Source of the DNA: Mycobacterium sp. EPa45
GTDB taxonomy: Bacteria > Actinomycetota > Actinomycetes > Mycobacteriales > Mycobacteriaceae
DNA: 64,000 nucleotides
NCBI RefSeq assembly: GCF_001021385.1
Contig: NZ_CP011773.1
Location: 1,984,001-2,048,000, forward strand
Direction of reading: 5' to 3'
Shown one piece after another: positions 1 to 64,000 of the stretch (its first letter is position 1; each line of letters opens with the position of its first letter). The notes below the pieces were generated by a model, which was not told the origin of the DNA, searched no databases, and saw only the letters and a list, made by a program, of their open reading frames with translations. A program made the translations under genes and the position numbers.

Positions 1-736
1 GCAGGTTGACCACCGTCCCGGTCTCCGCGCACGCCGCCATCATCGGCTCCCAGTAACCGGAGTGGATGGTCGGCAGCCCCAGCAGCGCCGGGTTCTCGCT
101 GAAGGTCACCGCATGGAATCCGCGCTCGGCGTTCTCGTGGATCATCCTGGCACCCACTCCCGGATCGAGCAGCCAGGGCAGCTGGCAGGGAATGATCCGG
201 TCGGGGTAGGCCCCAGCCCACGCCTCGATGTGCCAGTCGTTCCAGGCCCGCACCGACGCCATGGCCAGGTCGCGGTCGGTGGTCACCTGCTGCAGCCGCT
301 GGCCGGCGAACCCGGGCAGGAACGATGGGAAGTTCAGTGACGCGTACACGCCGTTGATATCCATGTCCTTGACCCGGGCATGGATATCCCAAGCACCGCG
401 GCGCATTTCGTCGAACCGGGCCGGTTCGAAGCCGTACTCCGACACCGGCCGGCCGACGACCGCGTTGAACCCGACGTTGGGCAGCGACTGCCCGTCATAC
501 ATCCAGGTCTGACCGCCGTCCTCGGTGTCGACCACCCGCGGGGCCCGGTCGGCGAACTTGCTCGGCACCCGGCCCTCGAACGTGTCCGGCGGCTCGACGA
601 TGTGGTCGTCGACGGAGATGACGGTGTAAAACCGTTCGGCGCGTTCGGGTTCGGGCAGGAACGTGACGGTGCGGTCGGCGCCGGTCTTGGCGGTGGTGAA
701 GTTGAGGTTCGACTGCAATTCGTCGATGGAAGCCAT
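1..736 (-). CDS. Amidohydrolase family protein (partial, 3' end outside window)
   Basis: Reads on the minus strand from an ATG at 736 and continues past the left edge, so only the first 245 or so residues are visible. The N-terminal half has the TIM-barrel amidohydrolase signature SVDDHIVEPPDTF, in which D-x-H takes the place of the usual H-x-H metal motif, as in decarboxylase-like members related to ACMSD. Later segments (MASVRAWNDW, CQLPW, GFHAVTFSENP) also fit this family. It follows the class II aldolase by 12 bases and the acyl-CoA ligase lies further upstream, so the three look co-transcribed. The substrate is unknown; a decarboxylase or hydrolase of a carboxylated or CoA-linked intermediate is an inference. 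Confidence 0.85.
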   Translation of the reverse strand, partial: MASIDELQSNLNFTTAKTGADRTVTFLPEPERAERFYTVISVDDHIVEPPDTFEGRVPSKFADRAPRVVDTEDGGQTWMYDGQSLPNVGFNAVVGRPVSEYGFEPARFDEMRRGAWDIHARVKDMDINGVYASLNFPSFLPGFAGQRLQQVTTDRDLAMASVRAWNDWHIEAWAGAYPDRIIPCQLPWLLDPGVGARMIHENAERGFHAVTFSENPALLGLPTIHSGYWEPMMAACAETGTVVNL

Positions 737-748
737 GGGAGTTCCCTT

Positions 749-1555
749 TCAGTCCAGCACGCCGCGGTCGGCCTTGATGGTCATGCGCGCCGCGCCGGCC
801 CAGTACACGTCGGCGGCGCGTTCGATCAGCGAGGCCCGCATGCCGACCAGGTCGCCGTGGTTCATCTTCGACGGGGTGCGCCCGCTGACCAGCACGTCGT
901 AGGCCAGCCGGCACACCCGCTCGATGGAGACCGCCCGGTACACCGCCGCGGCCAGGTCGTGTCCGGTGGCGATCACGCCGTGGTTGGCCAGGATCACCAG
1001 GTTGGCGGAACCGATCTGACCGGCCAGTTCGGCTGCGCGCCAGGGAGTGTCGATCTCGCCGTCGTACTTCTCGACCAGATACATGTCATCGAGGAACAAC
1101 GCCCCGGTCTGGTGGACGAGCTGGGGCAGCATTCCCAGCGCCGCGATGAGGCTGACGTAGTAGGGATGGTTGTGGATCACCACCCTGGAATCGGGTCGCT
1201 GCCGGTGGATTTCGGTGTGGATGTGGATGGCCGGCGTGACGTCCCAGCGGCCGCGGACCACGTGTGCGTTCTCGTCGACGACGCAGATGTCGGATGCGGT
1301 CAATTCCTGCCACCACAGCCCCCACGGGTTGACGTACATCTCGGAGCGAGGCTTGTCCGAGCGACCATCCGGCCCGGTCTGGCCATCGGGCTGCCAGGTG
1401 ATGTGGCCGGCCATGTTCTCGGCGAAACCGATCTCGGCGAGGTGGCGGAACGCGATCGCCATCTTCTGCTCGTCGGTGAGGTCGACGCCGATGGGCGGCG
1501 TCTTCGACGGGGCCCAGACTCCCAGGCCGCCCCGGCGCACTTCCGATGTGCTCAT
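749..1555 (-). CDS. Class II aldolase/adducin family protein
   Basis: 268 residues from an ATG at 1555 that overlaps the TGA of the upstream ligase gene in an ATGA, which fixes this start over a longer in-frame reading. The class II aldolase/adducin fold is shown by the metal-binding region HTEIH...HNHPYY and a third histidine in ANHGVIATG. Family members cleave or epimerise phosphorylated sugars, but many actinobacterial copies, like this one, sit with acyl-CoA ligases and amidohydrolases in catabolic clusters and have no known substrate. Translation is probably coupled to the ligase. The chemistry is likely a metal-dependent retro-aldol or decarboxylation. Confidence 0.88.
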   Translation of the reverse strand: MSTSEVRRGGLGVWAPSKTPPIGVDLTDEQKMAIAFRHLAEIGFAENMAGHITWQPDGQTGPDGRSDKPRSEMYVNPWGLWWQELTASDICVVDENAHVVRGRWDVTPAIHIHTEIHRQRPDSRVVIHNHPYYVSLIAALGMLPQLVHQTGALFLDDMYLVEKYDGEIDTPWRAAELAGQIGSANLVILANHGVIATGHDLAAAVYRAVSIERVCRLAYDVLVSGRTPSKMNHGDLVGMRASLIERAADVYWAGAARMTIKADRGVLD

Positions 1556-3147
1556 GATCGCTCCAGTATCGAGTGGATGGTTTCCCGGAGTTGGCCTTTG
1601 GCGATCTTTCCGCCGGAGGATCGTGGCAGCTCGTCGAGCACCTCGAGTCGTTCGGGCAGCAATTCCTTGGAGACCCCCTGCTGCAGCAGGTGCTCGACCA
1701 GCGCGGGCAGCTCGAGGGTGTCGCCGGGATTCTTGAGTTCGGCGAACACACACACCCGCTCGCCGAACAGGGGATCGGGCATGGCCACGGCCGCGGCTAC
1801 CGCGATGGCGGGGTGGCTGGCCACGACCTCCTCGACGGCGACCGCGCTGATGTTCTTACCGCCGCGCAGGATGAAGTCCGAGGTTCGGCCCGCCAGCACC
1901 AGGTAGCCGTCCTCGTCCAGGTCGCAGATGTCGCCCATCCGCATCCAGCCGTCCTTGGTGTACAGCTTGTCGTGGTCGGTGCCGCCCAGATAGCCCAGGC
2001 TGAGCGCCGGCCCGCGGCAGACTGGCTGTCCGCGACCGGATTTCGTGACGTCGTCATCGCCGTCGAACAGCCGGACCTGCATTTCGGGGACGATGCGCCC
2101 GGCGGTCCGCAACCGGTGGTGCAGCGAGTCGTTGACGGTGGTGGCACTGAGCATGCCGGTTTCGTTGGACCCGTAGAACTGCAGGATCGTGACCCCGGTC
2201 AGCTCCTCGAACTGCGCGGCCTGCGTGTATGGCAGCGGCTCCCCGCCGGTGAACACCACCCGCAGGCTGGAAAGGTCGCGCTCGCGCGAGGCGTGGTTGG
2301 CCAGGATCATCATCAATTGCGTACTCACGCAGCACAACACGGTCACACGATGACGCTCGATGGCGGCGCAGGTTGCGGCGGCGTCGAACCGCTCGATGCG
2401 TACGGTCGTCGCCCCGAGGTAGATCGGCGTCGTGTGGGAGGTCCAGATCCCGAAGCCGAACGGGGTGGGGATCACCGGCAGGACGATGTCGTCGGTCGTC
2501 AGTTCACCGTTGGCGACGGCCTTCTGGTGAAAGTAATGCCACCGATTCTGGTTGTGGACAACGCATTTCGGTAGTCCGGTGGTACCCGAAGTGGAGTTGA
2601 TCAGGAAAGGGTCGTCAGGCCCCACCGGTGAGAGTCCGGACATCGAACCCGGGGAGGGCTCGATGGCGAGGTCGCCGGCGCCGATCACCACGGCCGGCAC
2701 CGCAGCCTCGGCACCTGCCTGTGCGGCCTGCGGGGAGCGACCCTCGTCGCTTATCAGGAGCGAGGGTTGGGCGGTCCGCATGATCTGTGCGGCCTCCCGC
2801 ACGCCGGCCCGTGCGCCGAGGCCGACACTCACCGCGCCGCAACGTTCGATCGCCACCAGCAGGACGTGAATGGCAATGCTGTCGCGGTGCCAGATCGCCA
2901 CCCGGTCACCGGGCGCCACACCCCGCCGATGGAGCTGCACAGCCAGGTTGGTGGCGGCATTGTCGAACTCCGGCCAGGTCAGTGCCCGTTCGGGTGGGTC
3001 GAGGCTGAAGTCGATGTAGGCCGCTTTGTCCGGCGCCGCGGCGGCGTTGCGACGGACGCAGTCGGACAGCGTCGTGTCCGTCCACCAGCCGGCCGCCCGG
3101 TATCGCGCCGCTTCGGCACTGGTCGTGGCGGCAGCGTCGACAGCCAT
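1552..3147 (-). CDS. AMP-dependent acyl-CoA ligase
   Basis: 531 residues, first gene of the minus-strand unit. It activates a carboxylic acid to its CoA thioester through an acyl-adenylate. The ANL motifs are present in order: P-loop-like STSGTTGLPKCVV near residue 190, FYGSNETG, MGDICDLDEDGYLVLAGRTSDFI, and the C-terminal catalytic lysine in SSGGKIAKGQ. TTG (3153), GTG (3150) and ATG (3147) are all possible starts. I chose ATG 3147 because a TATGAT -10 lies six bases upstream, the spacing of a leaderless mycobacterial transcript. The unit probably converts an organic acid to CoA ester and then cleaves it; the acid cannot be named. Confidence 0.9.
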   Translation of the reverse strand: MAVDAAATTSAEAARYRAAGWWTDTTLSDCVRRNAAAAPDKAAYIDFSLDPPERALTWPEFDNAATNLAVQLHRRGVAPGDRVAIWHRDSIAIHVLLVAIERCGAVSVGLGARAGVREAAQIMRTAQPSLLISDEGRSPQAAQAGAEAAVPAVVIGAGDLAIEPSPGSMSGLSPVGPDDPFLINSTSGTTGLPKCVVHNQNRWHYFHQKAVANGELTTDDIVLPVIPTPFGFGIWTSHTTPIYLGATTVRIERFDAAATCAAIERHRVTVLCCVSTQLMMILANHASRERDLSSLRVVFTGGEPLPYTQAAQFEELTGVTILQFYGSNETGMLSATTVNDSLHHRLRTAGRIVPEMQVRLFDGDDDVTKSGRGQPVCRGPALSLGYLGGTDHDKLYTKDGWMRMGDICDLDEDGYLVLAGRTSDFILRGGKNISAVAVEEVVASHPAIAVAAAVAMPDPLFGERVCVFAELKNPGDTLELPALVEHLLQQGVSKELLPERLEVLDELPRSSGGKIAKGQLRETIHSILERS

Positions 3148-3153
3148 CACCAA

Positions 3154-3159
3154 ATCATA
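3154..3159 (-). promoter_or_regulatory. -10 element TATGAT of a likely leaderless promoter
   Basis: On the minus strand TATGAT is followed by six bases and then ATG at 3147. This matches the TANNNT-N6/7-start spacing of mycobacterial leaderless mRNAs, and there is no Shine-Dalgarno sequence. The site lies in the 30-base gap before the end of the GntR gene. Confidence 0.5.
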
Positions 3160-3177
3160 TGAAAATAAGGCGGCGCG

Positions 3178-3941
3178 TCAATGATCCCAGTGCCGGACCA
3201 TCGCGGGGTCGACGGATCCCGCGGAGCCCGGGTAGTGCTGTGCGGTGATCAGATGCGCGGCGGCCAGGTCATGGGCCAGGTGCGCATCGCCGGCCTCGAT
3301 GGCGTCGATCACCCGCCGGTGTTCCTCGAGGACTGCCAACCGCTCGTCGACGGGGATGGCGCCCTCATCGCTCACCCGAGTGGACCAGCCCTGTTCGTGT
3401 GCCGACCACAGCGTCTCCAGGGCCCCGGCGAGCATGATCATGGTCTGGTTCCCGCACAACGCGACCAGCGCCTCGTGGAAGCGCCGGCTGGCCGAGATCG
3501 CGCGCTGGAAGTCATCGGCGGCGTCGACGGCTTCGGCATGCAGTTCCCGCAGCGCCGGAACGACGGCGTGCCCCGGTCGGCGCGCTCGGCGCACAGAGCC
3601 GCACACGCCGGCTCCATCTGCCGTAGTGCGCCCCCGACGTCGGCCAGGCTCACGTCCTGCGATCCGAGAACCAGGCCGATCGTGTACGCGACATTCGCGG
3701 CGTTGGGCCGGCGCACCACCGCACCACCGAGCTTGCCCCGGCGCACCCGCAGCAGTCCCTCGGCCTCCAGGATCCGCATGGCTTCACGCAACGACGGCTT
3801 GCTGACCGGGAACTCCCGCAGCAGTTCGTCCTCTTTGGGAAGGATGCTGCCGTCGGCGAGCTCGCCCAACAGAATTCGCCGTCGCAGTTGATCGGCAACC
3901 TGCTCGGCGAGGCGGCGGAATTGAATCGTCGGTTCGGACAC
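3178..3941 (-). pseudogene. GntR/FadR-type regulator with a -1 frameshift
   Basis: Two overlapping minus-strand frames together make one FadR-subfamily regulator of about 254 residues. The GTG start at 3941 gives the winged helix-turn-helix (QVADQLRRRIL, LPKEDELLREF, SKPSLREAMRILEAEGLL). The FCD ligand-binding domain begins in that frame (MEPACAALCAERADRG) and continues one frame over (HAVVPALRELHAEAVDAADD to RHWDH, stop at 3178). The break falls at the CCCC run 3571-3574 (GGGG in the coding sense); one extra G would restore the frame. It is either a true inactivating deletion or a homopolymer sequencing error. Its position divergent from the reductase and downstream of nothing else suggests it controlled the two flanking units. 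Confidence 0.8.
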
Positions 3942-3964
3942 TTATTTCTGTCTGCTGGTAAGTG
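3939..3964. promoter_or_regulatory. Inverted repeat CACTTA-N14-TAAGTG between GntR gene and reductase
   Basis: A perfect 6-base inverted repeat overlaps the GTG start of the GntR gene and lies 45 bases ahead of the divergent reductase gene. It is a plausible GntR autoregulatory operator. The 14-base spacer is wider than in classical FadR sites, so the assignment is tentative. Confidence 0.35.
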
Positions 3965-4008
3965 TGTGCATCGTACAAGGGTTGCCGGACTAGACGAGGA
4001 GAGCAGCG

Positions 4009-5001
4009 ATGGCGACGATGATGGCAATAGGTTCGTTCGCCGGCTTGCCGATCGACGATCCGCAGGCATTGCAGGACGTCGAGATCGACATACCCGAACT
4101 GCGTCCCCGCGACGTGCTGGTCGAGGTGGCCGCGGTGTCGGTCAACCCGGTCGACATCAAACGGCGTCAGACCCTCGAGCCCAGCAGCACGCCGGTGATC
4201 CTCGGCTTCGACGCGGCCGGTGTCGTCACCGCCGTCGGGCCGGACGTCAGCACGTTGTCCGTCGGTGACGAGGTCTGGTACGCCGGCGACATCTCCCGGC
4301 CTGGCACCAACGCCCAGCTGCACGCGGTCGACGAACGGATCGTGTCGCGCAAACCGCGGTCACTGTCATTCGCCGACGCGGCGGCGTTGCCCTTGACGAC
4401 GATCACCGCGTGGGAATCGCTGTTCGACCGATTCGAACTCACCCGGGAGTCACGCGGCGACTTGCTGATCATGGGTGCCGCCGGCGGTGTCGGCTCTGTG
4501 ATGATCCAGTTGGCCAAGGCGCTGACCGGCGTGCGGGTGATCGGCACGGCGAGCCGCGCGGAGTCCCGCCAGTGGGCCGGCGACCTGGGCGCGGACGTGG
4601 TCATCGACCACCACAACCTGCGCAGTGAGGCGCTTGCCGCCGCGGCCGACGGCATCGACTGGGTGTTCTCGCCGCATTCGGCGGGCAACGTCGAGGACTA
4701 TGCCGAGATCCTGAAGCCGTTCGGCCATGTCGTCGCGATCGACGACCCGAAGGACCTGGACCTGATGCCGCTCAAGACCAAGAGCATCGCCTGGCATTGG
4801 GAGTTCATGTTCACCAGAGCGCTGTTTGCGCTGCCGGGTCAGCAGGAGTTGCTCGCCGCAACGGCGCAGCTGGTGGATGAGGGGATCATTCGCAGCACCG
4901 TCACGAAGACGATCGACGATTTCAGCGCGGCGGGTCTGCGAGAGGCCCATAAAGCGGTCGAATCTGGCCGCATGGTGGGCAAGATTGTCGTCCGCCGATG
5001 A
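4009..5001 (+). CDS. Medium-chain dehydrogenase/reductase, zinc-independent quinone oxidoreductase type
   Basis: 330 residues. The GroES-like N-terminal domain (VAAVSVNPVDIKRRQ, ILGFDAAGVVTAVG) is followed by a Rossmann domain with the nucleotide-binding motif MGAAGGVGSVMIQLAK near residue 155. The structural-zinc cysteine cluster is absent. The overall pattern fits the TIGR02817-like zinc-type alcohol dehydrogenase subfamily that reduces quinones or enals with NADPH. GAGGAG precedes ATG 4009 at good spacing; ATG 4018 is a weaker alternative. It is divergent from the broken GntR gene and stands alone, so it is likely controlled from the shared 67-base intergenic region. Confidence 0.88.
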   Translation: MATMMAIGSFAGLPIDDPQALQDVEIDIPELRPRDVLVEVAAVSVNPVDIKRRQTLEPSSTPVILGFDAAGVVTAVGPDVSTLSVGDEVWYAGDISRPGTNAQLHAVDERIVSRKPRSLSFADAAALPLTTITAWESLFDRFELTRESRGDLLIMGAAGGVGSVMIQLAKALTGVRVIGTASRAESRQWAGDLGADVVIDHHNLRSEALAAAADGIDWVFSPHSAGNVEDYAEILKPFGHVVAIDDPKDLDLMPLKTKSIAWHWEFMFTRALFALPGQQELLAATAQLVDEGIIRSTVTKTIDDFSAAGLREAHKAVESGRMVGKIVVRR

Positions 5002-5027
5002 TGGCGGGGCGGCCGACCGCACCCAAA

Positions 5028-5039
5028 GGCGGGTCCGCC
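5028..5039 (-). terminator. Short GC hairpin followed by T run
   Basis: On the minus strand GGCGG-AC-CCGCC is followed by TTTGGG. It lies 20 bases beyond the stop of the possible 18-residue ORF at 5059-5115 and in the tail of the convergent reductase gene. The stem is only five base pairs, so this is a weak call. Confidence 0.3.
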
Positions 5040-5058
5040 GTCGCCGCCGGTGGCGGGC

Positions 5059-5115
5059 TTACTTGTGCGCGGGGCGCTTCAGCAGGAACTGAAGCCAGCG
5101 AACGTCGATCAACAT
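5059..5115 (-). CDS. Possible leaderless small ORF, 18 residues
   Basis: Minus-strand ATG at 5115 encodes MLIDVRWLQFLLKRPAHK and stops at TAA. A TACGTT -10 (5123-5128) sits seven bases upstream, which is the leaderless spacing, and there is no ribosome-binding site. The peptide is basic at its C-terminus with a hydrophobic centre. Directly upstream is the nested palindrome at 5131-5207. I recognise no family. It could be a regulatory or membrane-active peptide, or chance; only the promoter spacing and the otherwise geneless context support it. Confidence 0.35.
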   Translation of the reverse strand: MLIDVRWLQFLLKRPAHK

Positions 5116-5130
5116 GAGGTTCAACGTATG

Positions 5131-5207
5131 GGCCAAAATTAAGGTGGCAAGCTCTTAGCGGTAATACGTCGCTAAGAATATTTGCCAGAACGCCATTAAT
5201 TTCGGCC
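5131..5207. repeat. AT-rich nested inverted repeat (77 bases)
   Basis: Outer arms GGCCAAAATTAA (5131-5142) and TTAATTTCGGCC (5196-5207) match with one mismatch. Middle arms GGCAA (5146-5150) and TTGCC (5182-5186) and inner arms CTTAGCG (5154-5160) and CGCTAAG (5170-5176) match perfectly, around a nine-base centre. It lies between the convergent reductase and flavin monooxygenase genes and is far more AT-rich than its surroundings. It could be a transcription-factor site, a bidirectional terminator, or the remains of a mobile element's inverted ends. Confidence 0.7.
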
Positions 5208-5267
5208 TGGCCAGCGGTTCTGCGCGAGCCCGCGTGACGCTTTGATTGCGAGAAAGCAGCGTGAGCG

Positions 5268-6773
5268 TTACTTCCCGGAAGCCGCTCCGTGGTCATCGAC
5301 GCGGGACCGTTCGACGCTCGACCAGTAGCTGCGCTCCCGCTCGGTGAATTCGTTGTCGGTGATGGCGCCGAATGCGGCCGCCTCCCTGGCGAACCGGTCG
5401 GCCGCGTCGGGCAACGCGTCGGGACCGTCGAGCCGGAAGCAGCTCGGCGCAAGTGGTCCGAAGAGTAGCGCCCGCTGCAGATCCGGCCAATTCTCCAGTC
5501 GCGGCTCGACACCTGCAGCCCGGGCAAAACTGATGGCGGCCAGGTTCATTCGCGTCTTGCGTGGCCCGGCTGCGCGGCACGCGGCGACGGCGTTCCGCTG
5601 GTCAGTGTCATGGGCTTCGATGACGCCGCCCCAGCTGTAGGCGATCCATCGGGCCTGCAATTCCAGAGGTACCAAATAGCCACCTGACTGGTCCCACATG
5701 CCCATGAAGGCCAGCCCCGGCAGGTCGGGGTGGAAGGTGTACTTGTCGGCGTCGAAGCCACCGGCATCGAGGTTCAGGGTCGCGCGAACGTCGCCGTCGA
5801 GGAACGGCAGGCTCAGCGTGAAACCCGTCCCGAACACGATGCCGTCGAATTCGTCGGTGTGCCCGTCACCGAACGTCACTGTGGGTCCGTCGATCGACCG
5901 CAGCCACGGCCGGACGCTGATCGATCCTTCCGCGACGGCCGGCAGATAGTTCTGGTTGAGCGTCACGCCGGCGGCAAAGAGTGAATCCGCCGGCCGCGGG
6001 GCGCCGTACTGCTCGGGGCTGCCGGCGGATTCGACGACGATCTCCTTGAGCTGGCGGTCGATCTCGGCGACGGGCAGCGCCTCGTCGGCCAGCGCCCCGT
6101 ATCGCGTGAACATTCGGTGATCCGACGGCACGCCCGCTACGAATTTCGGCAGCACGTAGCGCTGGCGCCGTTGGGTGACCGCGACGTGTTGCGCGCCGTG
6201 CCCGGCCATGTCGGCGGCGATCTCGAGGGCACTCACCGCGCACCCCGCGACCAGAACACGCTTGCCTCGATACGCCGCCGGGCCGCGGTATTCATACGAG
6301 GAGATCGCGCCGGCTGAGCCGGTGAAGGTATCCAGCCCGGGGACGGGTGGAACGAACGCGGAATGAAACCGGCCGGTGGCGACGACGACCTTGTCGAAGT
6401 GTTCGTCCCCACCGCCGTGACTGACCGCCCAGCGCTGCCCGGCGCGCGCGACGGCCTCGACACGAACGCCGAATCGGATGCGGGAGTCCAGCCCGAACAG
6501 GCGGGCGTAGCGGTGTAGGTAGTCGAGAATGTCGGCACCCGAGGGGAACACGAGATCGCCGTCGAGGGGCAGGTCGCTGAACGCGGTCAAGATGCGGCTG
6601 GTGTTGGTGTGCATGCCTGGCCACACACCGCTTCGCCCGGGCAGTGCGGTCCATTGACCGCCCAGCGTCGGACCCTGCTCGAAGATCGACGGCTCGAAGC
6701 CCTGCGACAGCAGCCACCGTGACACCACCAGCCCTGCCGGGCCTGCGCCGATCACTGCGACGTTCCCCGTCAT
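5268..6773 (-). CDS. Flavin-containing monooxygenase (FMO/BVMO-like)
   Basis: 501 residues from ATG 6773, placed 12 residues before the FAD-binding VIGAGPAGLVVSRWL; longer in-frame starts add a non-homologous arginine-rich lead. LGGQW and the second Rossmann motif RVLVAGCAVSALEIA for NADPH are present. The FMO fingerprint between them reads FTGSAGAISSYEYR, where the usual histidine of F-x-G-x-x-x-H-S is missing, so activity as a classical FMO is uncertain. ATGTGF-like GTGF near residue 375 closes the domain. It is divergent from the exported protease and ends beside the AT-rich palindrome. Oxygenation of a soft nucleophile or ketone is the family role; the substrate is unknown. Confidence 0.85.
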   Translation of the reverse strand: MTGNVAVIGAGPAGLVVSRWLLSQGFEPSIFEQGPTLGGQWTALPGRSGVWPGMHTNTSRILTAFSDLPLDGDLVFPSGADILDYLHRYARLFGLDSRIRFGVRVEAVARAGQRWAVSHGGGDEHFDKVVVATGRFHSAFVPPVPGLDTFTGSAGAISSYEYRGPAAYRGKRVLVAGCAVSALEIAADMAGHGAQHVAVTQRRQRYVLPKFVAGVPSDHRMFTRYGALADEALPVAEIDRQLKEIVVESAGSPEQYGAPRPADSLFAAGVTLNQNYLPAVAEGSISVRPWLRSIDGPTVTFGDGHTDEFDGIVFGTGFTLSLPFLDGDVRATLNLDAGGFDADKYTFHPDLPGLAFMGMWDQSGGYLVPLELQARWIAYSWGGVIEAHDTDQRNAVAACRAAGPRKTRMNLAAISFARAAGVEPRLENWPDLQRALLFGPLAPSCFRLDGPDALPDAADRFAREAAAFGAITDNEFTERERSYWSSVERSRVDDHGAASGK

Positions 6774-6832
6774 TCGGCGAAGTCTGCCACGGTCTGTCGT
6801 ACGATCGCCTCGATTTACGAGGGGAGACGGAA

Positions 6833-7479
6833 ATGGGAGTTGGCTGGCGGATTTCGCGCCTGGCGGGTGCGGTACTGGTCGCCGCGGTCGGCTTGGCCAG
6901 TCCTGCAGTGGCAGCGCCGCCGCCGACGCCCGGCATTGAGGTCGACGACGAAAGTGGCCGATGCACTGCAGGTTTCGCCGCGCAGGGCAATGACGGCAGC
7001 TACTACTTGCTGACCAGCGGGCACTGCGATGCGCACGACGGCTCGGATTGGACATACGGCAGCGACGACACCCTGCTCGGGACTATCAGCGCCAGCGAGG
7101 TGAACGGCGACAAGCGCGACGCCGCCATCATCCGCCTTGCCCCACAGGCCGGCGCACCAACGGTGATGTCGGCGGCCGGTACCCGGTGCGGGATGTGCTG
7201 GGCGCCAGCCAACCTCACGCCGGTATGCCGTTCTGCAAGGTTGGCGCCGTCACGGGGGAGACGTGCGGCGAGGTCAAAGGCGTCGAGGGCGACGTCGTCG
7301 AAGCGAGCGTCTACAGCCTCGAGGGGGACAGCGGCAGTCCGGGCTTCGTCAAGAATCCTGACGGCACCGTGAGTGCGGTCGGCGTCTTGATGTCTTCACC
7401 CGACGGGGATGACTACACCACTTACTTCACCCTGGTGCAGCCCCTCCTCGCGCAGTGGGGACTGCGGATCCTGCCCTGA
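6833..7479 (+). pseudogene. Secreted S1-family serine protease with a frameshift
   Basis: Starts at ATG 6833 after GGGGAGACGG, with a TACGAT -10 at 6800-6805. It has a signal peptide cut after PAVAA, then the catalytic His in TSGHCDAH and Asp in DKRDAAIIRL. The catalytic Ser (EGDSGSPGF) and the end of the protein (LAQWGLRILP) are in a different frame. The total length, 647 bases, is one short of a 215-residue protein. The missing base lies between about 7140 and 7225, perhaps in the GGCCGGTACCCGG or CGCCGGT stretch. Restored, it would be a chymotrypsin-fold exported protease of the mycobacterial type. It may be a true pseudogene or an assembly error. Confidence 0.8.
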
Positions 7480-7486
7480 CAGCGCG

Positions 7487-7978
7487 TCAGGCCGGCTGGC
7501 CGTACACCGCCACCACGACCGAGCGGTCCAGGCTGTTGACCGACCAGACGCCGATCGCGGTGTTTGCGCAATTGGACATGATCGCGAAGGCGGCCGGGTC
7601 GTAGTACCACTGGTTGATGACGTCGAGGTTGTTGATCGCCAGCGCGGGGTTGATGGCCACCGTCTGGGTGACTGTGCCACTGAAACCGGCTGCGGCGGCA
7701 CGACTCTGGGGGGTGGAGCCGTCGGAGCCGAGGTCGCCGTCGAGGGCGCGGTTGGTGAGCACATCGTTGGCGTGCCATTCGGCGGCCTGGGTCAGCGCAG
7801 GGTTCTTCTTGATGTCGGTGGAACAGCCGGCCTGGTGTTGGACGGTGTAGACGTTGGCGACGACGCCGTTGTTGAGACGGGTGTTGTCGGCGTGCGCGGC
7901 CGGTGCGACGGCCATGGCCAGCAGGGCTGCGGCGCCCGCTGCGATGCCGGTGTGAATTGTTCGGTGGTGCAACGTCAT
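7487..7978 (-). CDS. Secreted CAP/SCP-domain protein
   Basis: 163 residues with a signal peptide (GAAALLAMAVAPAAHA, cut before DNTRLN). The mature part has CAP-like elements: LNNGVVANVYTVQHQAGC, ALTQAAEWHANDVL and a C-terminal sheet ending VVVAVYGQPA. Two cysteines probably form a disulfide. Small secreted CAP proteins of this kind are common in mycobacteria and have no settled function. It lies eight bases downstream of the DUF732 gene and is probably co-transcribed with it, so the pair looks like an exported two-protein unit. It converges on the protease gene, whose stop is eight bases away. Confidence 0.85.
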   Translation of the reverse strand: MTLHHRTIHTGIAAGAAALLAMAVAPAAHADNTRLNNGVVANVYTVQHQAGCSTDIKKNPALTQAAEWHANDVLTNRALDGDLGSDGSTPQSRAAAAGFSGTVTQTVAINPALAINNLDVINQWYYDPAAFAIMSNCANTAIGVWSVNSLDRSVVVAVYGQPA

Positions 7979-7985
7979 TCCTTAC

Positions 7986-8354
7986 CTAGGCGGATGGGAC
8001 GTAGCCGGCGGCGGATTGGCGCAGCTGCCAGATGGCGGCCGGGCACAGTTCCTGGGCGGATTGGCTGATCAGATAGGACGCCTGGAACTCGTCGCTGGTG
8101 TTGAAGTCGGCTTTGATGGTGTTGACCAGTTGGCCGTAGCTCACGCCGGAGTTGATTTGGTCGCACACATTGTGGCCGTAGGCCAGGGCGGCGTCGGCGT
8201 TGGGGAAGTTGTAGCCCGGCCGTACCGTCACGTTGACCAGGTAGCCGATGTCGTCGGCGCGGGCGGGTTGCGCGCCGACCAGGAGGCCGACAGCGCTCAT
8301 GGCGGCGAGGCCGGCGGCGACCAACAGGCGGGGTGCGGCGGTAGGCATGGCCAT
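7986..8354 (-). CDS. Secreted DUF732 family protein
   Basis: 122 residues from ATG 8354 (MAMPTAAPRLL), chosen because it opens directly onto a signal peptide (LVAAGLAAMSAVGLLVGAQPARA, cut before DDIGYL); a longer frame adds a non-signal lead. The mature domain (YNFPNADAALAYGHNVCDQI, SYGQLVNTIKADF, SAQELCPAAIWQL) is a typical DUF732 with two cysteines and a helical fold. DUF732 proteins are widespread in mycobacterial secretomes with no assigned role. It heads a unit with the CAP protein and is divergent from the mce operon. A possible -10 TACCTT lies about 55 bases upstream on the minus strand. Confidence 0.88.
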   Translation of the reverse strand: MAMPTAAPRLLVAAGLAAMSAVGLLVGAQPARADDIGYLVNVTVRPGYNFPNADAALAYGHNVCDQINSGVSYGQLVNTIKADFNTSDEFQASYLISQSAQELCPAAIWQLRQSAAGYVPSA

Positions 8355-8715
8355 GGTCTGTCCCAGTGGTTGATCGGCGCAGGTCGCGGGCGTACTCGGG
8401 TCATAAGGTACATCACACCGCCGCGTCGCATCCCGGAATTGATCGTCCGGCGACCGGCCTGCCGGCTCCGACACCGGTGAAGACGCGGGTGCGAAAAAGC
8501 GGCCTAAAAGATCGTGGACCGGGGTTTCTCGCGGGGGCGCTGCGGGGGCGTCGGCTTCGAACCTCTTTCGCTCAGCCTGCGCCGATCTTTCCGGATGGAC
8601 CGTCCTCGCACTCTTCTAGCCTGATTGGCTCAGTCGTTCACACCCGCCCAACGCCGGTCGACGGCATGCAAGCCAAGCCCCAACTGCTTCGCCCGATGCG
8701 CGGCGACCGGGGCAA
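8355..8715. other. Intergenic region between DUF732 gene and mce promoter
   Basis: About 360 bases with no convincing gene. It holds the leader of the divergent DUF732 gene. A loose 8-base inverted repeat AAAGATCG (8507-8514) and CGATCTTT (8583-8590) is the only structure I see before the mce promoter. Confidence 0.5.
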
Positions 8716-8747
8716 TTGACGACATATACCTATAGGTGTAAGGTTTA
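8716..8747 (+). promoter_or_regulatory. mce operon promoter with operator site A
   Basis: TTGACG (8716-8721), a 17-base spacer and TAAGGT (8739-8744) form a good -35/-10 pair. The spacer holds the perfect 10-base palindrome ACCTATAGGT (8728-8737). The larger inverted repeat ATACCT-N9-AGGTTT (8726-8746) matches sites at 20379, 24342 and 24593. The -35, spacer length and -10 are identical to those ahead of the SDR/P450 operon. A repressor bound here would block RNA polymerase. Confidence 0.7.
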
Positions 8748-8873
8748 CGACGCTTGGTGGTGCAGGTCACATCTCGGCCACAAGCGCTGTGCCGCAGGCC
8801 CTTAACGCAGATGCGGGCAAGCGTAGATTTCGCTCGCACCGTCGATGCGAGAGAACCGGAAGGTGGGTTACGT

Positions 8874-9695
8874 TTGATCGTCGGACGTGACGCCGTGGTT
8901 TTGACGCGGGACACCAGCCGCTTGGCCAGGATCTCATCGGCGCCGGCTGCCAAGCCGTTCCGTGCGCTCGGTGGTTTCTTCGCGATGGCCCTGGACGTCC
9001 TGGTGTCGATACCGCGGCGACCATTCGCCTGGCGGGAATTCCTGGTCCAGTCGTGGTTCGTGGCCCGGGTATCGATGGTCCCGACGTTGATGTTGGCGAT
9101 TCCGTTCACGGTTCTGATGGTCTTCACCTTCAATATCCTGCTGGTGGAGTTCGGTGCCGCCGACTATTCGGGAACCGGAGCCGCCTACGGAACCGTGACC
9201 CAGATCGGACCTGTCGTAACGGTTTTGGTGGTCTCTGGCGCAGGTGCAACTGCTATGTGCGCCGATCTGGGCGCCCGGACCATTCGTGACGAACTCGACG
9301 CGTTGCGCGTCATGGGTGTGAACCCCATTCAAGCGTTGGTCGTGCCTCGGGTGCTAGCCGCAACCGTGGTCGCGACCCTGTTGTCATCGGTGGTCATCCT
9401 GGTAGGGCTGATCGGCAGCTTCGTCTTCGCCGTGTTCATCCAGCATGTGACCCCGGGCTCCTTCGTGGGTGGCCTAACCGTGATCACGAAGGCGCCCGAC
9501 GTGGTGATTTCGTTGATCAAGTCGACCTTGTTCGGAATGGCGGCCGGGTTGATCGCTTGCTACAAGGGGGTGTCGGTCGGTGGGGGACCGGCCGGCGTCG
9601 GCAACGCGGTCAACGAGACGGTCGTCTACACGTTCATGGCGCTCTTCGCGATCAACATCATCGCCACCGCGGTCGGCGTGAAAGCAACCCTATGA
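8874..9695 (+). CDS. yrbEA: YrbE-family permease A of mce operon
   Basis: MlaE-type inner-membrane permease of the Mce lipid ABC importer; first gene of the operon. It has about six membrane segments and the conserved core GAGATAMCADLGARTIRDELDALRVMGVNPI (EExDAL-like coupling region) and GGGPAGVGNAVNETVVYTF. The start is uncertain. TTG 8874 has GGAAGG at 8858-8863 and gives 273 residues, the normal YrbE length. TTG 8754 or GTG 8757, close to the predicted transcription start, would add about 40 residues. Its partners are the next gene and the MceA-F proteins; the ATPase (MceG/Mkl) is not in the window. Confidence 0.9.
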   Translation: MIVGRDAVVLTRDTSRLARISSAPAAKPFRALGGFFAMALDVLVSIPRRPFAWREFLVQSWFVARVSMVPTLMLAIPFTVLMVFTFNILLVEFGAADYSGTGAAYGTVTQIGPVVTVLVVSGAGATAMCADLGARTIRDELDALRVMGVNPIQALVVPRVLAATVVATLLSSVVILVGLIGSFVFAVFIQHVTPGSFVGGLTVITKAPDVVISLIKSTLFGMAAGLIACYKGVSVGGGPAGVGNAVNETVVYTFMALFAINIIATAVGVKATL

Positions 9696-10546
9696 GCAGC
9701 AGTGTGCCCAGCAAGGCTGGGTCGCAACTCCGGCATCTCATCGATGGTTGGATCGGCGGCCTCACGCGGATCGGGACGCAGGCGCAATTCTATTTCCGAA
9801 CGCTGGTCGCCACCCGGGATGCCGTCGTCCATTACAAAGTCGAGACGATCCGACTGATCGCCCAAATGAGCCTTGGCACAGGTGCTTTGGCGGTCATCGG
9901 CGGCACAGTGGTGATCGTCGGCTTCCTGACGCTGTCCACTGGAGCCCTGGTGGCGGTGCAGGGTTACAACCAATTCGCCAATGTCGGTGTCGAGGCGCTG
10001 ACCGGCTTCGCATCGGCATTTTTCAATGTCCGGCTCATTGCACCGGTGATCGCCGGAATCGCGTTGGCCGCCACCATCGGTGCCGGTGCCACCGCACAGC
10101 TGGGTGCGATGCGGATCAACGAAGAGATCGATGCACTTGAAGTGATGGGTGTGCGTGCAGTGGCCTACCTCGCGTCGAACCGGGTCTTGGCCGGCGTGGT
10201 GGTGGTGATCCCGCTGTACTGCGTCGCGATGATCACCGCTTTCCTGGCTGCGCGATTCGGCACGACCGTGGTCTACGGGCAGTCCAGCGGTGTCTACGAC
10301 CACTACTTCGGAACCTTCTTGAACCCGATCGACATCGTCTGGTCGTTTCTCCAGGCGATCTCGATGGCGATCGTGATCATGCTGGTACACACCTACTACG
10401 GCTTCACCGCTTCGGGAGGACCGGCCGGGGTCGGTGAGGCAGTCGGGCGAGCCGTGCGCACCTCGATGATCTCAGCGGTCTTCGTCGTCTTGTTCCTTTC
10501 GCTGGCCATCTACGGTCAGTCCGGCAACTTCCATTTGTCGGGATAA
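9692..10546 (+). CDS. yrbEB: YrbE-family permease B of mce operon
   Basis: 284 residues, ATG overlapping the previous stop in ATGA. Second permease subunit, paralogous to YrbEA: amphipathic N-terminal helix, LGTGALAVIGGTVVIVGF, the coupling motif GAGATAQLGAMRINEEIDALEVMGVRAVAYL, and GGPAGVGEAVGRAVRTSM at the C-terminus. With YrbEA it forms the transmembrane channel on which the Mce hexamer docks, and it moves hydrophobic substrates from the periplasm to the cytoplasm. The stop is immediately followed by the GTG of mceA. Confidence 0.92.
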   Translation: MSSSVPSKAGSQLRHLIDGWIGGLTRIGTQAQFYFRTLVATRDAVVHYKVETIRLIAQMSLGTGALAVIGGTVVIVGFLTLSTGALVAVQGYNQFANVGVEALTGFASAFFNVRLIAPVIAGIALAATIGAGATAQLGAMRINEEIDALEVMGVRAVAYLASNRVLAGVVVVIPLYCVAMITAFLAARFGTTVVYGQSSGVYDHYFGTFLNPIDIVWSFLQAISMAIVIMLVHTYYGFTASGGPAGVGEAVGRAVRTSMISAVFVVLFLSLAIYGQSGNFHLSG

Positions 10547-11923
10547 GTGATGTCATCGCGAAACGGTGCTCGCGGTGGCCACCCGCTGTGGTGGACGGCC
10601 GGTCTCTTCGGGGCCATCATCGGCATGGCTGGAGTGTGTTCGGCGTTGTTCGCCGGAACTTTTCGCACGTATGTACCGGTCACGCTGACATCTGATCGAA
10701 GTGGTCTGGTGATGGAGTCCGGTGCCAAAGTGAAGATGCGCGGCGTCGAGGTGGGGCGCGTGTCCGGCATCGTCGGCGGCAGTGGACCGGTCGCGCTGAA
10801 GCTGGAAATATCGCCGGACCAGATCGCCCACATTCCCGCCAATGTCGACGCTCAGATCAAGGCCACGACGGCGTTCGGAGCGAAGTTCGTCGACCTCGTC
10901 TACCCCGCAGACCCCAGCACGAAGCGCTTGGCCGCCGGTGCGGTGCTGCACTCGCGAAACGTGACAACAGAGGTCAACACGGTGTTCGACAGTCTCGTCG
11001 GGCTACTGCGCAAGATTGACGTCTCCAAAGTGAACTCCGTGCTCACCGCACTGGCCGATGGTGTTCGCGGCGAGGGTGATCTGATGGGACAGGCCATCAC
11101 CGATGCCAATCAAGTTCTGCTCGCGGTGAATCCCCGCATGGACACGGTGGCCGCGGACTGGCGTTCTTTCAAGGGCTTCAGCGACGCCTACAAAGCCGCG
11201 GCGCCCGACATTCTCGCCACCATGGATGCGGCCAGCACCACCAGCGAGACCATCACTGCGGACTCGAAGGACCTGGATGCACTGCTGCTCAACACAATCG
11301 GCTTGTCCAACAGTGGAATCGGCCTGCTTGCTCCGAATCGAGACAATGTCATCAAGAGCGTCAACGTCCTCGAGCCGACAACCGCTCTTCTGCTCAAATA
11401 CAACCCTGAATACACCTGCACCGTCCAAGGCGCCAAGATATTCCTGGACAAGGCCGGACAGTGGTTCGGGGGGAACGGACGCACGGTTTACCTGGATGCG
11501 GGCTTGGCGTTCGGGGACGACCTCTACCGCTACCCCGAGAACCTCCCACTGGTCGCCGCCAAGGGTGGCCCGGGCGGTAAGCCGGGATGCGGGTCACTGC
11601 CTGACGTCGCCAAGAACTTCCCAGTGCGCCAGCTGATCACGAACACCGGGTGGGGCACCGGCCTCGACTGGCGGCCCAATCCCGGTATAGGCCAAACCTG
11701 CTCGGTCGACTACTTCCCGGTCACCCGGGGAATCCCCGAAGCCCCTCACGTGGGGCAGTGCTTGCCCGGACCGGCGCCCGGCCCCCGTCCGCCCTATCCC
11801 GGCGGTCCTCCGTACGGAGCGCCGTGGTACGCGCCCGACGGCACACCCCTCTACCCGGGCTTGCCGCAGCCTCCCGCGGCGCCGCTGCAGACCAGCCCGG
11901 CGGCCACACCGCCCTCCCCGTAA
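10547..11923 (+). CDS. mceA: MCE family protein MceA
   Basis: 458 residues. N-terminal anchor (LWWTAGLFGAIIGMAGVCSALF, about 14-35), then the MCE/MlaD domain (TSDRSGLVMESGAKVKMRGVEVGRV, about 48-125), a helical region, and a Cys-containing C-terminal domain. A proline-rich tail (about 395-458) may reach the cell wall. The start is GTG 10547 or ATG 10550, directly after the previous stop. MceA-F are thought to make a hetero-hexameric periplasmic tube for lipids such as sterols and fatty acids. This copy cannot be assigned to the mce1 to mce4 types from sequence alone; its catabolic neighbours suggest a non-standard substrate. Confidence 0.92.
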   Translation: MMSSRNGARGGHPLWWTAGLFGAIIGMAGVCSALFAGTFRTYVPVTLTSDRSGLVMESGAKVKMRGVEVGRVSGIVGGSGPVALKLEISPDQIAHIPANVDAQIKATTAFGAKFVDLVYPADPSTKRLAAGAVLHSRNVTTEVNTVFDSLVGLLRKIDVSKVNSVLTALADGVRGEGDLMGQAITDANQVLLAVNPRMDTVAADWRSFKGFSDAYKAAAPDILATMDAASTTSETITADSKDLDALLLNTIGLSNSGIGLLAPNRDNVIKSVNVLEPTTALLLKYNPEYTCTVQGAKIFLDKAGQWFGGNGRTVYLDAGLAFGDDLYRYPENLPLVAAKGGPGGKPGCGSLPDVAKNFPVRQLITNTGWGTGLDWRPNPGIGQTCSVDYFPVTRGIPEAPHVGQCLPGPAPGPRPPYPGGPPYGAPWYAPDGTPLYPGLPQPPAAPLQTSPAATPPSP

Positions 11924-11948
11924 CAGTGATGAGCGAGGAGCATCCATC

Positions 11949-12977
11949 GTGAACACCAATGTGCGCCGTGCCGCGATCAGTTTCGCGATCTTCGTAATCG
12001 TCTGTCTGATCGGGACGTTTGCACTGCTGGCCGTCTTCTCTCAGTTCCGGTTCTCCCGAGAGCAGGTTTACCGCGCAGAGTTCACCGATGTCAGCGGGTT
12101 GACCACCGGTGACTTTGTCCGGATTGCCGGCGTCGAGGTCGGCAAGGTGAAGAGAATCTCGATCACTGACAATGCACTGGCTTTGGTGGAGTTCTCCGCG
12201 GACCCTACGGTCTTCCTGACTAAGGGAACCAAGGCCGCGGTACGGTGGGAAAACCCGATCGGGGACCGGTACCTTGCCCTGTTGGAGGGCGCAGGCCGAG
12301 CTGAGCGCCTCGATCCGGGCGGAACGATAGCCGTCGCCAACACCATGCCGGCGTTGGATCTCGACACGCTATTGGGCGGCTTCCGGCCGTTGTTCCGGTC
12401 TCTGGATCCAGAGCAGGTGAACGCACTGTCGTCTCAGCTCATCGCCGCCTTTCAGGATCAGGGTGCTTCGATCGGGTCGTTCCTGAACCAAACAGCCTCA
12501 GTCACCAGCACTCTCGCCGATCGAGACGAACTGATCGGCCAGGTCATCACCAATCTCAACACCGTGACGGCATCACTGAGCGGGCAAAGCGGACAGTTCG
12601 CCAAGGCAATCGACTCGCTCGCCCAACTCGTGCACGGGCTGGCGACGCACAAACAAGACATTACCAACGCCGTCGCCTACACCAATGCGGCGACCGGTAC
12701 GATCGCCGATCTGTTAGATCAGACCCGTGCGCCGATGAAAGATGTTGTGACGCAGACGGACCGAGTGAGCTCCATCGTCGACGCCGATCATGACTGGTTC
12801 GACAACTTCCTGGAAACCGTTCCGCATTCCTACAAGGTCCTCAGCCGGCTCGGCATCATGGGTGATTTCTTTACGTTCTATCTCTGTGACCTGATTCTGA
12901 AAGTCAATGGCAAAGGTGGCGAACCGGTTTACGTCAAACTGGCCGGCCAGGACACCGGACGGTGCGCGCCGAAATGA
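11949..12977 (+). CDS. mceB: MCE family protein MceB
   Basis: 342 residues from a GTG preceded by GAGGAG. One membrane anchor (ISFAIFVIVCLIGTFALLAVF), then the MCE domain (YRAEFTDVSGLTTGDFVRIAG, VEVGKVKRI, ENPIGDRYLALLEG) and a long helical section (about 150-290) that would line the tube. Cysteines near the C-terminus (YLCDLILK, DTGRCAPK) are typical of MceB. Part of the hexamer with MceA and MceC-F. Confidence 0.92.
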   Translation: MNTNVRRAAISFAIFVIVCLIGTFALLAVFSQFRFSREQVYRAEFTDVSGLTTGDFVRIAGVEVGKVKRISITDNALALVEFSADPTVFLTKGTKAAVRWENPIGDRYLALLEGAGRAERLDPGGTIAVANTMPALDLDTLLGGFRPLFRSLDPEQVNALSSQLIAAFQDQGASIGSFLNQTASVTSTLADRDELIGQVITNLNTVTASLSGQSGQFAKAIDSLAQLVHGLATHKQDITNAVAYTNAATGTIADLLDQTRAPMKDVVTQTDRVSSIVDADHDWFDNFLETVPHSYKVLSRLGIMGDFFTFYLCDLILKVNGKGGEPVYVKLAGQDTGRCAPK

Positions 12978-14230
12978 AGTCCTTCGCTGAGCGCAATCTG
13001 TTCCTCACCGGCGTGGTCGGTGCAGCGACGATCGCTGCAATGGTGGGCGCCGCTCTCGAGTACGACAAACTGCCGTTCGTCGATTCCTCGAGGGAGTACA
13101 CCGCCTATTTCGCCGACTCGGGTGGGTTGCGGCCCGGGGCCGCCGTGCAGGTGGCCGGCTATCGGGTAGGAGAGGTCTCGTCGGTTGACCTTCGCGGCGC
13201 CGAAGTAGTAGTGACGTTCGACGTCGACGACGGCATTCGTCTCGGGCAGCAGAGCGAGGCAAATATCAGGACCAAGAGCCTGCTGGGCGCGAAGGTCCTC
13301 GAGATCACTCCGCGTGGCGATGGTCAACTGGCACAGCCGATTCCGCTAGCACGGACAAAGTCGCCCTACCAGTTGCCCGACGCACTCGGGGATCTTTCGG
13401 CCACCATCAACGGACTCAACACCGAATCGGTCTCCAATGCCCTGGCCACCTTGGCCGATACTTTCAAGGACACACCCACGGCTCTCCGGCAGGCAGTACA
13501 GGGGGTCGGACAATTCTCTCAGACACTCGACGCTCGAGATGCTGCCCTGCGCAACCTGCTCGCCGATGCCAACAAGGCGACCGGGGTGTTGTCCGAGCGC
13601 GCCGATGAGATCGCGAAGCTGGTCGTGGACAGCGATGCCCTGCTGGCCGAATTGCGAACACAGAGTGATGCTTTGGAACAGATCTCCGGTAACCTGTCGA
13701 ACCTGGCCGGACAGTTGGCCGGATTCATCGCCGACAACAAGACCCAGTTGCGGCCGACGCTGGACAAACTCAATTCCGTTCTCGCGACTGTCGATAACCG
13801 CAAGGCCGGTCTGCAGCAGGCGATCAAGTACCTCAATCAGTACGCCATGTCGTTGGGTGAAAGCGTCGCCTCCGGACCCTTCTTCAAGGCGTATATCGCA
13901 AACCTGCTCCCTGGCCAATTCGTTCAGCCGTTCGTCGATGCGGCCTTCTCCGACCTCGGCTTGGATCCGAATGTGCTGTTGCCGTCTCAACGCACTGACC
14001 CGCAGATCGGGCAACCGGCCACCCCGCCGCTGCCGGTGCCGTTCCCACGTACCGGCCAGGGCGGCCAGCCCAACCTCAATCTGCCCGACGCGATCACCGG
14101 AAACCCCGGCGACCCCCGCTATCCATACCGAGAACCACTTCCCGGTCCACCACCCGGCGGGCCGCCGCCAGGCCCGCCTGCGGCACTCCCGTCCGCTCAG
14201 CCGGCCCCGGTCGAAGGGGGCCAGGGATGA
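12974..14230 (+). CDS. mceC: MCE family protein MceC
   Basis: 418 residues from ATG 12974, which overlaps the mceB stop in ATGA; an in-frame GTG at 12962 is less likely. Anchor LFLTGVVGAATIAAMVGAAL, MCE domain (YTAYFADSGGLRPGAAVQVAG, RVGEVSSVDL, KSLLGAKVLEI), helical stretch, then a proline/glycine-rich tail (about 345-418). The tail resembles that of MceA and may be extracellular. Structural subunit of the lipid-transport tube. Confidence 0.92.
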   Translation: MKSFAERNLFLTGVVGAATIAAMVGAALEYDKLPFVDSSREYTAYFADSGGLRPGAAVQVAGYRVGEVSSVDLRGAEVVVTFDVDDGIRLGQQSEANIRTKSLLGAKVLEITPRGDGQLAQPIPLARTKSPYQLPDALGDLSATINGLNTESVSNALATLADTFKDTPTALRQAVQGVGQFSQTLDARDAALRNLLADANKATGVLSERADEIAKLVVDSDALLAELRTQSDALEQISGNLSNLAGQLAGFIADNKTQLRPTLDKLNSVLATVDNRKAGLQQAIKYLNQYAMSLGESVASGPFFKAYIANLLPGQFVQPFVDAAFSDLGLDPNVLLPSQRTDPQIGQPATPPLPVPFPRTGQGGQPNLNLPDAITGNPGDPRYPYREPLPGPPPGGPPPGPPAALPSAQPAPVEGGQG

Positions 14231-15489
14231 CGTCACGCTTCATGCGCACCGGCATAGCCCTCGTCCTGCTGGTGACCCTGGCCGCTGCCGTCCTCGTCCA
14301 GATCCGCAATCACGAGGCCGTACGGCGACTGCATGTCGTCGCCTACTTCGACAACAGCAACGGGCTGTTCACCGGCGACGAGGTGCGCATACTCGGGGTT
14401 CCGGTGGGACGGATCGACGGCATCGAGCCCGAGCCGCAGCGGGTCAGGATCAGCTTTTCCATCGATCCGAGATACCAAGTGCCTGCAGACGCCAAGGCCG
14501 CGATCATCTCACCGCAATTGGTCACCTCCAGAGCTATTCAACTCACACCGGCCTATACGGGCGGTCCGGCTATGCACGACGGTGCGGTGATCCCGCAATC
14601 GCGCACCGTCGTGCCTCTGGAGTGGGACGATCTGCGCCAGCAGTTGGTGAAGTTGACCGACGCCCTGCAGCCGACGCAGCCCGGCGGCGTGAGCACCCTC
14701 GGTGCGATCATCGATACCGCGGCGGACAATCTACGGGGTCAGGGGCCGAGCATCCGCGACACCGTCATCAAGATGTCCCAAGCCTTTTCCATCCTCGGTG
14801 ACCGCAGCGATGACATGTTCTCCACCATCAGAAACCTCTCCGTCGTGGTTACAGCCCTGCAGGACAGTTCGGCGCTGCTGGTGCAGTTCAACCAGAACCT
14901 TGCCGCCGTTACCGCTGCGCTGAGCGCGTCCCCGGCCGCGATGGGTAAGGCGGTGAAGGATCTCAACGACGTCGTCGGTGACACCACGAAATTCATCAGC
15001 GATAACCGCGAGGCCATCGGTACAACGACCGACAAGTTGGCGTCCATCACCACTGCGGTACACGACAGTCTTGACGACGTCGAGCAAGCGCTGCACCTGT
15101 TCCCGAACACCCTGCAGAACTTCATCAACATCTACCAACCGACTCAGCAGGGGATCACCGGCGTACTGACGATGCAGAACTTCGCCAACCCAATCTCGTT
15201 CCTGTGCGGGGGAATTCAGGCGGCCTCCCGGCTCAACAGTGAGCAATCGGCCAAGTTGTGCGTGCAATATCTCGCTCCCATCATCAAGAATCGGCAGTTC
15301 AACTTTCCGCCGCTGGGCGCGAACTATGTTGTCGGAGAGTCAGCCAGGCCGAACGAACTCACCTACTCCGAAGATCGGCTGCGACCCGACCACCGGCCCA
15401 CCATGGCGCCGGCGGAGGGCCAGGCGGCACCGACAGACCCCGCTGCCGGCCTGTCCGGGATGATGGTTCCCCCGGGAGCTGGGTCGTGA
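14227..15489 (+). CDS. mceD: MCE family protein MceD
   Basis: 420 residues, ATGA overlap with mceC. Anchor TGIALVLLVTLAAAVLVQI, MCE domain (VVAYFDNSNGLFTGDEVRILG, VPVGRIDGIEP, PQLVTSRAIQLTPAYTGGP), helical region, and a C-terminal section with two cysteines (FLCGGIQ, AKLCVQYL). Same role as its neighbours in the Mce complex. Confidence 0.92.
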   Translation: MTSRFMRTGIALVLLVTLAAAVLVQIRNHEAVRRLHVVAYFDNSNGLFTGDEVRILGVPVGRIDGIEPEPQRVRISFSIDPRYQVPADAKAAIISPQLVTSRAIQLTPAYTGGPAMHDGAVIPQSRTVVPLEWDDLRQQLVKLTDALQPTQPGGVSTLGAIIDTAADNLRGQGPSIRDTVIKMSQAFSILGDRSDDMFSTIRNLSVVVTALQDSSALLVQFNQNLAAVTAALSASPAAMGKAVKDLNDVVGDTTKFISDNREAIGTTTDKLASITTAVHDSLDDVEQALHLFPNTLQNFINIYQPTQQGITGVLTMQNFANPISFLCGGIQAASRLNSEQSAKLCVQYLAPIIKNRQFNFPPLGANYVVGESARPNELTYSEDRLRPDHRPTMAPAEGQAAPTDPAAGLSGMMVPPGAGS

Positions 15490-16634
15490 ACCGGATCGGG
15501 CGAAACCTCTTCAAATACAGCGTTGCCGGAGTTGCGGTTCTGACGGCTGCCACCGGCACCACGGCCTGTGAATGGCACGGTTTGAACTCGCTGCCAATGC
15601 CCGGCACCGAAGGTCGAGGAAACGGGTCCTTCACTGTGCAGGCACAACTGCCGGACGTCGGCTATATCCAGCAGAATTCCCGCGTACGCGTCGGTGACGC
15701 CAACGTGGGGACCATCATGAAGATCGAACGCCAAGGCTGGCATGCGCTGGTAACGATCACCCTCAACAATGATGTCGATCTTCCTGCCAACAGCACAGTC
15801 AAGGTGGGGCAGACCAGCCTGCTGGGATCACTGCATCTCGAACTGGCCGCACCCGTCGATTCTGCACCGCAAGGCAAGCTGCACGACGGATCTCTCATCC
15901 CGCTGCAGAACGCCGGCGCTTACCCCGGCACCGATGAGACTCTGGCGGCATTGTCATTGCTGCTCAATGGTGGCGGTATCGGGCAAATCCAAGACATAAC
16001 CGCGGCGTTCGCGACTGCGTTCGCTCACCGCGAGGCGGACCTCCGCAGCCTCATCTCACAACTCGACCAGTTCACAGCACGTCTCGACGCGCAGACGCAC
16101 GACATCATCGCCGCCACCGACAGTTTCAACGGCCTGGTCACCCAATTCGCTGATCAAAAGCCAGTGTTGGACAGAGCGATACGGACTGTCCCTGATGCGC
16201 TCGCCGTGCTGGCCGAGCAGCGCGGCCACCTGGCCGACGCGTTGGCGGCGTTCGGCAAGTTCAGCGCCGTGGCAACCGATACGGTCAACCAGACCAAGGA
16301 GAATCTCGGTCAGGAGCTCAAAGAGGTCGCACCGGTGTTGCACTCACTGGCCGATGCGGGGCCTGATCTGACCCGCTCCCTTGACTTTCTCGGCACTTTC
16401 CCTTGGCCGAAAGGTCCGTTGGACAACTGGATTCGAGGCGACTATGCCAACATCACTGCCATCGTCGACCTGACCTTGAGCCGTATCGACAACACGATCT
16501 TCACCGGCACACGGTGGGAGGGCGACCTGACCGAGCTGGAGATGCAATGGGGACGCACCATCGGCCAGCTGCCGAGCCCGTACACGGCGGGTAACCCGCT
16601 CGTTGCTCCGTACCACCTCGATCAGGGACCGTGA
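15486..16634 (+). CDS. mceE: MCE family protein MceE (lipoprotein-like)
   Basis: 382 residues from a GTG overlapping the mceD stop (GTGA). In the fifth position of an mce operon this is normally a lipoprotein. Here the signal VAGVAVLTAATGTTACEW ends in TTAC, which lacks the usual Leu or Val three residues before Cys, so the lipobox is imperfect. The MCE domain follows (FTVQAQLPDVGYIQQNSRVRV, ANVGTIMKIE, TSLLGSLHLEL), then a long helical part with QLDQFTARLDAQTHDIIAAT. The fifth Mce subunit is thought to cap or anchor the complex. Confidence 0.92.
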   Translation: MNRIGRNLFKYSVAGVAVLTAATGTTACEWHGLNSLPMPGTEGRGNGSFTVQAQLPDVGYIQQNSRVRVGDANVGTIMKIERQGWHALVTITLNNDVDLPANSTVKVGQTSLLGSLHLELAAPVDSAPQGKLHDGSLIPLQNAGAYPGTDETLAALSLLLNGGGIGQIQDITAAFATAFAHREADLRSLISQLDQFTARLDAQTHDIIAATDSFNGLVTQFADQKPVLDRAIRTVPDALAVLAEQRGHLADALAAFGKFSAVATDTVNQTKENLGQELKEVAPVLHSLADAGPDLTRSLDFLGTFPWPKGPLDNWIRGDYANITAIVDLTLSRIDNTIFTGTRWEGDLTELEMQWGRTIGQLPSPYTAGNPLVAPYHLDQGP

Positions 16635-16635
16635 G

Positions 16636-18069
16636 ATGCATCTGAGCAAGTGGATCAAGCTGCAACTCTGCATTTTTGCGATCGTCACGGTGGTTGCCGG
16701 CGCGGTCATGGTGTTCGGTTACATCGACGTCCCGGCCATGCTGGGTGTCGGGAGATATACAGTCACGATGCAACTTCCGCAAACAGGCGGGCTGTATGAG
16801 GGCGCCAATGTGACATACCGCGGGACGGAGGTCGGCCGGGTCAGCGCCGTGACACTGACGGAGTCCGGAATTGATGCGAAGCTGTCGCTGCGGTCCGACC
16901 TGCGCATCCCGTCGGACGTGGATGCGCAGGTGCACAGCACATCCGCGATCGGTGAGCAATACGTCGCGCTGATACCTCGCATTGGGGGGACTCCGCCACT
17001 AAAGAACGGTGATGTCATCGACACGAACCGGACGTCGGTACCGCCGGACATCGGTGAACTGCTTGACGCGGCGAACCGCGGGTTGGAGGCCATACCGCGC
17101 GAGAACGTGAGAACTGTGATCGACGAAAGCTACTCGGCCATAGGAGGTTTGGGACCCGAACTGTCGCGCATCGTGAAGGGATCCACAAAGCTGGCGATCG
17201 ACGCTCACGACAACCTCGATCCATTGGTGTCACTGATCGACCATTCCGGGCCGGTCCTGGATTCGCAAGCACAATCCGCAGGCGCCATCCACGCGTGGGC
17301 CGCTCACCTGGCCGACCTGTCCAGTCAGCTCAAAGACAACGACCGGTCTCTTGCCGGACTTCTGAAGAGCGGCGCACAGGCGGCCGATCAAGCAGGCCAA
17401 CTGATGGATCGACTTCGTCCGAGCCTGCCGGTTCTGATGGCCAACCTCGCCGGCATCGGCCAGCTCGCGCTGACGTATCAGCCCGCGATCGAACAGTTGC
17501 TGGTGTTGATACCCATGGGGGTCCAGGTGATGGCGGCCGGGACGGTGGCCAACCGAGACAGCCAACATCCGGGATTGGTGTTGTCGTTCAATCTCAACCT
17601 CAATCTCCCGCCACCATGCACCACAGGCTATCTGCCTGCCCAACAGCAGCGGATTCCCTCCATGGTCGATACACCTGACCGAACGGCCGATGATCTGTAT
17701 TGCCGCATACCCCAGGACTCTTGGGTGGCGGTCCGTGGAGCGCGCAATCTGCCGTGCCTGACCAACCCGGGGAAGCGGGCGCCGACAGCGAGAATGTGCC
17801 GAAGTGACGAGCAATACGTACCACTCAACGACGGGTTCAACTGGAAGGGTGATCCGAACGGAACGCTGAGCGGTCAAAGCATTCCCCAGCCGCCGCCGGA
17901 TTCGGCGCAGCAGGTGCCCGTAGGGCAGGCTCCGCCGATCGCCGTTGCCTACTACGATCCCACGACCGGTAATTATGTCGGACCAGATGGCCTGAACTAC
18001 ACCCAGTCAGATCTGGTCGCGCACAGCGGACCTCGAACATGGCAGAGCATGCTCGTCCCGACCCCGTGA
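16636..18069 (+). CDS. mceF: MCE family protein MceF
   Basis: 477 residues from ATG 16636, one base after the mceE stop. Anchor LQLCIFAIVTVVAGAVMVFGY, MCE domain (YTVTMQLPQTGGLYEGANVTY, TEVGRVSAV, TSAIGEQYVALIP), helical section, and a C-terminal part with several cysteines (NLPPPCTTGYL, LYCRIP, RNLPCLT, ARMCRSD). Last gene of the operon. No mam/mas accessory genes follow; the next gene is convergent. Confidence 0.92.
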   Translation: MHLSKWIKLQLCIFAIVTVVAGAVMVFGYIDVPAMLGVGRYTVTMQLPQTGGLYEGANVTYRGTEVGRVSAVTLTESGIDAKLSLRSDLRIPSDVDAQVHSTSAIGEQYVALIPRIGGTPPLKNGDVIDTNRTSVPPDIGELLDAANRGLEAIPRENVRTVIDESYSAIGGLGPELSRIVKGSTKLAIDAHDNLDPLVSLIDHSGPVLDSQAQSAGAIHAWAAHLADLSSQLKDNDRSLAGLLKSGAQAADQAGQLMDRLRPSLPVLMANLAGIGQLALTYQPAIEQLLVLIPMGVQVMAAGTVANRDSQHPGLVLSFNLNLNLPPPCTTGYLPAQQQRIPSMVDTPDRTADDLYCRIPQDSWVAVRGARNLPCLTNPGKRAPTARMCRSDEQYVPLNDGFNWKGDPNGTLSGQSIPQPPPDSAQQVPVGQAPPIAVAYYDPTTGNYVGPDGLNYTQSDLVAHSGPRTWQSMLVPTP

Positions 18070-18089
18070 ACCGGATCAGGAACAGGCGG

Positions 18090-18743
18090 TCAGGCCGATG
18101 TCTCTTCGGCGCCTCGCCGGTAGGCGTCGTTCGCCGTAACACCGTAAAGGAAGCTCCGGATTCGTTCGGCGAACACCTCTTTCACCGTCAGATCGTTGAC
18201 TTTGATCGCCTCGGCGAGGTGAGGATATTTCTCGGCATCGAATGGGGGAAACAGAACGTTCCGTCCGCGGGGCATCCGGACCGCCTCGGACAGAACGGCG
18301 CCCACGCAGAGTGTCTCCATCCCGTCCAGGATCTGCGCGTGCAGGTGGACGGGTACACCTGATTCGGTGAGGAAGCGGGCGGCGTCTTCGAAGCTGCCGA
18401 TGAGCGTCTCGCGCGGGAGATGCTCGATCAGGATCGACGCCGCGTTGCGGTGGCGCAGCACGGACTGCCGGAAATTCAGTGCGAGACTGACGAAGTACTC
18501 CGGCCAGTCCGGTCCTGGCGCGCGCCGCGGTTTGATGACCGATTTGCCGGCGATATGACGAGCGACCGCAATCAAAATCTCGTTCTTGTCGGCAAAGTGG
18601 TGGTAGAGCGACGGGGCTCGCACCCCGAGGTGCGCGGCGAGGCGAGGCAAACTGAATGCGTTGAGTCCCTCGGAATCGATGATCTCGATTGACGCCTCGA
18701 CTGCGGCGGCACGGCTGATCAGCGGCTTGGATGGTCGCGGCAT
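18090..18743 (-). CDS. TetR family regulator of the mce/catabolic locus (proposed)
   Basis: 217 residues. N-terminal helix-turn-helix (about 10-55: AVEASIEIIDSEGLNAFSL, PRLAAHLGVRAPSLYHHFAD) and a long C-terminal ligand domain of the TetR_C_1 kind. It is the last gene of the minus-strand arm (CaiB, ALDH, ALDH, TetR), convergent with mceF, and the only regulator inside 8.7-32.3 kb. It is therefore the natural candidate to bind the four shared inverted repeats and respond to the imported compound or its CoA ester. That link is inferred from position only. A perfect palindrome GGTGATCACC lies 74 bases upstream. Confidence 0.88.
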   Translation of the reverse strand: MPRPSKPLISRAAAVEASIEIIDSEGLNAFSLPRLAAHLGVRAPSLYHHFADKNEILIAVARHIAGKSVIKPRRAPGPDWPEYFVSLALNFRQSVLRHRNAASILIEHLPRETLIGSFEDAARFLTESGVPVHLHAQILDGMETLCVGAVLSEAVRMPRGRNVLFPPFDAEKYPHLAEAIKVNDLTVKEVFAERIRSFLYGVTANDAYRRGAEETSA

Positions 18744-18816
18744 GTCAGCGCGCCCCGAATCCGCGGGCAGACCGCGGAGTCCCTCGTCGCATGTGGGTCA
18801 CTATACCGAGCGCAGG

Positions 18817-18826
18817 GGTGATCACC
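18817..18826. promoter_or_regulatory. Palindrome GGTGATCACC upstream of TetR gene
   Basis: A perfect 10-base palindrome that overlaps the stop codon of the upstream aldehyde dehydrogenase gene. It is flanked by TATACC (18802-18807) and GGTATC (18829-18834), which are themselves nearly inverted. It could be a second, separate operator for the TetR gene; it does not fit the four-site motif. Confidence 0.3.
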
Positions 18827-20348
18827 GTGGTATCTTGCCCGTCCTGGCCAGGCGGCGCCGCCAGTCATGCGCGCCGAGGAGGCGGACGGCACGTGCAATC
18901 AGACGCGCACGTGCCGGAACGACTGGATACCAAAGTGGCTCAGACTTCATCGCGATCCGCTCCTCGACCACCGACTGCTGCCGGCAATACTTGAGCACGC
19001 CTTGTGCCCCGCCGAAACGGGTACCGAGACCGGAATTCTTCCAGCCGCCCATCGGTAGTGGCAGTTGGAAAGTCGCGACAAGCGCGTTGTTGATCGAGAC
19101 CGATCCAGCCTCGATCCGACGCGACAATCTGTCGGCCTTTGCTCGGTCCCGGGTCCAAATGCTGGAGCTCAGACCATATTCGGAGTCGTTGGCCAAGGCG
19201 ATCGCTTCGTCGGCGTCGGCTACCCGCATGACAGCCACGGTCGGCCCGAATGTCTCCTCCCGCATACAGCGCATGGTGTGGTCGACATCAACCAGAACTG
19301 TCGGCTCGAAGCAGTTGCCCTGCCGCCGTTTGCCTCCCACCACAACGCGGGCACCTTTGGCGACCGCGTCCTCGACGTGCTCTGCGACGATGTCCAATTG
19401 GGTGGCGGTCACCATGGCGCCGATATCGGAAGAAAAGCTGCCGGGAGCGTCCATGCCCTGGCGAAGTGCGCTCACCTTGCGGGTGAGCAGTGACACGAAC
19501 TCTTCGTAGACCGGTGTTTCGACGTAGATCCGTTCGACACCGATACACGCTTGACCGGAGTTCGTCATCGCACCCCACACCGCGCCGGCGGCCGCGCGTT
19601 CGAGATCGGCATCAGCCAGGACGATACATGCGTCCTTGCCGCCGAGCTCGAGGCTGCACGGGATCAACCGTTCGGCACAGCGCACGGCGATCGCCCGGCC
19701 GGTGCGTACCGAGCCGGTGAACATGATCATGTCGGCTTGATCCACCACCGCAGCTCCGGTGGCGCCGCCGCCGTTGGCGACCGCGAGAATTGGGGGAGCC
19801 CCAATTTCCTCGCGCCAGCCGCGAACCGCTTCCGTCCACGTCAGCGGAGTGACCTCGGAGGGCTTGCACACCACTGCGGCACCAGCGACCAAGGCGCCGA
19901 CCACGTCCATCATCGGACCCGCCAGCGGACCGTTCCATGGCGTGATCAGTCCCACGAGTTGATGTGGCCGGACCTGAACCCGCAATCTGCGCAGCGCGTT
20001 CGCCGGACCCGCCGGCTTGACGCGCCGGTCCGCCAGGAATTGTTCGGCGTGCTTGGTGTAGTAGTTGATCACGTCGACGGCTACCGACATCTCGAGTGAG
20101 GCGTCCGCCCACGACTTGCCGGTCTCCTGTTGAATCAACCTCAGCAGGCGTTGCTCGTTGTCGAGTAACCAATCAAGCCAGCGCAGCAAGTGAGCACCTC
20201 GGCCGCGCGGACCCATCTCCTCCCATGCCGGTTGGGCCTCGCGCAGCTCCGCGCAGAGGGCAGCGACCTGCTCCGCGTCGACATCGGGGACGTCGCCGAT
20301 CGCCGTGCCGTCGGTAGGGCGCCGCACAGTGATCATCGGCCCAGGCAT
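18822..20348 (-). CDS. Aldehyde dehydrogenase family protein (ALDH1 of locus)
   Basis: 508 residues from ATG 20348. Catalytic residues are all visible: Asn139 in TPWNG, Lys162 in CKPSEVTP, Glu234 in LELGGKDAC, and nucleophile Cys268 in NSGQACIG. The C-terminus carries a basic extension of about 40 residues (LIARAVRLLGAHDWRRRLAR). It oxidises an aldehyde to an acid with NAD(P)+. Operator site C lies 31 bases upstream, overlapping the end of the second ALDH gene, so this gene may have its own promoter within the operon. Likely step: converting an aldehyde made by the P450 or aldolase into the acid used by the ligase or CoA-transferase. Confidence 0.92.
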   Translation of the reverse strand: MPGPMITVRRPTDGTAIGDVPDVDAEQVAALCAELREAQPAWEEMGPRGRGAHLLRWLDWLLDNEQRLLRLIQQETGKSWADASLEMSVAVDVINYYTKHAEQFLADRRVKPAGPANALRRLRVQVRPHQLVGLITPWNGPLAGPMMDVVGALVAGAAVVCKPSEVTPLTWTEAVRGWREEIGAPPILAVANGGGATGAAVVDQADMIMFTGSVRTGRAIAVRCAERLIPCSLELGGKDACIVLADADLERAAAGAVWGAMTNSGQACIGVERIYVETPVYEEFVSLLTRKVSALRQGMDAPGSFSSDIGAMVTATQLDIVAEHVEDAVAKGARVVVGGKRRQGNCFEPTVLVDVDHTMRCMREETFGPTVAVMRVADADEAIALANDSEYGLSSSIWTRDRAKADRLSRRIEAGSVSINNALVATFQLPLPMGGWKNSGLGTRFGGAQGVLKYCRQQSVVEERIAMKSEPLWYPVVPARARLIARAVRLLGAHDWRRRLARTGKIPR

Positions 20349-20378
20349 GAGCGCTCCGTTGCTTTCGTCTTTAGCGGA

Positions 20379-20399
20379 TAATCTAACATCGTAAGATTT
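20379..20399. promoter_or_regulatory. Operator site C upstream of ALDH1
   Basis: TAATCT-N9-AGATTT; the inner five bases AATCT/AGATT form a perfect inverted repeat with the same nine-base spacing as sites A, B and D. The spacer also ends in CGTA, as in site B (site A ends GTGTA). It overlaps the stop codon of ALDH2. No clear -35/-10 pair is visible for the minus strand, so its promoter role is less certain than at A and B. Confidence 0.5.
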
Positions 20400-21882
20400 A
20401 CAGACTCTGTGGCGCAATGGCTGCGGCCGTCCCTCCGCCGGCCGGACCCACACGATAGATGGACTTGAGCACCTGGTAGGCCGCTAATCCTTCGGGTCCC
20501 AACTCACGGCCCAGGCCGCTGGCCTTCACGCCTCCGAACGGTGACCGGATGTCGAGTTGGTAGTCATTGACTCCCACCGACCCGGTGCGGATGGCGCGGG
20601 CAATGTTGGTCGCGCGTTCGGAATCCTTCGACCACACCGTTCCTGCCAGTCCGAAGTCGGAGTCGTTGGCAATCGCGATGGCTTCCTCATCGTCGCGATA
20701 GGGGATGAGGACCACGACGGGCCCGAAGATCTCCTCCTGCGCGAGGCGGTCCGCATTGCCGACTTCGGCGAATACGGTGGGTGCCACGAACCATCCGCGA
20801 GGATGATCCCGCGGGGCCTTGCCTCCGGCCACGAGTTTGGCGCCGCCGGCGATCCCCGCTGTTATGTAGCCGAGCACGCGATCTCGCTGTGCCGCGCTGA
20901 CCAATGGGCCCACCTCGGTGCAGTCGTCCAGTGGATCGCCGACGATCAGATTGTCGGCGAGTGCGGCGATGGCATCGACGAATTCGCCGTAGCGGGAATG
21001 TGGTACCAGTATCCGCGAGCTCAGATGACAGGTCTGTCCGTTGTTGGCAAACGACGCCGAACGTAGCCCGGCGATGGTGAGGTCCGCATCGGCGTCGTCG
21101 AGGATGACAGCCGCGGACTTGCCCCCGAGTTCGAGGGTGACCGGCCGAATGAGCTGCCCGCACGCCGCGCCGATGGCACGCCCGGCCGTTGTGGATCCCG
21201 TGAATGCCACCTTGTCGACGCCCGGGTGGCTCACCAGGTGTGCACCCGCAGCCGCATCGCCGGGTACCACGCTGAGTACGCCAGGCGGGAGGCCGACCGC
21301 CATGGCAGCCTCCGCGAAAACGAGAGCGTCCAAGGCGGTTTCGAGCGCAGGCTTGAGTACCACGCGGCAGCCGGCGGCGAGCGCGGGTGCCAACTTCATC
21401 ACTGCCAGGGCCTGCGGGTAGTTCCACGGCGTGATGGCGGCAACGACTCCGACCGGTTCTCGCCGGACGATCGTGTGACCGATGAGCGCGGGTCGGATCT
21501 CCTCGACTTCGTTGTTGGCAACGAGCTTCGCGTAATAGCCGACCAACGCCGACGGAAACGCGCCGTTGGCGCCCCGGGACAGAGAGATCGGCATGCCGTT
21601 CTCACGGCTGACCAAGGTTGCGGTGGTGGAGGCGCGGGCCCCGAGAGCAGCGGCGAAACGCCTCAGGATGTCCACACGCTCGGCGGGCTCGGTGGCCGAC
21701 CACGCTCGTGCCTGGGGGCCGTGAGCGGCGGCGACTGCGTCATCGATGTCCTTCGTGTCCGCACAGCCGGCGGTGCCCAGCACTTCTTCGGTCGCTGCCT
21801 CGAACACCGGAGCGGCGGCACTCGCCGGCCGCAACTTCCCTCCGACGAACAGCGTCCCGGTGGTGAAATCGGCGGTCATCAT
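20398..21882 (-). CDS. Aldehyde dehydrogenase family protein (ALDH2 of locus)
   Basis: 494 residues from ATG 21882, which overlaps the CaiB stop in ATGA. Catalytic set: Asn154 in TPWNYPQ, Lys177 in LKPALET, Glu251 in LELGGKSAA, Cys285 in NNGQTCHL. It is clearly different in sequence from the neighbouring ALDH1, so the two probably act on different aldehydes or with different cofactors rather than being a recent duplication. Co-transcribed with the CoA-transferase. Confidence 0.92.
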   Translation of the reverse strand: MMTADFTTGTLFVGGKLRPASAAAPVFEAATEEVLGTAGCADTKDIDDAVAAAHGPQARAWSATEPAERVDILRRFAAALGARASTTATLVSRENGMPISLSRGANGAFPSALVGYYAKLVANNEVEEIRPALIGHTIVRREPVGVVAAITPWNYPQALAVMKLAPALAAGCRVVLKPALETALDALVFAEAAMAVGLPPGVLSVVPGDAAAGAHLVSHPGVDKVAFTGSTTAGRAIGAACGQLIRPVTLELGGKSAAVILDDADADLTIAGLRSASFANNGQTCHLSSRILVPHSRYGEFVDAIAALADNLIVGDPLDDCTEVGPLVSAAQRDRVLGYITAGIAGGAKLVAGGKAPRDHPRGWFVAPTVFAEVGNADRLAQEEIFGPVVVLIPYRDDEEAIAIANDSDFGLAGTVWSKDSERATNIARAIRTGSVGVNDYQLDIRSPFGGVKASGLGRELGPEGLAAYQVLKSIYRVGPAGGGTAAAIAPQSL

Positions 21883-24284
21883 TGATGTCCTTCAGTCGTC
21901 GGTGCGGCGTACAAGACACCGCCTTCGATGAGTTGCTCGACGGCATCGGGGCTCAGCGACAGCATCTTTCGGGCCACCTCTCGGGTGTGCTCGCCGAGCA
22001 GCGGCGCCGGTCGGAGCTCCGCTGCCGCGATATGGCGGTACACCGCGGGCCGAGTCTCGGTGGGCAGTGCGACGTCTAACAGCGGATGTTGCATCTCGAC
22101 GTAAAGCCCGCGGTGGCAGACCTGTGGATCGGTGAGCACGTCTGCGCCCCGATACATCGGCCCCGCCGGCACGCCGATCTCCTGAAGCTTCCTGGCGGTG
22201 TCCAGAGGTGACCGTGCGCGGGTGTAAGCGCTCACGATCTCGCGGAGCTCGCGGCGCGCCGCCCATCGGCCGGCCGCGGTGGTGAATCGGGGATCGTCGG
22301 CCAGCTCGTCCTGCCCGAGTGCCGTTGCGATGGCGGGCCAGTCGGCCTCTGGGCCGATCGTAACCGCACACCATTCGTCATCGCCCTGGCATGGGTACAC
22401 GCCGTGCACGCTGGAATCGCCCCCGACCGGTGCGCCGGCCTGCTGCCCCCACAGCGATGCGTACAGGACGTCGAGCTGACTGACCGCGGTCTCAGCTTGT
22501 GAGAGGTGAATGTGGGCGCCGACCGCCGCACGGTCTCTTCTGATGAGTGCGGCCAGCGTCGCGATGGCGGCCAGGCGGGCGACGAGATGGTCGGGGAAAA
22601 CTGTTACGGCATCGTGGAACTGGTGCCATGTATCCGAATCTGAGAGTTCATCTCGCCAGAGGTGGCTGATGCCGGTAGACGAGCGCACCAGCGGTCCGTA
22701 CCCCATCCGTGTGCTCCACGGACCGGTGTCCCCGTAGGCGCTGCTCTCGGTCAGGACGATCCGCGGGTTGAACCGCTGAAGCGTGCTGTACGACAGGCCG
22801 AGAGACGCGAGTGTTCCCGGCTTGAAATTGGCGAATACTGCGTCGGCCTGGCTGACGAGCTCACCGAAAAGCGCAGTCCCGCAGTCGGTGCGCAAGTCGA
22901 CGCCGAATGCGGCCTGGTTGCGGTGGGTCCACGCGAATGATTCGCTGATCGACTGACCTGGCCTGCCCTGCCGCAAGCCATCGGGATAAGAGGGACTTTC
23001 GACTTTGATCACATCGGCGCCCAGGTCACTGAAGAGTCGCCCCAGCTCGCCACCGGCGACGATGACACCAAGATCGAGAATGGTGAGGCCGCTCAGGGGT
23101 CGGCCGCCGGTGGTTTCGGTCAGCACGGGGGTGGGCCCGGTGAGCCATGCGGCCTCGCTGCTGCCCGCTGCGGGTGCCGGCCACCGGATCCCGGCGCGGT
23201 GGCCATCGATCACGATGCAACCGTTCGGAACCGTGAGCCCAGTCGCGTCGTCGAGGTCGACCGTTGTCCATGCGCCGGTGGCCTCAAAGTGGTCTGCGCA
23301 CAACACTTCACGCGGCGGCAGAACCGCGGCGATTGGTATTCCGCGTTCAGTGCCCGACGCGACCAACTGCGCCATGGTGCGGGAACGGAAAAGCGTGGCG
23401 ATGGCGGCACCGATTCGGTCGAAGGCGGCCGCCCGGGCGGCGATCGTGTCGAAGCGCGGGTCGAGAAACTCGGCGGGCTCACCCAGCCACGCCCGCATGG
23501 CCCGCCATTGGCGGGGGGCGAGGATACAGATGCGTACCCACCCGTCCCGGCAGGCGAAGATCGGGTAGGAGTCCTGGCCGTTGGGGCGGCCGCGCCTCGG
23601 ATTGTTGATTCCTCGAGCCACTGCGGCTTGGCCGTGGGAGCCGAACGGGGGGTCCAATGCCTGGAGGACCCCTTCGTATCGTGAGAAGTCGACATGATCA
23701 CCGCGTCCGCTGTGGATGCGGTGATAGTGAGCGACCAGAACGGCCCAGGCGGCCTGAGCGGCGGCGGTCGCCGACGCGATGCCGTCCGGTGGCAGGACCG
23801 GCGCTCCACCCGGCGGACCGGATCGCGACAACACCGATGACATCGCATACAGCACCGGGTCGGAGGCCGTCCAGCCCGCCAGTGGGCCAGCCGTGCCGAA
23901 GTCGGTGATGATCATGGTGACCACGTGTGGGTACCGGTCCGCGAGCTCGGCGCACGATGTACCGAATAGCGCTGCTTGACCGGGGATTCCACTGTCCATG
24001 ACGATGTCGGCGCTCGCGACCTGATCGAAGAATCGTGAGCGGTCACCGCGGACGTCGCCGTCGAGAACGACGCTGCGCTTGTTGGCATTGCGGAGTGTGA
24101 AGGGCAGGCTCTGCGTTCCGATGGATGGTGATTCACGCCGCGATGGTGAGCCGCCCGGGGGTTCGACCATGAGGACGTCCGCGCCGAGATCGGCGAGGAT
24201 GCGCGCGGTTTGAGCTGCGGGCCCGACGGTGAGGTCGAGAACCCGCACGCCGCTCAGTGGAGAGTCGGACATCAGCACGCCCAT
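21879..24284 (-). CDS. Tandem CaiB/BaiF (family III) CoA-transferase
   Basis: 801 residues, twice the usual length, with two full family III CoA-transferase domains (about 8-380 and 395-800). Each opens with the Rossmann motif (LSGVRVLDLTVGPAAQT; LSGLTILDLGVIVAGGE) and has ADLGADVLMVEPP or SDLGADVIKVESP. The position of the catalytic Asp is D142 in the first half (ASDPVLYAMSS). The second half has Gly530 (MGYGPLVRSST) there, so only one half may be catalytic, a single-chain version of the interlocked dimer. It would move CoA onto the imported or oxidised acid, or act as a racemase. ATG 24272 is an alternative start. Confidence 0.9.
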   Translation of the reverse strand: MGVLMSDSPLSGVRVLDLTVGPAAQTARILADLGADVLMVEPPGGSPSRRESPSIGTQSLPFTLRNANKRSVVLDGDVRGDRSRFFDQVASADIVMDSGIPGQAALFGTSCAELADRYPHVVTMIITDFGTAGPLAGWTASDPVLYAMSSVLSRSGPPGGAPVLPPDGIASATAAAQAAWAVLVAHYHRIHSGRGDHVDFSRYEGVLQALDPPFGSHGQAAVARGINNPRRGRPNGQDSYPIFACRDGWVRICILAPRQWRAMRAWLGEPAEFLDPRFDTIAARAAAFDRIGAAIATLFRSRTMAQLVASGTERGIPIAAVLPPREVLCADHFEATGAWTTVDLDDATGLTVPNGCIVIDGHRAGIRWPAPAAGSSEAAWLTGPTPVLTETTGGRPLSGLTILDLGVIVAGGELGRLFSDLGADVIKVESPSYPDGLRQGRPGQSISESFAWTHRNQAAFGVDLRTDCGTALFGELVSQADAVFANFKPGTLASLGLSYSTLQRFNPRIVLTESSAYGDTGPWSTRMGYGPLVRSSTGISHLWRDELSDSDTWHQFHDAVTVFPDHLVARLAAIATLAALIRRDRAAVGAHIHLSQAETAVSQLDVLYASLWGQQAGAPVGGDSSVHGVYPCQGDDEWCAVTIGPEADWPAIATALGQDELADDPRFTTAAGRWAARRELREIVSAYTRARSPLDTARKLQEIGVPAGPMYRGADVLTDPQVCHRGLYVEMQHPLLDVALPTETRPAVYRHIAAAELRPAPLLGEHTREVARKMLSLSPDAVEQLIEGGVLYAAPTTEGHQ

Positions 24285-24341
24285 CGTCCTTCCTCGATCT
24301 GGACTGCGCCGTCAGGTTACGAAGACGGTGCAACATCCGCA

Positions 24342-24362
24342 ATACCTAATGGCTATAGTTTT
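24342..24362. promoter_or_regulatory. Operator site D between CaiB and ferredoxin genes
   Basis: ATACCT-N9-AGTTTT, same half-sites and nine-base spacing as A, B and C. On the plus strand a good -10 TATAGT (24354-24359) lies inside it, 37 bases ahead of the ferredoxin start. Being in the divergent gap, it could control both the minus arm (CaiB, ALDHs, TetR) and the plus arm. Confidence 0.6.
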
Positions 24363-24395
24363 ACTAACTGTGTCGAGCGAAGGAATTGGCGGCTG

Positions 24396-24596
24396 ATGAA
24401 AATCCGTTTGATCGGTTCGAAGTGCGCGGGGCATGCGCGGTGCTACGCCGTCTCGCCCGACCTGTTTCCCATCGACGACGAGGGCTTTTGCATGCTCGAA
24501 GAACGAACGGTTCACCCCGACGAGGTCGCCGCCGCGCAGGCCGGTGCGGCTGCCTGTCCAGAGCTGGCACTTGTCATCGAGGAAGGCGACGATTGA
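24396..24596 (+). CDS. 3Fe-4S type ferredoxin with CxxHxxC cluster motif
   Basis: 66 residues. Cluster ligands C10, C16 and C54 (CAGHARC and AACPEL). The second ligand position is His13 rather than Cys, a variation seen in P450-partner ferredoxins of mycobacteria. It would pass electrons to the cytochrome P450 encoded two genes downstream, and possibly to the Rieske oxygenase. No ferredoxin reductase gene is present in the window. The start follows GAAGGAATT. The SDR promoter overlaps the stop codon of this gene. Confidence 0.9.
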   Translation: MKIRLIGSKCAGHARCYAVSPDLFPIDDEGFCMLEERTVHPDEVAAAQAGAAACPELALVIEEGDD

Positions 24597-24622
24597 CGCG
24601 ATAAACCTACAGGCGTAAGGTT
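24593..24622 (+). promoter_or_regulatory. SDR/P450 operon promoter with operator site B
   Basis: TTGACG (24593-24598), 17-base spacer, TAAGGT (24616-24621): the same architecture as the mce promoter. The perfect repeat AAACCT-N9-AGGTTT (24603-24623) spans spacer and -10. The predicted transcript starts near 24628 and has a 40-base leader with GAGGAGAAAC before the SDR ATG. Confidence 0.7.
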
Positions 24623-24667
24623 TCACGAACTGTTGCAGGTCACGGGATCCTGAGTGCGAGGAGAAAC

Positions 24668-25534
24668 ATGAGACTTGAGGGCAAAGTCGCCGTCATCACC
24701 GGCGCCGGTTCGGGCCTTGGCCGGCACTGTTCACAACTGTTCAGTGCTGAGGGCGCCAAGGTTGCGATTGTCGACATCGACTCCGACCGCGCCGAGCAGA
24801 CCCTGAAGTTGGTGACCGAGGACGGCGGTGACGCGATTGCGATTACCGCAGACGTTTCCGACAAGGAGCAGATCACCGCCGCGGTCGACCAGACCGTCGA
24901 GCACTTCGGCAAGCTCGACATCGCCTGGGCCAACGCGGGGATTGTTTCTCGCGGCGGGGCGGCCGCTCTGGGTCTCGAGGATCCCGTTGCCTTCGAGGAC
25001 ATGACCGAAGCCGATTGGCAGGACGTGCTCGGCGTCAACCTCAATGGTGTCATCTACACGGCTCAGGCAGCGGTCCCGCACCTCAAAGCCAATGGCGGTG
25101 GCACGATCCTGGCCACTTCGTCGGCGGCATCGCTGGTGGCGTACCCGAGCATCCCGTTCTACTGCGCCACCAAAGCTGGCGTCAACGGACTGGTTCGTGC
25201 GCTGAGCCTGGACCTCGGGCGCTACGGCATCCGGGTCAACGCGATTGCGCCGACGCACGGTATGTCACCCAACTTCCTGATGCCGCCCGGCTCGCCGGTG
25301 GTCGGCATGTCCTACGAAGAGTCGGCTGGCCCGTGGAATCCCACCGTGTCACCCATTCCACTGAAGCTCACTCGGCCGCCATCACTGTCAGACAACGCAA
25401 AGATTGCACTGTTCTTGGTCTCCGACGATTCGGGATACATGTCGGGTGCGGTGATCGGTGCGACTGATGGAGGAACGCTGGCTCGCGTCGGCATGTGGTT
25501 CCCGGATGACCTCAACCCGCAGCCGGTCGCCTGA
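24668..25534 (+). CDS. Short-chain dehydrogenase/reductase
   Basis: 288 residues, classical SDR: cofactor motif TGAGSGLG (11-18), D37 in VDID indicating NAD(H) preference, WANAG (87-91), catalytic Ser near 151, Y165 and K169 in YCATK. It oxidises a secondary alcohol or reduces a ketone of the pathway compound. First gene of the site B operon, 29 bases before the P450 gene. Steroid-like or terpenoid alcohols are typical SDR substrates, but nothing in the sequence names one. Confidence 0.92.
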   Translation: MRLEGKVAVITGAGSGLGRHCSQLFSAEGAKVAIVDIDSDRAEQTLKLVTEDGGDAIAITADVSDKEQITAAVDQTVEHFGKLDIAWANAGIVSRGGAAALGLEDPVAFEDMTEADWQDVLGVNLNGVIYTAQAAVPHLKANGGGTILATSSAASLVAYPSIPFYCATKAGVNGLVRALSLDLGRYGIRVNAIAPTHGMSPNFLMPPGSPVVGMSYEESAGPWNPTVSPIPLKLTRPPSLSDNAKIALFLVSDDSGYMSGAVIGATDGGTLARVGMWFPDDLNPQPVA

Positions 25535-25563
25535 CACCACGACACTTTGAGGAGACCGCTGAG

Positions 25564-26793
25564 ATGACGACCACTGAGAAGGTTCCCGCTCATTTGGTGA
25601 CCGATTTCGATGTGTACGACCCGAGCCTGGCTGAGCCCGTCGATGTGATGCAGCAGAAGATGGCCGAGTTGGCCGCGATGGGTCCGGTGGTCTACTCCAC
25701 CGCTCATGGTGGCCACTGGATCGTGACGCGCTACAAGGAAATTCACCAAGTACTCACCGACACCACCACGTTCTCGAGCTACCCCAACAACTTGGTGACC
25801 CCGGCCGATTTCGGAAAGTTCATCCCACTGGAGATCGACCCGCCCGAGCACACCGCATACCGCCACGCTCTGCAGCCCCTGTTCAGTCCGCAGCGGATGA
25901 AACGACTCTCGGACGACATTCGCCGCGTGGTCAATGAACTGATCGACCAGTTCGCCGCCAAAGGGGAAGCCGAGTTCATCTCCGAATTCGCCCATGAACT
26001 GCCCGCCAAGGTTTTTCTGGCACTGATGGATTGGCCGCTTGCGGACGCCCAGATGTTCACCGAGGCTACCGACGCCGTGCTGTTCGGGAAGCCCGGTGGG
26101 ACCAAAGAAGAGTCCGACCAGGCGATGATGATGGCTGCGATGACCATCGCCGGCTACTTCAACACCGTCATCACCGAGCGGCGCGCCAACCCTGGTAACG
26201 ACGCCACGTCCACTTTGATTCACACCGAGGTCGACCTGCCCGACCGCACCCGGTTGCTCACCGACGAAGAACTGTTCCGGATGTTTTTCCTCCTTCTGAT
26301 GGGCGGCCTGCACACCGTGCAGGGGTCGCTCGCCTGGTCGGTCGTGCACTTTGTGAACAATCCGGCGCAGCGGGAACTCCTCATCGCCGACCCCAGCCTG
26401 CTGCCCAAGGCCGTTGAAGAAGTCCTGCGCATCGAGGCAGCGGTGACGGCGGGCCGGCGGGTCACGTGCGACACCGAACTGGGTGGGGTGCACCTGGCCG
26501 AAGACGATCAGCTCATCGTCTTGCTGTGCACCGCCAATCGCGACCCTGACTACTTCGAGTCGCCGGAGACCTTCGATATCACTCGGAATCCCAATCGGCA
26601 CTTGTCATTCGGGTCGGGGCCGCATCGCTGCCTCGGCTCTCATCTGGGGCGTATCGAATTGACCATTGCGCTGGAGGAACTCCACCGTCGTATTCCGGAC
26701 TATCAGCTCGTCGAATCCGACCCGCCGGTCTTCCACTCCACGCAGGTGCGCGGGTGCCGCCGCATGCCGATCACCTTCACTGCCGAGAAGTGA
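25564..26793 (+). CDS. Cytochrome P450 with unusual I-helix (GGLHT)
   Basis: 409 residues. ExxR at E286-R289, heme-binding FGSGPHRCLG with Cys356, and a normal bacterial P450 length. The oxygen-activation motif, normally (A/G)Gx(D/E)T, reads G247-G-L-H250-T251, so His replaces the conserved acid. The C-helix region IDPPEHTAYRHALQPLFSP is normal. Electrons probably come from the CxxHxxC ferredoxin. It would hydroxylate the imported hydrophobic compound. Spacing to the Rieske gene is eight bases. Confidence 0.92.
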   Translation: MTTTEKVPAHLVTDFDVYDPSLAEPVDVMQQKMAELAAMGPVVYSTAHGGHWIVTRYKEIHQVLTDTTTFSSYPNNLVTPADFGKFIPLEIDPPEHTAYRHALQPLFSPQRMKRLSDDIRRVVNELIDQFAAKGEAEFISEFAHELPAKVFLALMDWPLADAQMFTEATDAVLFGKPGGTKEESDQAMMMAAMTIAGYFNTVITERRANPGNDATSTLIHTEVDLPDRTRLLTDEELFRMFFLLLMGGLHTVQGSLAWSVVHFVNNPAQRELLIADPSLLPKAVEEVLRIEAAVTAGRRVTCDTELGGVHLAEDDQLIVLLCTANRDPDYFESPETFDITRNPNRHLSFGSGPHRCLGSHLGRIELTIALEELHRRIPDYQLVESDPPVFHSTQVRGCRRMPITFTAEK

Positions 26794-26800
26794 GGCGGCC

Positions 26801-27976
26801 ATGACCACATCGTTGCCTCGGCCCGACCGGATCCGGCGAGCGATCGAGCTGCTGCGGAATGACACGACCGACAAGTTCGACGACGTAGTGACCTTCTCCG
26901 CGCACGAGTTCACCGATCCAGAACTCGCTCAGCGTGAGCGGGACCTGATCTTCGGTACGGTTCCGTCGATCATCGCCCACGCCTCGGAGATCGCCAAGCC
27001 GTACGACTTCATGACCGTGCAGATGCCGCGCAACAACGTACTGCTGGTGCGCCAGAAAGACGGCGGCGTCAAGGCGTTCGTCAACCTGTGCCGGCATCGC
27101 GGGGCCTTGCTCGAGGACAACGAGAAGGGCCGTTGCAGGTTCTTCTCGTGCCCCTACCATCGTTGGTCCTACGATCCGGACGGATCGTTACGAATGATCA
27201 CCCGCGACAACACCTTCGGTGACATCGACCGGACCAAACAGGGGCTGGTCGAGTTACCCTGCGAGGAGCGGCACGGATTCATCTGGATCATCGACAAGGC
27301 CGATGCCGCAATCGATGTCGCAGCCTGGCTCGGGCCGGAGATGGATGCCATCCTGGCCGGTTACAACCTGGACGATCTGGTGTGTTTCCGGGCAGCCGGG
27401 TTCGACGAGCCGACCAACTGGAAGATCATGCAGGACGCCTTCCTGGATGGTTACCACATCCAGTACGCCCACCCGAACTCCGCCGGCAAGATCATCCACA
27501 CCAATGTGATGGCGTTCGAGGACTTCGGCAGGCACTGCCGATTCATCGCGCCGCGAAAGTCGATAGACCGGTGGCTGGAAGAGGACCCCGGCGACCGGCC
27601 GCTTGACCCGTATGTCACCGAGACGCACTTTCTGTTGCCGAACAGCACGCTGCTACGGCAGCCCGACCACTTCCAGCTGCTGACGTTCCGGCCGCATCCG
27701 ACCGACCCGACCAAGTCGCGGATGGAACAACGACTGATGGTTCCCGCGCTGGAAGCCTCCGGCATGGAGGAGGACCACTGGAATCATCGGTGGAACAAGA
27801 ACTGGGAGATATTGCTGACCGTTCTGCACAACGAGGATTTTCCGTTGCTGCGCAACTCCCAACACGGCATGGGCAGCGCCGACGCCGGAGGCATGGTGTT
27901 GGGTCGCAACGAAACGGCCAACCAGGTGTTCCGGCGGGAGACCAAGCGTCTCCTTGCCGGTAGCCCACCGTCCTGA
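26801..27976 (+). CDS. Rieske non-heme iron oxygenase, alpha subunit
   Basis: 391 residues. The Rieske 2Fe-2S ligands are C97, H99, C117 and H120 (NLCRHRG and SCPYHRW). The mononuclear iron site is in QDAFLDGYHIQYAHPNS (D212, D216, H219, H224), with a further Asp in HNEDFPLLRN near the end. It acts as an aromatic- or steroid-ring hydroxylase subunit. No small beta subunit or reductase gene is adjacent, as with KshA-like homotrimeric oxygenases. ATG 26801 follows GAGGCGGCC closely behind the P450 stop. Confidence 0.92.
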   Translation: MTTSLPRPDRIRRAIELLRNDTTDKFDDVVTFSAHEFTDPELAQRERDLIFGTVPSIIAHASEIAKPYDFMTVQMPRNNVLLVRQKDGGVKAFVNLCRHRGALLEDNEKGRCRFFSCPYHRWSYDPDGSLRMITRDNTFGDIDRTKQGLVELPCEERHGFIWIIDKADAAIDVAAWLGPEMDAILAGYNLDDLVCFRAAGFDEPTNWKIMQDAFLDGYHIQYAHPNSAGKIIHTNVMAFEDFGRHCRFIAPRKSIDRWLEEDPGDRPLDPYVTETHFLLPNSTLLRQPDHFQLLTFRPHPTDPTKSRMEQRLMVPALEASGMEEDHWNHRWNKNWEILLTVLHNEDFPLLRNSQHGMGSADAGGMVLGRNETANQVFRRETKRLLAGSPPS

Positions 27977-27981
27977 GCGCG

Positions 27982-28839
27982 ATGATCAAGTACGAATGGC
28001 GCACAGAGCTGAGTTCGTCTGAGGACAGGGAGCTTTCGGGCCTGCTGGCACGAGCCGAGGACTACGACGCTGAACCCGGTTACAACACTATCGATTTCGC
28101 CGATGTGGAGAGGTCGCTGCCGGACACTACTTCGGCTCGGCATCTGCTCATCTGGATGTTGCCCCACGCCACCGCGATGGATGAGCCACCTGCGCCGGAG
28201 TGCATCGCAGGCCTGCTCCGCTTGACGGATGGATCGGCGGGCAGCGCTGAGGCCACCGTTGTCATCGAGCCCAGGCTCCGGTCGATCGGCATCATGACGT
28301 TGTTCCTTGAACAGGTCGGGCTCGACACGGCCGCTCCGGGCGGCTGGTTGGGTACCGGGTTGCACACCATCACGTCGTGGGCTCGGGGGAACCATCCGGC
28401 CAGTGGGCGGCTCAGCAACCGTTTCCTGATCCCCCGAACACGCCGGGTCTGGCAACTGATCCGCGGCACGGAATCCGAGGCGGATCTCGTCGCCGCGCCT
28501 GTGCTCGAGCCCAGCGGCTCCACCGGCAGTGGCCGACGCTTCGCGCTGAGGGAAAGCGGACGGCTCATCGGTTCCGTGACGATGCGCCGGCAACCGGTTC
28601 TGTCCGAGGAATTCGGCGAGTGCACGGTCGTGAGCGCCATCGAGGCCGCACCCTCATCCCCGCCGGAAGCACTCCGACGTCTCCTCGACGGCGTTGTCGC
28701 CATCGCGGCGGATGCCGGCCTGTCGGGCGTCATCGTGAACGTCGACTCCGATGACACCCGACTGGTCAACGCCGCCCGCTTGACGGGTTTTCACCACGAC
28801 CGCACCGACGTGCGTTACCAACTCGGAGGAAACAGTTGA
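27982..28839 (+). CDS. MshD-like GNAT family protein
   Basis: 285 residues with no obvious strong family match except an arrangement that resembles mycothiol synthase MshD. There are two GNAT-like halves: about 40-140 with VVIEPRLRSIGIMTLFLEQV and SWARGNHPASGRLSNRFLIPR, and about 180-285 with GRLIGSVTMRRQPV, ALRRLLDGVVAIAADAGL and VNVDSDDTRLVNAARLTGF. MshD has a similar WAHGD-type stretch after its first half. It might acylate a pathway intermediate or an amino sugar, or have lost activity. It is in the middle of the oxygenase/thiolase operon, overlapping the next start by four bases (TTGA). Confidence 0.6.
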   Translation: MIKYEWRTELSSSEDRELSGLLARAEDYDAEPGYNTIDFADVERSLPDTTSARHLLIWMLPHATAMDEPPAPECIAGLLRLTDGSAGSAEATVVIEPRLRSIGIMTLFLEQVGLDTAAPGGWLGTGLHTITSWARGNHPASGRLSNRFLIPRTRRVWQLIRGTESEADLVAAPVLEPSGSTGSGRRFALRESGRLIGSVTMRRQPVLSEEFGECTVVSAIEAAPSSPPEALRRLLDGVVAIAADAGLSGVIVNVDSDDTRLVNAARLTGFHHDRTDVRYQLGGNS

Positions 28840-29582
28840 ACGCGCCTGTGCCAGAGGAGCTTGTCGCGACGGTGGCGGCGCATGGCAAGGCCGTCGCGGC
28901 CGCCGACAACGACGCGGTGCTGGCAGACTTCCTGCCCGACCGCATCGGTCAGCTCATTGCGTCGGCGGCCGTCCCGAACCACCTGAAGGCGTGCGAAGTG
29001 CGCAGCATTGCCGACGTCGGCGACGAACGGTACGACGCCGTGATCCGCTATACCAAGCCCGACGACGACTGGTTCGAATTGCGTAGCCGCTGGGTACGAT
29101 TCGAGGACGGTACCTGGCGGGTCTTCAGTGTTCGCAACATCCCCGACACGCCCCCGTGGATGGATATGGCGGGTCCCGCCGATGACGGACTCGACACGCC
29201 GCACTGGGAGGAGCTGCGTGACGGGAGATTGGTCCTGCAACAGTGCGCGGTTTGCGCCCGCTGGATCTGGGCCCCGCGGCCGATCTGTCCGGATTGCCAC
29301 TCGTTCGAATTGGATTGGCACGAAGTCGATCCCGTCGGCACCATCTACTCGTGGACACGAACCTGGCAGCCTTTCGCCCGAGAGGCTACCGGGCACCTGC
29401 CGTACGTCGTGGTTCTGGTTGAGCTGCCTGCTGCCGACAGGCGACGCGTGGTTGGCATCCTGACGCATGCGGACGGTGTGCAGCCGACCATCGGTGCCGC
29501 GGTACGTGGGCAGATCGAGCCGCCCCCCGACGACGAGCACTGGCCATTGATTCGGTGGCAACTCGAAGTGGGCGGGCGATGA
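28836..29582 (+). CDS. NTF2/SnoaL-like domain fused to DUF35 zinc-ribbon OB protein
   Basis: 248 residues from TTG 28836 (overlap TTGA; CGGAGGAAA upstream). The N-terminal half (about 10-105) looks like an NTF2/SnoaL-fold domain (AADNDAVLADFLPDRIGQL, WRVFSVRNIPD). The C-terminal half is DUF35: rubredoxin-like zinc site C137, C140, C151, C154 (CAVCARW, CPDC), then an OB fold. DUF35 proteins pair with thiolase-like enzymes as obligate partners, for example in the steroid side-chain aldolase Ltp2-ChsH2. Here the next gene is a thiolase homologue, joined by an ATGA. In ChsH2 the partner domain is MaoC-like, so an NTF2-like domain is an unusual variant. Confidence 0.85.
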   Translation: MNAPVPEELVATVAAHGKAVAAADNDAVLADFLPDRIGQLIASAAVPNHLKACEVRSIADVGDERYDAVIRYTKPDDDWFELRSRWVRFEDGTWRVFSVRNIPDTPPWMDMAGPADDGLDTPHWEELRDGRLVLQQCAVCARWIWAPRPICPDCHSFELDWHEVDPVGTIYSWTRTWQPFAREATGHLPYVVVLVELPAADRRRVVGILTHADGVQPTIGAAVRGQIEPPPDDEHWPLIRWQLEVGGR

Positions 29583-30745
29583 GTCATTTCCGTGGTGCCA
29601 CCGCCGTCGTCGGTGTCGGCGCGACGGAGTATTACAAGCGCGGTACAAGCCCGTATTCCTCAGCGCAGCTGGTGATGCAGGCCATTCTGAGTGCATGTCA
29701 CGATGCTGGTGCAGACCCGCGAGAGATCGACGGGTTTGTCTCCTACGCAGGTGATTCCAGCGAAGGACTGATGCTCGGGGCTGCGCTGGGAGTCCGTGAG
29801 GTCCGCTGGTCAACCCAGATATGGGGTGGTGGGGGAGGCGGCGTGGCCGCGGCTGTGAACTGCGCTGCCGCTGCGGTGTACAGCGGACAAGCCGACTGTG
29901 TCGTGGTGTACCGCGGCCTCAGTGAAGGCACCGACGGCCGTGGCGCCTACAACAAGGGGCACATGGGCCACCTCTACACCGCGCACGGGATGCTGGCACC
30001 AGCGCAAGTGTGTGCTTTGCGCACCCAGCGGATGCTGGAAGTCGACCGGGTACCCGCCTCTGCGCTCGAAGCGGTGGCCCTGGCCGGATACCAGCATGCC
30101 CAGAACAATCCGAAAGCGGTGGCATACGGCCGCCCGTTGGATCACGATCGCTACCAAGCTAGCCGGATGATCTCCGAGCCGCTGCGGTTGTTCGATTGCT
30201 CTCGCGAAAATGACGGAGCCACAGCGATTCTCATCGTCCGATCCAGCCGGGCAGCCGAGTATCGGGGCCGCCCCGCCTACATTCTGTCCGGGGTGCAGGG
30301 TGCCGCGGCAGGGTGGAGTGAGTCCGTCGAGAACGAGCACGACTACACAAGCGCAGGCTTTCATCCGGCGATGGTGCAGCGATTGTGGGCCGACGCGCGC
30401 ATTGGACCGAAGGACGTCGACGTGGCTCAGGTGTACGAAAACTTCACCGGCCCAGCTGTCGCGGCAATGATCGATCATAGGCTGTGCCCCAACGGTCCAG
30501 CGGCGGGTGATTACTTGACAGTCGACAACCTGACCGTCGGTGGGGGAGGGCTGCCGATCAACACCGCCGGTGGCAATATCGCCGAGGGATTTGTGCACGG
30601 TATCGGGCTGGTTGCCGAGGCGGTACGCCAGATCCGCGGCGGCTCACCCAATCCGGTCAACGATGCCGACATCTCGCTTCTGATCGGTGGACCCATGGCA
30701 CCATTGGTGAGCTCCACAGTATTCGGCTCAGCAGCAGCAATCTGA
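29579..30745 (+). CDS. Thiolase-superfamily protein lacking the nucleophilic Cys (Ltp2-like aldolase candidate)
   Basis: 388 residues from ATG 29579. Thiolase fold (AVVGVGATEYYKRG; PLRLFDCSRENDGATAILI; YENFTGPAVAAMI; GGGGLPINTAGGNIAEGFVHG). At the place where true thiolases carry Cys, the sequence is a run of six glycines (IWGGGGGGVAA, 81-91). Such Cys-less SCP-x/Ltp2-type proteins are retro-aldolases that release a short acyl-CoA such as propionyl-CoA or acetyl-CoA. The DUF35 partner next door strengthens this reading. Confidence 0.88.
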   Translation: MSHFRGATAVVGVGATEYYKRGTSPYSSAQLVMQAILSACHDAGADPREIDGFVSYAGDSSEGLMLGAALGVREVRWSTQIWGGGGGGVAAAVNCAAAAVYSGQADCVVVYRGLSEGTDGRGAYNKGHMGHLYTAHGMLAPAQVCALRTQRMLEVDRVPASALEAVALAGYQHAQNNPKAVAYGRPLDHDRYQASRMISEPLRLFDCSRENDGATAILIVRSSRAAEYRGRPAYILSGVQGAAAGWSESVENEHDYTSAGFHPAMVQRLWADARIGPKDVDVAQVYENFTGPAVAAMIDHRLCPNGPAAGDYLTVDNLTVGGGGLPINTAGGNIAEGFVHGIGLVAEAVRQIRGGSPNPVNDADISLLIGGPMAPLVSSTVFGSAAAI

Positions 30746-30772
30746 CCGGAAGTCACAGGATCGAGGAGGACG

Positions 30773-32296
30773 ATGGCCGCGACCGTGGCGTCTGCACTGC
30801 GCTGGTGGGCCAGGACCAAAGGCGACCAGACTGCGCTGATCATCGGCGACGAACAGATCACCTATCGCCAGTTGCACGAGTGGACCGGCCGCCTGGCGAG
30901 GTGGCTGGCCGACCAGGGAGTCAAGCCAAGTGACCGTGTCGGAGTGCTGGCGCCCAACACGCCGCAGTGGCCGGTCGCGGCACTGGCCGTGATGAAGTGC
31001 GGTGCGACGCTGGTACCGCTCAACGCGCGGCTGAAGCCGGCGGAGGTGCGGAAGATCGCTGATGATGCCGACATCAGTGCCGTCATCGCCGCGTCGACCC
31101 ACGTCGATGTGGTTGACGAAGCACGCACGGCCGGACGCGATTTCACCGTATGGGGCCTCGGCGTCGTCGATACCCATCGGACGGGCGATGCGGACGACTT
31201 CGTGATCGAACCCGGCCCTGAGGATCCGATCGCCGTGATTTTCACCAGCGGGTCCACCGGACTGTCGAAGGGCGTGATACTCACCAGCAACACGCTGATG
31301 GGCATGGTGCTGGAGAACACCCTCACCGAGGAGGGTTTCCGGCCCGGCACCGTCACTCTGCTCGTGTTACCGCTGGCGTTCACACCCGGACTGGTCTACG
31401 GGCTGTTGATCACGTCGGTGCTCGGAGGAACCTTGATCGTCGAGCCAGAGCTCAACCCGTCACGAGCAGTGACCTTGATCGAGAACCATTCGGTGCGTGC
31501 ACTTTTCGGCGTTCCTCTGGTGTTCGACGCATTGTCGCGCGCCGAGGAGTTCGCGGACGCCGATCTCAGTTCACTGCAGACCGCGATCGTCGGCGGCGCT
31601 GCCGTGCCGGTCGACCTGTTGCGGCGCTGGGCCGAAAAAGGTGTGCTGCTGCGTCAGATCTACGGGATGACGGAAACCGGCGGCGTTGCCACCGCGACCC
31701 TCAAGGCCGAGGCGCTCGAGCATCCGGACTCGTGCGGTAGCGGATCGATCTTCACCGAGGTGGCAGTGATGCTCGACGACGGATCGCTCGCGGGCCCCGG
31801 GGAACTCGGGGAACTGGTGGTCCGCGGTCCCGGCGTGACACCAGGCTATTGGAATGACCCGCAGACCACCGCAGCCGCGATTCGCGACGGTTGGCTGCAC
31901 AGCGGCGATGTCGGTGTGCGCGACGAGCAGGGCCGCATCACCTTCCGTGATCGCATCAAAGAGCTGATCATCTCCGGCGGCATTAACATTTCACCGGTCG
32001 AACTTGAGTCCGCGATAAGCGCGCTCGACGGTGTCGACGAGGTCGCCGTCATCGCGGCACCAGATCCCCGGTTCGGGGAGACGCCGGCAGCCATCATCAC
32101 TGTCGCCGCCGGCTCGAACCTCGATGAAGCTGCCGTGGTCCAGCATTGCGAACACGTGCTGTCGGACTACAAGGTGCCTCGCTACATCGTGCTGCGTTCG
32201 GAAATGCTGCCCCGGCTGCCCAGCGGCAAACTGGACAAGCGCGCGATCCGCGCCGAGTACAGCGACATCCCGGACCGATTCCAGCGCGCTCGGTAG
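30773..32296 (+). CDS. AMP-dependent acyl-CoA ligase (locus end)
   Basis: 507 residues. ANL motifs: VIFTSGSTGLSKGV near residue 160, YGMTETGG, GDVGVRDEQGRITFRDRIKELI, and the catalytic lysine in PSGKLDKRAIRAEY. RBS GAGGAGG precedes the ATG. Last gene of the plus-strand arm, 27 bases after the thiolase. It may activate the imported acid, or the acid formed by the ALDHs, before the aldolase step. The substrate is unknown. Confidence 0.9.
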   Translation: MAATVASALRWWARTKGDQTALIIGDEQITYRQLHEWTGRLARWLADQGVKPSDRVGVLAPNTPQWPVAALAVMKCGATLVPLNARLKPAEVRKIADDADISAVIAASTHVDVVDEARTAGRDFTVWGLGVVDTHRTGDADDFVIEPGPEDPIAVIFTSGSTGLSKGVILTSNTLMGMVLENTLTEEGFRPGTVTLLVLPLAFTPGLVYGLLITSVLGGTLIVEPELNPSRAVTLIENHSVRALFGVPLVFDALSRAEEFADADLSSLQTAIVGGAAVPVDLLRRWAEKGVLLRQIYGMTETGGVATATLKAEALEHPDSCGSGSIFTEVAVMLDDGSLAGPGELGELVVRGPGVTPGYWNDPQTTAAAIRDGWLHSGDVGVRDEQGRITFRDRIKELIISGGINISPVELESAISALDGVDEVAVIAAPDPRFGETPAAIITVAAGSNLDEAAVVQHCEHVLSDYKVPRYIVLRSEMLPRLPSGKLDKRAIRAEYSDIPDRFQRAR

Positions 32297-32356
32297 CGAG
32301 CCGGCATAGGCCAGGTCGAGCGTCTCTTGATCCGCGCAATCCGCGTCGACGAATCG

Positions 32357-32373
32357 CCTAGATGATCTAGGAT
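32357..32373 (+). promoter_or_regulatory. Palindrome plus -10 of a likely leaderless promoter
   Basis: CCTAGATGATCTAGG (32357-32371) is a perfect inverted repeat around one base. It overlaps TAGGAT (32368-32373), a TANNNT -10 six bases before the ATG at 32380. Transcription probably starts at the ATG itself, and a dimeric regulator on the palindrome would block it. Confidence 0.5.
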
Positions 32374-32379
32374 TCGGCC

Positions 32380-32769
32380 ATGATTCGGCCGACGTACGTG
32401 GTCATGACAGCGTTCGCAGTGGCCCTCGGCGGCATGGCGATCGCCGCTCCCATCGCGAATGCCGGACCGCTGCCGCCGTGCTCGTACACCCTGTCGCCGC
32501 CCGTCGTCGGTCCCGGTGGGGTCTCCGCGACGGCGGAACTGGAGCAATGTGGACCGGGCGGGGGTCCGTATAAGGCGGTCGCGTGCCTGCTGGGTGCCGA
32601 CGGGGTCACGCATTGCGCGCAGGGACGCGGGGCGGATCCCGCGACGATCACGGTGCCGTACCAGCCGGGCGTCACCTACATCGCGACCGGCCGCGGCTGC
32701 CCGGTCTGGCTGGGGCAGAACGTCGCGCCCGACTGCCAGCTCCTCGGCCCGCTCAACGCGACCCTCTAG
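32380..32769 (+). CDS. Small secreted protein, unknown function
   Basis: 129 residues with a signal peptide (VMTAFAVALGGMAIAAPIANA, cut before GPLPPC). Six cysteines in the mature part (PCSYTL, EQCGPGG, VACLLG, THCAQG, GCPVWL, DCQLL) suggest three disulfides. Gly/Pro-rich loops. No family recognised beyond mycobacterial exported proteins. It seems monocistronic or joined to the following membrane protein seven bases on. Confidence 0.8.
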   Translation: MIRPTYVVMTAFAVALGGMAIAAPIANAGPLPPCSYTLSPPVVGPGGVSATAELEQCGPGGGPYKAVACLLGADGVTHCAQGRGADPATITVPYQPGVTYIATGRGCPVWLGQNVAPDCQLLGPLNATL

Positions 32770-32776
32770 GAAACAC

Positions 32777-33169
32777 ATGTCGATCGATAAGGCCGCGGTC
32801 GTCGCGGGCAGTATCCGTCTGGCCTCCGGCGTGCATTTTCTGGCCGACCCCATGGGTGCCAACAAACTGTGGGGCGAGCCGAACGATCCGGGTCCGTCGG
32901 CGCGGCTGCTGCTGCGGTCGATGGGCTACCGCGACGCGCTGATCGGCGGACTTCTGCTCTCGGCGGGCCTGCGCGGACGCAATACCCGCGGCTGGTTCTT
33001 GGCTTCCGGCGGCGCCGACGCGGCCGACCTTCTAGGCGGAAGCAGCGTGCACAGCGAGCTCACCCGCGGACAGCAGATCATCGGGCTCGGCGGCGCGGTG
33101 GTAGGCATCGGCGTCGGACTGTGGGGAGCGACTCGGCGGCGCAAGCCTGTGCCGGAGGTCGTGTCCTAA
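32777..33169 (+). CDS. Small membrane protein (DUF4267-like)
   Basis: 130 residues from ATG 32777. Hydrophobic stretches ARLLLRSMGYRDALIGGLLLSAGL and IIGLGGAVVGIGVGLWGA, with a basic C-terminus (ATRRRKPVPEVVS). Resembles short DUF4267-type membrane proteins found beside oxidoreductases in actinobacteria; function unknown. Possibly co-transcribed with the secreted protein before it. Confidence 0.75.
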   Translation: MSIDKAAVVAGSIRLASGVHFLADPMGANKLWGEPNDPGPSARLLLRSMGYRDALIGGLLLSAGLRGRNTRGWFLASGGADAADLLGGSSVHSELTRGQQIIGLGGAVVGIGVGLWGATRRRKPVPEVVS

Positions 33170-33837
33170 TTCGGCGGGCAGGAGTTCTGCTTGCGGTAGC
33201 TGCCGCGGTTCTCGTGCAGTGCAGTCCTGCGCCCGACCGGCCGCCTGGCGCGTCGTCGTCGGTGACCACGACCATCACGCCGGCAGCCCTTGTCTCGCCG
33301 GTGACCGCGGCGGAGCTCGGCGCCTCCTGGCGTCCTGGCTGCCCAGTCGCTCCCGAACAGCTGCGCCGTGTCGAGGTGGACTACCTCGGACTCGACGGGC
33401 AGACCCATCGCGGCGCGCTCGTCGTTCACGAACAGGTGGTCGCCGACATCGTCGCGATCTTCGCCGACCTACGCCGGAAGGCCTATCCAATCGCGAAGAT
33501 GCAAACTCCTGACCACTATCCCGGGGCCGCCGACGAACTGTCGATGGAGGACAACAACACCTCCGCCTTCAACTGCCGCCCACTGCCCGGCAGCACGAGC
33601 TGGTCGCTGCACGCCTACGGCCGCGCCATCGACGTCAACCCACTGCTCAATCCGTACATCGATCGCTCCGGTGATCTCGAGCCGACCACGGCCGGGCGCT
33701 ATCTTGATCGCCGCCGCAGTGACCCGGGGATCCTGCACGCCGGCGACCCGGCCGTGCGGGCCTTCACCGATCGCGGGTGGACGTGGGGCGGCAGCTGGCA
33801 CAACCCGATCGACTACCAGCATTTCGAACACCGCTGA
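33121..33837 (+). CDS. M15-family D-alanyl-D-alanine carboxypeptidase-like protein (VanY type)
   Basis: About 238 residues. Zinc-peptidase motifs: SWSLHAYGRAIDVNP (H and D ligands) and YQHFEHR at the very C-terminus. The signal is GVLLAVAAAVLVQC, with a cysteine in a loose lipobox, so it may be a cell-surface lipoprotein acting on peptidoglycan stem peptides. The start is unclear. GTG 33121 overlaps the previous gene by 49 bases; otherwise no ATG, GTG or TTG precedes the signal, and an ATT at 33169 overlapping the upstream TAA would fit the signal best. Confidence 0.8.
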   Translation: MGSDSAAQACAGGRVLIRRAGVLLAVAAAVLVQCSPAPDRPPGASSSVTTTITPAALVSPVTAAELGASWRPGCPVAPEQLRRVEVDYLGLDGQTHRGALVVHEQVVADIVAIFADLRRKAYPIAKMQTPDHYPGAADELSMEDNNTSAFNCRPLPGSTSWSLHAYGRAIDVNPLLNPYIDRSGDLEPTTAGRYLDRRRSDPGILHAGDPAVRAFTDRGWTWGGSWHNPIDYQHFEHR

Positions 33838-33849
33838 GAGGTAGCAATC

Positions 33850-34308
33850 ATGCAGTTGTGGGAACTGGTTGCCCGCGAGCGCATCCGGGACACCTTGGCC
33901 CTGTACAACTGGTCCGGCGACGCAGGCCGCCTCGAGGACCTCACCCAATCCTTCTGTCCCGACGGGATACTCGAGATCCGCGGGACCGCCACGGCGACCG
34001 GCCGCGCCGCGATCGCGGAGTTCCTCGGAGGCGTGACCCCTGCCCCGCCGGCTGTCACGGCCCAGCCTCAGGTCAAGCGGATCGTGCGGCACACCCTGAC
34101 GAACGTGCGCTTCACCGAGCTGACGCCGCAACGCGCGCAGGTGTCGTCGTACTTCACGGTGTTCACCGAAGTCGGGCTGGACCATTACGGCCGCTACCGC
34201 GACGTCTTCGCTCCGGTCGACGAGGCGTGGTTGATCGCCCACCGATTCGTCTCGACGGATTGGGCCGCGCCGAATTCGACGATGGCACCGCCGTCGTCGG
34301 TGTCGTAG
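33850..34308 (+). CDS. NTF2/SnoaL-like family protein
   Basis: 152 residues with the alpha-plus-beta cone fold of the SnoaL/NTF2 superfamily: RERIRDTLALYNWSGDAGRLEDL, FCPDGILEIRG, RAAIAEFLGG, VRHTLTNVRF, YFTVFTEVGLDHYGRYRDVF. Such proteins can be ketosteroid-isomerase-like or just ligand binders; catalytic Asp/His positions cannot be judged here. GAGAGGTAGC precedes the ATG. It lies 12 bases after the peptidase and converges on the TetR gene. Confidence 0.8.
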   Translation: MQLWELVARERIRDTLALYNWSGDAGRLEDLTQSFCPDGILEIRGTATATGRAAIAEFLGGVTPAPPAVTAQPQVKRIVRHTLTNVRFTELTPQRAQVSSYFTVFTEVGLDHYGRYRDVFAPVDEAWLIAHRFVSTDWAAPNSTMAPPSSVS

Positions 34309-34311
34309 AAG

Positions 34312-34935
34312 TCAGGCGTACAGACGGGCCGCCAGCGATTCGCCGAATGCGAGCAGCGCGCCGCGGCCGATGTCCAGGATCGCCTCGTCGAAGTCGCTGT
34401 TGTCCCGGTAGGCCAGCTCGAGCACGCGATCGGCCATCTCGACGGCCACCAGCATGGCCCGCGGGTCGGTGTCGGCGGGGATGAGTTCGACGTCGACGAG
34501 GATGTTGTGCAGCCGGTCGGCGAGGGTGCGCATTCGAGCGTGGACATGTTTGGTCACGGTGGGGGAGGTCCGCCCGCCCAGCCACATCCCCGCGGCACTC
34601 GGATGCTTGCGGTAGTAGTCGACGTGCAGGTTGATCTCGTTGTTGAGCAGGTCGGCGATCGAGGTGATCGTCCACGTCTGCTCGGCGGCGACGCAGCGCG
34701 CGTCGATCTCCGTGCAGTGCCGCTCCATCAGCTCGTCGAAAATGGCGTCACGGTCGGCGAAGAACCGGTACAGCGACGGATAGGACACCCCGGCGCGGTC
34801 GGCGATTGTCCGGGTGGTTGCGGCGTCCACACCCTGCTCGTCGGCGATGGCCGCGGCGGCGTCCAGGATCCGAGCGACGGTCTGGCGGCTGCGGGCCTGA
34901 ACAGGCGCTCGGCGCGGAACCGGCACCGTGGTCAT
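34312..34935 (-). CDS. TetR family regulator divergent from EthA-like monooxygenase
   Basis: 207 residues. HTH at about 15-60 (ARILDAAAAIADEQGVDAAT, TIADRAGVSYPSLYRFFADRD), then an all-helical ligand domain. Divergent arrangement with an EthA-like monooxygenase copies the ethR-ethA layout, although the sequence is not obviously EthR. The imperfect repeat at 34974-35000 is the probable operator. Confidence 0.88.
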   Translation of the reverse strand: MTTVPVPRRAPVQARSRQTVARILDAAAAIADEQGVDAATTRTIADRAGVSYPSLYRFFADRDAIFDELMERHCTEIDARCVAAEQTWTITSIADLLNNEINLHVDYYRKHPSAAGMWLGGRTSPTVTKHVHARMRTLADRLHNILVDVELIPADTDPRAMLVAVEMADRVLELAYRDNSDFDEAILDIGRGALLAFGESLAARLYA

Positions 34936-34973
34936 CGCCTACCTCCTGGGGAACTCTTGACAGTGGTTCGCAA

Positions 34974-35000
34974 AACTATAACACTATTCACGTTACAGTT
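34974..35000. promoter_or_regulatory. Imperfect inverted repeat, probable TetR operator
   Basis: AACTATAAC and GTTACAGTT, nine bases apart with one mismatch in nine. It covers TACAGT (34994-34999), a likely -10 for the monooxygenase gene starting at 35027. A repressor here would control both divergent genes. Confidence 0.55.
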
Positions 35001-35026
35001 CCTGTTCTGATCCAGAAAGTGCCGCG

Positions 35027-36565
35027 ATGACTGTGAGCTCCCTCAACCAGGCCCGCCCGACGCAGCCGCTGCGCGGCCATGTCGATGTCTTGATCGTGGG
35101 TGCCGGTATCTCCGGCCTCGGGATGGGTCACTATCTGGCCACCCTGCAGCCGGGCAAGAGCTTTGCGATCGTCGACAGCCGCGACGCGATCGGCGGCACC
35201 TGGGACCTGTTCCGCTATCCGGGCATTCGGTCGGACTCCGACCTGCACACCTTCGGCTACGAGTTCAAGCCTTGGACGAGTGACAACGCGATCGCCGACG
35301 CCCACGAGATCCTCGACTACCTACACGAGGTCATCGATGAGGACGACCTGGCCCGACGTATTTACCTGCACCACAAGGTGTTACGGGCCGACTTCGCCTC
35401 GGACGCCGCGCTGTGGACCGTCACCCTGGAGCGTGACGACGAACAGTTCGAGGTGACGTGTGACTGGTTGTTCGGAGCGACCGGCTACTACGACTACGCC
35501 AGCGGGCACCGGCCGCACTTCGAGGGGGAAGAGGACTTCGAGGGCGAAATCGTGCACCCGCAGTTCTGGCCGGAGGATCTGGACTACACAGGCAAGAAGG
35601 TCGTCGTCATCGGCAGCGGTGCCACGGCCGTCACCTTGATCCCTGCGATGGCCGGCGACGTCGACCACATCACCATGCTCCAGCGCTCACCGTCTTATGT
35701 GATGCCGCTGCCGCGCAAGGACCCGATCGCCAACTCGTTGCGGAAGGTGCTGCCGCCCAAGGCCGCCTACGCCGCTACCCGGCGCTTCAACATCGGTAAG
35801 GGCCGCTTCATCTACAACCTGTGCCAGCGCCATCCCAAGCTGGCGCGCAAGATCATCCGAGGCATCAATGTCAAGGCGCTGCCCGAGGGATTCGAAGTGG
35901 ACACCCACTTCAACCCCAAGTACAACCCGTGGGACCAGCGTCTGTGCGCGGTGCCCGACGCGGACCTGTTCCGCGCGATCGCGAAGGGCAAGGCGTCAGT
36001 GGTCACCGATCGCATCGCGCGGTTCACCGCGAACGGGATCCTGCTGGAGTCCGGCAAGACGCTCGACGCCGACATCATCGTCACCGCAACCGGTTTGAAG
36101 CTGCTTCCGCTGGGCGGCATCCAGGTGTCCGTCGACGGTGAAGTAAAGGACCCGAACAGGTCGCTGCTCTACAAGAGCTTCATGATCTCCGACATCCCGA
36201 ACCTGGCGTTCGCGTTCGGCTACACGAACTCGTCGTGGACGCTGAAGGTCGGCCTGGTATGCGAGCACCTGTGCCGGCTGCTCGCCTACATGGATCGGCA
36301 TGGCTACACGACGGTGGTACCCGTCGTGGACGACCCGAACATAGAGAAGCGTCCGATGCTCGACTTCTCCGCCGGCTACGTCCAGCGCTCCGTTGACTTG
36401 TTCCCGCAGCAGGGTGCGACCGGTCCCTGGACTGTCGAGATGGACTACTGGGCGGATCACGACCGGCTGCGGAAGGGCCCCGTCGAAGATCCCGCGCTGC
36501 GCTTCAGCACAGCTGTTGGGGAAACGGCGGTTTCGGACCTGGCTTCGGGCCTGACTCGCGCATGA
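35027..36565 (+). CDS. EthA-like FAD-containing Baeyer-Villiger monooxygenase
   Basis: 512 residues. FAD motif VLIVGAGISGLGMG (20-33), IGGTWDLFRYPGIRSDSD, BVMO fingerprint variant FEGEIVHPQFWP (typical of the EthA group), NADPH motif VVVIGSGATAVTL, and ATGLKLLPLGG. These enzymes insert oxygen next to a ketone or S-oxidise thioamides; in M. tuberculosis EthA activates ethionamide. Together with the following alpha/beta hydrolase it could turn a ketone into an ester and then cleave it. ATG 35027 follows GTGCCGCG and begins shortly before the FAD motif. Confidence 0.92.
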   Translation: MTVSSLNQARPTQPLRGHVDVLIVGAGISGLGMGHYLATLQPGKSFAIVDSRDAIGGTWDLFRYPGIRSDSDLHTFGYEFKPWTSDNAIADAHEILDYLHEVIDEDDLARRIYLHHKVLRADFASDAALWTVTLERDDEQFEVTCDWLFGATGYYDYASGHRPHFEGEEDFEGEIVHPQFWPEDLDYTGKKVVVIGSGATAVTLIPAMAGDVDHITMLQRSPSYVMPLPRKDPIANSLRKVLPPKAAYAATRRFNIGKGRFIYNLCQRHPKLARKIIRGINVKALPEGFEVDTHFNPKYNPWDQRLCAVPDADLFRAIAKGKASVVTDRIARFTANGILLESGKTLDADIIVTATGLKLLPLGGIQVSVDGEVKDPNRSLLYKSFMISDIPNLAFAFGYTNSSWTLKVGLVCEHLCRLLAYMDRHGYTTVVPVVDDPNIEKRPMLDFSAGYVQRSVDLFPQQGATGPWTVEMDYWADHDRLRKGPVEDPALRFSTAVGETAVSDLASGLTRA

Positions 36566-37410
36566 GGCGACCCACCTTCATTGAGGTGGATGGGCGGCGC
36601 ACCCGAGTCCGTGTCGACGGCGATCCGGACAATCCGCCGCTCGTACTGATTCATGGAATCGGACGCAGCATGGAGGACTGGTCCACCCAGTACGAACGGC
36701 TGGGCCGCTCCTACCGCACGATCTCTCTCGACGTGCCCGGCTTCGGTTTCTCCGAGCGCCCCGGGGAAACCATCACCTTGCCGGTGCTGGCTCGCGGCGT
36801 CGTCGGTGCCCTCGATGCGCTCGGTGAGAAGAGGCCCGTGCATGTGGTCGGCAACTCGCTGGGGGGCGCGATCGCTCAGCAGCTGCTCGTCGAGCACCCC
36901 GATCGAGTTGCCAGCCTGGCGCTGATCAACAGCGCGGGCTTCGGCAGCGAGGTGACAATGCTGCTGCGGATGCTCACCATGCCGGTGCTTGGTGCGATGA
37001 GCATTCGACGGCCCACCCGTATGAGTGCGGTGCTGATGGAGCGGGTGATTCACGCGGACAAGGCAATTGCCACCAGGCAACGCATCGACCACGCGTTCGC
37101 GCTTGCGTCCCAGCCGGATGCCGGTGCCGTGATGCGTGAGACCGCACTGGCCCTGGGCACGCCGCGCGGGGTGCGGCCCGAGTGGCGCCGAGAACTCGCC
37201 GACGGCGTCGCTCGAACGCCCCGCCCGACGTTGATCATGTGGGGCACGCGAGATCGCATCCTTCCCTCACACCACATCACCGAGGCGATGCGGGTGTACC
37301 CCCACGCCGAGGTGCACCTGCTCAATGGTGTCGGCCATATGCCGCAGATCGAATGCCCCGAGCGGTTCGCCGGCCTACTATTGCCATTCCTGTTGCGCGC
37401 CAGCGCCTGA
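36562..37410 (+). CDS. Alpha/beta hydrolase (putative esterase partner of BVMO)
   Basis: 282 residues, ATGA overlap with the monooxygenase gene. Catalytic triad visible: Ser in GNSLGGA, Asp in WGTRDRI, His in NGVGHMPQIE; oxyanion region LIHGIGRS. The coupling to a Baeyer-Villiger enzyme suggests that it hydrolyses the resulting ester or lactone. Its 3' end abuts a truncated amidohydrolase remnant on the other strand, which may mark a recombination junction. Confidence 0.88.
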   Translation: MRRPTFIEVDGRRTRVRVDGDPDNPPLVLIHGIGRSMEDWSTQYERLGRSYRTISLDVPGFGFSERPGETITLPVLARGVVGALDALGEKRPVHVVGNSLGGAIAQQLLVEHPDRVASLALINSAGFGSEVTMLLRMLTMPVLGAMSIRRPTRMSAVLMERVIHADKAIATRQRIDHAFALASQPDAGAVMRETALALGTPRGVRPEWRRELADGVARTPRPTLIMWGTRDRILPSHHITEAMRVYPHAEVHLLNGVGHMPQIECPERFAGLLLPFLLRASA

Positions 37411-37485
37411 GCTCAGCGTGTATTGATCCCGTTTCCTGAAGCGCAGCAGGTATTCGGCGGGAATGGCATGGGCATGGGTGTCCAT
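37378..37485 (-). pseudogene. Truncated amidohydrolase N-terminus
   Basis: Minus-strand ATG 37485 opens MDTHAHAIPAEYLLRFRK, a typical amidohydrolase start with the H-x-H metal motif, preceded by GAGGAG and 22 bases after the stop of the extradiol dioxygenase gene. After about 24 residues the reading frame leaves the family pattern and stops at 37378, inside the oppositely oriented alpha/beta hydrolase gene. The rest of the gene has been replaced. Such amidohydrolases often complete meta-cleavage clusters, so the loss may matter for the pathway. Confidence 0.6.
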
Positions 37486-37507
37486 GCGGCTCGTCGCGGC
37501 GTCCTCC

Positions 37508-38512
37508 TCAGTCGTCGGCGATGCCGGCTCCAGCGAGTGCGGGCACGGTCTGCTCGGCGCGCAGCACCGAGTGTGCGCCTGCCATGAGCCGTTCCGCCAG
37601 CTGACCGAGGCTGTTGCCCTCGGGCGTGTGTCCCCAGATGCTGATGCCCTGGTGAGTGGTTGGTTCCCAGGTGGATTCGTCGACGACGATCGGGTTCCAG
37701 CCGACCTCCCACTCGAAACCCGACGGGCTGACCGCGTAGAACGACAGCTCCTTGTCGTTGGTGTGCTGGCCGATCGACAGGGCCATGTCGAAGCCGAGTT
37801 CCTTGATCCGCTGGTGCGCCATCGTCAGGTCGTTCAGCTCGGCGACCTGGACGTTGCAGTGCTGGATTCTGGTGCGTATCGGGTTGAGCGGCAGGCGTGT
37901 TGTCGCGGCGATCGCGATCGTGTGATGACGCTCGTTGACCCGCAGGAACCGGATCTTGAACTTGAGGCCACTGATCGTCTCGTCGATGTAGTCACTCAGC
38001 CGGGCGTCGAACACGGTGCTGTAGTAGCCGCGCATCTGATGCGGCCTCTTGGTGGCGATCGCGACATGACCCACCCCGGCCGGTCCGGTGATGAAACCGC
38101 CACTGGCGTTCAGCCGCAACGTCTCCGACCCCGCGCGGGGGCTGACGTAGATCTCCTGGGCCAGTCCGTTCGGGCCGGGGAATCGCGCGAATCGCTCCAC
38201 GCCGCGCAGGGCGGCCTCCTCGGCGGAGCCCTCGGTCACCGGCACCCCGTGTCCGCGCACGCGCGCCTCGATGGCCTCGAAGGTGGCGTGGTCGTCGATC
38301 TCCCAGCCCAGTGCGGTGGTGTCCTCGGCGGGACCGCGCTGCAACAAGAAACGGCACTCGTTGTCGTCGAGACGGAACCGCATAACCCCGGGCAGCGTCT
38401 CATCGAGATGCATGCCGATGGCATCGCGGCCGAATCTGCGCCAGTCGGAGAACCTCTCGGTTTCGACGACGAGGTAGCCGAGGTGGACCTTGCCGAAGAC
38501 GTCGGTCGTCAT
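37508..38512 (-). CDS. Type I extradiol ring-cleavage dioxygenase (BphC/HsaC-like)
   Basis: 334 residues, two VOC domains. Iron ligands by BphC pattern: H149 (GVGHVAI), H218 (RIQHCNVQ) and E269 (GFEWEVGW). Second-sphere residues H196/H197, H250 (GQHTND) and Y259 are also present. It opens a catechol ring next to the hydroxyls with O2. Start ATG 38512 overlaps the stop of the C-C hydrolase gene (ATGA). Third functional gene of the unit hydroxylase, hydrolase, dioxygenase. Closeness to HsaC hints at a polycyclic or substituted biphenyl-type catechol. Confidence 0.92.
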   Translation of the reverse strand: MTTDVFGKVHLGYLVVETERFSDWRRFGRDAIGMHLDETLPGVMRFRLDDNECRFLLQRGPAEDTTALGWEIDDHATFEAIEARVRGHGVPVTEGSAEEAALRGVERFARFPGPNGLAQEIYVSPRAGSETLRLNASGGFITGPAGVGHVAIATKRPHQMRGYYSTVFDARLSDYIDETISGLKFKIRFLRVNERHHTIAIAATTRLPLNPIRTRIQHCNVQVAELNDLTMAHQRIKELGFDMALSIGQHTNDKELSFYAVSPSGFEWEVGWNPIVVDESTWEPTTHQGISIWGHTPEGNSLGQLAERLMAGAHSVLRAEQTVPALAGAGIADD

Positions 38513-39375
38513 GCGATCGCGAGTTTCGATTCGGCGGAGAGGAATTCGGTGACGAGCTGGTTGAACAGATCGGACCGCTCCCATTGCATCCAGTGTCCGG
38601 TATGCGAGGTCATCACCAGCTCGGCGTTGGGCATGAGCCGCAGCAACATCGGTCCGCCGGCGGGCCGGTTGACCTTGTCGTCTCGACCCCACAGCACCAA
38701 TGTCGGTGTGCCGAGCCGACGGATCCGCTTGTCCCGGGTCAGGTCCATCCGCCAGAGGGTCCGAATCCCCGACGGGCGTCGCAGCGGCGGATTGGCCACC
38801 ACCTCGGGATCGATCGAGGCGCGATAGCGCAGGTCAATCAGGTCGTCGGGCACCGCTGCTCCGTCGTAGACGAGGTGGGTGCGGATGAACGTCGCGAGCT
38901 TCTCCCGGCTGGGTCCGTCACCCGAGTAGTACGAAAGCAAGCTCTTCAGTCCGTCGGTGGGAAGGCCGCGGGTTGTACCGATCCCACCCGGGCCCATCAG
39001 GACCAGCTTGCCGACGCGCTGTGGCGTGTCCAGGGCCAGCCGCAGAGCCGCCGCGCCGCCGTAGGAGTTGCCGACCAGATGTGCCGACGGCATGTGCAAT
39101 TCGTCGAGGAGGCCGCGAATCGTGTCGGCCAGGTACCCGAACGGGTCGTTGTGGTCTACGAACTTGCTCGACCGCCCATAGCCGGGCATGTCCGGTACCA
39201 GCACACGGAAATGCTGTGCCAACGCCTCGATGTTGCGGGAGTAATTCGACAGTCCCGACGCGCCGGGGCCGCCACCGTGCAACAGCACCACGGGCGGTGC
39301 GTCACCACCGGTGTCGGCGATGAAGACCTCAGCACCGTTCACGCGTAACGAATATTGGCACTTCACTCCGAACAT
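38509..39375 (-). CDS. Meta-cleavage product C-C hydrolase (BphD/HsaD/MhpC family)
   Basis: 288 residues. Triad: Ser104 in GNSYGGAA, Asp in WGRDDKVNR, His in TSHTGHWMQWE; LLHGGGPGASGLSNYSRN is the oxyanion loop typical of HsaD/BphD. It hydrolyses the vinylogous 1,5-diketone made by the extradiol dioxygenase. Overlaps the hydroxylase gene by 13 bases and the dioxygenase by four, so translation is coupled. Confidence 0.92.
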   Translation of the reverse strand: MFGVKCQYSLRVNGAEVFIADTGGDAPPVVLLHGGGPGASGLSNYSRNIEALAQHFRVLVPDMPGYGRSSKFVDHNDPFGYLADTIRGLLDELHMPSAHLVGNSYGGAAALRLALDTPQRVGKLVLMGPGGIGTTRGLPTDGLKSLLSYYSGDGPSREKLATFIRTHLVYDGAAVPDDLIDLRYRASIDPEVVANPPLRRPSGIRTLWRMDLTRDKRIRRLGTPTLVLWGRDDKVNRPAGGPMLLRLMPNAELVMTSHTGHWMQWERSDLFNQLVTEFLSAESKLAIA

Positions 39376-40946
39376 GCGTGGTCCTTAACTCGGACGACGG
39401 GCGCGGTCAGCCCCGCCGGGGGAGGGGGCAACGGCTGACCGTCGTTGCCGGCCGCGTAGATGAAACCGTCCGGTCGAACGGCAACGACCGATGCATTCTT
39501 CTTCGCCAGCCAGGCGATGAGCGTGCCGTCACGGTCGACGAGCTGGCTTGCGTCCCGGATGGTGCCCGGCGGAACGATTTTCATGACGGGCACGCCGGCT
39601 CGGTGCCACGGCAGCCAGGGGCTTTCGGGGCCGGTGTGAAGGAGCGCCCACTTGCCGCCGATGACGTCATCGAGTCGGACCTCGACGCCGTTGTCGCCGA
39701 CGACCCACGGCTGTGGAATCAGCCAGCCGGCGGCCGGAACGCCGTTGTCGACGCGCAGCCCGGAGCGGTACTGCGCATCGGGTAGCCACCGATGATTGCG
39801 TAACCACGCGGTGAAGCCGGGTACCTTGCTGGCGGTGCGGAAGGATCGGTCGCGGACGGCCGCGCGCAGACGATTGCGTTCGATGATGACTTGGCCGACC
39901 TTGACCGCGCGTCGGGTGACTTCTTTGACGTGGGGCATTCGCTCGGCCTGGTAAGTGTCGAGCACCGAGTCGGGGAGAGTTCCGCAGATCACGGCGTGCA
40001 ACTTCCAGCACAGGTTCGCGACGTCGCGGATGCCCGCACACATGCCCTGGCCGATCCACGGTGGCATTGCGTGCGCCGCGTCGCCGGCCAGGAAGACTCG
40101 GCCCACTCGCCATCCGTCGGCGAACCGAACGTGGTGGCTGTAGCAGGCGTAGCCGATGATCTGGACATTGGTCCTGGTGATCCCTTGGCGGCTCAGGACG
40201 TTCCAGACAGCGTCCTCGTTGAGGAGGTCGTCCTCGTCTTCGTCTTCGCGGACCGGGAACTCCCACCGATGGTGTCCTAACGGCGTCGGGCAGTCGACTG
40301 TCGGGCGTTCGGGGTTGCAATGGAAGCGAAGTTGGTCATGCCCGGGCCAGCTCTCGATCACCTTGGTATCGATCACGATCCAGCGCTCGGAATACGTTCG
40401 GCCGGCGAATCCGACACCCAGCTGCCCGCGAATGGCGCTCGAGCCACCGTCGGCGGCAATCACGTAGCCGGCCCGGATGCGGATGAACTGATCTCTCCTC
40501 AGATCGGCGAGCATCAGTTCGATCGAGTCGGAGCGTTGGGTGAGGCGAAGACATTCATACTCGAGGAGGAGCGAGACGTTCGGGAACCGGCTGACGCCCC
40601 GGCGCAGGACGCCTTCCACCGCGGGTTGATAGATGAACTGTTGCGGTGGGTGACCGTTACCCCGATCCGCGGGCACCAGCTTGACGATGCTCACGCCGTG
40701 CGCGTCGACGAAATCGGCACCGGCGCCGGGCTGCATGTCGGCGTTGAGTTGGTCCGCCAGGCCTACCTGCTGCCAGATCCGCAGCACCTCCTCGTCAGTC
40801 GAGATGGCGCGGGCGCGGAAGTAGATATCGGGATCACGTTCCACCACAACGACTCTCAGGCCCAGCTGGCCGAGGAGGTTGGCGGCGGTGGCACCGACCG
40901 GACCGTAGCCGACGATCGCGACGTCATACGTCGAGGCGCTGCTCAT
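39363..40946 (-). CDS. FAD-dependent aromatic hydroxylase (MhpA-like)
   Basis: 527 residues from ATG 40946. FAD motif VAIVGYGPVGATAAN, DG motif AADGGSSAIRG, and GD motif VFLAGDAAHAMPPWIGQGM; thioredoxin-like C-terminus. It hydroxylates a phenolic ring to a catechol with NAD(P)H and O2, supplying the dioxygenase encoded downstream. Divergent from a TetR gene across a 105-base gap with two palindromic sites. Confidence 0.92.
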   Translation of the reverse strand: MSSASTYDVAIVGYGPVGATAANLLGQLGLRVVVVERDPDIYFRARAISTDEEVLRIWQQVGLADQLNADMQPGAGADFVDAHGVSIVKLVPADRGNGHPPQQFIYQPAVEGVLRRGVSRFPNVSLLLEYECLRLTQRSDSIELMLADLRRDQFIRIRAGYVIAADGGSSAIRGQLGVGFAGRTYSERWIVIDTKVIESWPGHDQLRFHCNPERPTVDCPTPLGHHRWEFPVREDEDEDDLLNEDAVWNVLSRQGITRTNVQIIGYACYSHHVRFADGWRVGRVFLAGDAAHAMPPWIGQGMCAGIRDVANLCWKLHAVICGTLPDSVLDTYQAERMPHVKEVTRRAVKVGQVIIERNRLRAAVRDRSFRTASKVPGFTAWLRNHRWLPDAQYRSGLRVDNGVPAAGWLIPQPWVVGDNGVEVRLDDVIGGKWALLHTGPESPWLPWHRAGVPVMKIVPPGTIRDASQLVDRDGTLIAWLAKKNASVVAVRPDGFIYAAGNDGQPLPPPPAGLTAPVVRVKDHACSE

Positions 40947-40993
40947 AGCTGTCTCCGATCTGGCTGCCGGATCACCGTTGACCGGCACTTGTT

Positions 40994-41029
40994 CCGTAGT
41001 GATCGATACGGTAGTGTAGTGATCACTAC
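40994..41029. promoter_or_regulatory. Double palindromic operator between hydroxylase and TetR genes
   Basis: Site 1: CCGTA-N8-TACGG (40994-41011). Site 2: GTAGTGATCACTAC (41016-41029), a perfect 14-base palindrome. Site 1 starts with CCGTAGTGATC, which is the exact reverse complement of the end of site 2 plus flank (GATCACTACGG). Both lie in the divergent gap, so the TetR at 41052 probably binds here. Confidence 0.65.
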
Positions 41030-41051
41030 GGAGTCAAGGAGTGCGGAGAAA

Positions 41052-41693
41052 ATGGCCACAGCGGAGGGGTCGAGGCGCCGGACGCGTCGCCTCGACGGCG
41101 AACTGTCACGCACCAAGATCCTCGATGCCGCGACCGAGATCGCCGCCGAAAGAGGTTACGAGGGAACGAGTATCGGCGCGGTCAGCGCAAAGTGCGGTTT
41201 ACCGGCCAGTTCCATCTACTGGCACTTCAAGGACAAGGACGACCTCATCGCGGCGGTCATCGAACGCAGCTTCAACAGCTGGCTGAACGTCTGGCAGTTG
41301 CCGGACGACCTGGTCGCCCTTGATCGGCTCGTGGACGCCGCAACCGGAACCGCCAAGGCGCTGATGGAGTCACCTGACTTCCTGCGGCTGGGGCTGATGC
41401 TGGCACTCGAACGCCGCCCGGTGGAGCCGCGGGCACGGGCGATGTTCGTCGAGGTCCGCGACCAGGCGTTCGACGCGCTGACACGCAGCCTGGAGGGCAT
41501 GGCTGCCGGCCTGACCGGCGCCCAGATACGCCAACTCGCGACCTATGCGATTGCCGGTGCGGACGGATTGTTCATCGCCAAGGAGATCGGAGGCGACAGT
41601 GTCGACCTCGGTGCGATGTTCGAGATCCACGGGCGGGCACTGCACGCCACCGCAATCCGGATGCTCGAGGAGAACGAGGCGCGGTCGCACTGA
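41052..41693 (+). CDS. TetR/AcrR family regulator
   Basis: 213 residues from ATG 41052 after GCGGAGAAA. HTH about 20-65 (RTKILDAATEIAAERGYEGT, IGAVSAKCGLPASSIYWHFKD). C-terminal helical domain LMLALERRPVEPRARAMF. Divergent from the MhpA-like gene, so it likely represses the ring-cleavage unit until a pathway intermediate binds. A longer upstream reading frame would cross the operator and is not credible. Confidence 0.88.
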   Translation: MATAEGSRRRTRRLDGELSRTKILDAATEIAAERGYEGTSIGAVSAKCGLPASSIYWHFKDKDDLIAAVIERSFNSWLNVWQLPDDLVALDRLVDAATGTAKALMESPDFLRLGLMLALERRPVEPRARAMFVEVRDQAFDALTRSLEGMAAGLTGAQIRQLATYAIAGADGLFIAKEIGGDSVDLGAMFEIHGRALHATAIRMLEENEARSH

Positions 41694-41728
41694 AGGGCAA
41701 GCCGGTCTATTCCGCTGCGCGGCAGTAC

Positions 41729-42391
41729 CTATGCGACCGAATCGCTTCCGATGAGCTCGTCGAGGTCGGGTAGGGGCTGCCGGCAGATCTCGTCCGCCTC
41801 GTCGGCGGGCAGGCCCAGCATGACCAGCACGCCGCGGGTCGCGCTATCGGAAGCCTCGGCGCTCTCGCGCTCGGGTTGAGTGCGTAGCAGCTGTCCCAAT
41901 CCCATCAAGGCGCCGGCCGCCACCGACAGGGCCAACTCCGGGTCGGTCACGGTGAATCGTCCGGCCTCCGCTGCGACGGTGATGTCCCGCAACGCCCGCG
42001 GGCCCAATCCACGGTCGGAGTGCATCAGGGTCAAACCGGTGTTGAGCAGTACCCGAGAGGTCTCCGGGCGCTGGCGAAACAAGCGGCCGACGATCCGAAA
42101 GCTGCGGGCGAACGTCAAGGCCGGATCCTCTCCGTCCACGGCGAGCTTGTCCAGTAGTTCGCCGATCGCATCCAGGATGTCGTTGACCGCGGCCTCGAAC
42201 AGCTGTTCCTTGCTGTCGAAATGGTTGTAGAACGACCCCATCCCGACGTCGGCCGCCTGCGTGATCTCGAGCACCGGCACGTTGAGCTTTCCGGCAGCGA
42301 TGAAGCCCTGAGCGGCGCGGACGAGCGCGTTGCGTGTTTGCGTTTTACGTCGCTCGAGGCGGTTTCCCGCCGTGGCCTGGGCCCCTGCCAT
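41729..42391 (-). CDS. TetR family regulator of second ring-cleavage module
   Basis: 220 residues from ATG 42391. HTH about 15-65 (TRNALVRAAQGFIAAGKLNV, ITQAADVGMGSFYNHFDSKEQL). Convergent with the previous TetR and divergent from the second extradiol dioxygenase. The 105-base gap holds direct repeats and a palindrome. The two TetRs are not close relatives in their visible sequence, so each module probably senses a different compound. Confidence 0.88.
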   Translation of the reverse strand: MAGAQATAGNRLERRKTQTRNALVRAAQGFIAAGKLNVPVLEITQAADVGMGSFYNHFDSKEQLFEAAVNDILDAIGELLDKLAVDGEDPALTFARSFRIVGRLFRQRPETSRVLLNTGLTLMHSDRGLGPRALRDITVAAEAGRFTVTDPELALSVAAGALMGLGQLLRTQPERESAEASDSATRGVLVMLGLPADEADEICRQPLPDLDELIGSDSVA

Positions 42392-42420
42392 GGGCAGATA
42401 GTAGCAGCAGAGCTCATTAC

Positions 42421-42478
42421 TGAGGATTTCGTCAGAAACCTTGACTGAGGATCCTCTCGTAAGTGATGATTTCGTCAG
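42421..42478. promoter_or_regulatory. Direct repeats and palindrome between TetR and dioxygenase genes
   Basis: TGAGGATTTCGTCAG (42421-42435) recurs as TGATGATTTCGTCAG (42464-42478), 14 of 15 bases, 43 bases apart or about four helical turns. Between them is the palindrome GAGGATCCTC (42447-42456). Probable multi-site TetR operator. Confidence 0.6.
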
Positions 42479-42496
42479 TTGAGGAGAGGAGGCGAA

Positions 42497-43630
42497 GTGA
42501 CCGAGCACCTCGACGCCCACAACGGCCTGCACAGCGAGCAGGGTGCACTGCGGGGCGAGCATCCTGGGCGATCGGACAACCCCGTCATCAAGGTGCGCGA
42601 CCTGGCCTGGCTGGAGTTCGAGAAGCCGGATCTGGAGCGTGCCGAAACGTTCGCCCGGGCATTCGGTTTCACGACGGTGCTGCGCACCGATCACGAGCTT
42701 GCGCTGCGCGGCACCGACGCGGGTTCGGTGTGCGTGATCATCCGGCGGGGGCCGCGGTCGCGATTCGTCGGGCCGGTGTTCGCCGCGCAGGACGTCGTGG
42801 ACGTCAAACGGCTTGCGGCCGCGGCCGGCAAGCCGACCGGCACGCTGCCGGAGACCCTCGGTGGTCTGGTGGTCGAACTCGTCGACCCGGGCGGGATGCC
42901 GGTGCGCGTCGTCGCCGGAATGCGCGAGCTGCCCGACCTTCCCGCTCAGCTCCCACATCGATTCAACTTCGGACGAGAACTGCTGCGCACGAACTCGACT
43001 CAACGACCGCCGCGTGAACCGGCACGCGTCCAGCGACTGGGGCATGTCGTGCTGCAGCGGACCCGCTACCGGCGCGCGCTCGACTGGTACCTCGACCACC
43101 TCGGATTGATCGTCAGCGACTTCTTGTACTACCCGGGCCAGCGCGAGCGCGGACCGACCATGAGTTTCATCCGCTGTGACCGCGGCTCGACGCCCGCCGA
43201 CCACCACACGCTGGCCATGGTGCTGGGACCTTCGGATCGTTACGTCCACTCCGCCTATCAGGTATGTGACCTCGACGCCCTGGCGGCCGGCGGAGAGTAT
43301 CTGCGCGAGAGCGGCTTCCACCGCTCGTGGGGCATCGGGCGTCATATCCAGGGGAGTCAGATCTTCGACTACTGGCGCGATCCGGACGGCTTCCTGGTCG
43401 AGCATTTCGCTGACGGCGACATGTTCGACAACACCCTCGAGCCGGGTTGGGCGCCAATGACGGCTTCCGGCCTTGCCCAATGGGGTCCGCCCGTCACGAA
43501 GGATTTCCTCGGGATCTCGCCCAGCAGGGAATCACTACGCGAGATGCGCTCAATGGTGAGCGCCATCCGTCACGACACCGAATTCGACCTCACCCGCCTG
43601 CGGGGACTACTGAAAGTGACACGCTCATGA
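42497..43630 (+). CDS. Type I extradiol dioxygenase, second module
   Basis: 377 residues from GTG 42497, preceded by GAGGAGAGGAGGCGA. Two VOC domains; iron ligands H183 (LGHVVLQ), H251 (YVHSAYQVCD) and E302 (FLVEHFADG). Second-sphere H236/H237, H283 and Y292 are present, so it should be active. It has an extra N-terminal 30 residues and a C-terminal tail of about 65 residues compared with BphC. Ring cleavage of a catechol different from that of the first module is likely. Confidence 0.9.
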   Translation: MTEHLDAHNGLHSEQGALRGEHPGRSDNPVIKVRDLAWLEFEKPDLERAETFARAFGFTTVLRTDHELALRGTDAGSVCVIIRRGPRSRFVGPVFAAQDVVDVKRLAAAAGKPTGTLPETLGGLVVELVDPGGMPVRVVAGMRELPDLPAQLPHRFNFGRELLRTNSTQRPPREPARVQRLGHVVLQRTRYRRALDWYLDHLGLIVSDFLYYPGQRERGPTMSFIRCDRGSTPADHHTLAMVLGPSDRYVHSAYQVCDLDALAAGGEYLRESGFHRSWGIGRHIQGSQIFDYWRDPDGFLVEHFADGDMFDNTLEPGWAPMTASGLAQWGPPVTKDFLGISPSRESLREMRSMVSAIRHDTEFDLTRLRGLLKVTRS

Positions 43631-44565
43631 GCATTTCGGTCTATCGCACCGTCGACGGATGGTGGGCCGGCTCGGCCGACTCCGTTGCCCGAGTCGACAC
43701 CGCGGCATCGACAACCGCTCAACTGCTGGCCGACCGGGCGGCCCTCGAAGCCGCGGGCACCAGCACCGACACGGTGCCGACGTCGACGCTCGAGCTGCTG
43801 TCTCCGATCACCGCGCCATGTCGGGTGATCGCGCAGATGACGAACTTCGCGTCCCATGTCATTGACACCGGTGGCAACCCGAAAACCGTGCCGCTGACGT
43901 TCTTCCGGAAGTCCTCGGCATCGATCACCGGACCGTACGGCGACATCGTCAAACCTGCTCACGTCCGGTTGCTGGACTACGAAGTGGAGATCGGCCTGGT
44001 GATCGGACGAGACCTCCCGGTCGGCACCACCATCACCGCGGACAACCTCGCCGACTACGTCTGCGGGGCCGTGGTCACCAACGACGTGTCCGCGCGGGAT
44101 GTGCAGCTGACCAAAACGCAGTTCTACGAGGCGAAGTCGTACCCCGGCTTCACTCCGGTCGGCCCGGCGCTGGTGCTTCTCGACGCCGACGAGTTGACGC
44201 GCTTCGACGAATTGCGCCTGCAACTCAAAGTCAACGGCCAACAGCGGCAGGACAGCACGGTCAAGACCGACATGATCTATCGGCCGGCGGAGGCGCTCGC
44301 CGCGCTGACCCGCTTTCAAGACCTCGCCGCCGGTGACCTGATATTGACCGGAACCCCGGTCGGCACGGCACTGTCCGCACCTCCGAAGGCGGTTCAGAAG
44401 ATCGTCGGGCTGCTGCCCGACGATCTGAAGTGGAAGCTGTTCTTCAAGGGGCAGGCCAAGAATCCCAAGTATCTGCGCGACGGTGATGTCGTCGAGGCGA
44501 CTGTCGGAACCGACGATGGCAAGATCGACCTCGGAACCCAGCGCAACGGAGTCAAATTCGCATGA
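43627..44565 (+). CDS. Fumarylacetoacetate hydrolase (FAH) family protein
   Basis: 312 residues, ATGA overlap. FAH core: YEVEIGLVIGRDLP (metal Glu), VVTNDVSARDVQ, KSYPGFTPVGPALV, DLILTGTPVGTALS. Members are hydrolases or decarboxylases of ring-cleavage products, e.g. 2-hydroxypentadienoate hydratases or acylpyruvases. In this module it takes the place that a C-C hydrolase holds in the other, so it may cleave the ring-opened product. Confidence 0.9.
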   Translation: MSISVYRTVDGWWAGSADSVARVDTAASTTAQLLADRAALEAAGTSTDTVPTSTLELLSPITAPCRVIAQMTNFASHVIDTGGNPKTVPLTFFRKSSASITGPYGDIVKPAHVRLLDYEVEIGLVIGRDLPVGTTITADNLADYVCGAVVTNDVSARDVQLTKTQFYEAKSYPGFTPVGPALVLLDADELTRFDELRLQLKVNGQQRQDSTVKTDMIYRPAEALAALTRFQDLAAGDLILTGTPVGTALSAPPKAVQKIVGLLPDDLKWKLFFKGQAKNPKYLRDGDVVEATVGTDDGKIDLGTQRNGVKFA

Positions 44566-46106
44566 GCGCTCTGCCCACCTTCGTGCCCGTGGTGATCGTC
44601 GGTGCTGGGCCGACAGGCATCGCGGCTGCGACCAAGCTCGCGCAGTACGGCATCCATTGCCTGCTGCTCGATCGGTGGGCCGATGTCTATCCCCAACCGC
44701 GGGCCGTCCACCTCGACGACGAAGTGTTCCGTCTGCTGGCGGGATTGGGAATCGCCGAGGAGTTTGCGGCGATCTCGCGGCCGACCCGGGGATTGCAGCT
44801 TCGTGATCCGGCGATGCGCGTGCTGGCCGAGTTCCGCCGCGAAGGCCGTTCCAGCGCCAATGGCTACCCGCAGGCCAATATGTTCGACCAGCCAGAGCTC
44901 GAACGGCTGCTGCGAAACAACCTCAAGAAGTATCCGGAAGCCGTCTTGCGGGGCAATGCCGAGGTGGTCGAAGCCGTTCAGGTCAGCACCGATCGCGTCC
45001 GTGTTGCCTTCACCGACCGGCTCAGCGGCGAGCAGCACACCGTGGATGCGCGATACGTCCTCGGCTGCGACGGTGCGAACAGTCTGGTGCGCAGGGCTAT
45101 CGGGGCCCGCATGGAGGATCTGAAGTTCGAACAGCGCTGGCTGGTCGCCGACGTGTCGACAGACGCCGACCTGCGCCAGTGGGACGGCGTACACCAGGTG
45201 TGCGACCCGTATCGCGCCGCCACATATATGCGGATCGGGTCGGACCGTTATCGCTGGGAGTTCCGCCTGCGTGACGGCGAAACCGCCGACACCTACTGCA
45301 CACTCTCGGCGCTGTATCCACTGATTCGGCCCTGGGTTGAACGTGTGGCCGTCGATGACCTCCATCTGGTGCGGGTCGCCGAATACACCTTCCGTGCTCA
45401 GGTCGCCACGCGGTGGCGCCGGTCGAACATGTTCATCCTCGGCGATGCCGCGCACCTGACCCCGCCGTTCATCGGCCAGGGTATGGGTGCCGGGCTTCGC
45501 GACGCGACGAACCTGGCGTGGAAACTGGCCGGTGTGGTCAACGGCTGGTGGCCCGACACAATGCTCGATAGTTACGAGGTCGAGCGAAAACCGCACGCTC
45601 GCAAGCTGATCCGACTCGCGCTTGCTGTCGGCGCGGCGATGACGGCTGGCGGGCGCGCCGGAGACGCGCTGCGCCGGATCGTGGTGCCTCGGTTGCATCT
45701 GATACCCGGTGCGCGCGGCAAGATCGTGGGCAGCGCAACCCCGGCACTGCGCAGCAGTGCGCTCGTGGTTCGTTCGCGGGGGCTGCGACAGCTGGCCGGA
45801 AGGCTGTGTCCGAATCCGCTTATGCCCGACGGCAAGCGATTCGACGAGATCGTTGGCCACCGATTCGCCGTGGTCACCACCGAGTCGCTCAAGCCCTCTC
45901 AACGCGATGACATGGATCACCGAGGTGCGGTGGTGATTTCGGCACGTCCCGGGTCGGAGTTGGCGATGTGGCTGCGGGGCGGGAGAGCTGGCGCCGCGGT
46001 GGTGAGGCCCGACCGGACTGTGTTCCTGGCGGGCCGCGTTCTGTCCGACGTGCTCGATGCGGTACCGGCGTTCGGGCCGCAGTCAGCTCACGGCTCTGGC
46101 CAGTAG
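44562..46106 (+). CDS. FAD-dependent aromatic hydroxylase (MhpA-like), second module
   Basis: 514 residues, ATGA overlap. FAD motif VVIVGAGPTGIAAAT, DG motif LGCDGANSLVRRA, and GD motif FILGDAAHLTPPFIGQGM. Hydroxylates the ring ahead of cleavage by the dioxygenase two genes upstream. Its 3' end overlaps the convergent FecB-like gene by 24 bases. Clearly diverged from the first MhpA-like protein. Confidence 0.92.
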   Translation: MSALPTFVPVVIVGAGPTGIAAATKLAQYGIHCLLLDRWADVYPQPRAVHLDDEVFRLLAGLGIAEEFAAISRPTRGLQLRDPAMRVLAEFRREGRSSANGYPQANMFDQPELERLLRNNLKKYPEAVLRGNAEVVEAVQVSTDRVRVAFTDRLSGEQHTVDARYVLGCDGANSLVRRAIGARMEDLKFEQRWLVADVSTDADLRQWDGVHQVCDPYRAATYMRIGSDRYRWEFRLRDGETADTYCTLSALYPLIRPWVERVAVDDLHLVRVAEYTFRAQVATRWRRSNMFILGDAAHLTPPFIGQGMGAGLRDATNLAWKLAGVVNGWWPDTMLDSYEVERKPHARKLIRLALAVGAAMTAGGRAGDALRRIVVPRLHLIPGARGKIVGSATPALRSSALVVRSRGLRQLAGRLCPNPLMPDGKRFDEIVGHRFAVVTTESLKPSQRDDMDHRGAVVISARPGSELAMWLRGGRAGAAVVRPDRTVFLAGRVLSDVLDAVPAFGPQSAHGSGQ

Positions 46107-47048
46107 CGGTGGTAGCTGATCGGCCACCAGCGGAAAGGACAGCGGCGAGGTGAACGCGATGGCGCCGGACTGCTCCCTGGTGGTGAAGACATTGCGGTTG
46201 CCGAACGCTGCTACGGCGGGAATTGCTTGTAGCGCAGCGATATCCGCGTCACCCTCGGTACGCCACAGCAGCACGTCGACGCCACCCAGCGCGGCGTCGA
46301 TCTGGTCGAGTGGGATATAGGCGCGATCATCGTCGGCGTGACCGAACGCGTCGAGCGTGGCGGGGATGACGAAGCCCATCTGAGTGAGCCATTCGGTCTT
46401 CCAGCCGGCTCGGGTCGCGATGGCGCTGTCTTGCCACCGCGTCGAGCCCTGCAGCGAGGCGATCGACTTGCCCTGAAACTGTGGAAACGTCCTGGCGACA
46501 TTGGTGAAAGCGGCGTCGATCGCCTCGATTTGAGACTTCATCGCTTCGGGCCGAAATACCGCCTGGGCGATCGCGGTCGACTGTTGCTTCCAGGATTCGA
46601 AGAACGGCACCGCGCCCGACTGGGGGATGGTCGGGGCGATCGCCGAGAGCCGTTGGTAGGAGGTGGCATCGACACCCGCGTTGGCGGCCACGATGAGATC
46701 GGGTTTCAGCGCGGCGATTCGGTCGATCTGGATGCCGTTGGCCAGGCTCAGCACCGTCGGCTGGGCCCCACCGAGGCGGGGCTGCGCCCACGGCCAGACC
46801 GCATACGGTTGATTGCCGAACCACTCGGTTGTCGCCACCGGGACGACGCCGAGCGCGAGCAGATCGTCCTGCTCGGTGAAGCCGGCGCTGACGACGCGTC
46901 GCGGCGGTGCCGCGATGTGCGTACTACCGAACGCGTGAGTGACGGTGACCCCGCCCGGGGCCGCCGAAGCGGTGGCCGCCGAGACGACTGCGAGCCCGGT
47001 CGTGGCAGCCAGTTCGATAAAGCCCCGTCTGCTCAACTCCGAGTGCAC
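46083..47048 (-). CDS. Iron-siderophore ABC transporter substrate-binding protein (FecB-like)
   Basis: 321 residues with a Tat-type signal SRRGFIELAATTGLAVVSA and cleavage around ASA. Class III periplasmic-binding fold: VSAGFTEQDDLLALGVVPVA, IAALKPDLIVAANAGV, LDQIDAALGGVDVLL. Binds a ferric siderophore at the cell surface. No permease or ATPase gene is next to it. Divergent from an MFS gene 71 bases away; no iron-box is evident. Confidence 0.88.
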   Translation of the reverse strand: MHSELSRRGFIELAATTGLAVVSAATASAAPGGVTVTHAFGSTHIAAPPRRVVSAGFTEQDDLLALGVVPVATTEWFGNQPYAVWPWAQPRLGGAQPTVLSLANGIQIDRIAALKPDLIVAANAGVDATSYQRLSAIAPTIPQSGAVPFFESWKQQSTAIAQAVFRPEAMKSQIEAIDAAFTNVARTFPQFQGKSIASLQGSTRWQDSAIATRAGWKTEWLTQMGFVIPATLDAFGHADDDRAYIPLDQIDAALGGVDVLLWRTEGDADIAALQAIPAVAAFGNRNVFTTREQSGAIAFTSPLSFPLVADQLPPLLARAVS

Positions 47049-47107
47049 GGCGACTCCTGTCTCGAGGTCATTGGGACGACTGCCGTAACGGTACAGCTGA
47101 TCGGCCG

Positions 47108-47113
47108 TATCGT
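47108..47113 (+). promoter_or_regulatory. -10 element TATCGT of a likely leaderless promoter
   Basis: TATCGT is followed by six bases and the GTG start at 47120, with no ribosome-binding site. Same spacing as the other leaderless candidates in the window. Confidence 0.45.
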
Positions 47114-47119
47114 GATGCG

Positions 47120-48481
47120 GTGAAACGATGGGGCTCCCGCTGGATACTGGCCGCGGTGTCGATCGCCCTGTTCTGCGTCCAGATCGACTACTTCGCCGTC
47201 AATCTGGCGCTGCCGAGGATCGCCGCCGATCTGGACACCACCACGACCGATCTGCAATGGGTCATCAGCGTCTACATGCTCACGCTCGGCGCATTCATGG
47301 TGCCGGCTGGGCGGATTGGCGACATCTTCGGCCGGCGCCGCGCGCTCTTGACCGGTATCGCCGTGTTCGGAGTCGCATCAGTCTGCTGCGCACTGGCCCC
47401 CAGCGCCGTGGTGCTGATCGCCGCCCGCGCCGCACAGGGTATCGGCGCCGCCTTGATCTTTCCGGTCTCGGTCAGCGTGTTGACGAATGCTTATCCGGCT
47501 GAGCAATCAAGCCGCGCAATCGGTCTGGCGTACGGGATCGCCGGTCTTGGAAATGCGGCCGGCCCGGTTGTCGGTGGCATTCTGACCGACACCCTGGGGT
47601 GGCGAGCGGTGTTCTGGTTGCTGGTCCCGTTCGCTCTGGTGTCACTGATCCTTGGTGCGCTGGCGATCCCGGAGACATTCGACCACACGGTTCCGCGTCG
47701 GTTGGATCTGGTGGGTCTCGCGTTGATCACCACCGGGGTCGGGCTCTTCACGCTGACCGTCGATCGCGCGCCCTCCTGGGGATGGACGTCGGTGGCCACG
47801 ATCGGCGCCGCCGTCGCGTCGCTGGCGCTGCTTGGCGTTTTTGTCTTCGCCGAACGCCGGACTCGCTGGCCGCTGTTGGATCTCTCGCTGCTGAGCAACG
47901 CGAGGTTCGTGGTCTTGGTCGCCGCGGGCACCGTGGCCAACATCGCCTACGCGGTGACGGTGTTCCTATCGACGCTCAATCTCCAACAGGTCCGTGGACT
48001 GAGCCCGCTTGCGGCCGGGCTGATGTTCCTCGGCCCGTCGGCCGGCGCGGCACTGGGCGGCGTCATCTCGGGTCGTCTCGCGACGCGTCATGCCCCCGCC
48101 ACGGTGATGGGCGTCGGATGCACAGCCGCGGCAGTGGCGTTGGCGGCGCTGGCTGCTGCGGCCAACCCGGTGCTGTACGTCGCCGCGCTGACCGCATGCG
48201 GGTTCACGATGGGATTGGTGTACGCCTTCACGACGGTCGCAACGCAGACCGTTGTGGCACCGCAACGCGCCGGCGAGGCCGCCGGAGTCACGCTGACCTT
48301 TCTCGTCACGATCGCCGGAGTCGGGGTGGCGGTCGCCGGGACGTCACTGGAAGTGTTGCAGCGCAATGGTTTCAGTACCGGCGGTGGCATCGGCACGATA
48401 CTGGCGATCATCGCAGCCCCGCTGTTGGTGGCGGGGCTCGCCGTCCTCATGCGGGCGCGGCAGGCACGGCAAGCTAGTTGA
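47120..48481 (+). CDS. MFS drug/metabolite exporter (DHA2-like)
   Basis: 453 residues from a GTG. About 12-14 membrane segments; motif A GRIGDIFGRRRAL in the first cytoplasmic loop and motif C GLGNAAGPVVGGILTD mark a proton-driven exporter of the DHA2 (EmrB/QacA) type. Substrate unknown. Next to the FecB gene it could export a siderophore, but this is guesswork. It ends eight bases inside the convergent VanX-like gene. Confidence 0.9.
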   Translation: MKRWGSRWILAAVSIALFCVQIDYFAVNLALPRIAADLDTTTTDLQWVISVYMLTLGAFMVPAGRIGDIFGRRRALLTGIAVFGVASVCCALAPSAVVLIAARAAQGIGAALIFPVSVSVLTNAYPAEQSSRAIGLAYGIAGLGNAAGPVVGGILTDTLGWRAVFWLLVPFALVSLILGALAIPETFDHTVPRRLDLVGLALITTGVGLFTLTVDRAPSWGWTSVATIGAAVASLALLGVFVFAERRTRWPLLDLSLLSNARFVVLVAAGTVANIAYAVTVFLSTLNLQQVRGLSPLAAGLMFLGPSAGAALGGVISGRLATRHAPATVMGVGCTAAAVALAALAAAANPVLYVAALTACGFTMGLVYAFTTVATQTVVAPQRAGEAAGVTLTFLVTIAGVGVAVAGTSLEVLQRNGFSTGGGIGTILAIIAAPLLVAGLAVLMRARQARQAS

Positions 48482-49142
48482 CCGGCACGTCGAGAATGGG
48501 GCGCTGGACCCCGGCGCCGGGGCCGTCGAAATGCCACCACTCACCGGAGTAGACGGCCAGTCCACCAGCGGCCATTGCTGTGCGCAGCCGGGCGCGGTTG
48601 GCCTGAGCCGTGGCGCTGACCCCGTCGGTGGCAAATGCCTGCGCATGGGCGGAGAAGTCGTCGAAATCAGTGCCCATGTCGACCAGTTGCCCGCGCTCGG
48701 CAATCGTCACGTCGACTGAACGACCCGCCTCGTGGCTGCGCGCGTACGGGCCGGGTTTGGCCACCCATGCCGGGTTGGGTACCGCCTCGAACATCCGCAC
48801 CTGGACATCGTGCGGGCGGTAGCAGTCCCAGAACACCAGGACATCGCCCTGTGCCCGCAGAGTCTCGGCGGCCTTCGCCAGCCCTGGCGCCATCGAATCG
48901 TGCACCAGGCAGCGCGCGTCCGCCGGATACAGCGGCGCACCGACAAAGTTGTGCGGCGTCGCGTAGCGCAAGTCGATCAGAGCGTCGGGCACCACTGCGC
49001 GCACGTCCACGAATCCGGCCGCGGCGGCTTGCGGAGTGACCGGCGGGACATCACCGCCCGGGAGGGCGTGGACCGGTGCCGCCGCTCCCATCGGGGCCGA
49101 CAAGATCGCCGTGATGGTCAACAGACCGCGGAGGACCCGCAC
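48474..49142 (-). CDS. D-alanyl-D-alanine dipeptidase (VanX family, M15D)
   Basis: 222 residues from GTG 49142, one base after the ANTAR gene stop; this start opens on a signal peptide (LLTITAILSAPMGAAAPVHA). Zinc motifs: SHEAGRSVDVTIA (His, Asp) and GEWWHFDG (Glu, His). Secreted VanX/DdpX-like enzymes hydrolyse D-Ala-D-Ala. Here it is exported rather than cytoplasmic, so recycling of peptidoglycan fragments is more likely than vancomycin resistance. Confidence 0.88.
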   Translation of the reverse strand: MRVLRGLLTITAILSAPMGAAAPVHALPGGDVPPVTPQAAAAGFVDVRAVVPDALIDLRYATPHNFVGAPLYPADARCLVHDSMAPGLAKAAETLRAQGDVLVFWDCYRPHDVQVRMFEAVPNPAWVAKPGPYARSHEAGRSVDVTIAERGQLVDMGTDFDDFSAHAQAFATDGVSATAQANRARLRTAMAAGGLAVYSGEWWHFDGPGAGVQRPILDVPVN

Positions 49143-49143
49143 C

Positions 49144-49836
49144 TCAGGGCTGCGCCTGCTGCGGATTCCCGATCCGCCGGTCGGCGGTGAGCAGCAAGTT
49201 GTCGTAGGCCGATCGCGGCGGCGACGCCTCGAACTGAGACAGGGCGACGAAATCGGCGACCACCTGATCGGCGAGGAGCCGGAGTTTGATGTTGGCCTCC
49301 TGGGAACGCCAGCGCAGCAGGTCGAATGCGGCCTGCGAATCAATGCCGTACACAACCATCAGCATGCCCTTGGCCTGTTCGATGGTCGCCCGGTTCTCGG
49401 CGATCTCGGCGATCGCCTCGGTGAACTGCTTCTGGTTGCGGTCTTCAATGGGCGTGACGTCGACGTAGAAGCCCTTGGTGCCGATCACCTCGCCGCTTTC
49501 GTCCTGCAGCTTGTCGGCCACCACGATCACGTGGTGGATCCGGCCGGTGGTGTCCACGATCCGGTGTCGGGTGCTGAAGGCCTGGTGGTGGCGGCGCACA
49601 TTGTCCAGGGTGGTCGCCACCTGCTGATAGTCATCGGGATGCTTGTGCGACAGCACCAGCTCCGTGGTCGGCGACACCGTGCCGGGCTCGTAACCGTGCA
49701 TGAGCTGCACCTCGTCCGACCACTCCCAGCGTTCGTCGTCGAAGTAGAACCGGAATTGCCCCGCCAGTTGCGGACGCGCGTCGGCCACGTCGTAGCCGTC
49801 ATCACCGTTCGGTGCCGGATCCTCGTCCGCAACCAT
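49144..49836 (-). CDS. PAS and ANTAR domain regulator
   Basis: 230 residues from ATG 49836 (GCGAGGGGTG upstream). PAS domain about 15-125 (AGQFRFYFDDERWEWSDEVQ, MHGYEPGTVSPTTEL, HRIVDTTGRIHHVIVVADKL), then ANTAR at about 130-195 (AEIAENRATIEQAKGMLMVV, GIDSQAAFDLLRWRS). ANTAR proteins bind two-hairpin RNA elements and prevent termination. No target motif is visible near this gene. ATG 49953 is a longer alternative. Confidence 0.88.
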   Translation of the reverse strand: MVADEDPAPNGDDGYDVADARPQLAGQFRFYFDDERWEWSDEVQLMHGYEPGTVSPTTELVLSHKHPDDYQQVATTLDNVRRHHQAFSTRHRIVDTTGRIHHVIVVADKLQDESGEVIGTKGFYVDVTPIEDRNQKQFTEAIAEIAENRATIEQAKGMLMVVYGIDSQAAFDLLRWRSQEANIKLRLLADQVVADFVALSQFEASPPRSAYDNLLLTADRRIGNPQQAQP

Positions 49837-50040
49837 TGACACCCCTCGCCCCAACAACCCTTGGTTGTCTCCCTGCACAGATGCCGCAGCAGGCCGGACG
49901 CCGAAGAGTGCCGTGTAGGCAGAACCCATCGCCGTCCCAGGTTCTGCGGGCAACGATTTTTGTACTACGACACCCGGTGTCTTTTCAAGCGGACGTGCCA
50001 GTCGCGACGTGCCACGCGAGGGTTCTGGGACTGAGGTGAC

Positions 50041-50087
50041 ACCAGTGACAGATGTAACGAAACGCCGTCGGCGTCGAAATCACTGGT
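50041..50087 (+). repeat. Nested inverted repeat in leader of secreted protein
   Basis: Outer arms ACCAGTGA (50041-50048) and TCACTGGT (50080-50087) are perfect. Inside lies ACGCCG-T-CGGCGT (50062-50074). It sits in the 188-base gap upstream of the secreted protein at 50142. If transcribed it would form a two-part hairpin; it could also be a protein site. Confidence 0.5.
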
Positions 50088-50141
50088 ACAGGGCGTTCAC
50101 GCCACGGGGACGCCGCCCTGCGAGCCGAGGATGACACGACG

Positions 50142-50606
50142 GTGACGATCACGACGAATGCAGCTGTCTGGGTGCGTCGCACCTCACTCGGTCTCGGCGC
50201 GTTGGGCGTTTGGGCCGCCGTCCTCGCAGTTCCGGTGGCCGCCGCCGACCCGTCTGATCCCGCTGATCCGCCGGCCCCGGCGGTGGTAACCGGCGACGCC
50301 GGCGCCCAGCAGGCTCCGGTACCGGTTCAGCATCTCTCCAGCCCGGACAACCTGCCCCCCGGCACCACCTCGACGGACGTGCCGCCGCAGGGCCGGCTGG
50401 GCTACTGGCGCGACCTGTTACATGCCATGCGCACCCAGCAGGTGTCCGGCGGTGACGCGCTCTTACTGCTGACCCAGCGTCCGCTCGACGCCAATGCCGC
50501 GCCCCCGCCCGGCATGTCGTCGACCCCGACGGGGCCGGTCGGGACGTCGGCCGTGCCGCCCGCGGCCGATCCGCCCGCGGCCGATCCGGGTGCGCAGGCA
50601 GGCTAA
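50142..50606 (+). CDS. Proline-rich secreted protein, unknown function
   Basis: 154 residues from a GTG. Signal peptide about 12-35 (SLGLGALGVWAAVLAVPVAAA). The rest is rich in Pro and Ala, with a short conserved-looking stretch RLGYWRDLLHAMRTQQVSGGDALLLL. No family recognised. Its end overlaps the convergent SulP gene by four bases. Confidence 0.75.
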   Translation: MTITTNAAVWVRRTSLGLGALGVWAAVLAVPVAAADPSDPADPPAPAVVTGDAGAQQAPVPVQHLSSPDNLPPGTTSTDVPPQGRLGYWRDLLHAMRTQQVSGGDALLLLTQRPLDANAAPPPGMSSTPTGPVGTSAVPPAADPPAADPGAQAG

Positions 50607-52276
50607 GCCCGTTCCACCGCGGCGACCGCTGCGGTGATGGTCGGCTGGTAGCGGCCTTCCGCGTCGAACTCGTGCCACCATTCGGTGCGTTGCACCATCC
50701 GCAGTGTCTTGTCAGGCAGTGCGGCGATCATCAACCGGATCCCGGCGCCGGACAGTTCGAGATCGAGGTCGATCAAGAGGTTGAGCACGGTCGACTCCAA
50801 GACGGTCTGTCGGACCAGGTCGAGCACAACGGTCGCCGGCTGGGTGTCCGCCTCGAGAGCCGCGTTGCAGATCGCGGCGATATTCGGACGCACATTGGCC
50901 GCATAGAGGGGGACAAGGCACCTGAGCACGAGCGGGTCGGCCGGTATCAGTGCGGCGTTCTCGGGTTGTTCGATCCACGCGTGGTCGTCCTCGCGCACGA
51001 CCTGAACGACGTGCGGCGAATTCACAAGGTGCAGCACCAACAGTAAGGTGACCGCAACCGCGACGGCCACCGCGGCGATGAGTCCGAACGCCAGACCGAC
51101 CAGCGCCACACCGACGGCACCGAAACACTCCCGCGGGTTGAGGTGGTAGAGCCGGCGCAACGCGCCGACGTCGACCAGTCGGGTCACCGCGACGACCACG
51201 ACCGCGCCGAGCACCGCCTGGGGCAGCAGGCTCAGCAACGGCGCGACGAAAAATGCGACCATCACCGCGAGCACGACCATGACGAGTCCACTGATCTGGC
51301 TGCGCGCTCCGTTGCGCAGATTCACCGAGGTCTGTGCGAAACCTCCCGCCGGAGGCAGTGAGTGAAAGAAGGCACCCGCGAACGATGCGACACCCAACGC
51401 CAGCAGCTCGCGGTCGGGATCGATCGTCGGTTCCTCCGCGCGGCGAGAGGTCCGGGCGACCGCAATGGTCTCCAAAAACGCCATCACAGCGATCGCGAAT
51501 GCTCCGGGAAGCAACGGCACGATATGACGGTCCAGGCGCGGGACCTCTGGAAGCGGGAATCCGGAAGGCACCGTCGGGATGAGACTGACCCCGTGTGTCG
51601 GGAACGCCACCGCGGCGCTGACCGCGATGCCCGCGGCAATGACGATGAGCGGGCCCGGAATGCGCGGAAAGAATCTCATCAACGCAAGCAGCACGACCAG
51701 GCAGACCACCGACACCGCCACGGTGACAAGGCTCGCGTTCGGGATGTCCGACAGCGCTGCCCATGCCACTTTGAAGAAACCGGTGGTGCGCGGATGCGGC
51801 GCGACGCCGAGCAGCTTGGGTAACTGGGCCGCCATCACGGTGAGCCCGACCGCGATCTTGATGCCCACCAGCGTCATGTCGCTGATGTTGTCGACCAGCA
51901 TGCCCAGCCGAAAAACCCTCGCGATCAACAAGAACAGCCCCACCAGGAGTGTGAGGGTGATCAGATCGCCACGCTGATCCTCCGAGCCGATGAGGACGCC
52001 GCCGGCGAGCATCGTCGACGCGGTCAACGTCGAAACGGTGGACGAGGTGCTGATGCTGGCGACTCGCGAGCCACCGATGAAGGCGTACACAACCACCGGG
52101 ACGATGCAGGTGTACAAGCCCATCTGCACGGGCATGTTCGCGACGGTCGCGTATGCCATCGCCAACGGGATGACTACCGCGCCGGTGCCCAACCCTGCCG
52201 GAATGTCGGCCTTCAGCCAACTCGCGTGATACGGCCGGATGGCCGGGGCCAGCCAGGTGGGTGCGGTGGTGGGCAC
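50603..52276 (-). CDS. SulP family anion transporter with STAS domain
   Basis: 557 residues. SulP signature region in TM1-3 (PAGLGTGAVVIPLAMAYATV, MGLYTCIVPVVVYAF), 11-14 membrane segments, then a C-terminal STAS domain (about 430-545: PATVVLDLVRQTVLESTVLN). Imports sulfate, bicarbonate or a similar anion with protons or sodium. Monocistronic. GTG start. Confidence 0.9.
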   Translation of the reverse strand: MPTTAPTWLAPAIRPYHASWLKADIPAGLGTGAVVIPLAMAYATVANMPVQMGLYTCIVPVVVYAFIGGSRVASISTSSTVSTLTASTMLAGGVLIGSEDQRGDLITLTLLVGLFLLIARVFRLGMLVDNISDMTLVGIKIAVGLTVMAAQLPKLLGVAPHPRTTGFFKVAWAALSDIPNASLVTVAVSVVCLVVLLALMRFFPRIPGPLIVIAAGIAVSAAVAFPTHGVSLIPTVPSGFPLPEVPRLDRHIVPLLPGAFAIAVMAFLETIAVARTSRRAEEPTIDPDRELLALGVASFAGAFFHSLPPAGGFAQTSVNLRNGARSQISGLVMVVLAVMVAFFVAPLLSLLPQAVLGAVVVVAVTRLVDVGALRRLYHLNPRECFGAVGVALVGLAFGLIAAVAVAVAVTLLLVLHLVNSPHVVQVVREDDHAWIEQPENAALIPADPLVLRCLVPLYAANVRPNIAAICNAALEADTQPATVVLDLVRQTVLESTVLNLLIDLDLELSGAGIRLMIAALPDKTLRMVQRTEWWHEFDAEGRYQPTITAAVAAVERA

Positions 52277-52332
52277 GACCGGAATTGTGGCACCTGGGCG
52301 CCCCGCGCGTGCGCTATAGATTCCTCAGTCGA

Positions 52333-52965
52333 TCACGAGTCCACGGCGACGCCGACGACGACTTCGTTGCGGCGCCGGCACGGCAGGGTCCACGGTGGAT
52401 CGTAGAACCACGCCAGCGGATCACCCGTCGCCTCGATCTCGTGGCGATACAGGGTTTTCAATAGCTGACCGATGCGCGCATTGACCGCCGCCGGGTCGGT
52501 GCTTCCGTTGAATCGCAACACCGCAACCGTCTCCGCGGGAACCGGCACCAGACGAACCCGGTCGTCCTTCGGTGTGGGCAGGGTCTCCAGGGTGTACTTC
52601 GAGGGCATGAAGAAACGAATGACCCATTGGCCCGATGGCATGCGTTGGGTCGCGACCGGCGCGGTCATCGCAATCTTCTCGCTGGGTTGTTGAGCCACCG
52701 GAGCCGTCATGGCGATCTTGGTGCTGCCGGAGTTGGCACCGAAGATGTAGCGGGCCAGTAGCCGGAATCCCTGATTTCGGGCGGCCTCCTCGTCGGCGTC
52801 GATGGCTGTCTCGGCGGCGATGCGGGGCCCGTATCGCCGGATCTCGACACCGTCGATTGTGCGTTCGACTGTGAACTCGGGCTCTTCGGTGCCGAGCCGG
52901 ATGCCCACGATGTTGCCCACACCCTCGGCGATCTGTACCGCCGTTCCGACAATCGTCTTCAACAC
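52333..52965 (-). CDS. SOUL family heme-binding protein
   Basis: 210 residues. SOUL/HBP fold: FTVERTIDGVEIRRYGPRIA, GFRLLARYIFGAN, the repeated motif KIAMTAPVA twice (STKIAMTAPVAQ, SEKIAMTAPVAT), and VIRFFMPSKYTLETLPTP. Binds heme or tetrapyrroles. I prefer GTG 52965 because AGGGAGG lies five bases upstream; GTG 52971 would add two residues but overlaps that site. Confidence 0.88.
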   Translation of the reverse strand: MLKTIVGTAVQIAEGVGNIVGIRLGTEEPEFTVERTIDGVEIRRYGPRIAAETAIDADEEAARNQGFRLLARYIFGANSGSTKIAMTAPVAQQPSEKIAMTAPVATQRMPSGQWVIRFFMPSKYTLETLPTPKDDRVRLVPVPAETVAVLRFNGSTDPAAVNARIGQLLKTLYRHEIEATGDPLAWFYDPPWTLPCRRRNEVVVGVAVDS

Positions 52966-53073
52966 GGACACCTCCCTATTTCACAACAGGCATACCCCGC
53001 CGGCAGGTGAAAGCCGATGACATGTTTCTGACGCACTTTCAGCCCTCCCGACTGCCGACTCGGGCGCTGCATA

Positions 53074-53079
53074 TATCGT
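53074..53079 (+). promoter_or_regulatory. -10 element TATCGT of a likely leaderless promoter
   Basis: TATCGT is followed by six bases and ATG at 53086. No ribosome-binding site precedes the SDR gene. It is the same hexamer and spacing as at 47108. Confidence 0.5.
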
Positions 53080-53085
53080 CCGGGC

Positions 53086-53925
53086 ATGACTCGGGTTTCG
53101 GTGATCACCGGTGGTGCGGGCGGCATGGGGCTGGCGACGGCGAAGATCATCGGCCGGGACCACTCGTTGGTGCTGTGCGATGTCAGGCAGGACCGACTGG
53201 ACGCCGCAACCACTGTGCTGGCCGGCCTCGGCATCAGTGCGACAGTGGTCAACTGCGACGTCACCGACCGGGATGCCGTCACACGACTCTTCGAGACGGC
53301 GGCCGACATCGGCACGATCGCATCGGTGATCCACACCGCGGGTGTCAGCCCGAGTATGGGCGATGCCGACTACGTCATGACCACCAACGCGATCGGGACG
53401 CTCAACGTCAACGAGGTGTTCTTCGCCTCGGCCGGCGAAGGATCGGCGATCGTCAACGTCGCGTCGATGGCGTCGCACATGTTGCCCGACGAGATCGTTC
53501 CGGCACAGCATTTCGACCTGGCCTTCACCGATGAACCGCGGTTCTTGACCGAGATGCTGGCGGCGTGCGACATCGCGGGGGAGGAGATGCGCTCCGGGCT
53601 GGCCTACGGCGTGAGCAAGACCTTCGTCCGGTGGTACAGCTCCGCACAGGCCGAACGGTTCAACGGCCGCGGCCTGCGCATCGTTTCGGTGTCACCGGGA
53701 TCCGTGGACACCGAGATGGGTCTGCTGGAAGCCGACGCCGGTGCCGGAGCGATGGTCGCCAACGCAGCCGTGCCCCGGTGGGGCAAGGCTGAGGAGATGG
53801 CCGAGCTGTTCGCCTTCTGCGCGAGCGACCGCGCCACCTACCTGACCGGAACCGACATCCTCAACGACGGTGGCGTGATCGCGTCGATGCGGGAACGGGC
53901 CCGGCTGGCCGCCCAAAACGCCTAG
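53086..53925 (+). CDS. Short-chain dehydrogenase/reductase
   Basis: 279 residues. Cofactor motif TGGAGGMG (8-15), D32 of LCDV, catalytic Tyr/Lys in AYGVSKTF. It has an insertion after the active-site Ser (HMLPDEIVPAQHFDLAF) as in some hydroxysteroid-like SDRs. Reduces or oxidises a ketone/alcohol. Convergent with the acyl-CoA dehydrogenase genes by a four-base overlap. Confidence 0.9.
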   Translation: MTRVSVITGGAGGMGLATAKIIGRDHSLVLCDVRQDRLDAATTVLAGLGISATVVNCDVTDRDAVTRLFETAADIGTIASVIHTAGVSPSMGDADYVMTTNAIGTLNVNEVFFASAGEGSAIVNVASMASHMLPDEIVPAQHFDLAFTDEPRFLTEMLAACDIAGEEMRSGLAYGVSKTFVRWYSSAQAERFNGRGLRIVSVSPGSVDTEMGLLEADAGAGAMVANAAVPRWGKAEEMAELFAFCASDRATYLTGTDILNDGGVIASMRERARLAAQNA

Positions 53926-55058
53926 GGGCGGGTCAGTTTGGCGTATCGCGTGCGGTGTTCGTCGGTGGACCCGAACTCATACTGCAGCGCGGTGAGCCGC
54001 TTGAAGTAGTGGCCGATCGCCAGCTCCTCGGTCATGCCCATACCGCCGTGGAGTTGGACGGCGTTCTGGCCGATGAATCGAGCGGCTCGACCAATGGTCG
54101 CTTTGGCCGCCGAGACCGCGCGTGCCCGAACCTGCGGCTCGGCTTCCAGGTTCAGCACTGCGAGATACACCGCGGCAACGGACTGCTCGAGTTCCATGTA
54201 CATATCGACCATGCGATGCTGCAGGACCTGGAAAGTGCCGATCGGCTGACCGAACTGCTGACGTTGCTTGCAGTACTCCACGGTGTCGGACAACACCTTT
54301 CGCATACCGCCGACCGCCTCGGCGCATACCGCGGCCGCACCTTCGTCGCGGGCCTGGGCCAGCGACGAAGACGCATCCCCGGCCAGCAGCGCGTCGGCAG
54401 GTAGCCGAAGACCGGCAAAGGTGAGGTCGGCTCCGCGCCGGTCGTCGATGGTGCGATAGCCGTGAACCGCCAGCCCCGGCGGCGGGTCGGCGGGATCGAA
54501 CTCGGTGAGGAACAGCGAAACGCCTTGCACGTCAGTGGGTTCACCGGATGTCCGCGCGGTGATCAGCAGATGGGTGGCCAGCGGTGCTGCGGTGACGACG
54601 ACCTTGTCGCCGGTGATGACCCACTGCTCACCGTCGCGGACCGCTGTGGTCGACACCGCATGATCACCGGTTTCCGGCTCGGTGCCGGCCAGGGCGACGA
54701 TGGCGCTACCGTCGGCGATGCGCTCCAGCAGCGCTGCGGCGGCCGGGTGGTCGGCTCGCTGCAGCAGACCGCCCGCCACCACCACGGTATCGACGAAGGG
54801 CTCGATCGCCAGGGCGCGGCCGAGTTCCTCCGCGATCACCATGATCTCGACCGGGCCTCCGCCGATACCGCCAACAGACTCTGGGAACGCGGCGCCGAGG
54901 ATGCCGAGTTCGTAGGCCAGGCCACGCCAGATCTCAGGCTGCCAGCCCGGTCCGATCTTGGCCGCGGTGCGGCTCTTCTCGAGGTCGTAGCGGGTGGCCA
55001 GGAACTTGCTCAGGCCGTCACGCAGCAGCTCTTGTTCTTTGTTCAAGTTGAAGTCCAT
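53922..55058 (-). CDS. Acyl-CoA dehydrogenase, small subunit type
   Basis: 378 residues from ATG 55058, overlapping the previous stop by one base (TAATG). Acyl-CoA dehydrogenase fold: EQELLRDGLSKFLATRY, AFPESVGGIGGGPVEIMVIAEELG, VQLHGGMGMTEE (FAD contact). The catalytic Glu position is not certain. It pairs with the following-numbered acyl-CoA dehydrogenase, in the manner of heterotetrameric FadE pairs of steroid catabolism. Confidence 0.9.
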   Translation of the reverse strand: MDFNLNKEQELLRDGLSKFLATRYDLEKSRTAAKIGPGWQPEIWRGLAYELGILGAAFPESVGGIGGGPVEIMVIAEELGRALAIEPFVDTVVVAGGLLQRADHPAAAALLERIADGSAIVALAGTEPETGDHAVSTTAVRDGEQWVITGDKVVVTAAPLATHLLITARTSGEPTDVQGVSLFLTEFDPADPPPGLAVHGYRTIDDRRGADLTFAGLRLPADALLAGDASSSLAQARDEGAAAVCAEAVGGMRKVLSDTVEYCKQRQQFGQPIGTFQVLQHRMVDMYMELEQSVAAVYLAVLNLEAEPQVRARAVSAAKATIGRAARFIGQNAVQLHGGMGMTEELAIGHYFKRLTALQYEFGSTDEHRTRYAKLTRP

Positions 55059-56290
55059 TACAGCCCCAAAGTCGCTTTGGCCAGAATATTGCGCTGAATT
55101 TCGTTGCTGCCCGCGTAGATTGAGCCGGCGCGATCGTTGAAGTAGCGGAGTGGGGCGACCGCCTGCCACGGTTTGCCGCTGACGTAGCCGTCCGCGGGTG
55201 GTTCGAAGTCTGCGACCGGTCCACCCGGGCGGGTCGCGTGCGGCTGGTATACCCGGCCGCGCGGCCCGGCCGCCTCCATCGCGAGTTCGGTGATGGCCTG
55301 CGAGAGTTCAGTGGACAGGACCTTCAGCATCGAAGACGCGGCGCCGGGGTTGCGGCCTTCGGCAACTGTTGTCAGGACGCGGTATTCGAGGATCTCGAGC
55401 ACTTCGGTGCGGATGCGGATATCGGCGAGTTTGGCCGCGAATGCGGGGTAATCGATCAGCGCGCCGCCGGTGGGTCCGGGCTGAGTGGTGGCCTCGGTGG
55501 CGATCGACTCTGCCATCACCTGCAGCGCGGGTGCCGTTGCGCCGCCGCCTCGTTCGAACTCCAGCAGATATTTGGCGACCGTCCAGCCGTCGTCGATCTC
55601 GCCGATCACGTTCGACTTCGGCACGCGCACCGCGTCGAAGAAGATCTGGTTCTGCACCTTCTCACCGGAGGTCATCACCAGGGGACGGATCTCGATGCCC
55701 GGCGTGGCCATGTCGATGAGCACGAACGTGATGCCCTGCTGGCGCCTGGCCGATCGTGAGGTGCGAACCAGGGCGAAGATCCAGTTGGCCTCTCCCGCGT
55801 GGGTGGTCCAGATCTTGCTGCCGGTGCAGATGAGGTCGTCACCGTCGTCGGTAGCCGACATCGTGAGGGCGGCCAGGTCCGAACCGGCCTCGGGTTCGGA
55901 GTAACCCTGGCAGAAGAACACCTCACCGGTCAGGATGCGCGGCAGGAAGAAGTCCTTCTGTTCCGGCGTGCCGTAGGCGATGATCGCGTGCGCGACCATC
56001 CGGATGCCCATCGGCGACAGCGACGGCGCGCCCGCCAGGGTCGACTCGCGGCTGAAGATGTAGTGCTGGGTCAGCGTCCAGTCGCAGCCGCCGTATTCGA
56101 CCGGCCACGCGGGGGCGGCCCAGCCGCGCTCGTGCAGGATCGCCTGCCAGGCCATGCTGGCCTCGTGATCGGCGTAGACGCTGGTCATCAGCCGGCCAGC
56201 CGCCTGCAGATCAGGGGTGAGCTTCTCGTCGAGGAACGCCCGCACCTCGTCCCGGAATTCGAGGTCCTTCGCTGACCATGACAGGTCCAT
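55058..56290 (-). CDS. Acyl-CoA dehydrogenase, partner subunit
   Basis: 410 residues from ATG 56290, chosen for GGAGGA eight bases upstream; ATG 56305 is possible. FAD/substrate motifs FFCQGYSEPEAGSDLA and TGSKIWTTHA, with YAGSNEIQRNILAK at the C-terminus. In mycobacteria such adjacent pairs form alpha2beta2 enzymes that desaturate bulky CoA thioesters (e.g. ChsE1-ChsE2). First gene of the two-gene unit. Confidence 0.9.
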   Translation of the reverse strand: MDLSWSAKDLEFRDEVRAFLDEKLTPDLQAAGRLMTSVYADHEASMAWQAILHERGWAAPAWPVEYGGCDWTLTQHYIFSRESTLAGAPSLSPMGIRMVAHAIIAYGTPEQKDFFLPRILTGEVFFCQGYSEPEAGSDLAALTMSATDDGDDLICTGSKIWTTHAGEANWIFALVRTSRSARRQQGITFVLIDMATPGIEIRPLVMTSGEKVQNQIFFDAVRVPKSNVIGEIDDGWTVAKYLLEFERGGGATAPALQVMAESIATEATTQPGPTGGALIDYPAFAAKLADIRIRTEVLEILEYRVLTTVAEGRNPGAASSMLKVLSTELSQAITELAMEAAGPRGRVYQPHATRPGGPVADFEPPADGYVSGKPWQAVAPLRYFNDRAGSIYAGSNEIQRNILAKATLGL

Positions 56291-56462
56291 CTGCTGTTCC
56301 TCCATCTGCGCACGGCCGTTCTCAGAAGTAACCGTAGCCCGTCGTCCGTGGCGGGCTGCGCTGGGTGTCGTTAATTCTGCCGCTCGGGTTTGAGGTTCCA
56401 AGGCCCGGGGAACAGGTTCGGAGGACGCCGCCGGGCAGTCCCCTCACAACGTGACACTGAGA

Positions 56463-56491
56463 GGTCCGGTCCCTGCACAAGGGACCGGGCC
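56463..56491 (-). terminator. Strong hairpin after antigen 85 gene
   Basis: GGTCCGGTCCCT (56463-56474), loop GCACA, AGGGACCGGGCC (56480-56491): 12 pairs with one G-T. It lies 15 bases beyond the antigen 85 stop in the minus direction. No T run on that strand, as in many mycobacterial terminators; TTT follows on the plus strand. Confidence 0.6.
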
Positions 56492-56506
56492 TTTCGTCTG
56501 TGCGGG

Positions 56507-57562
<1,056 letters not shown>

Positions 57563-57589
57563 TCAATCGATCGTGTTGTCTCGGAGACC

Positions 57590-58177
57590 GTGGCGGTTCT
57601 CGACGCCGCACCGAGCCGTGTGTTAGTCGGCATCACCGGGCCGCCCGGGGCGGGCAAGTCGACACTCGCTCAGGCGGTGGTGAGTCGGATCCAAGGAGCG
57701 TCGTACCTGCCGATGGACGGCTTCCACCTCTCCAATACCGTGCTGGCGCGGCTGGGCCGGTGCGATCGCAAAGGCGCCGCGGATACCTTCGACGCGGCCG
57801 GGTACGTGAGTGTGTTGCACAGGGTGCGGTCCGACTACCGCCTGCGGGATGTCTACGTACCCGACTTCGACCGTCGCCTCGACGAACCAGTCGCAGCCGG
57901 ACACGTCATTGCTGCCGACTGTCGGTTGGTGATCACCGAGGGCAACTACCTCGGCGTGCCCGACGGCGAGTGGTCAGGCGTGCGCGGGCTGCTGGATCGC
58001 CTCTTTTATGTGGACTGTCCGGCGGACGTGCGATGGGAACGGTTGGTGGCTCGGCATATTGCCGGCGGGCGTACGAGGGCGGCGGCCGAGGCGTGGGTCG
58101 ACGAGGTCGACGAGCCCGATGCCACGTTGATCGCGACGACGCGGCAGTGGTGTGACGCGGTCATCGACGGCTGCTGA
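57590..58177 (+). CDS. P-loop nucleoside/nucleotide kinase family protein
   Basis: 195 residues from a GTG. Walker A GPPGAGKSTLA (17-27), then PMDGFHLSN and EGNYLGVPDGEWS, similar to uridine kinase/pantothenate kinase-like proteins (YggC/fructokinase-like group). The substrate cannot be stated. Divergent from antigen 85, convergent with YbdD. Confidence 0.85.
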   Translation: MAVLDAAPSRVLVGITGPPGAGKSTLAQAVVSRIQGASYLPMDGFHLSNTVLARLGRCDRKGAADTFDAAGYVSVLHRVRSDYRLRDVYVPDFDRRLDEPVAAGHVIAADCRLVITEGNYLGVPDGEWSGVRGLLDRLFYVDCPADVRWERLVARHIAGGRTRAAAEAWVDEVDEPDATLIATTRQWCDAVIDGC

Positions 58178-58180
58178 GGC

Positions 58181-58240
58181 GCCGAACGTAACCCCAGGGC
58201 GCGATCCGACGCCGAGCGTCACCCTCGCGTTACATTCGGC
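58181..58240. repeat. Three related 14-base repeats, one inverted
   Basis: GCCGAACGTAACCC (58181-58194), GCCGAGCGTCACCC (58211-58224), and the inverted copy GCGTTACATTCGGC (58227-58240). They fill the 69-base gap between convergent genes. The first and third can pair as a hairpin (12 bases, one mismatch) and may end transcription both ways, or they may be a dispersed intergenic repeat. Confidence 0.55.
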
Positions 58241-58383
58241 GAGCCGTCAGCAGCAGCGCGCGGTCGGGTTGGCGTCGGCGTCGGCGTGCCGTTTGCGCCA
58301 ATACTGCGCCTCGCTGAGCACCGGTTCGCCCGGATGTGTGCGGGCCCGGTGCTCCAGATAGCGGCGGTAGTGGCTGTCGCCCA

Positions 58384-60678
<2,295 letters not shown>

Positions 60679-60887
60679 AGTGTTTCTCCTTGCCGAGACG
60701 TGTATTGCCAGGCCGTTGCGTCATCCTTTCATTCACAGGTTCGGCGGGATCGGGAACGGGCCGGAAAACCCGCGGCGACTTGTCAGTGCCGTGGAGGGGC
60801 CCGGGGAACTGACCACGCCGAAGCTGTTGTTATCACGCAGAAGTTCGAGTAGCACGCACGATAACTACAGCCTCGGCGGGCCAGCCC

Positions 60888-62423
60888 CTAGTCGCGCTCG
60901 TAGAAGGCGCGCACCGTGTCAACGGTGTCGGCCTCGGCTGGACTCTTGTCGTCGCGGTAGCGCAGCACCCGGGCGAACCGCAGTGCCATGCCGGCGGGGT
61001 ACCGGCTGGAGCCCTGCACGCCGTCGAACGCGATCTCGACGACCTGCTCGGGACGAACCGGCACCACATACTGATCGAGCGGACCCACCGCGAGCTCGCT
61101 GAACCTCGCGGTCTGCCACTCCAGCATGGCGTCGGTCATGCCCTTGAAGGTCTTGCCGAGCATCACGAAGCCGCCGCTGTTCGGGTCGCGTGCGCCGAGA
61201 TGAATGTTGGACAGCTTCCCGGTGCGCCGCCCGGAACCCCACTCCACGGCGAGCACGACCAGATCCAGCGTGTGTACCGGCTTGACCTTCAGCCAGCCCG
61301 CACCCCGACGGCCCGCCTCGTAGGGCGAACTGGGGGACTTCGCCATCACCCCTTCGTGACCGGCGGCCAGTGTGACGTCCAGAAACTTCTGTGCGGCAAC
61401 AGCATCCGTAGTCGCGAGCCGGTCTACACGCTGATCGTCGGGCACGATCTCGTCCAGTGCGGCCAGCCGGGCACGCGTCGGCTCGTCGAGCAGGTCGACA
61501 CCGTCCAGATGCAGGATGTCGAAGAAGAAAACCGAAAGCGGCTGCGCCGCCCGCGCGGCGGCGACGTCGATACTTCTCCCGAATCGCGAAGCGGTGACCT
61601 GGAACCGGTGGGGGCGGTTGTCGGAGCGCAGGGCGATGGCCTCGCCGTCGGCGATCAATTCCGTTACCGGCAGCGCGAGCGCCGCGTCCACCACCTCGGG
61701 CAGCCGGGCGGTGACGTCGTCGAGGCTGCGCGTATAGACGGTGACGTCGTTGCCGGAACGGTGAATCTGCACGCGGGCGCCGTCGAGTTTCGCCTCGAAA
61801 ATGGCGTCGCCGCTGAGGCGTTCGAGGGCGTCGGCCACGCCGGTGGCGGTCTGGGCGAGCATGGGGCCGACCGGCCTGCCGACCTTGAGAGTGAATTCGT
61901 CTAGCGCTTCGGCCCCGCCGGTCAGCGCCGAGGCCGCCACCGCCGGCAGGTCGCCGCCGAGCATGGCGGCACGGCGGACGGCGGCGACGGGCAGGCCGGC
62001 CGACTTCGCGACTGCGTCAGCCATCACCCCGGCCAGCGCACCCTGACGGAGTTCGCCACCGAGCAGCCGGCGCAGGAACACCTGCTCGGTCTCGGTGGCC
62101 GCGCCAAACAGGCCGCCGAGCAGTTCGGCCCGTCGGGCTTGCGACCCCTTGCCGGCGACGGCGCCGATCTCGGTGAACGTCGCGTCGACCGCCGACACCG
62201 TCAGCGAGGGCTCCTCAGCGTGTGGGGGCAGTGAGCGCAGCGCCGCCCAGCCGACCCCGATCTGCCGTTGCGGTAGCTCGCCGGACAGCCACGACACCAC
62301 CACCTGCACGACTCGCGGATCCCCGACGCCGGTCAGCAGTTGGGCGATCCGCGCCACCTTGGCCAGCCGCGACGACGTCGCCGACACATCGGCTGAGGCC
62401 GCCGCGACATCGCCGAGCAACAT
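60888..62423 (-). CDS. ligB: ATP-dependent DNA ligase LigB
   Basis: 511 residues from ATG 62423 (MLLGDVA), the start that matches LigB of M. tuberculosis as I recall it. Adenylation motif with Lys212 in [54 protein letters not shown], and [21 protein letters not shown]. Seals nicks with ATP, additional to the NAD-dependent LigA. Highly conserved housekeeping-like gene. ATG 62444 is a possible longer start. Confidence 0.95.
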
Positions 62424-62464
62424 GCCTCCAGGTTGGCACGACATCAAAGACAACGCGCGCCGCG

Positions 62465-64000
62465 TCAGGCGACTTCGAAGGACACCGAATGCCAGCCCGT
62501 CGCGCCGTCCGGCGCCGGCGGTGCCTGGTCCTCGGTCTGCACCGCGCCGGTGTTGTCCGTGGCGCGCACCGTGATCGCGTGCGTACCGGTCTGGGTGGCC
62601 GTCCACGGAAAGCTCCACAGCCGCCAGGTGTCGTTCGAGTACGCCGCGCCGAGCTTGGCCTGCTGCCACGGTCCATCGTCGATGCGGACCTCGACGGCCT
62701 TCACGCCCCGGTTCTGCGCCCACGCCACCCCGCCGAAGGTCACCGGCCCCTTGCCAACCCGCTGACTGTCACGCGGCACGTCGATCCGCGACTCGGTCTT
62801 TATCGGGCCGCGCTCGGACCAGCCCAGCTTGCTCCAGTAGGCCTGCGCCTTGTCGAAGCGGGTGAGCTCCAAATCCACCACCCACTTGGTGGCCGAGACG
62901 TAGCCGTACAGCCCCGGCACCACCAACCGGGCGGGATAACCGTGCTCGACGGGCAGGGGCACGCCGTTCATCCCGATCGCCAGCATCGCGTCACGCCCGT
63001 CGGTGAGCGCCTCCACTGGGGTGCCCGCGGTGAACCCGTCCACCGATGTCGAGAGCACCATGTCCGCGTCGGTGTGAATACCAGCGTCGCGCAACAGGTC
63101 CCGAACCCGGTAGCCGGTCCAGGTCGCGTTGGAAATGAGATCGCCACCGACCGGGTTGGACACGCAGGCCAGCGTCACGACCTTCTCGATCGGCTCGAAT
63201 CTCTTGAGGTCGTCGAAGGTGTAGGTGAGTTCACGGTCCACCATCCCGTGGATGCGCAACCGGAAGTCGGCGCGCGAGAGCTGCGGGACGCTCAGCGAGG
63301 TGTCGATGCGGTAGAAGTCGCCGTTGGATGTGATGAAGCTCGGCAGCTGGACGCCGGCCGGCGTGATGTCGGAAGGAACCGGCGACGGCGGCGGTGCCGA
63401 CGGCAGCGCGAAGCTGTCCCGGTCGCCGGACACGCTGTGCAGCCGTCGACTGATCACTGTGCCCGCGACGCCGCCGAGGAGCCCGAGTCCGACGAACCCG
63501 AGCGTGGCCAACGAGAGCCGGCGTCCCGGATCCACTTCCGAGGCGTCGGTGGCAGGGCCGACTGGTCCTTCGGAGATCCGGCCGGAGGTGAGCAGCCGCA
63601 GCACCAGGATCCCGCACACCGCGCCGAGCAGGGTCGGGATGATGTCCACCGGCCGGGCGCCGGGACGGGCCAGCACCGCGGCGCTTCCGGCGCCGGCCGC
63701 GAGCGCGAATGCCAGTGAGCCGACCGGTACGCGAGACCGCTCCCAGATCGCGGCGGTGGCCGCGAGCACCGCGACGACCGCGATCACCGCCACCGACAGG
63801 AACAGCTTGTCGGCCGTGCCGAAGGTCAGGATCGCCCATTCCTTCACCGGCCCGGGCGTCGCGTTGATGACGGCCGTGCCGACGGCGGTGCGGGCGTCGG
63901 CGGCCGGTGAGAAGAACGCGGCTGTCAGCTGGACTACGCCGAGGGCGACGGCGGCGGCCGCCACCCCGGCTCCCATTCGCAGACCGACCGTGGATCGGGC
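62465..64000 (-). CDS. Membrane-anchored molybdopterin-dependent oxidoreductase (sulfite oxidase family), 5' end uncertain
   Basis: At least 503 residues (ATG 63976), but the frame stays open to the window edge, so the true start may lie outside. Four or five N-terminal membrane segments (about 1-175), then the Moco domain: [22 protein letters not shown] contains the molybdenum-ligand Cys, then [21 protein letters not shown], and a C-terminal Ig-like dimerisation domain ([30 protein letters not shown]). It is in the YedY/sulfite oxidase family; substrate not known. Confidence 0.9.

Follow-up and report, generated by a model that had tools for sequence, protein, structure and literature searches.

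The window, by which we mean the whole 64,000-nucleotide stretch of Mycobacterium sp. EPa45 DNA analyzed here, carries a yrbE/mce importer next to a gene cluster of catabolic appearance, with a TetR-family regulator encoded between the two (Table 1). ALDH1 and tetR, which are separated by a gap of 78 bases, probably are co-transcribed, and the spacing of the genes from SDR to AMP-ligase suggests that these form one operon. Within this run, the thiolase-fold protein (29555-30745) matched 6ok1_A (E 4.4e-54) and the adjacent DUF35 protein (28836-29582) matched 6ok1_B (E 7.4e-11), so that a thiolase-fold lipid-transfer protein lies beside a DUF35 protein, as in what appears to be a counterpart of the steroid side-chain aldolase pair of the Ltp2/ChsH2 type. 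The regulator contains both TetR_N (PF00440; 40.5 bits, cutoff 24) and TetR_C_1 (PF02909; 26.5 bits, cutoff 21) and aligned with class D TetR over residues 9 to 199 (191 residues, near full length; phmmer E 2.6e-17). An earlier note on this DNA had called it the only regulator of the interval, and a Pfam scan confined to the main ORFs from 8.7 to 24.6 kb found no other.

Table 1. Genes, predicted operators, and putative promoter elements of the locus (window coordinates)
Feature	Position	Strand	Remarks
-35 box TTGACG, mce promoter	8716..8721	+	TTGAC in 4/6 mce promoters
Operator S1	8726..8746	.	Predicted; 5' of yrbE/mce operon; ATACCTATAGGTGTAAGGTTT
-10 box TAAGGT, mce promoter	8739..8744	+	Putative; within S1
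yrbE/mce importer genes	8754..18069	+	Start codon of first gene uncertain
Crp-like box GGTGG-N6-TCACA	8756..8771	+	Just 3' of S1; mce promoters
TetR-family regulator, proposed repressor	18090..18743	-	TetR_N and TetR_C_1 domains
ALDH1	18822..20348	-	Upstream of tetR
Operator S2	20379..20399	.	Predicted; 5' of ALDH1, hence of ALDH1-tetR unit; TAATCTAACATCGTAAGATTT
Likely -10 box TACGAT, ALDH1 promoter	20388..20393	-	Putative; within S2; TANNNT in 7/9 by eye
ALDH2	20398..21882	-	
Likely -35 box TTGCGC, ALDH1 promoter	20412..20417	-	Putative; CATTGCG in 7/9 by eye
CaiB-type CoA transferase, two-domain	21879..24284	-	
Operator S3	24342..24362	.	Predicted; between CaiB (-) and ferredoxin (+); ATACCTAATGGCTATAGTTTT
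Likely -10 box TATAGT, ferredoxin promoter	24354..24359	+	Putative; within S3; no clear -35
Ferredoxin	24396..24596	+	
-35 box TTGACG, SDR promoter	24593..24598	+	TTGACN-N17 before TAAGGT in 9/9 SDR promoters, including window
Operator S4	24603..24623	.	Predicted; 5' of SDR-P450-Rieske-thiolase-ligase operon; AAACCTACAGGCGTAAGGTTT
-10 box TAAGGT, SDR promoter	24616..24621	+	Within S4; assigned from consensus
Weaker Crp-like box ACTGT-N6-TCACG	24629..24644	+	3' of S4
SDR, P450, Rieske oxygenase, MshD-like, DUF35, Ltp2-like thiolase-fold, AMP-ligase run	24668..32296	+	

The same note had described four copies of AACCT-N9-AGGTT with matching half-sites, placed in front of mce, ALDH1, the CaiB/ferredoxin pair, and SDR. 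The coordinates, the nine-base spacing, and the placement all hold, but an exact match to AACCT-N9-AGGTT is seen only at S4, with one mismatch at S1 and two each at S2 and S3. All four sites lie outside the main genes, save for a two-base overlap of S2 with the ALDH2 stop codon. By itself, the bare ten-base pattern is weak; allowing up to two mismatches, it occurs at 14 places in the window against 8.3 expected (4 of 100 shuffles reach 14), and allowing up to one, at 30 places in the whole genome versus 23 in a backward control. We therefore adopted a 21-base matrix. When the matrix was built from three sites and the fourth was scored among the 63,980 window positions, each left-out site (S1, 24.8; S2, 15.3; S3, 21.0; S4, 24.8) ranked directly below its three training sites; the top score elsewhere in the window was 12.0 to 13.0, and the highest in any of ten Markov-shuffled versions was 14.0. 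The full 21-base motif is not due to chance, and the four sites are real.

The earlier note had also proposed searching related genomes with a 21-base matrix. At a threshold of 17 bits, a matrix built from the window's four sites alone yielded 39 sites at nine TetR ortholog loci (352,678 bases), distributed over 8 of the 9 genomes; five shuffles gave 0 each and the reversed sequence gave 2. None of the sites falls within homologs of the 18 window genes searched. Despite rearrangement of ALDH2, the SDR operon, and mce, the sites precede the same genes: equivalents of S2 stand ahead of ALDH1 in eight ortholog genomes, those of S4 ahead of SDR in eight, those of S3 ahead of the ferredoxin gene in seven, and sites 5' of yrbEA are found in five. 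Over nine SDR promoters, identity is 96% in the half-sites, 45% in the 40 bases upstream, and 29% in the 60 bases downstream. Among 38 named loci of TetR relatives (737,363 bases; Mycobacterium/Mycolicibacterium, Gordonia, Rhodococcus, Nocardia, and Aeromicrobium), the matrix found 104 sites at 33 loci, versus 1 in the reversed sequence and 1 at 17 unrelated loci. Five of the 38 have no 17-bit site (one of them is just 5.6 kb long), and the record titles of the 38 (L079-L116) do not name M. tuberculosis. Nor did every TetR homolog have a site close by: around the TetR of G133 (73% identity) nothing exceeded 8 bits, and G225, G318, and G498 carry a TetR with no 17-bit site nearby. The mce clusters of a more distant type beside TetR in G018 and G043 lack a 15-bit site. 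The matrix matches that we interpreted were mostly those of at least 15 bits.

The relatives' sites give the consensus AAACCTW-N7-WAGGTTT. In the 6.18-Mb genome of the strain itself, a refined strict pattern (AAAYCTW-N7-TAGRTWW) occurs at three places, all at the locus (S3 is missed), and a 41-site profile likewise has three places at E<=10, all at the locus (S2 is missed). Alignment A1 comprises 37 of the 39 ortholog sites (L053:142 and L057:3483 were left out) and the four window sites, in both orientations. A rightward extension of the motif, TTTAC, was seen at three of the four window sites but is lost in relatives (flanks compared by eye). Counting of exact palindromes de novo was dominated by GC-rich words and recovered, in place of the main motif, only the AACCA-N9-TGGTT variant of a distant group discussed below.

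Across 401 genomes of the family, the strict pattern and TetR occur together in 48, the pattern only in 10, TetR only in 10, and neither in 333 (Fisher p 5e-42, a value that is too small because the pattern was tuned on the relatives' sites and the genomes are related rather than independent). In TetR genomes, 86 of 92 strict-pattern places lie within 50 kb of TetR and 72 within 20 kb; in genomes lacking TetR, the 11 places do not rise above the backward control (14 strand matches over all 401). Two genomes scored as having both, G486 and G514, nonetheless have no 13-bit match near their TetR. Of the 148 genomes from the genus, nine gave a profile match at E<=1, and all nine belong to the 24 that carry a TetR homolog; G043, an ortholog genome, was not picked up at this cutoff.

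Taken as a whole, these data argue that the four sites very probably are the operators of the TetR at 18090-18743, through which it would repress the Mce importer, the catabolic cluster, and itself. The note had suggested this local TetR as the binder, a suggestion that gains strong support from comparative genomics (8 of 9 ortholog genomes, 33 of 38 loci, and the 401-genome co-occurrence). Palindromic sites near the regulator's own and adjacent genes, as looked for in the TetR family, are present as four conserved sites, and presumably are bound by TetR.

One alternative, which we consider improbable, is that the sites are bound by a regulator encoded elsewhere and co-inherited with the cluster, while TetR controls something else. 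TetR is present in all 46 genomes having the cluster's Rieske protein, so that occurrence cannot separate it from a second co-inherited regulator, and some TetR homologs, as noted above, lack a nearby site. Against this, the main ORFs of the interval hold no second regulator. The window does contain two further TetR-type genes at about 41 to 42 kb, 23 kb from TetR, but these were rejected as binders, being absent (at E<=1e-20) from 4/9 and 2/9 of the site-bearing genomes, with both missing from G027 and G068, where the sites are present; no close copy of either was found at 56 loci, whose 20-kb reach falls short of that distance. Moreover, a Rieske homolog is missing from 12 of the 58 genomes with TetR, and six of these 12 (G227, G240, G302, G353, G410, and G437) retain a site of at least 17 bits around TetR. 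Sites also lie 50 to 122 bases 5' of TetR paralogs of 45 to 51% identity (L064, L065, and L066, the last with just 15.5 bits). Finally, palindrome and recognition helix change together in the most distant group: four TetR homologs of 32 to 35% identity have GVNGASLYHHF instead of GVRAPSLYHHF, and all four of their loci carry the changed palindrome AACCA-N9-TGGTT, although these loci are partly alike and the variant was noticed before it was counted. (Rows L018, L019, L020, L022, L031, and L033 were left out of the helix comparison.)

As for how TetR might act, TTGAC-N17-TAAGGT was found in all nine SDR promoters (the window and eight relatives), with TAAGGT inside the predicted operator; in mce promoters, the spacer after TTGAC is 17 in two (the window and L052) and 18 in two. 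Since the predicted operator covers the -10 box in the nine SDR promoters, steric repression is likely. Without inducer, a TetR dimer would sit on AAACCTW-N7-WAGGTTT, a site that overlaps the -10 box and extends into the spacer, and would exclude RNA polymerase from the mce importer, CaiB-ALDH2, ferredoxin, the SDR-P450-Rieske-thiolase-ligase operon, and ALDH1-tetR. Because S2 precedes the ALDH1-tetR unit, TetR would also regulate itself. A metabolite of the pathway would release TetR; plausible candidates are CoA esters and aldehydes of steroid- or isoprenoid-like lipids, the class to which the substrate presumably belongs.

Some members of the TetR family are activators, and TetR could bind the sites as an activator or dual regulator. 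We regard this as more improbable still than a different binder, given that the predicted operator of SDR promoters, and of most mce promoters, lies over the -10 box and spacer, a position suited to occlusion, much as argued for kstR in PMC1995591. Very unlikely is a reading of the motif as a promoter element for an alternative sigma factor, in which the TAAGGT or TATAGT within the site would simply be the -10 box, accompanied at SDR and at most mce promoters by TTGAC located 17 to 18 bases upstream. Against it, conservation extends to both halves of the palindrome, ALDH1 promoters place the -10 box in a different register, second sites ahead of mce lack TTGAC (5/5), and in genomes without TetR the pattern is about as frequent as expected by chance. 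Chance similarity selected by eye, in favor of which the bare ten-base pattern is but mildly enriched, is refuted by the leave-one-out ranks and by conservation in other genomes.

The proposed repression by TetR has parallels among known systems. The lipid-catabolic targets of KstR operators include mce4. According to PMC1995591, the motif of KstR (Rv3574) is TnnAACnnGTTnnA, with a two-base center and a predicted regulon of 83 or 74 genes; its operator partly overlaps the -10 box of the kstR promoter, from which occlusion was argued, and KstR is autoregulated. Our TetR resembles it as a mycobacterial TetR-family protein with palindromes at lipid-catabolic promoters, overlap with the -10 box, and (here presumed) autoregulation. 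In place of TnnAACnnGTTnnA, however, the motif here is AAACCTW-N7-WAGGTTT, found at a single locus of the genome, and the KstR AAC-N2-GTT core was seen by eye in none of the four 21-mers; the earlier remark that the KstR operator looks different is borne out. Mce3R, as described in PMC2277422 and PMC4482099, is a TetR-type repressor of mce3 whose gene is divergent from mce3, and its motif is larger and more complex, multi-copy, and without a classical palindrome (PMC4482099). Our TetR likewise would be a local TetR-type regulator (a proposed repressor) of an mce operon, but with simple palindromes that also cover a catabolic cluster and with a gene that sits past the last mce gene in convergent orientation. 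The site of the model TetR is a 15-bp palindrome (PMC4482099); class D TetR shares family and domain pair with ours, whose predicted site is 21 bp with a wider center. We found no description of this operator or regulon in the titles and abstract openings of the papers listed from the open-license PMC literature. Overlap with the 11 putative motifs of PMC4482099 is conceivable, although that study chose its regulators for divergence from neighboring genes and conservation in mycobacteria. The mode of control itself is familiar; the TetR/operator set is a new example.

A single regulator, with an operator of defined sequence, would thereby link the Mce importer to the oxidation cluster, and the substrate could be traced by a simple reporter or by screening for ligands that release TetR; a series of TetR/operator pairs readable from genomes may also result. 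A broader and decidedly tentative possibility, which taken jointly we consider rather doubtful, is that the members of a so far undescribed clade of catabolic TetR repressors across Mycobacteriaceae each guard their own cluster for some steroid- or isoprenoid-like lipid, which in the window is combined with an Mce importer, that the 21-bp operator drifts stepwise (half-sites AAACCTA, AAACCATA, and TAACCAAAC) along with the recognition helix as a readable specificity code, and that two gates operate at the SDR and mce promoters, TetR on the -10 box and a Crp-type protein immediately 3' of it. With regard to the second gate, the E. coli CRP site is quoted as TGTGA-N6-TCACA, which the M. tuberculosis CRP motif resembles (PMC4117774); compared with this, the candidate box GGTGG-N6-TCACA has a conserved right half and a degenerate left half (GGTGG or similar). 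GTG-N7-TCAC is present in four of six mce promoters, versus 0.29% of random 40-mers. Among the SDR promoters, RTCACR is found in 9/9 and GTG-N7-TCAC in 8/9, the window's box being the exception.

The four 21-mers S1 to S4 (see the table), which the earlier note had read as copies of the inverted repeat AACCT-N9-AGGTT, were found where it placed them, but only the fourth matches that pattern exactly, the others carrying one, two and two mismatches. Taken alone, the bare pattern is unimpressive: with up to two mismatches it occurs at 14 places in the window, where 8.3 would be expected and 4 of 100 shuffles reached 14, and with up to one mismatch at 30 places genome-wide against 23 in the backward control. 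The full 21-mer behaves differently. When each site was left out in turn, the matrix from the other three ranked it right behind those three in a scan of 63,980 positions of the window; the left-out 21-mers scored 15.3 to 24.8, the best position elsewhere in the window reached 12.0 to 13.0, and 10 Markov shuffles of the window peaked at 14.0 with the site matrix. In the window's own genome, a profile of 41 sites returned three places at E<=10, each of them within this locus. Because the four sites were picked by eye, the independent test lies in other genomes.

Coordinates of the palindromes, the proposed repressor, the second regulator pair and the candidate Crp-like boxes in the window
Feature	Position	Strand	Location	Remark
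S1	8726-8746		before yrbE/mce operon	
S2	20379-20399		before ALDH1	
S3	24342-24362		between CaiB and ferredoxin	
S4	24603-24623		before SDR operon	
TetR	18090-18743	-		proposed repressor
TetR-type regulator	40320-41693	+		second regulator pair
TetR-type regulator	41729-43480	-		second regulator pair
Crp-like box (candidate)	8756-8771		directly downstream of S1	kept in most mce promoters of relatives
Crp-like box (candidate)	24629-24644		directly downstream of S4	kept in SDR promoters of relatives

At E<=1e-20, TetR had matches in 24 of 148 genomes of the genus: the window's own, nine with orthologs (73 to 89% identity) and 14 whose best homolog reached 34 to 50%. In the proposed motif search over related genomes, a matrix built from the window alone was run over the 352,678 bases that surround the nine orthologs and found 39 sites of at least 17 bits, compared with none in each of five shuffles and two in the reversed sequence. 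These sites are spread over eight of the nine genomes, and none falls inside homologs of the 18 window genes searched. They precede ALDH1 in eight genomes, SDR in eight, ferredoxin in seven and yrbEA in five (two sites each), as well as ALDH2 where it stands apart. No site was found around the 73% TetR of the ninth genome, G133, which adjoins ALDH2 (L062:19440-19640); other cluster genes are absent within about 20 kb, the genome has no Rieske match, and this TetR is perhaps an orphan regulator. The mce cluster adjoining TetR in G018 and G043 (L046, L048) has no site of 15 bits and is of a more distant type (59 to 71% identity), as though one importer had been swapped for another. In G098, ALDH2 and one mce cluster share an upstream region with one site; its second mce cluster has none in the stretch examined. 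The G039 locus carries a second TetR, 54% identical (L057:4006-4614), with a site about 500 bases before it (L057:3483), and, farther along, a second mceF homolog.

A scan of named species yielded 55 loci, 38 of which (L079-L116; Mycobacterium/Mycolicibacterium, Gordonia, Rhodococcus, Nocardia and Aeromicrobium) hold TetR relatives of 55 to 93% identity and apparently overlap the earlier set in part (G018, G043, G037, G027, G068). Their 737,363 bases contain 104 sites of at least 17 bits, with at least one in 33 of the 38 loci; the reversed sequence gave one, as did the 17 remaining unrelated loci. We also searched 401 genomes of the family with a strict pattern, AAAYCTW-N7-TAGRTWW, chosen after the relatives' sites had been seen, and called TetR in them at E<=1e-35. 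Both were present in 48 genomes, the pattern only in 10, TetR only in 10 and neither in 333; the Fisher p of 5e-42 is too small, given that the genomes are related, and the direction of the association is plain. Within TetR genomes, 86 of 92 pattern places lie within 50 kb of a TetR, and the 11 places in TetR-less genomes are at chance level (14 strand hits in the backward control over all 401). A matrix site of at least 17 bits lies near TetR in six of the ten TetR-only genomes, and none of 17 bits in the other four (G133, G225, G318, G498). In G486 and G514, counted among the 48, the pattern place is distant from TetR, and nothing of 13 bits lies near it. In the genus, the 41-site profile, run under stricter filters that lose weak matches, had matches at E<=1 in 9 of 148 genomes, each of which belongs to the 24 carrying a TetR homolog. 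Training sites had come from eight of the nine, so the independent evidence lies only in the absence elsewhere and in the ninth, G045, where the site and the 50% TetR homolog are 63 kb apart; a training genome, G043, was missed at E<=1. Of the 401 family genomes, 46 carry the cluster's Rieske gene, every one of them together with TetR; among the 12 TetR genomes lacking it, a 17-bit site lies near TetR in 6. Four in-frame stops interrupt the matched part of the G418 Rieske homolog (G418:C1:3707132-3708337), which may be degraded. In another genus (L141, L144, L145, L146), TetR homologs of about 53% are accompanied by palindromes of intermediate form, AAACCATACGCCATTAGTTTT for example, close to AMP-ligase homologs.

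Scanned with Pfam, the interval's main ORFs show no regulator besides TetR, as the earlier note had claimed. The TetR-type pair at 41-42 kb, 23 kb away, adjoins an apparent second catabolic cluster (FAA hydrolase, FAD monooxygenases, MFS transporter). As binders of the motif, both genes were rejected: at E<=1e-20, one is absent from four of nine site-bearing genomes (G018, G027, G068, G099) and the other from two (G027, G068), so that G027 and G068 keep sites with neither gene. TetR paralogs of 45 to 51% identity have similar palindromes 50 to 122 bases before their own starts (L064, L065 and L066, the last scoring only 15.5 bits), and four homologs of 32 to 35% have the recognition helix GVNGASLYHHF instead of GVRAPSLYHHF, with AACCA-N9-TGGTT in all four loci. 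These paralog palindromes and the paired change of helix and palindrome suggest, without proving, that TetR itself reads the motif.

Identity among nine SDR promoters (the window's and those of eight relatives) is 96% in the half-sites, falling to 45% over the 40 bases upstream and 29% over the 60 bases downstream. All nine contain TTGAC(G/C)-N17-TAAGGT, with TAAGGT inside the operator. TTGAC also precedes TAAGGT in four of six mce promoters, the window's included (spacing 17 in two, 18 in two); those of G039 and G068 are arranged differently, with two operators 36-37 bases apart. By eye, seven of nine ALDH1 promoters show CATTGCG, and in seven of nine the operator contains a TANNNT hexamer, set in a different register; the picture is less clear for the ferredoxin and CaiB promoters. 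These boxes, assigned by consensus, are putative; an operator that covers the -10 and spacer suggests that RNA polymerase is occluded. That TetR instead serves as an activator or dual regulator at these sites strikes us as very improbable. S2 would control tetR along with ALDH1, since tetR follows ALDH1 on the same strand after a 78-base gap without a site of its own; L086, L092 and L094 have additional weaker sites (16-20 bits) between the two genes.

According to PMC1995591, the KstR operator TnnAACnnGTTnnA partly overlaps a -10 box, and the likeness to our sites lies in this way of working; the sites themselves differ from KstR operators, as previously proposed, and that defining motif is not found in them. 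Mce3R sites are complex according to PMC4482099, unlike the palindromes of the window. Control of a catabolic cluster by a TetR with palindromic operators is a known kind of system; the literature searched (open-licence PMC texts) yielded no description of this operator and regulon.

Behind S4 are encoded an SDR near the mycofactocin-coupled subfamily (below that model's cut-off), a P450 whose closest PDB match is a reconstructed CYP125 ancestor, a Rieske oxygenase best matched in the PDB by carnitine monooxygenase, a DUF35/thiolase pair to which, among solved structures, the Ltp2-ChsH2(DUF35) complex is most closely related, and an acyl-CoA ligase. Together with the Mce importer, this gene set suggests that a steroid- or isoprenoid-like lipid, the predicted substrate, is taken up and undergoes side-chain-type degradation; the Rieske match gives no indication of sterols.

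A candidate second box, GTG-N7-TCAC, may tie the regulon to cAMP. Written as GGTGG-N6-TCACA, it is similar to TGTGA-N6-TCACA, the CRP site that PMC4117774 quotes. It is absent from all 29 other site contexts and stands 8-11 bases behind the operator in four of six mce promoters and in eight of nine SDR promoters (the window's, with GTCACG only, is the exception), compared with 0.29% of random 40-mers.
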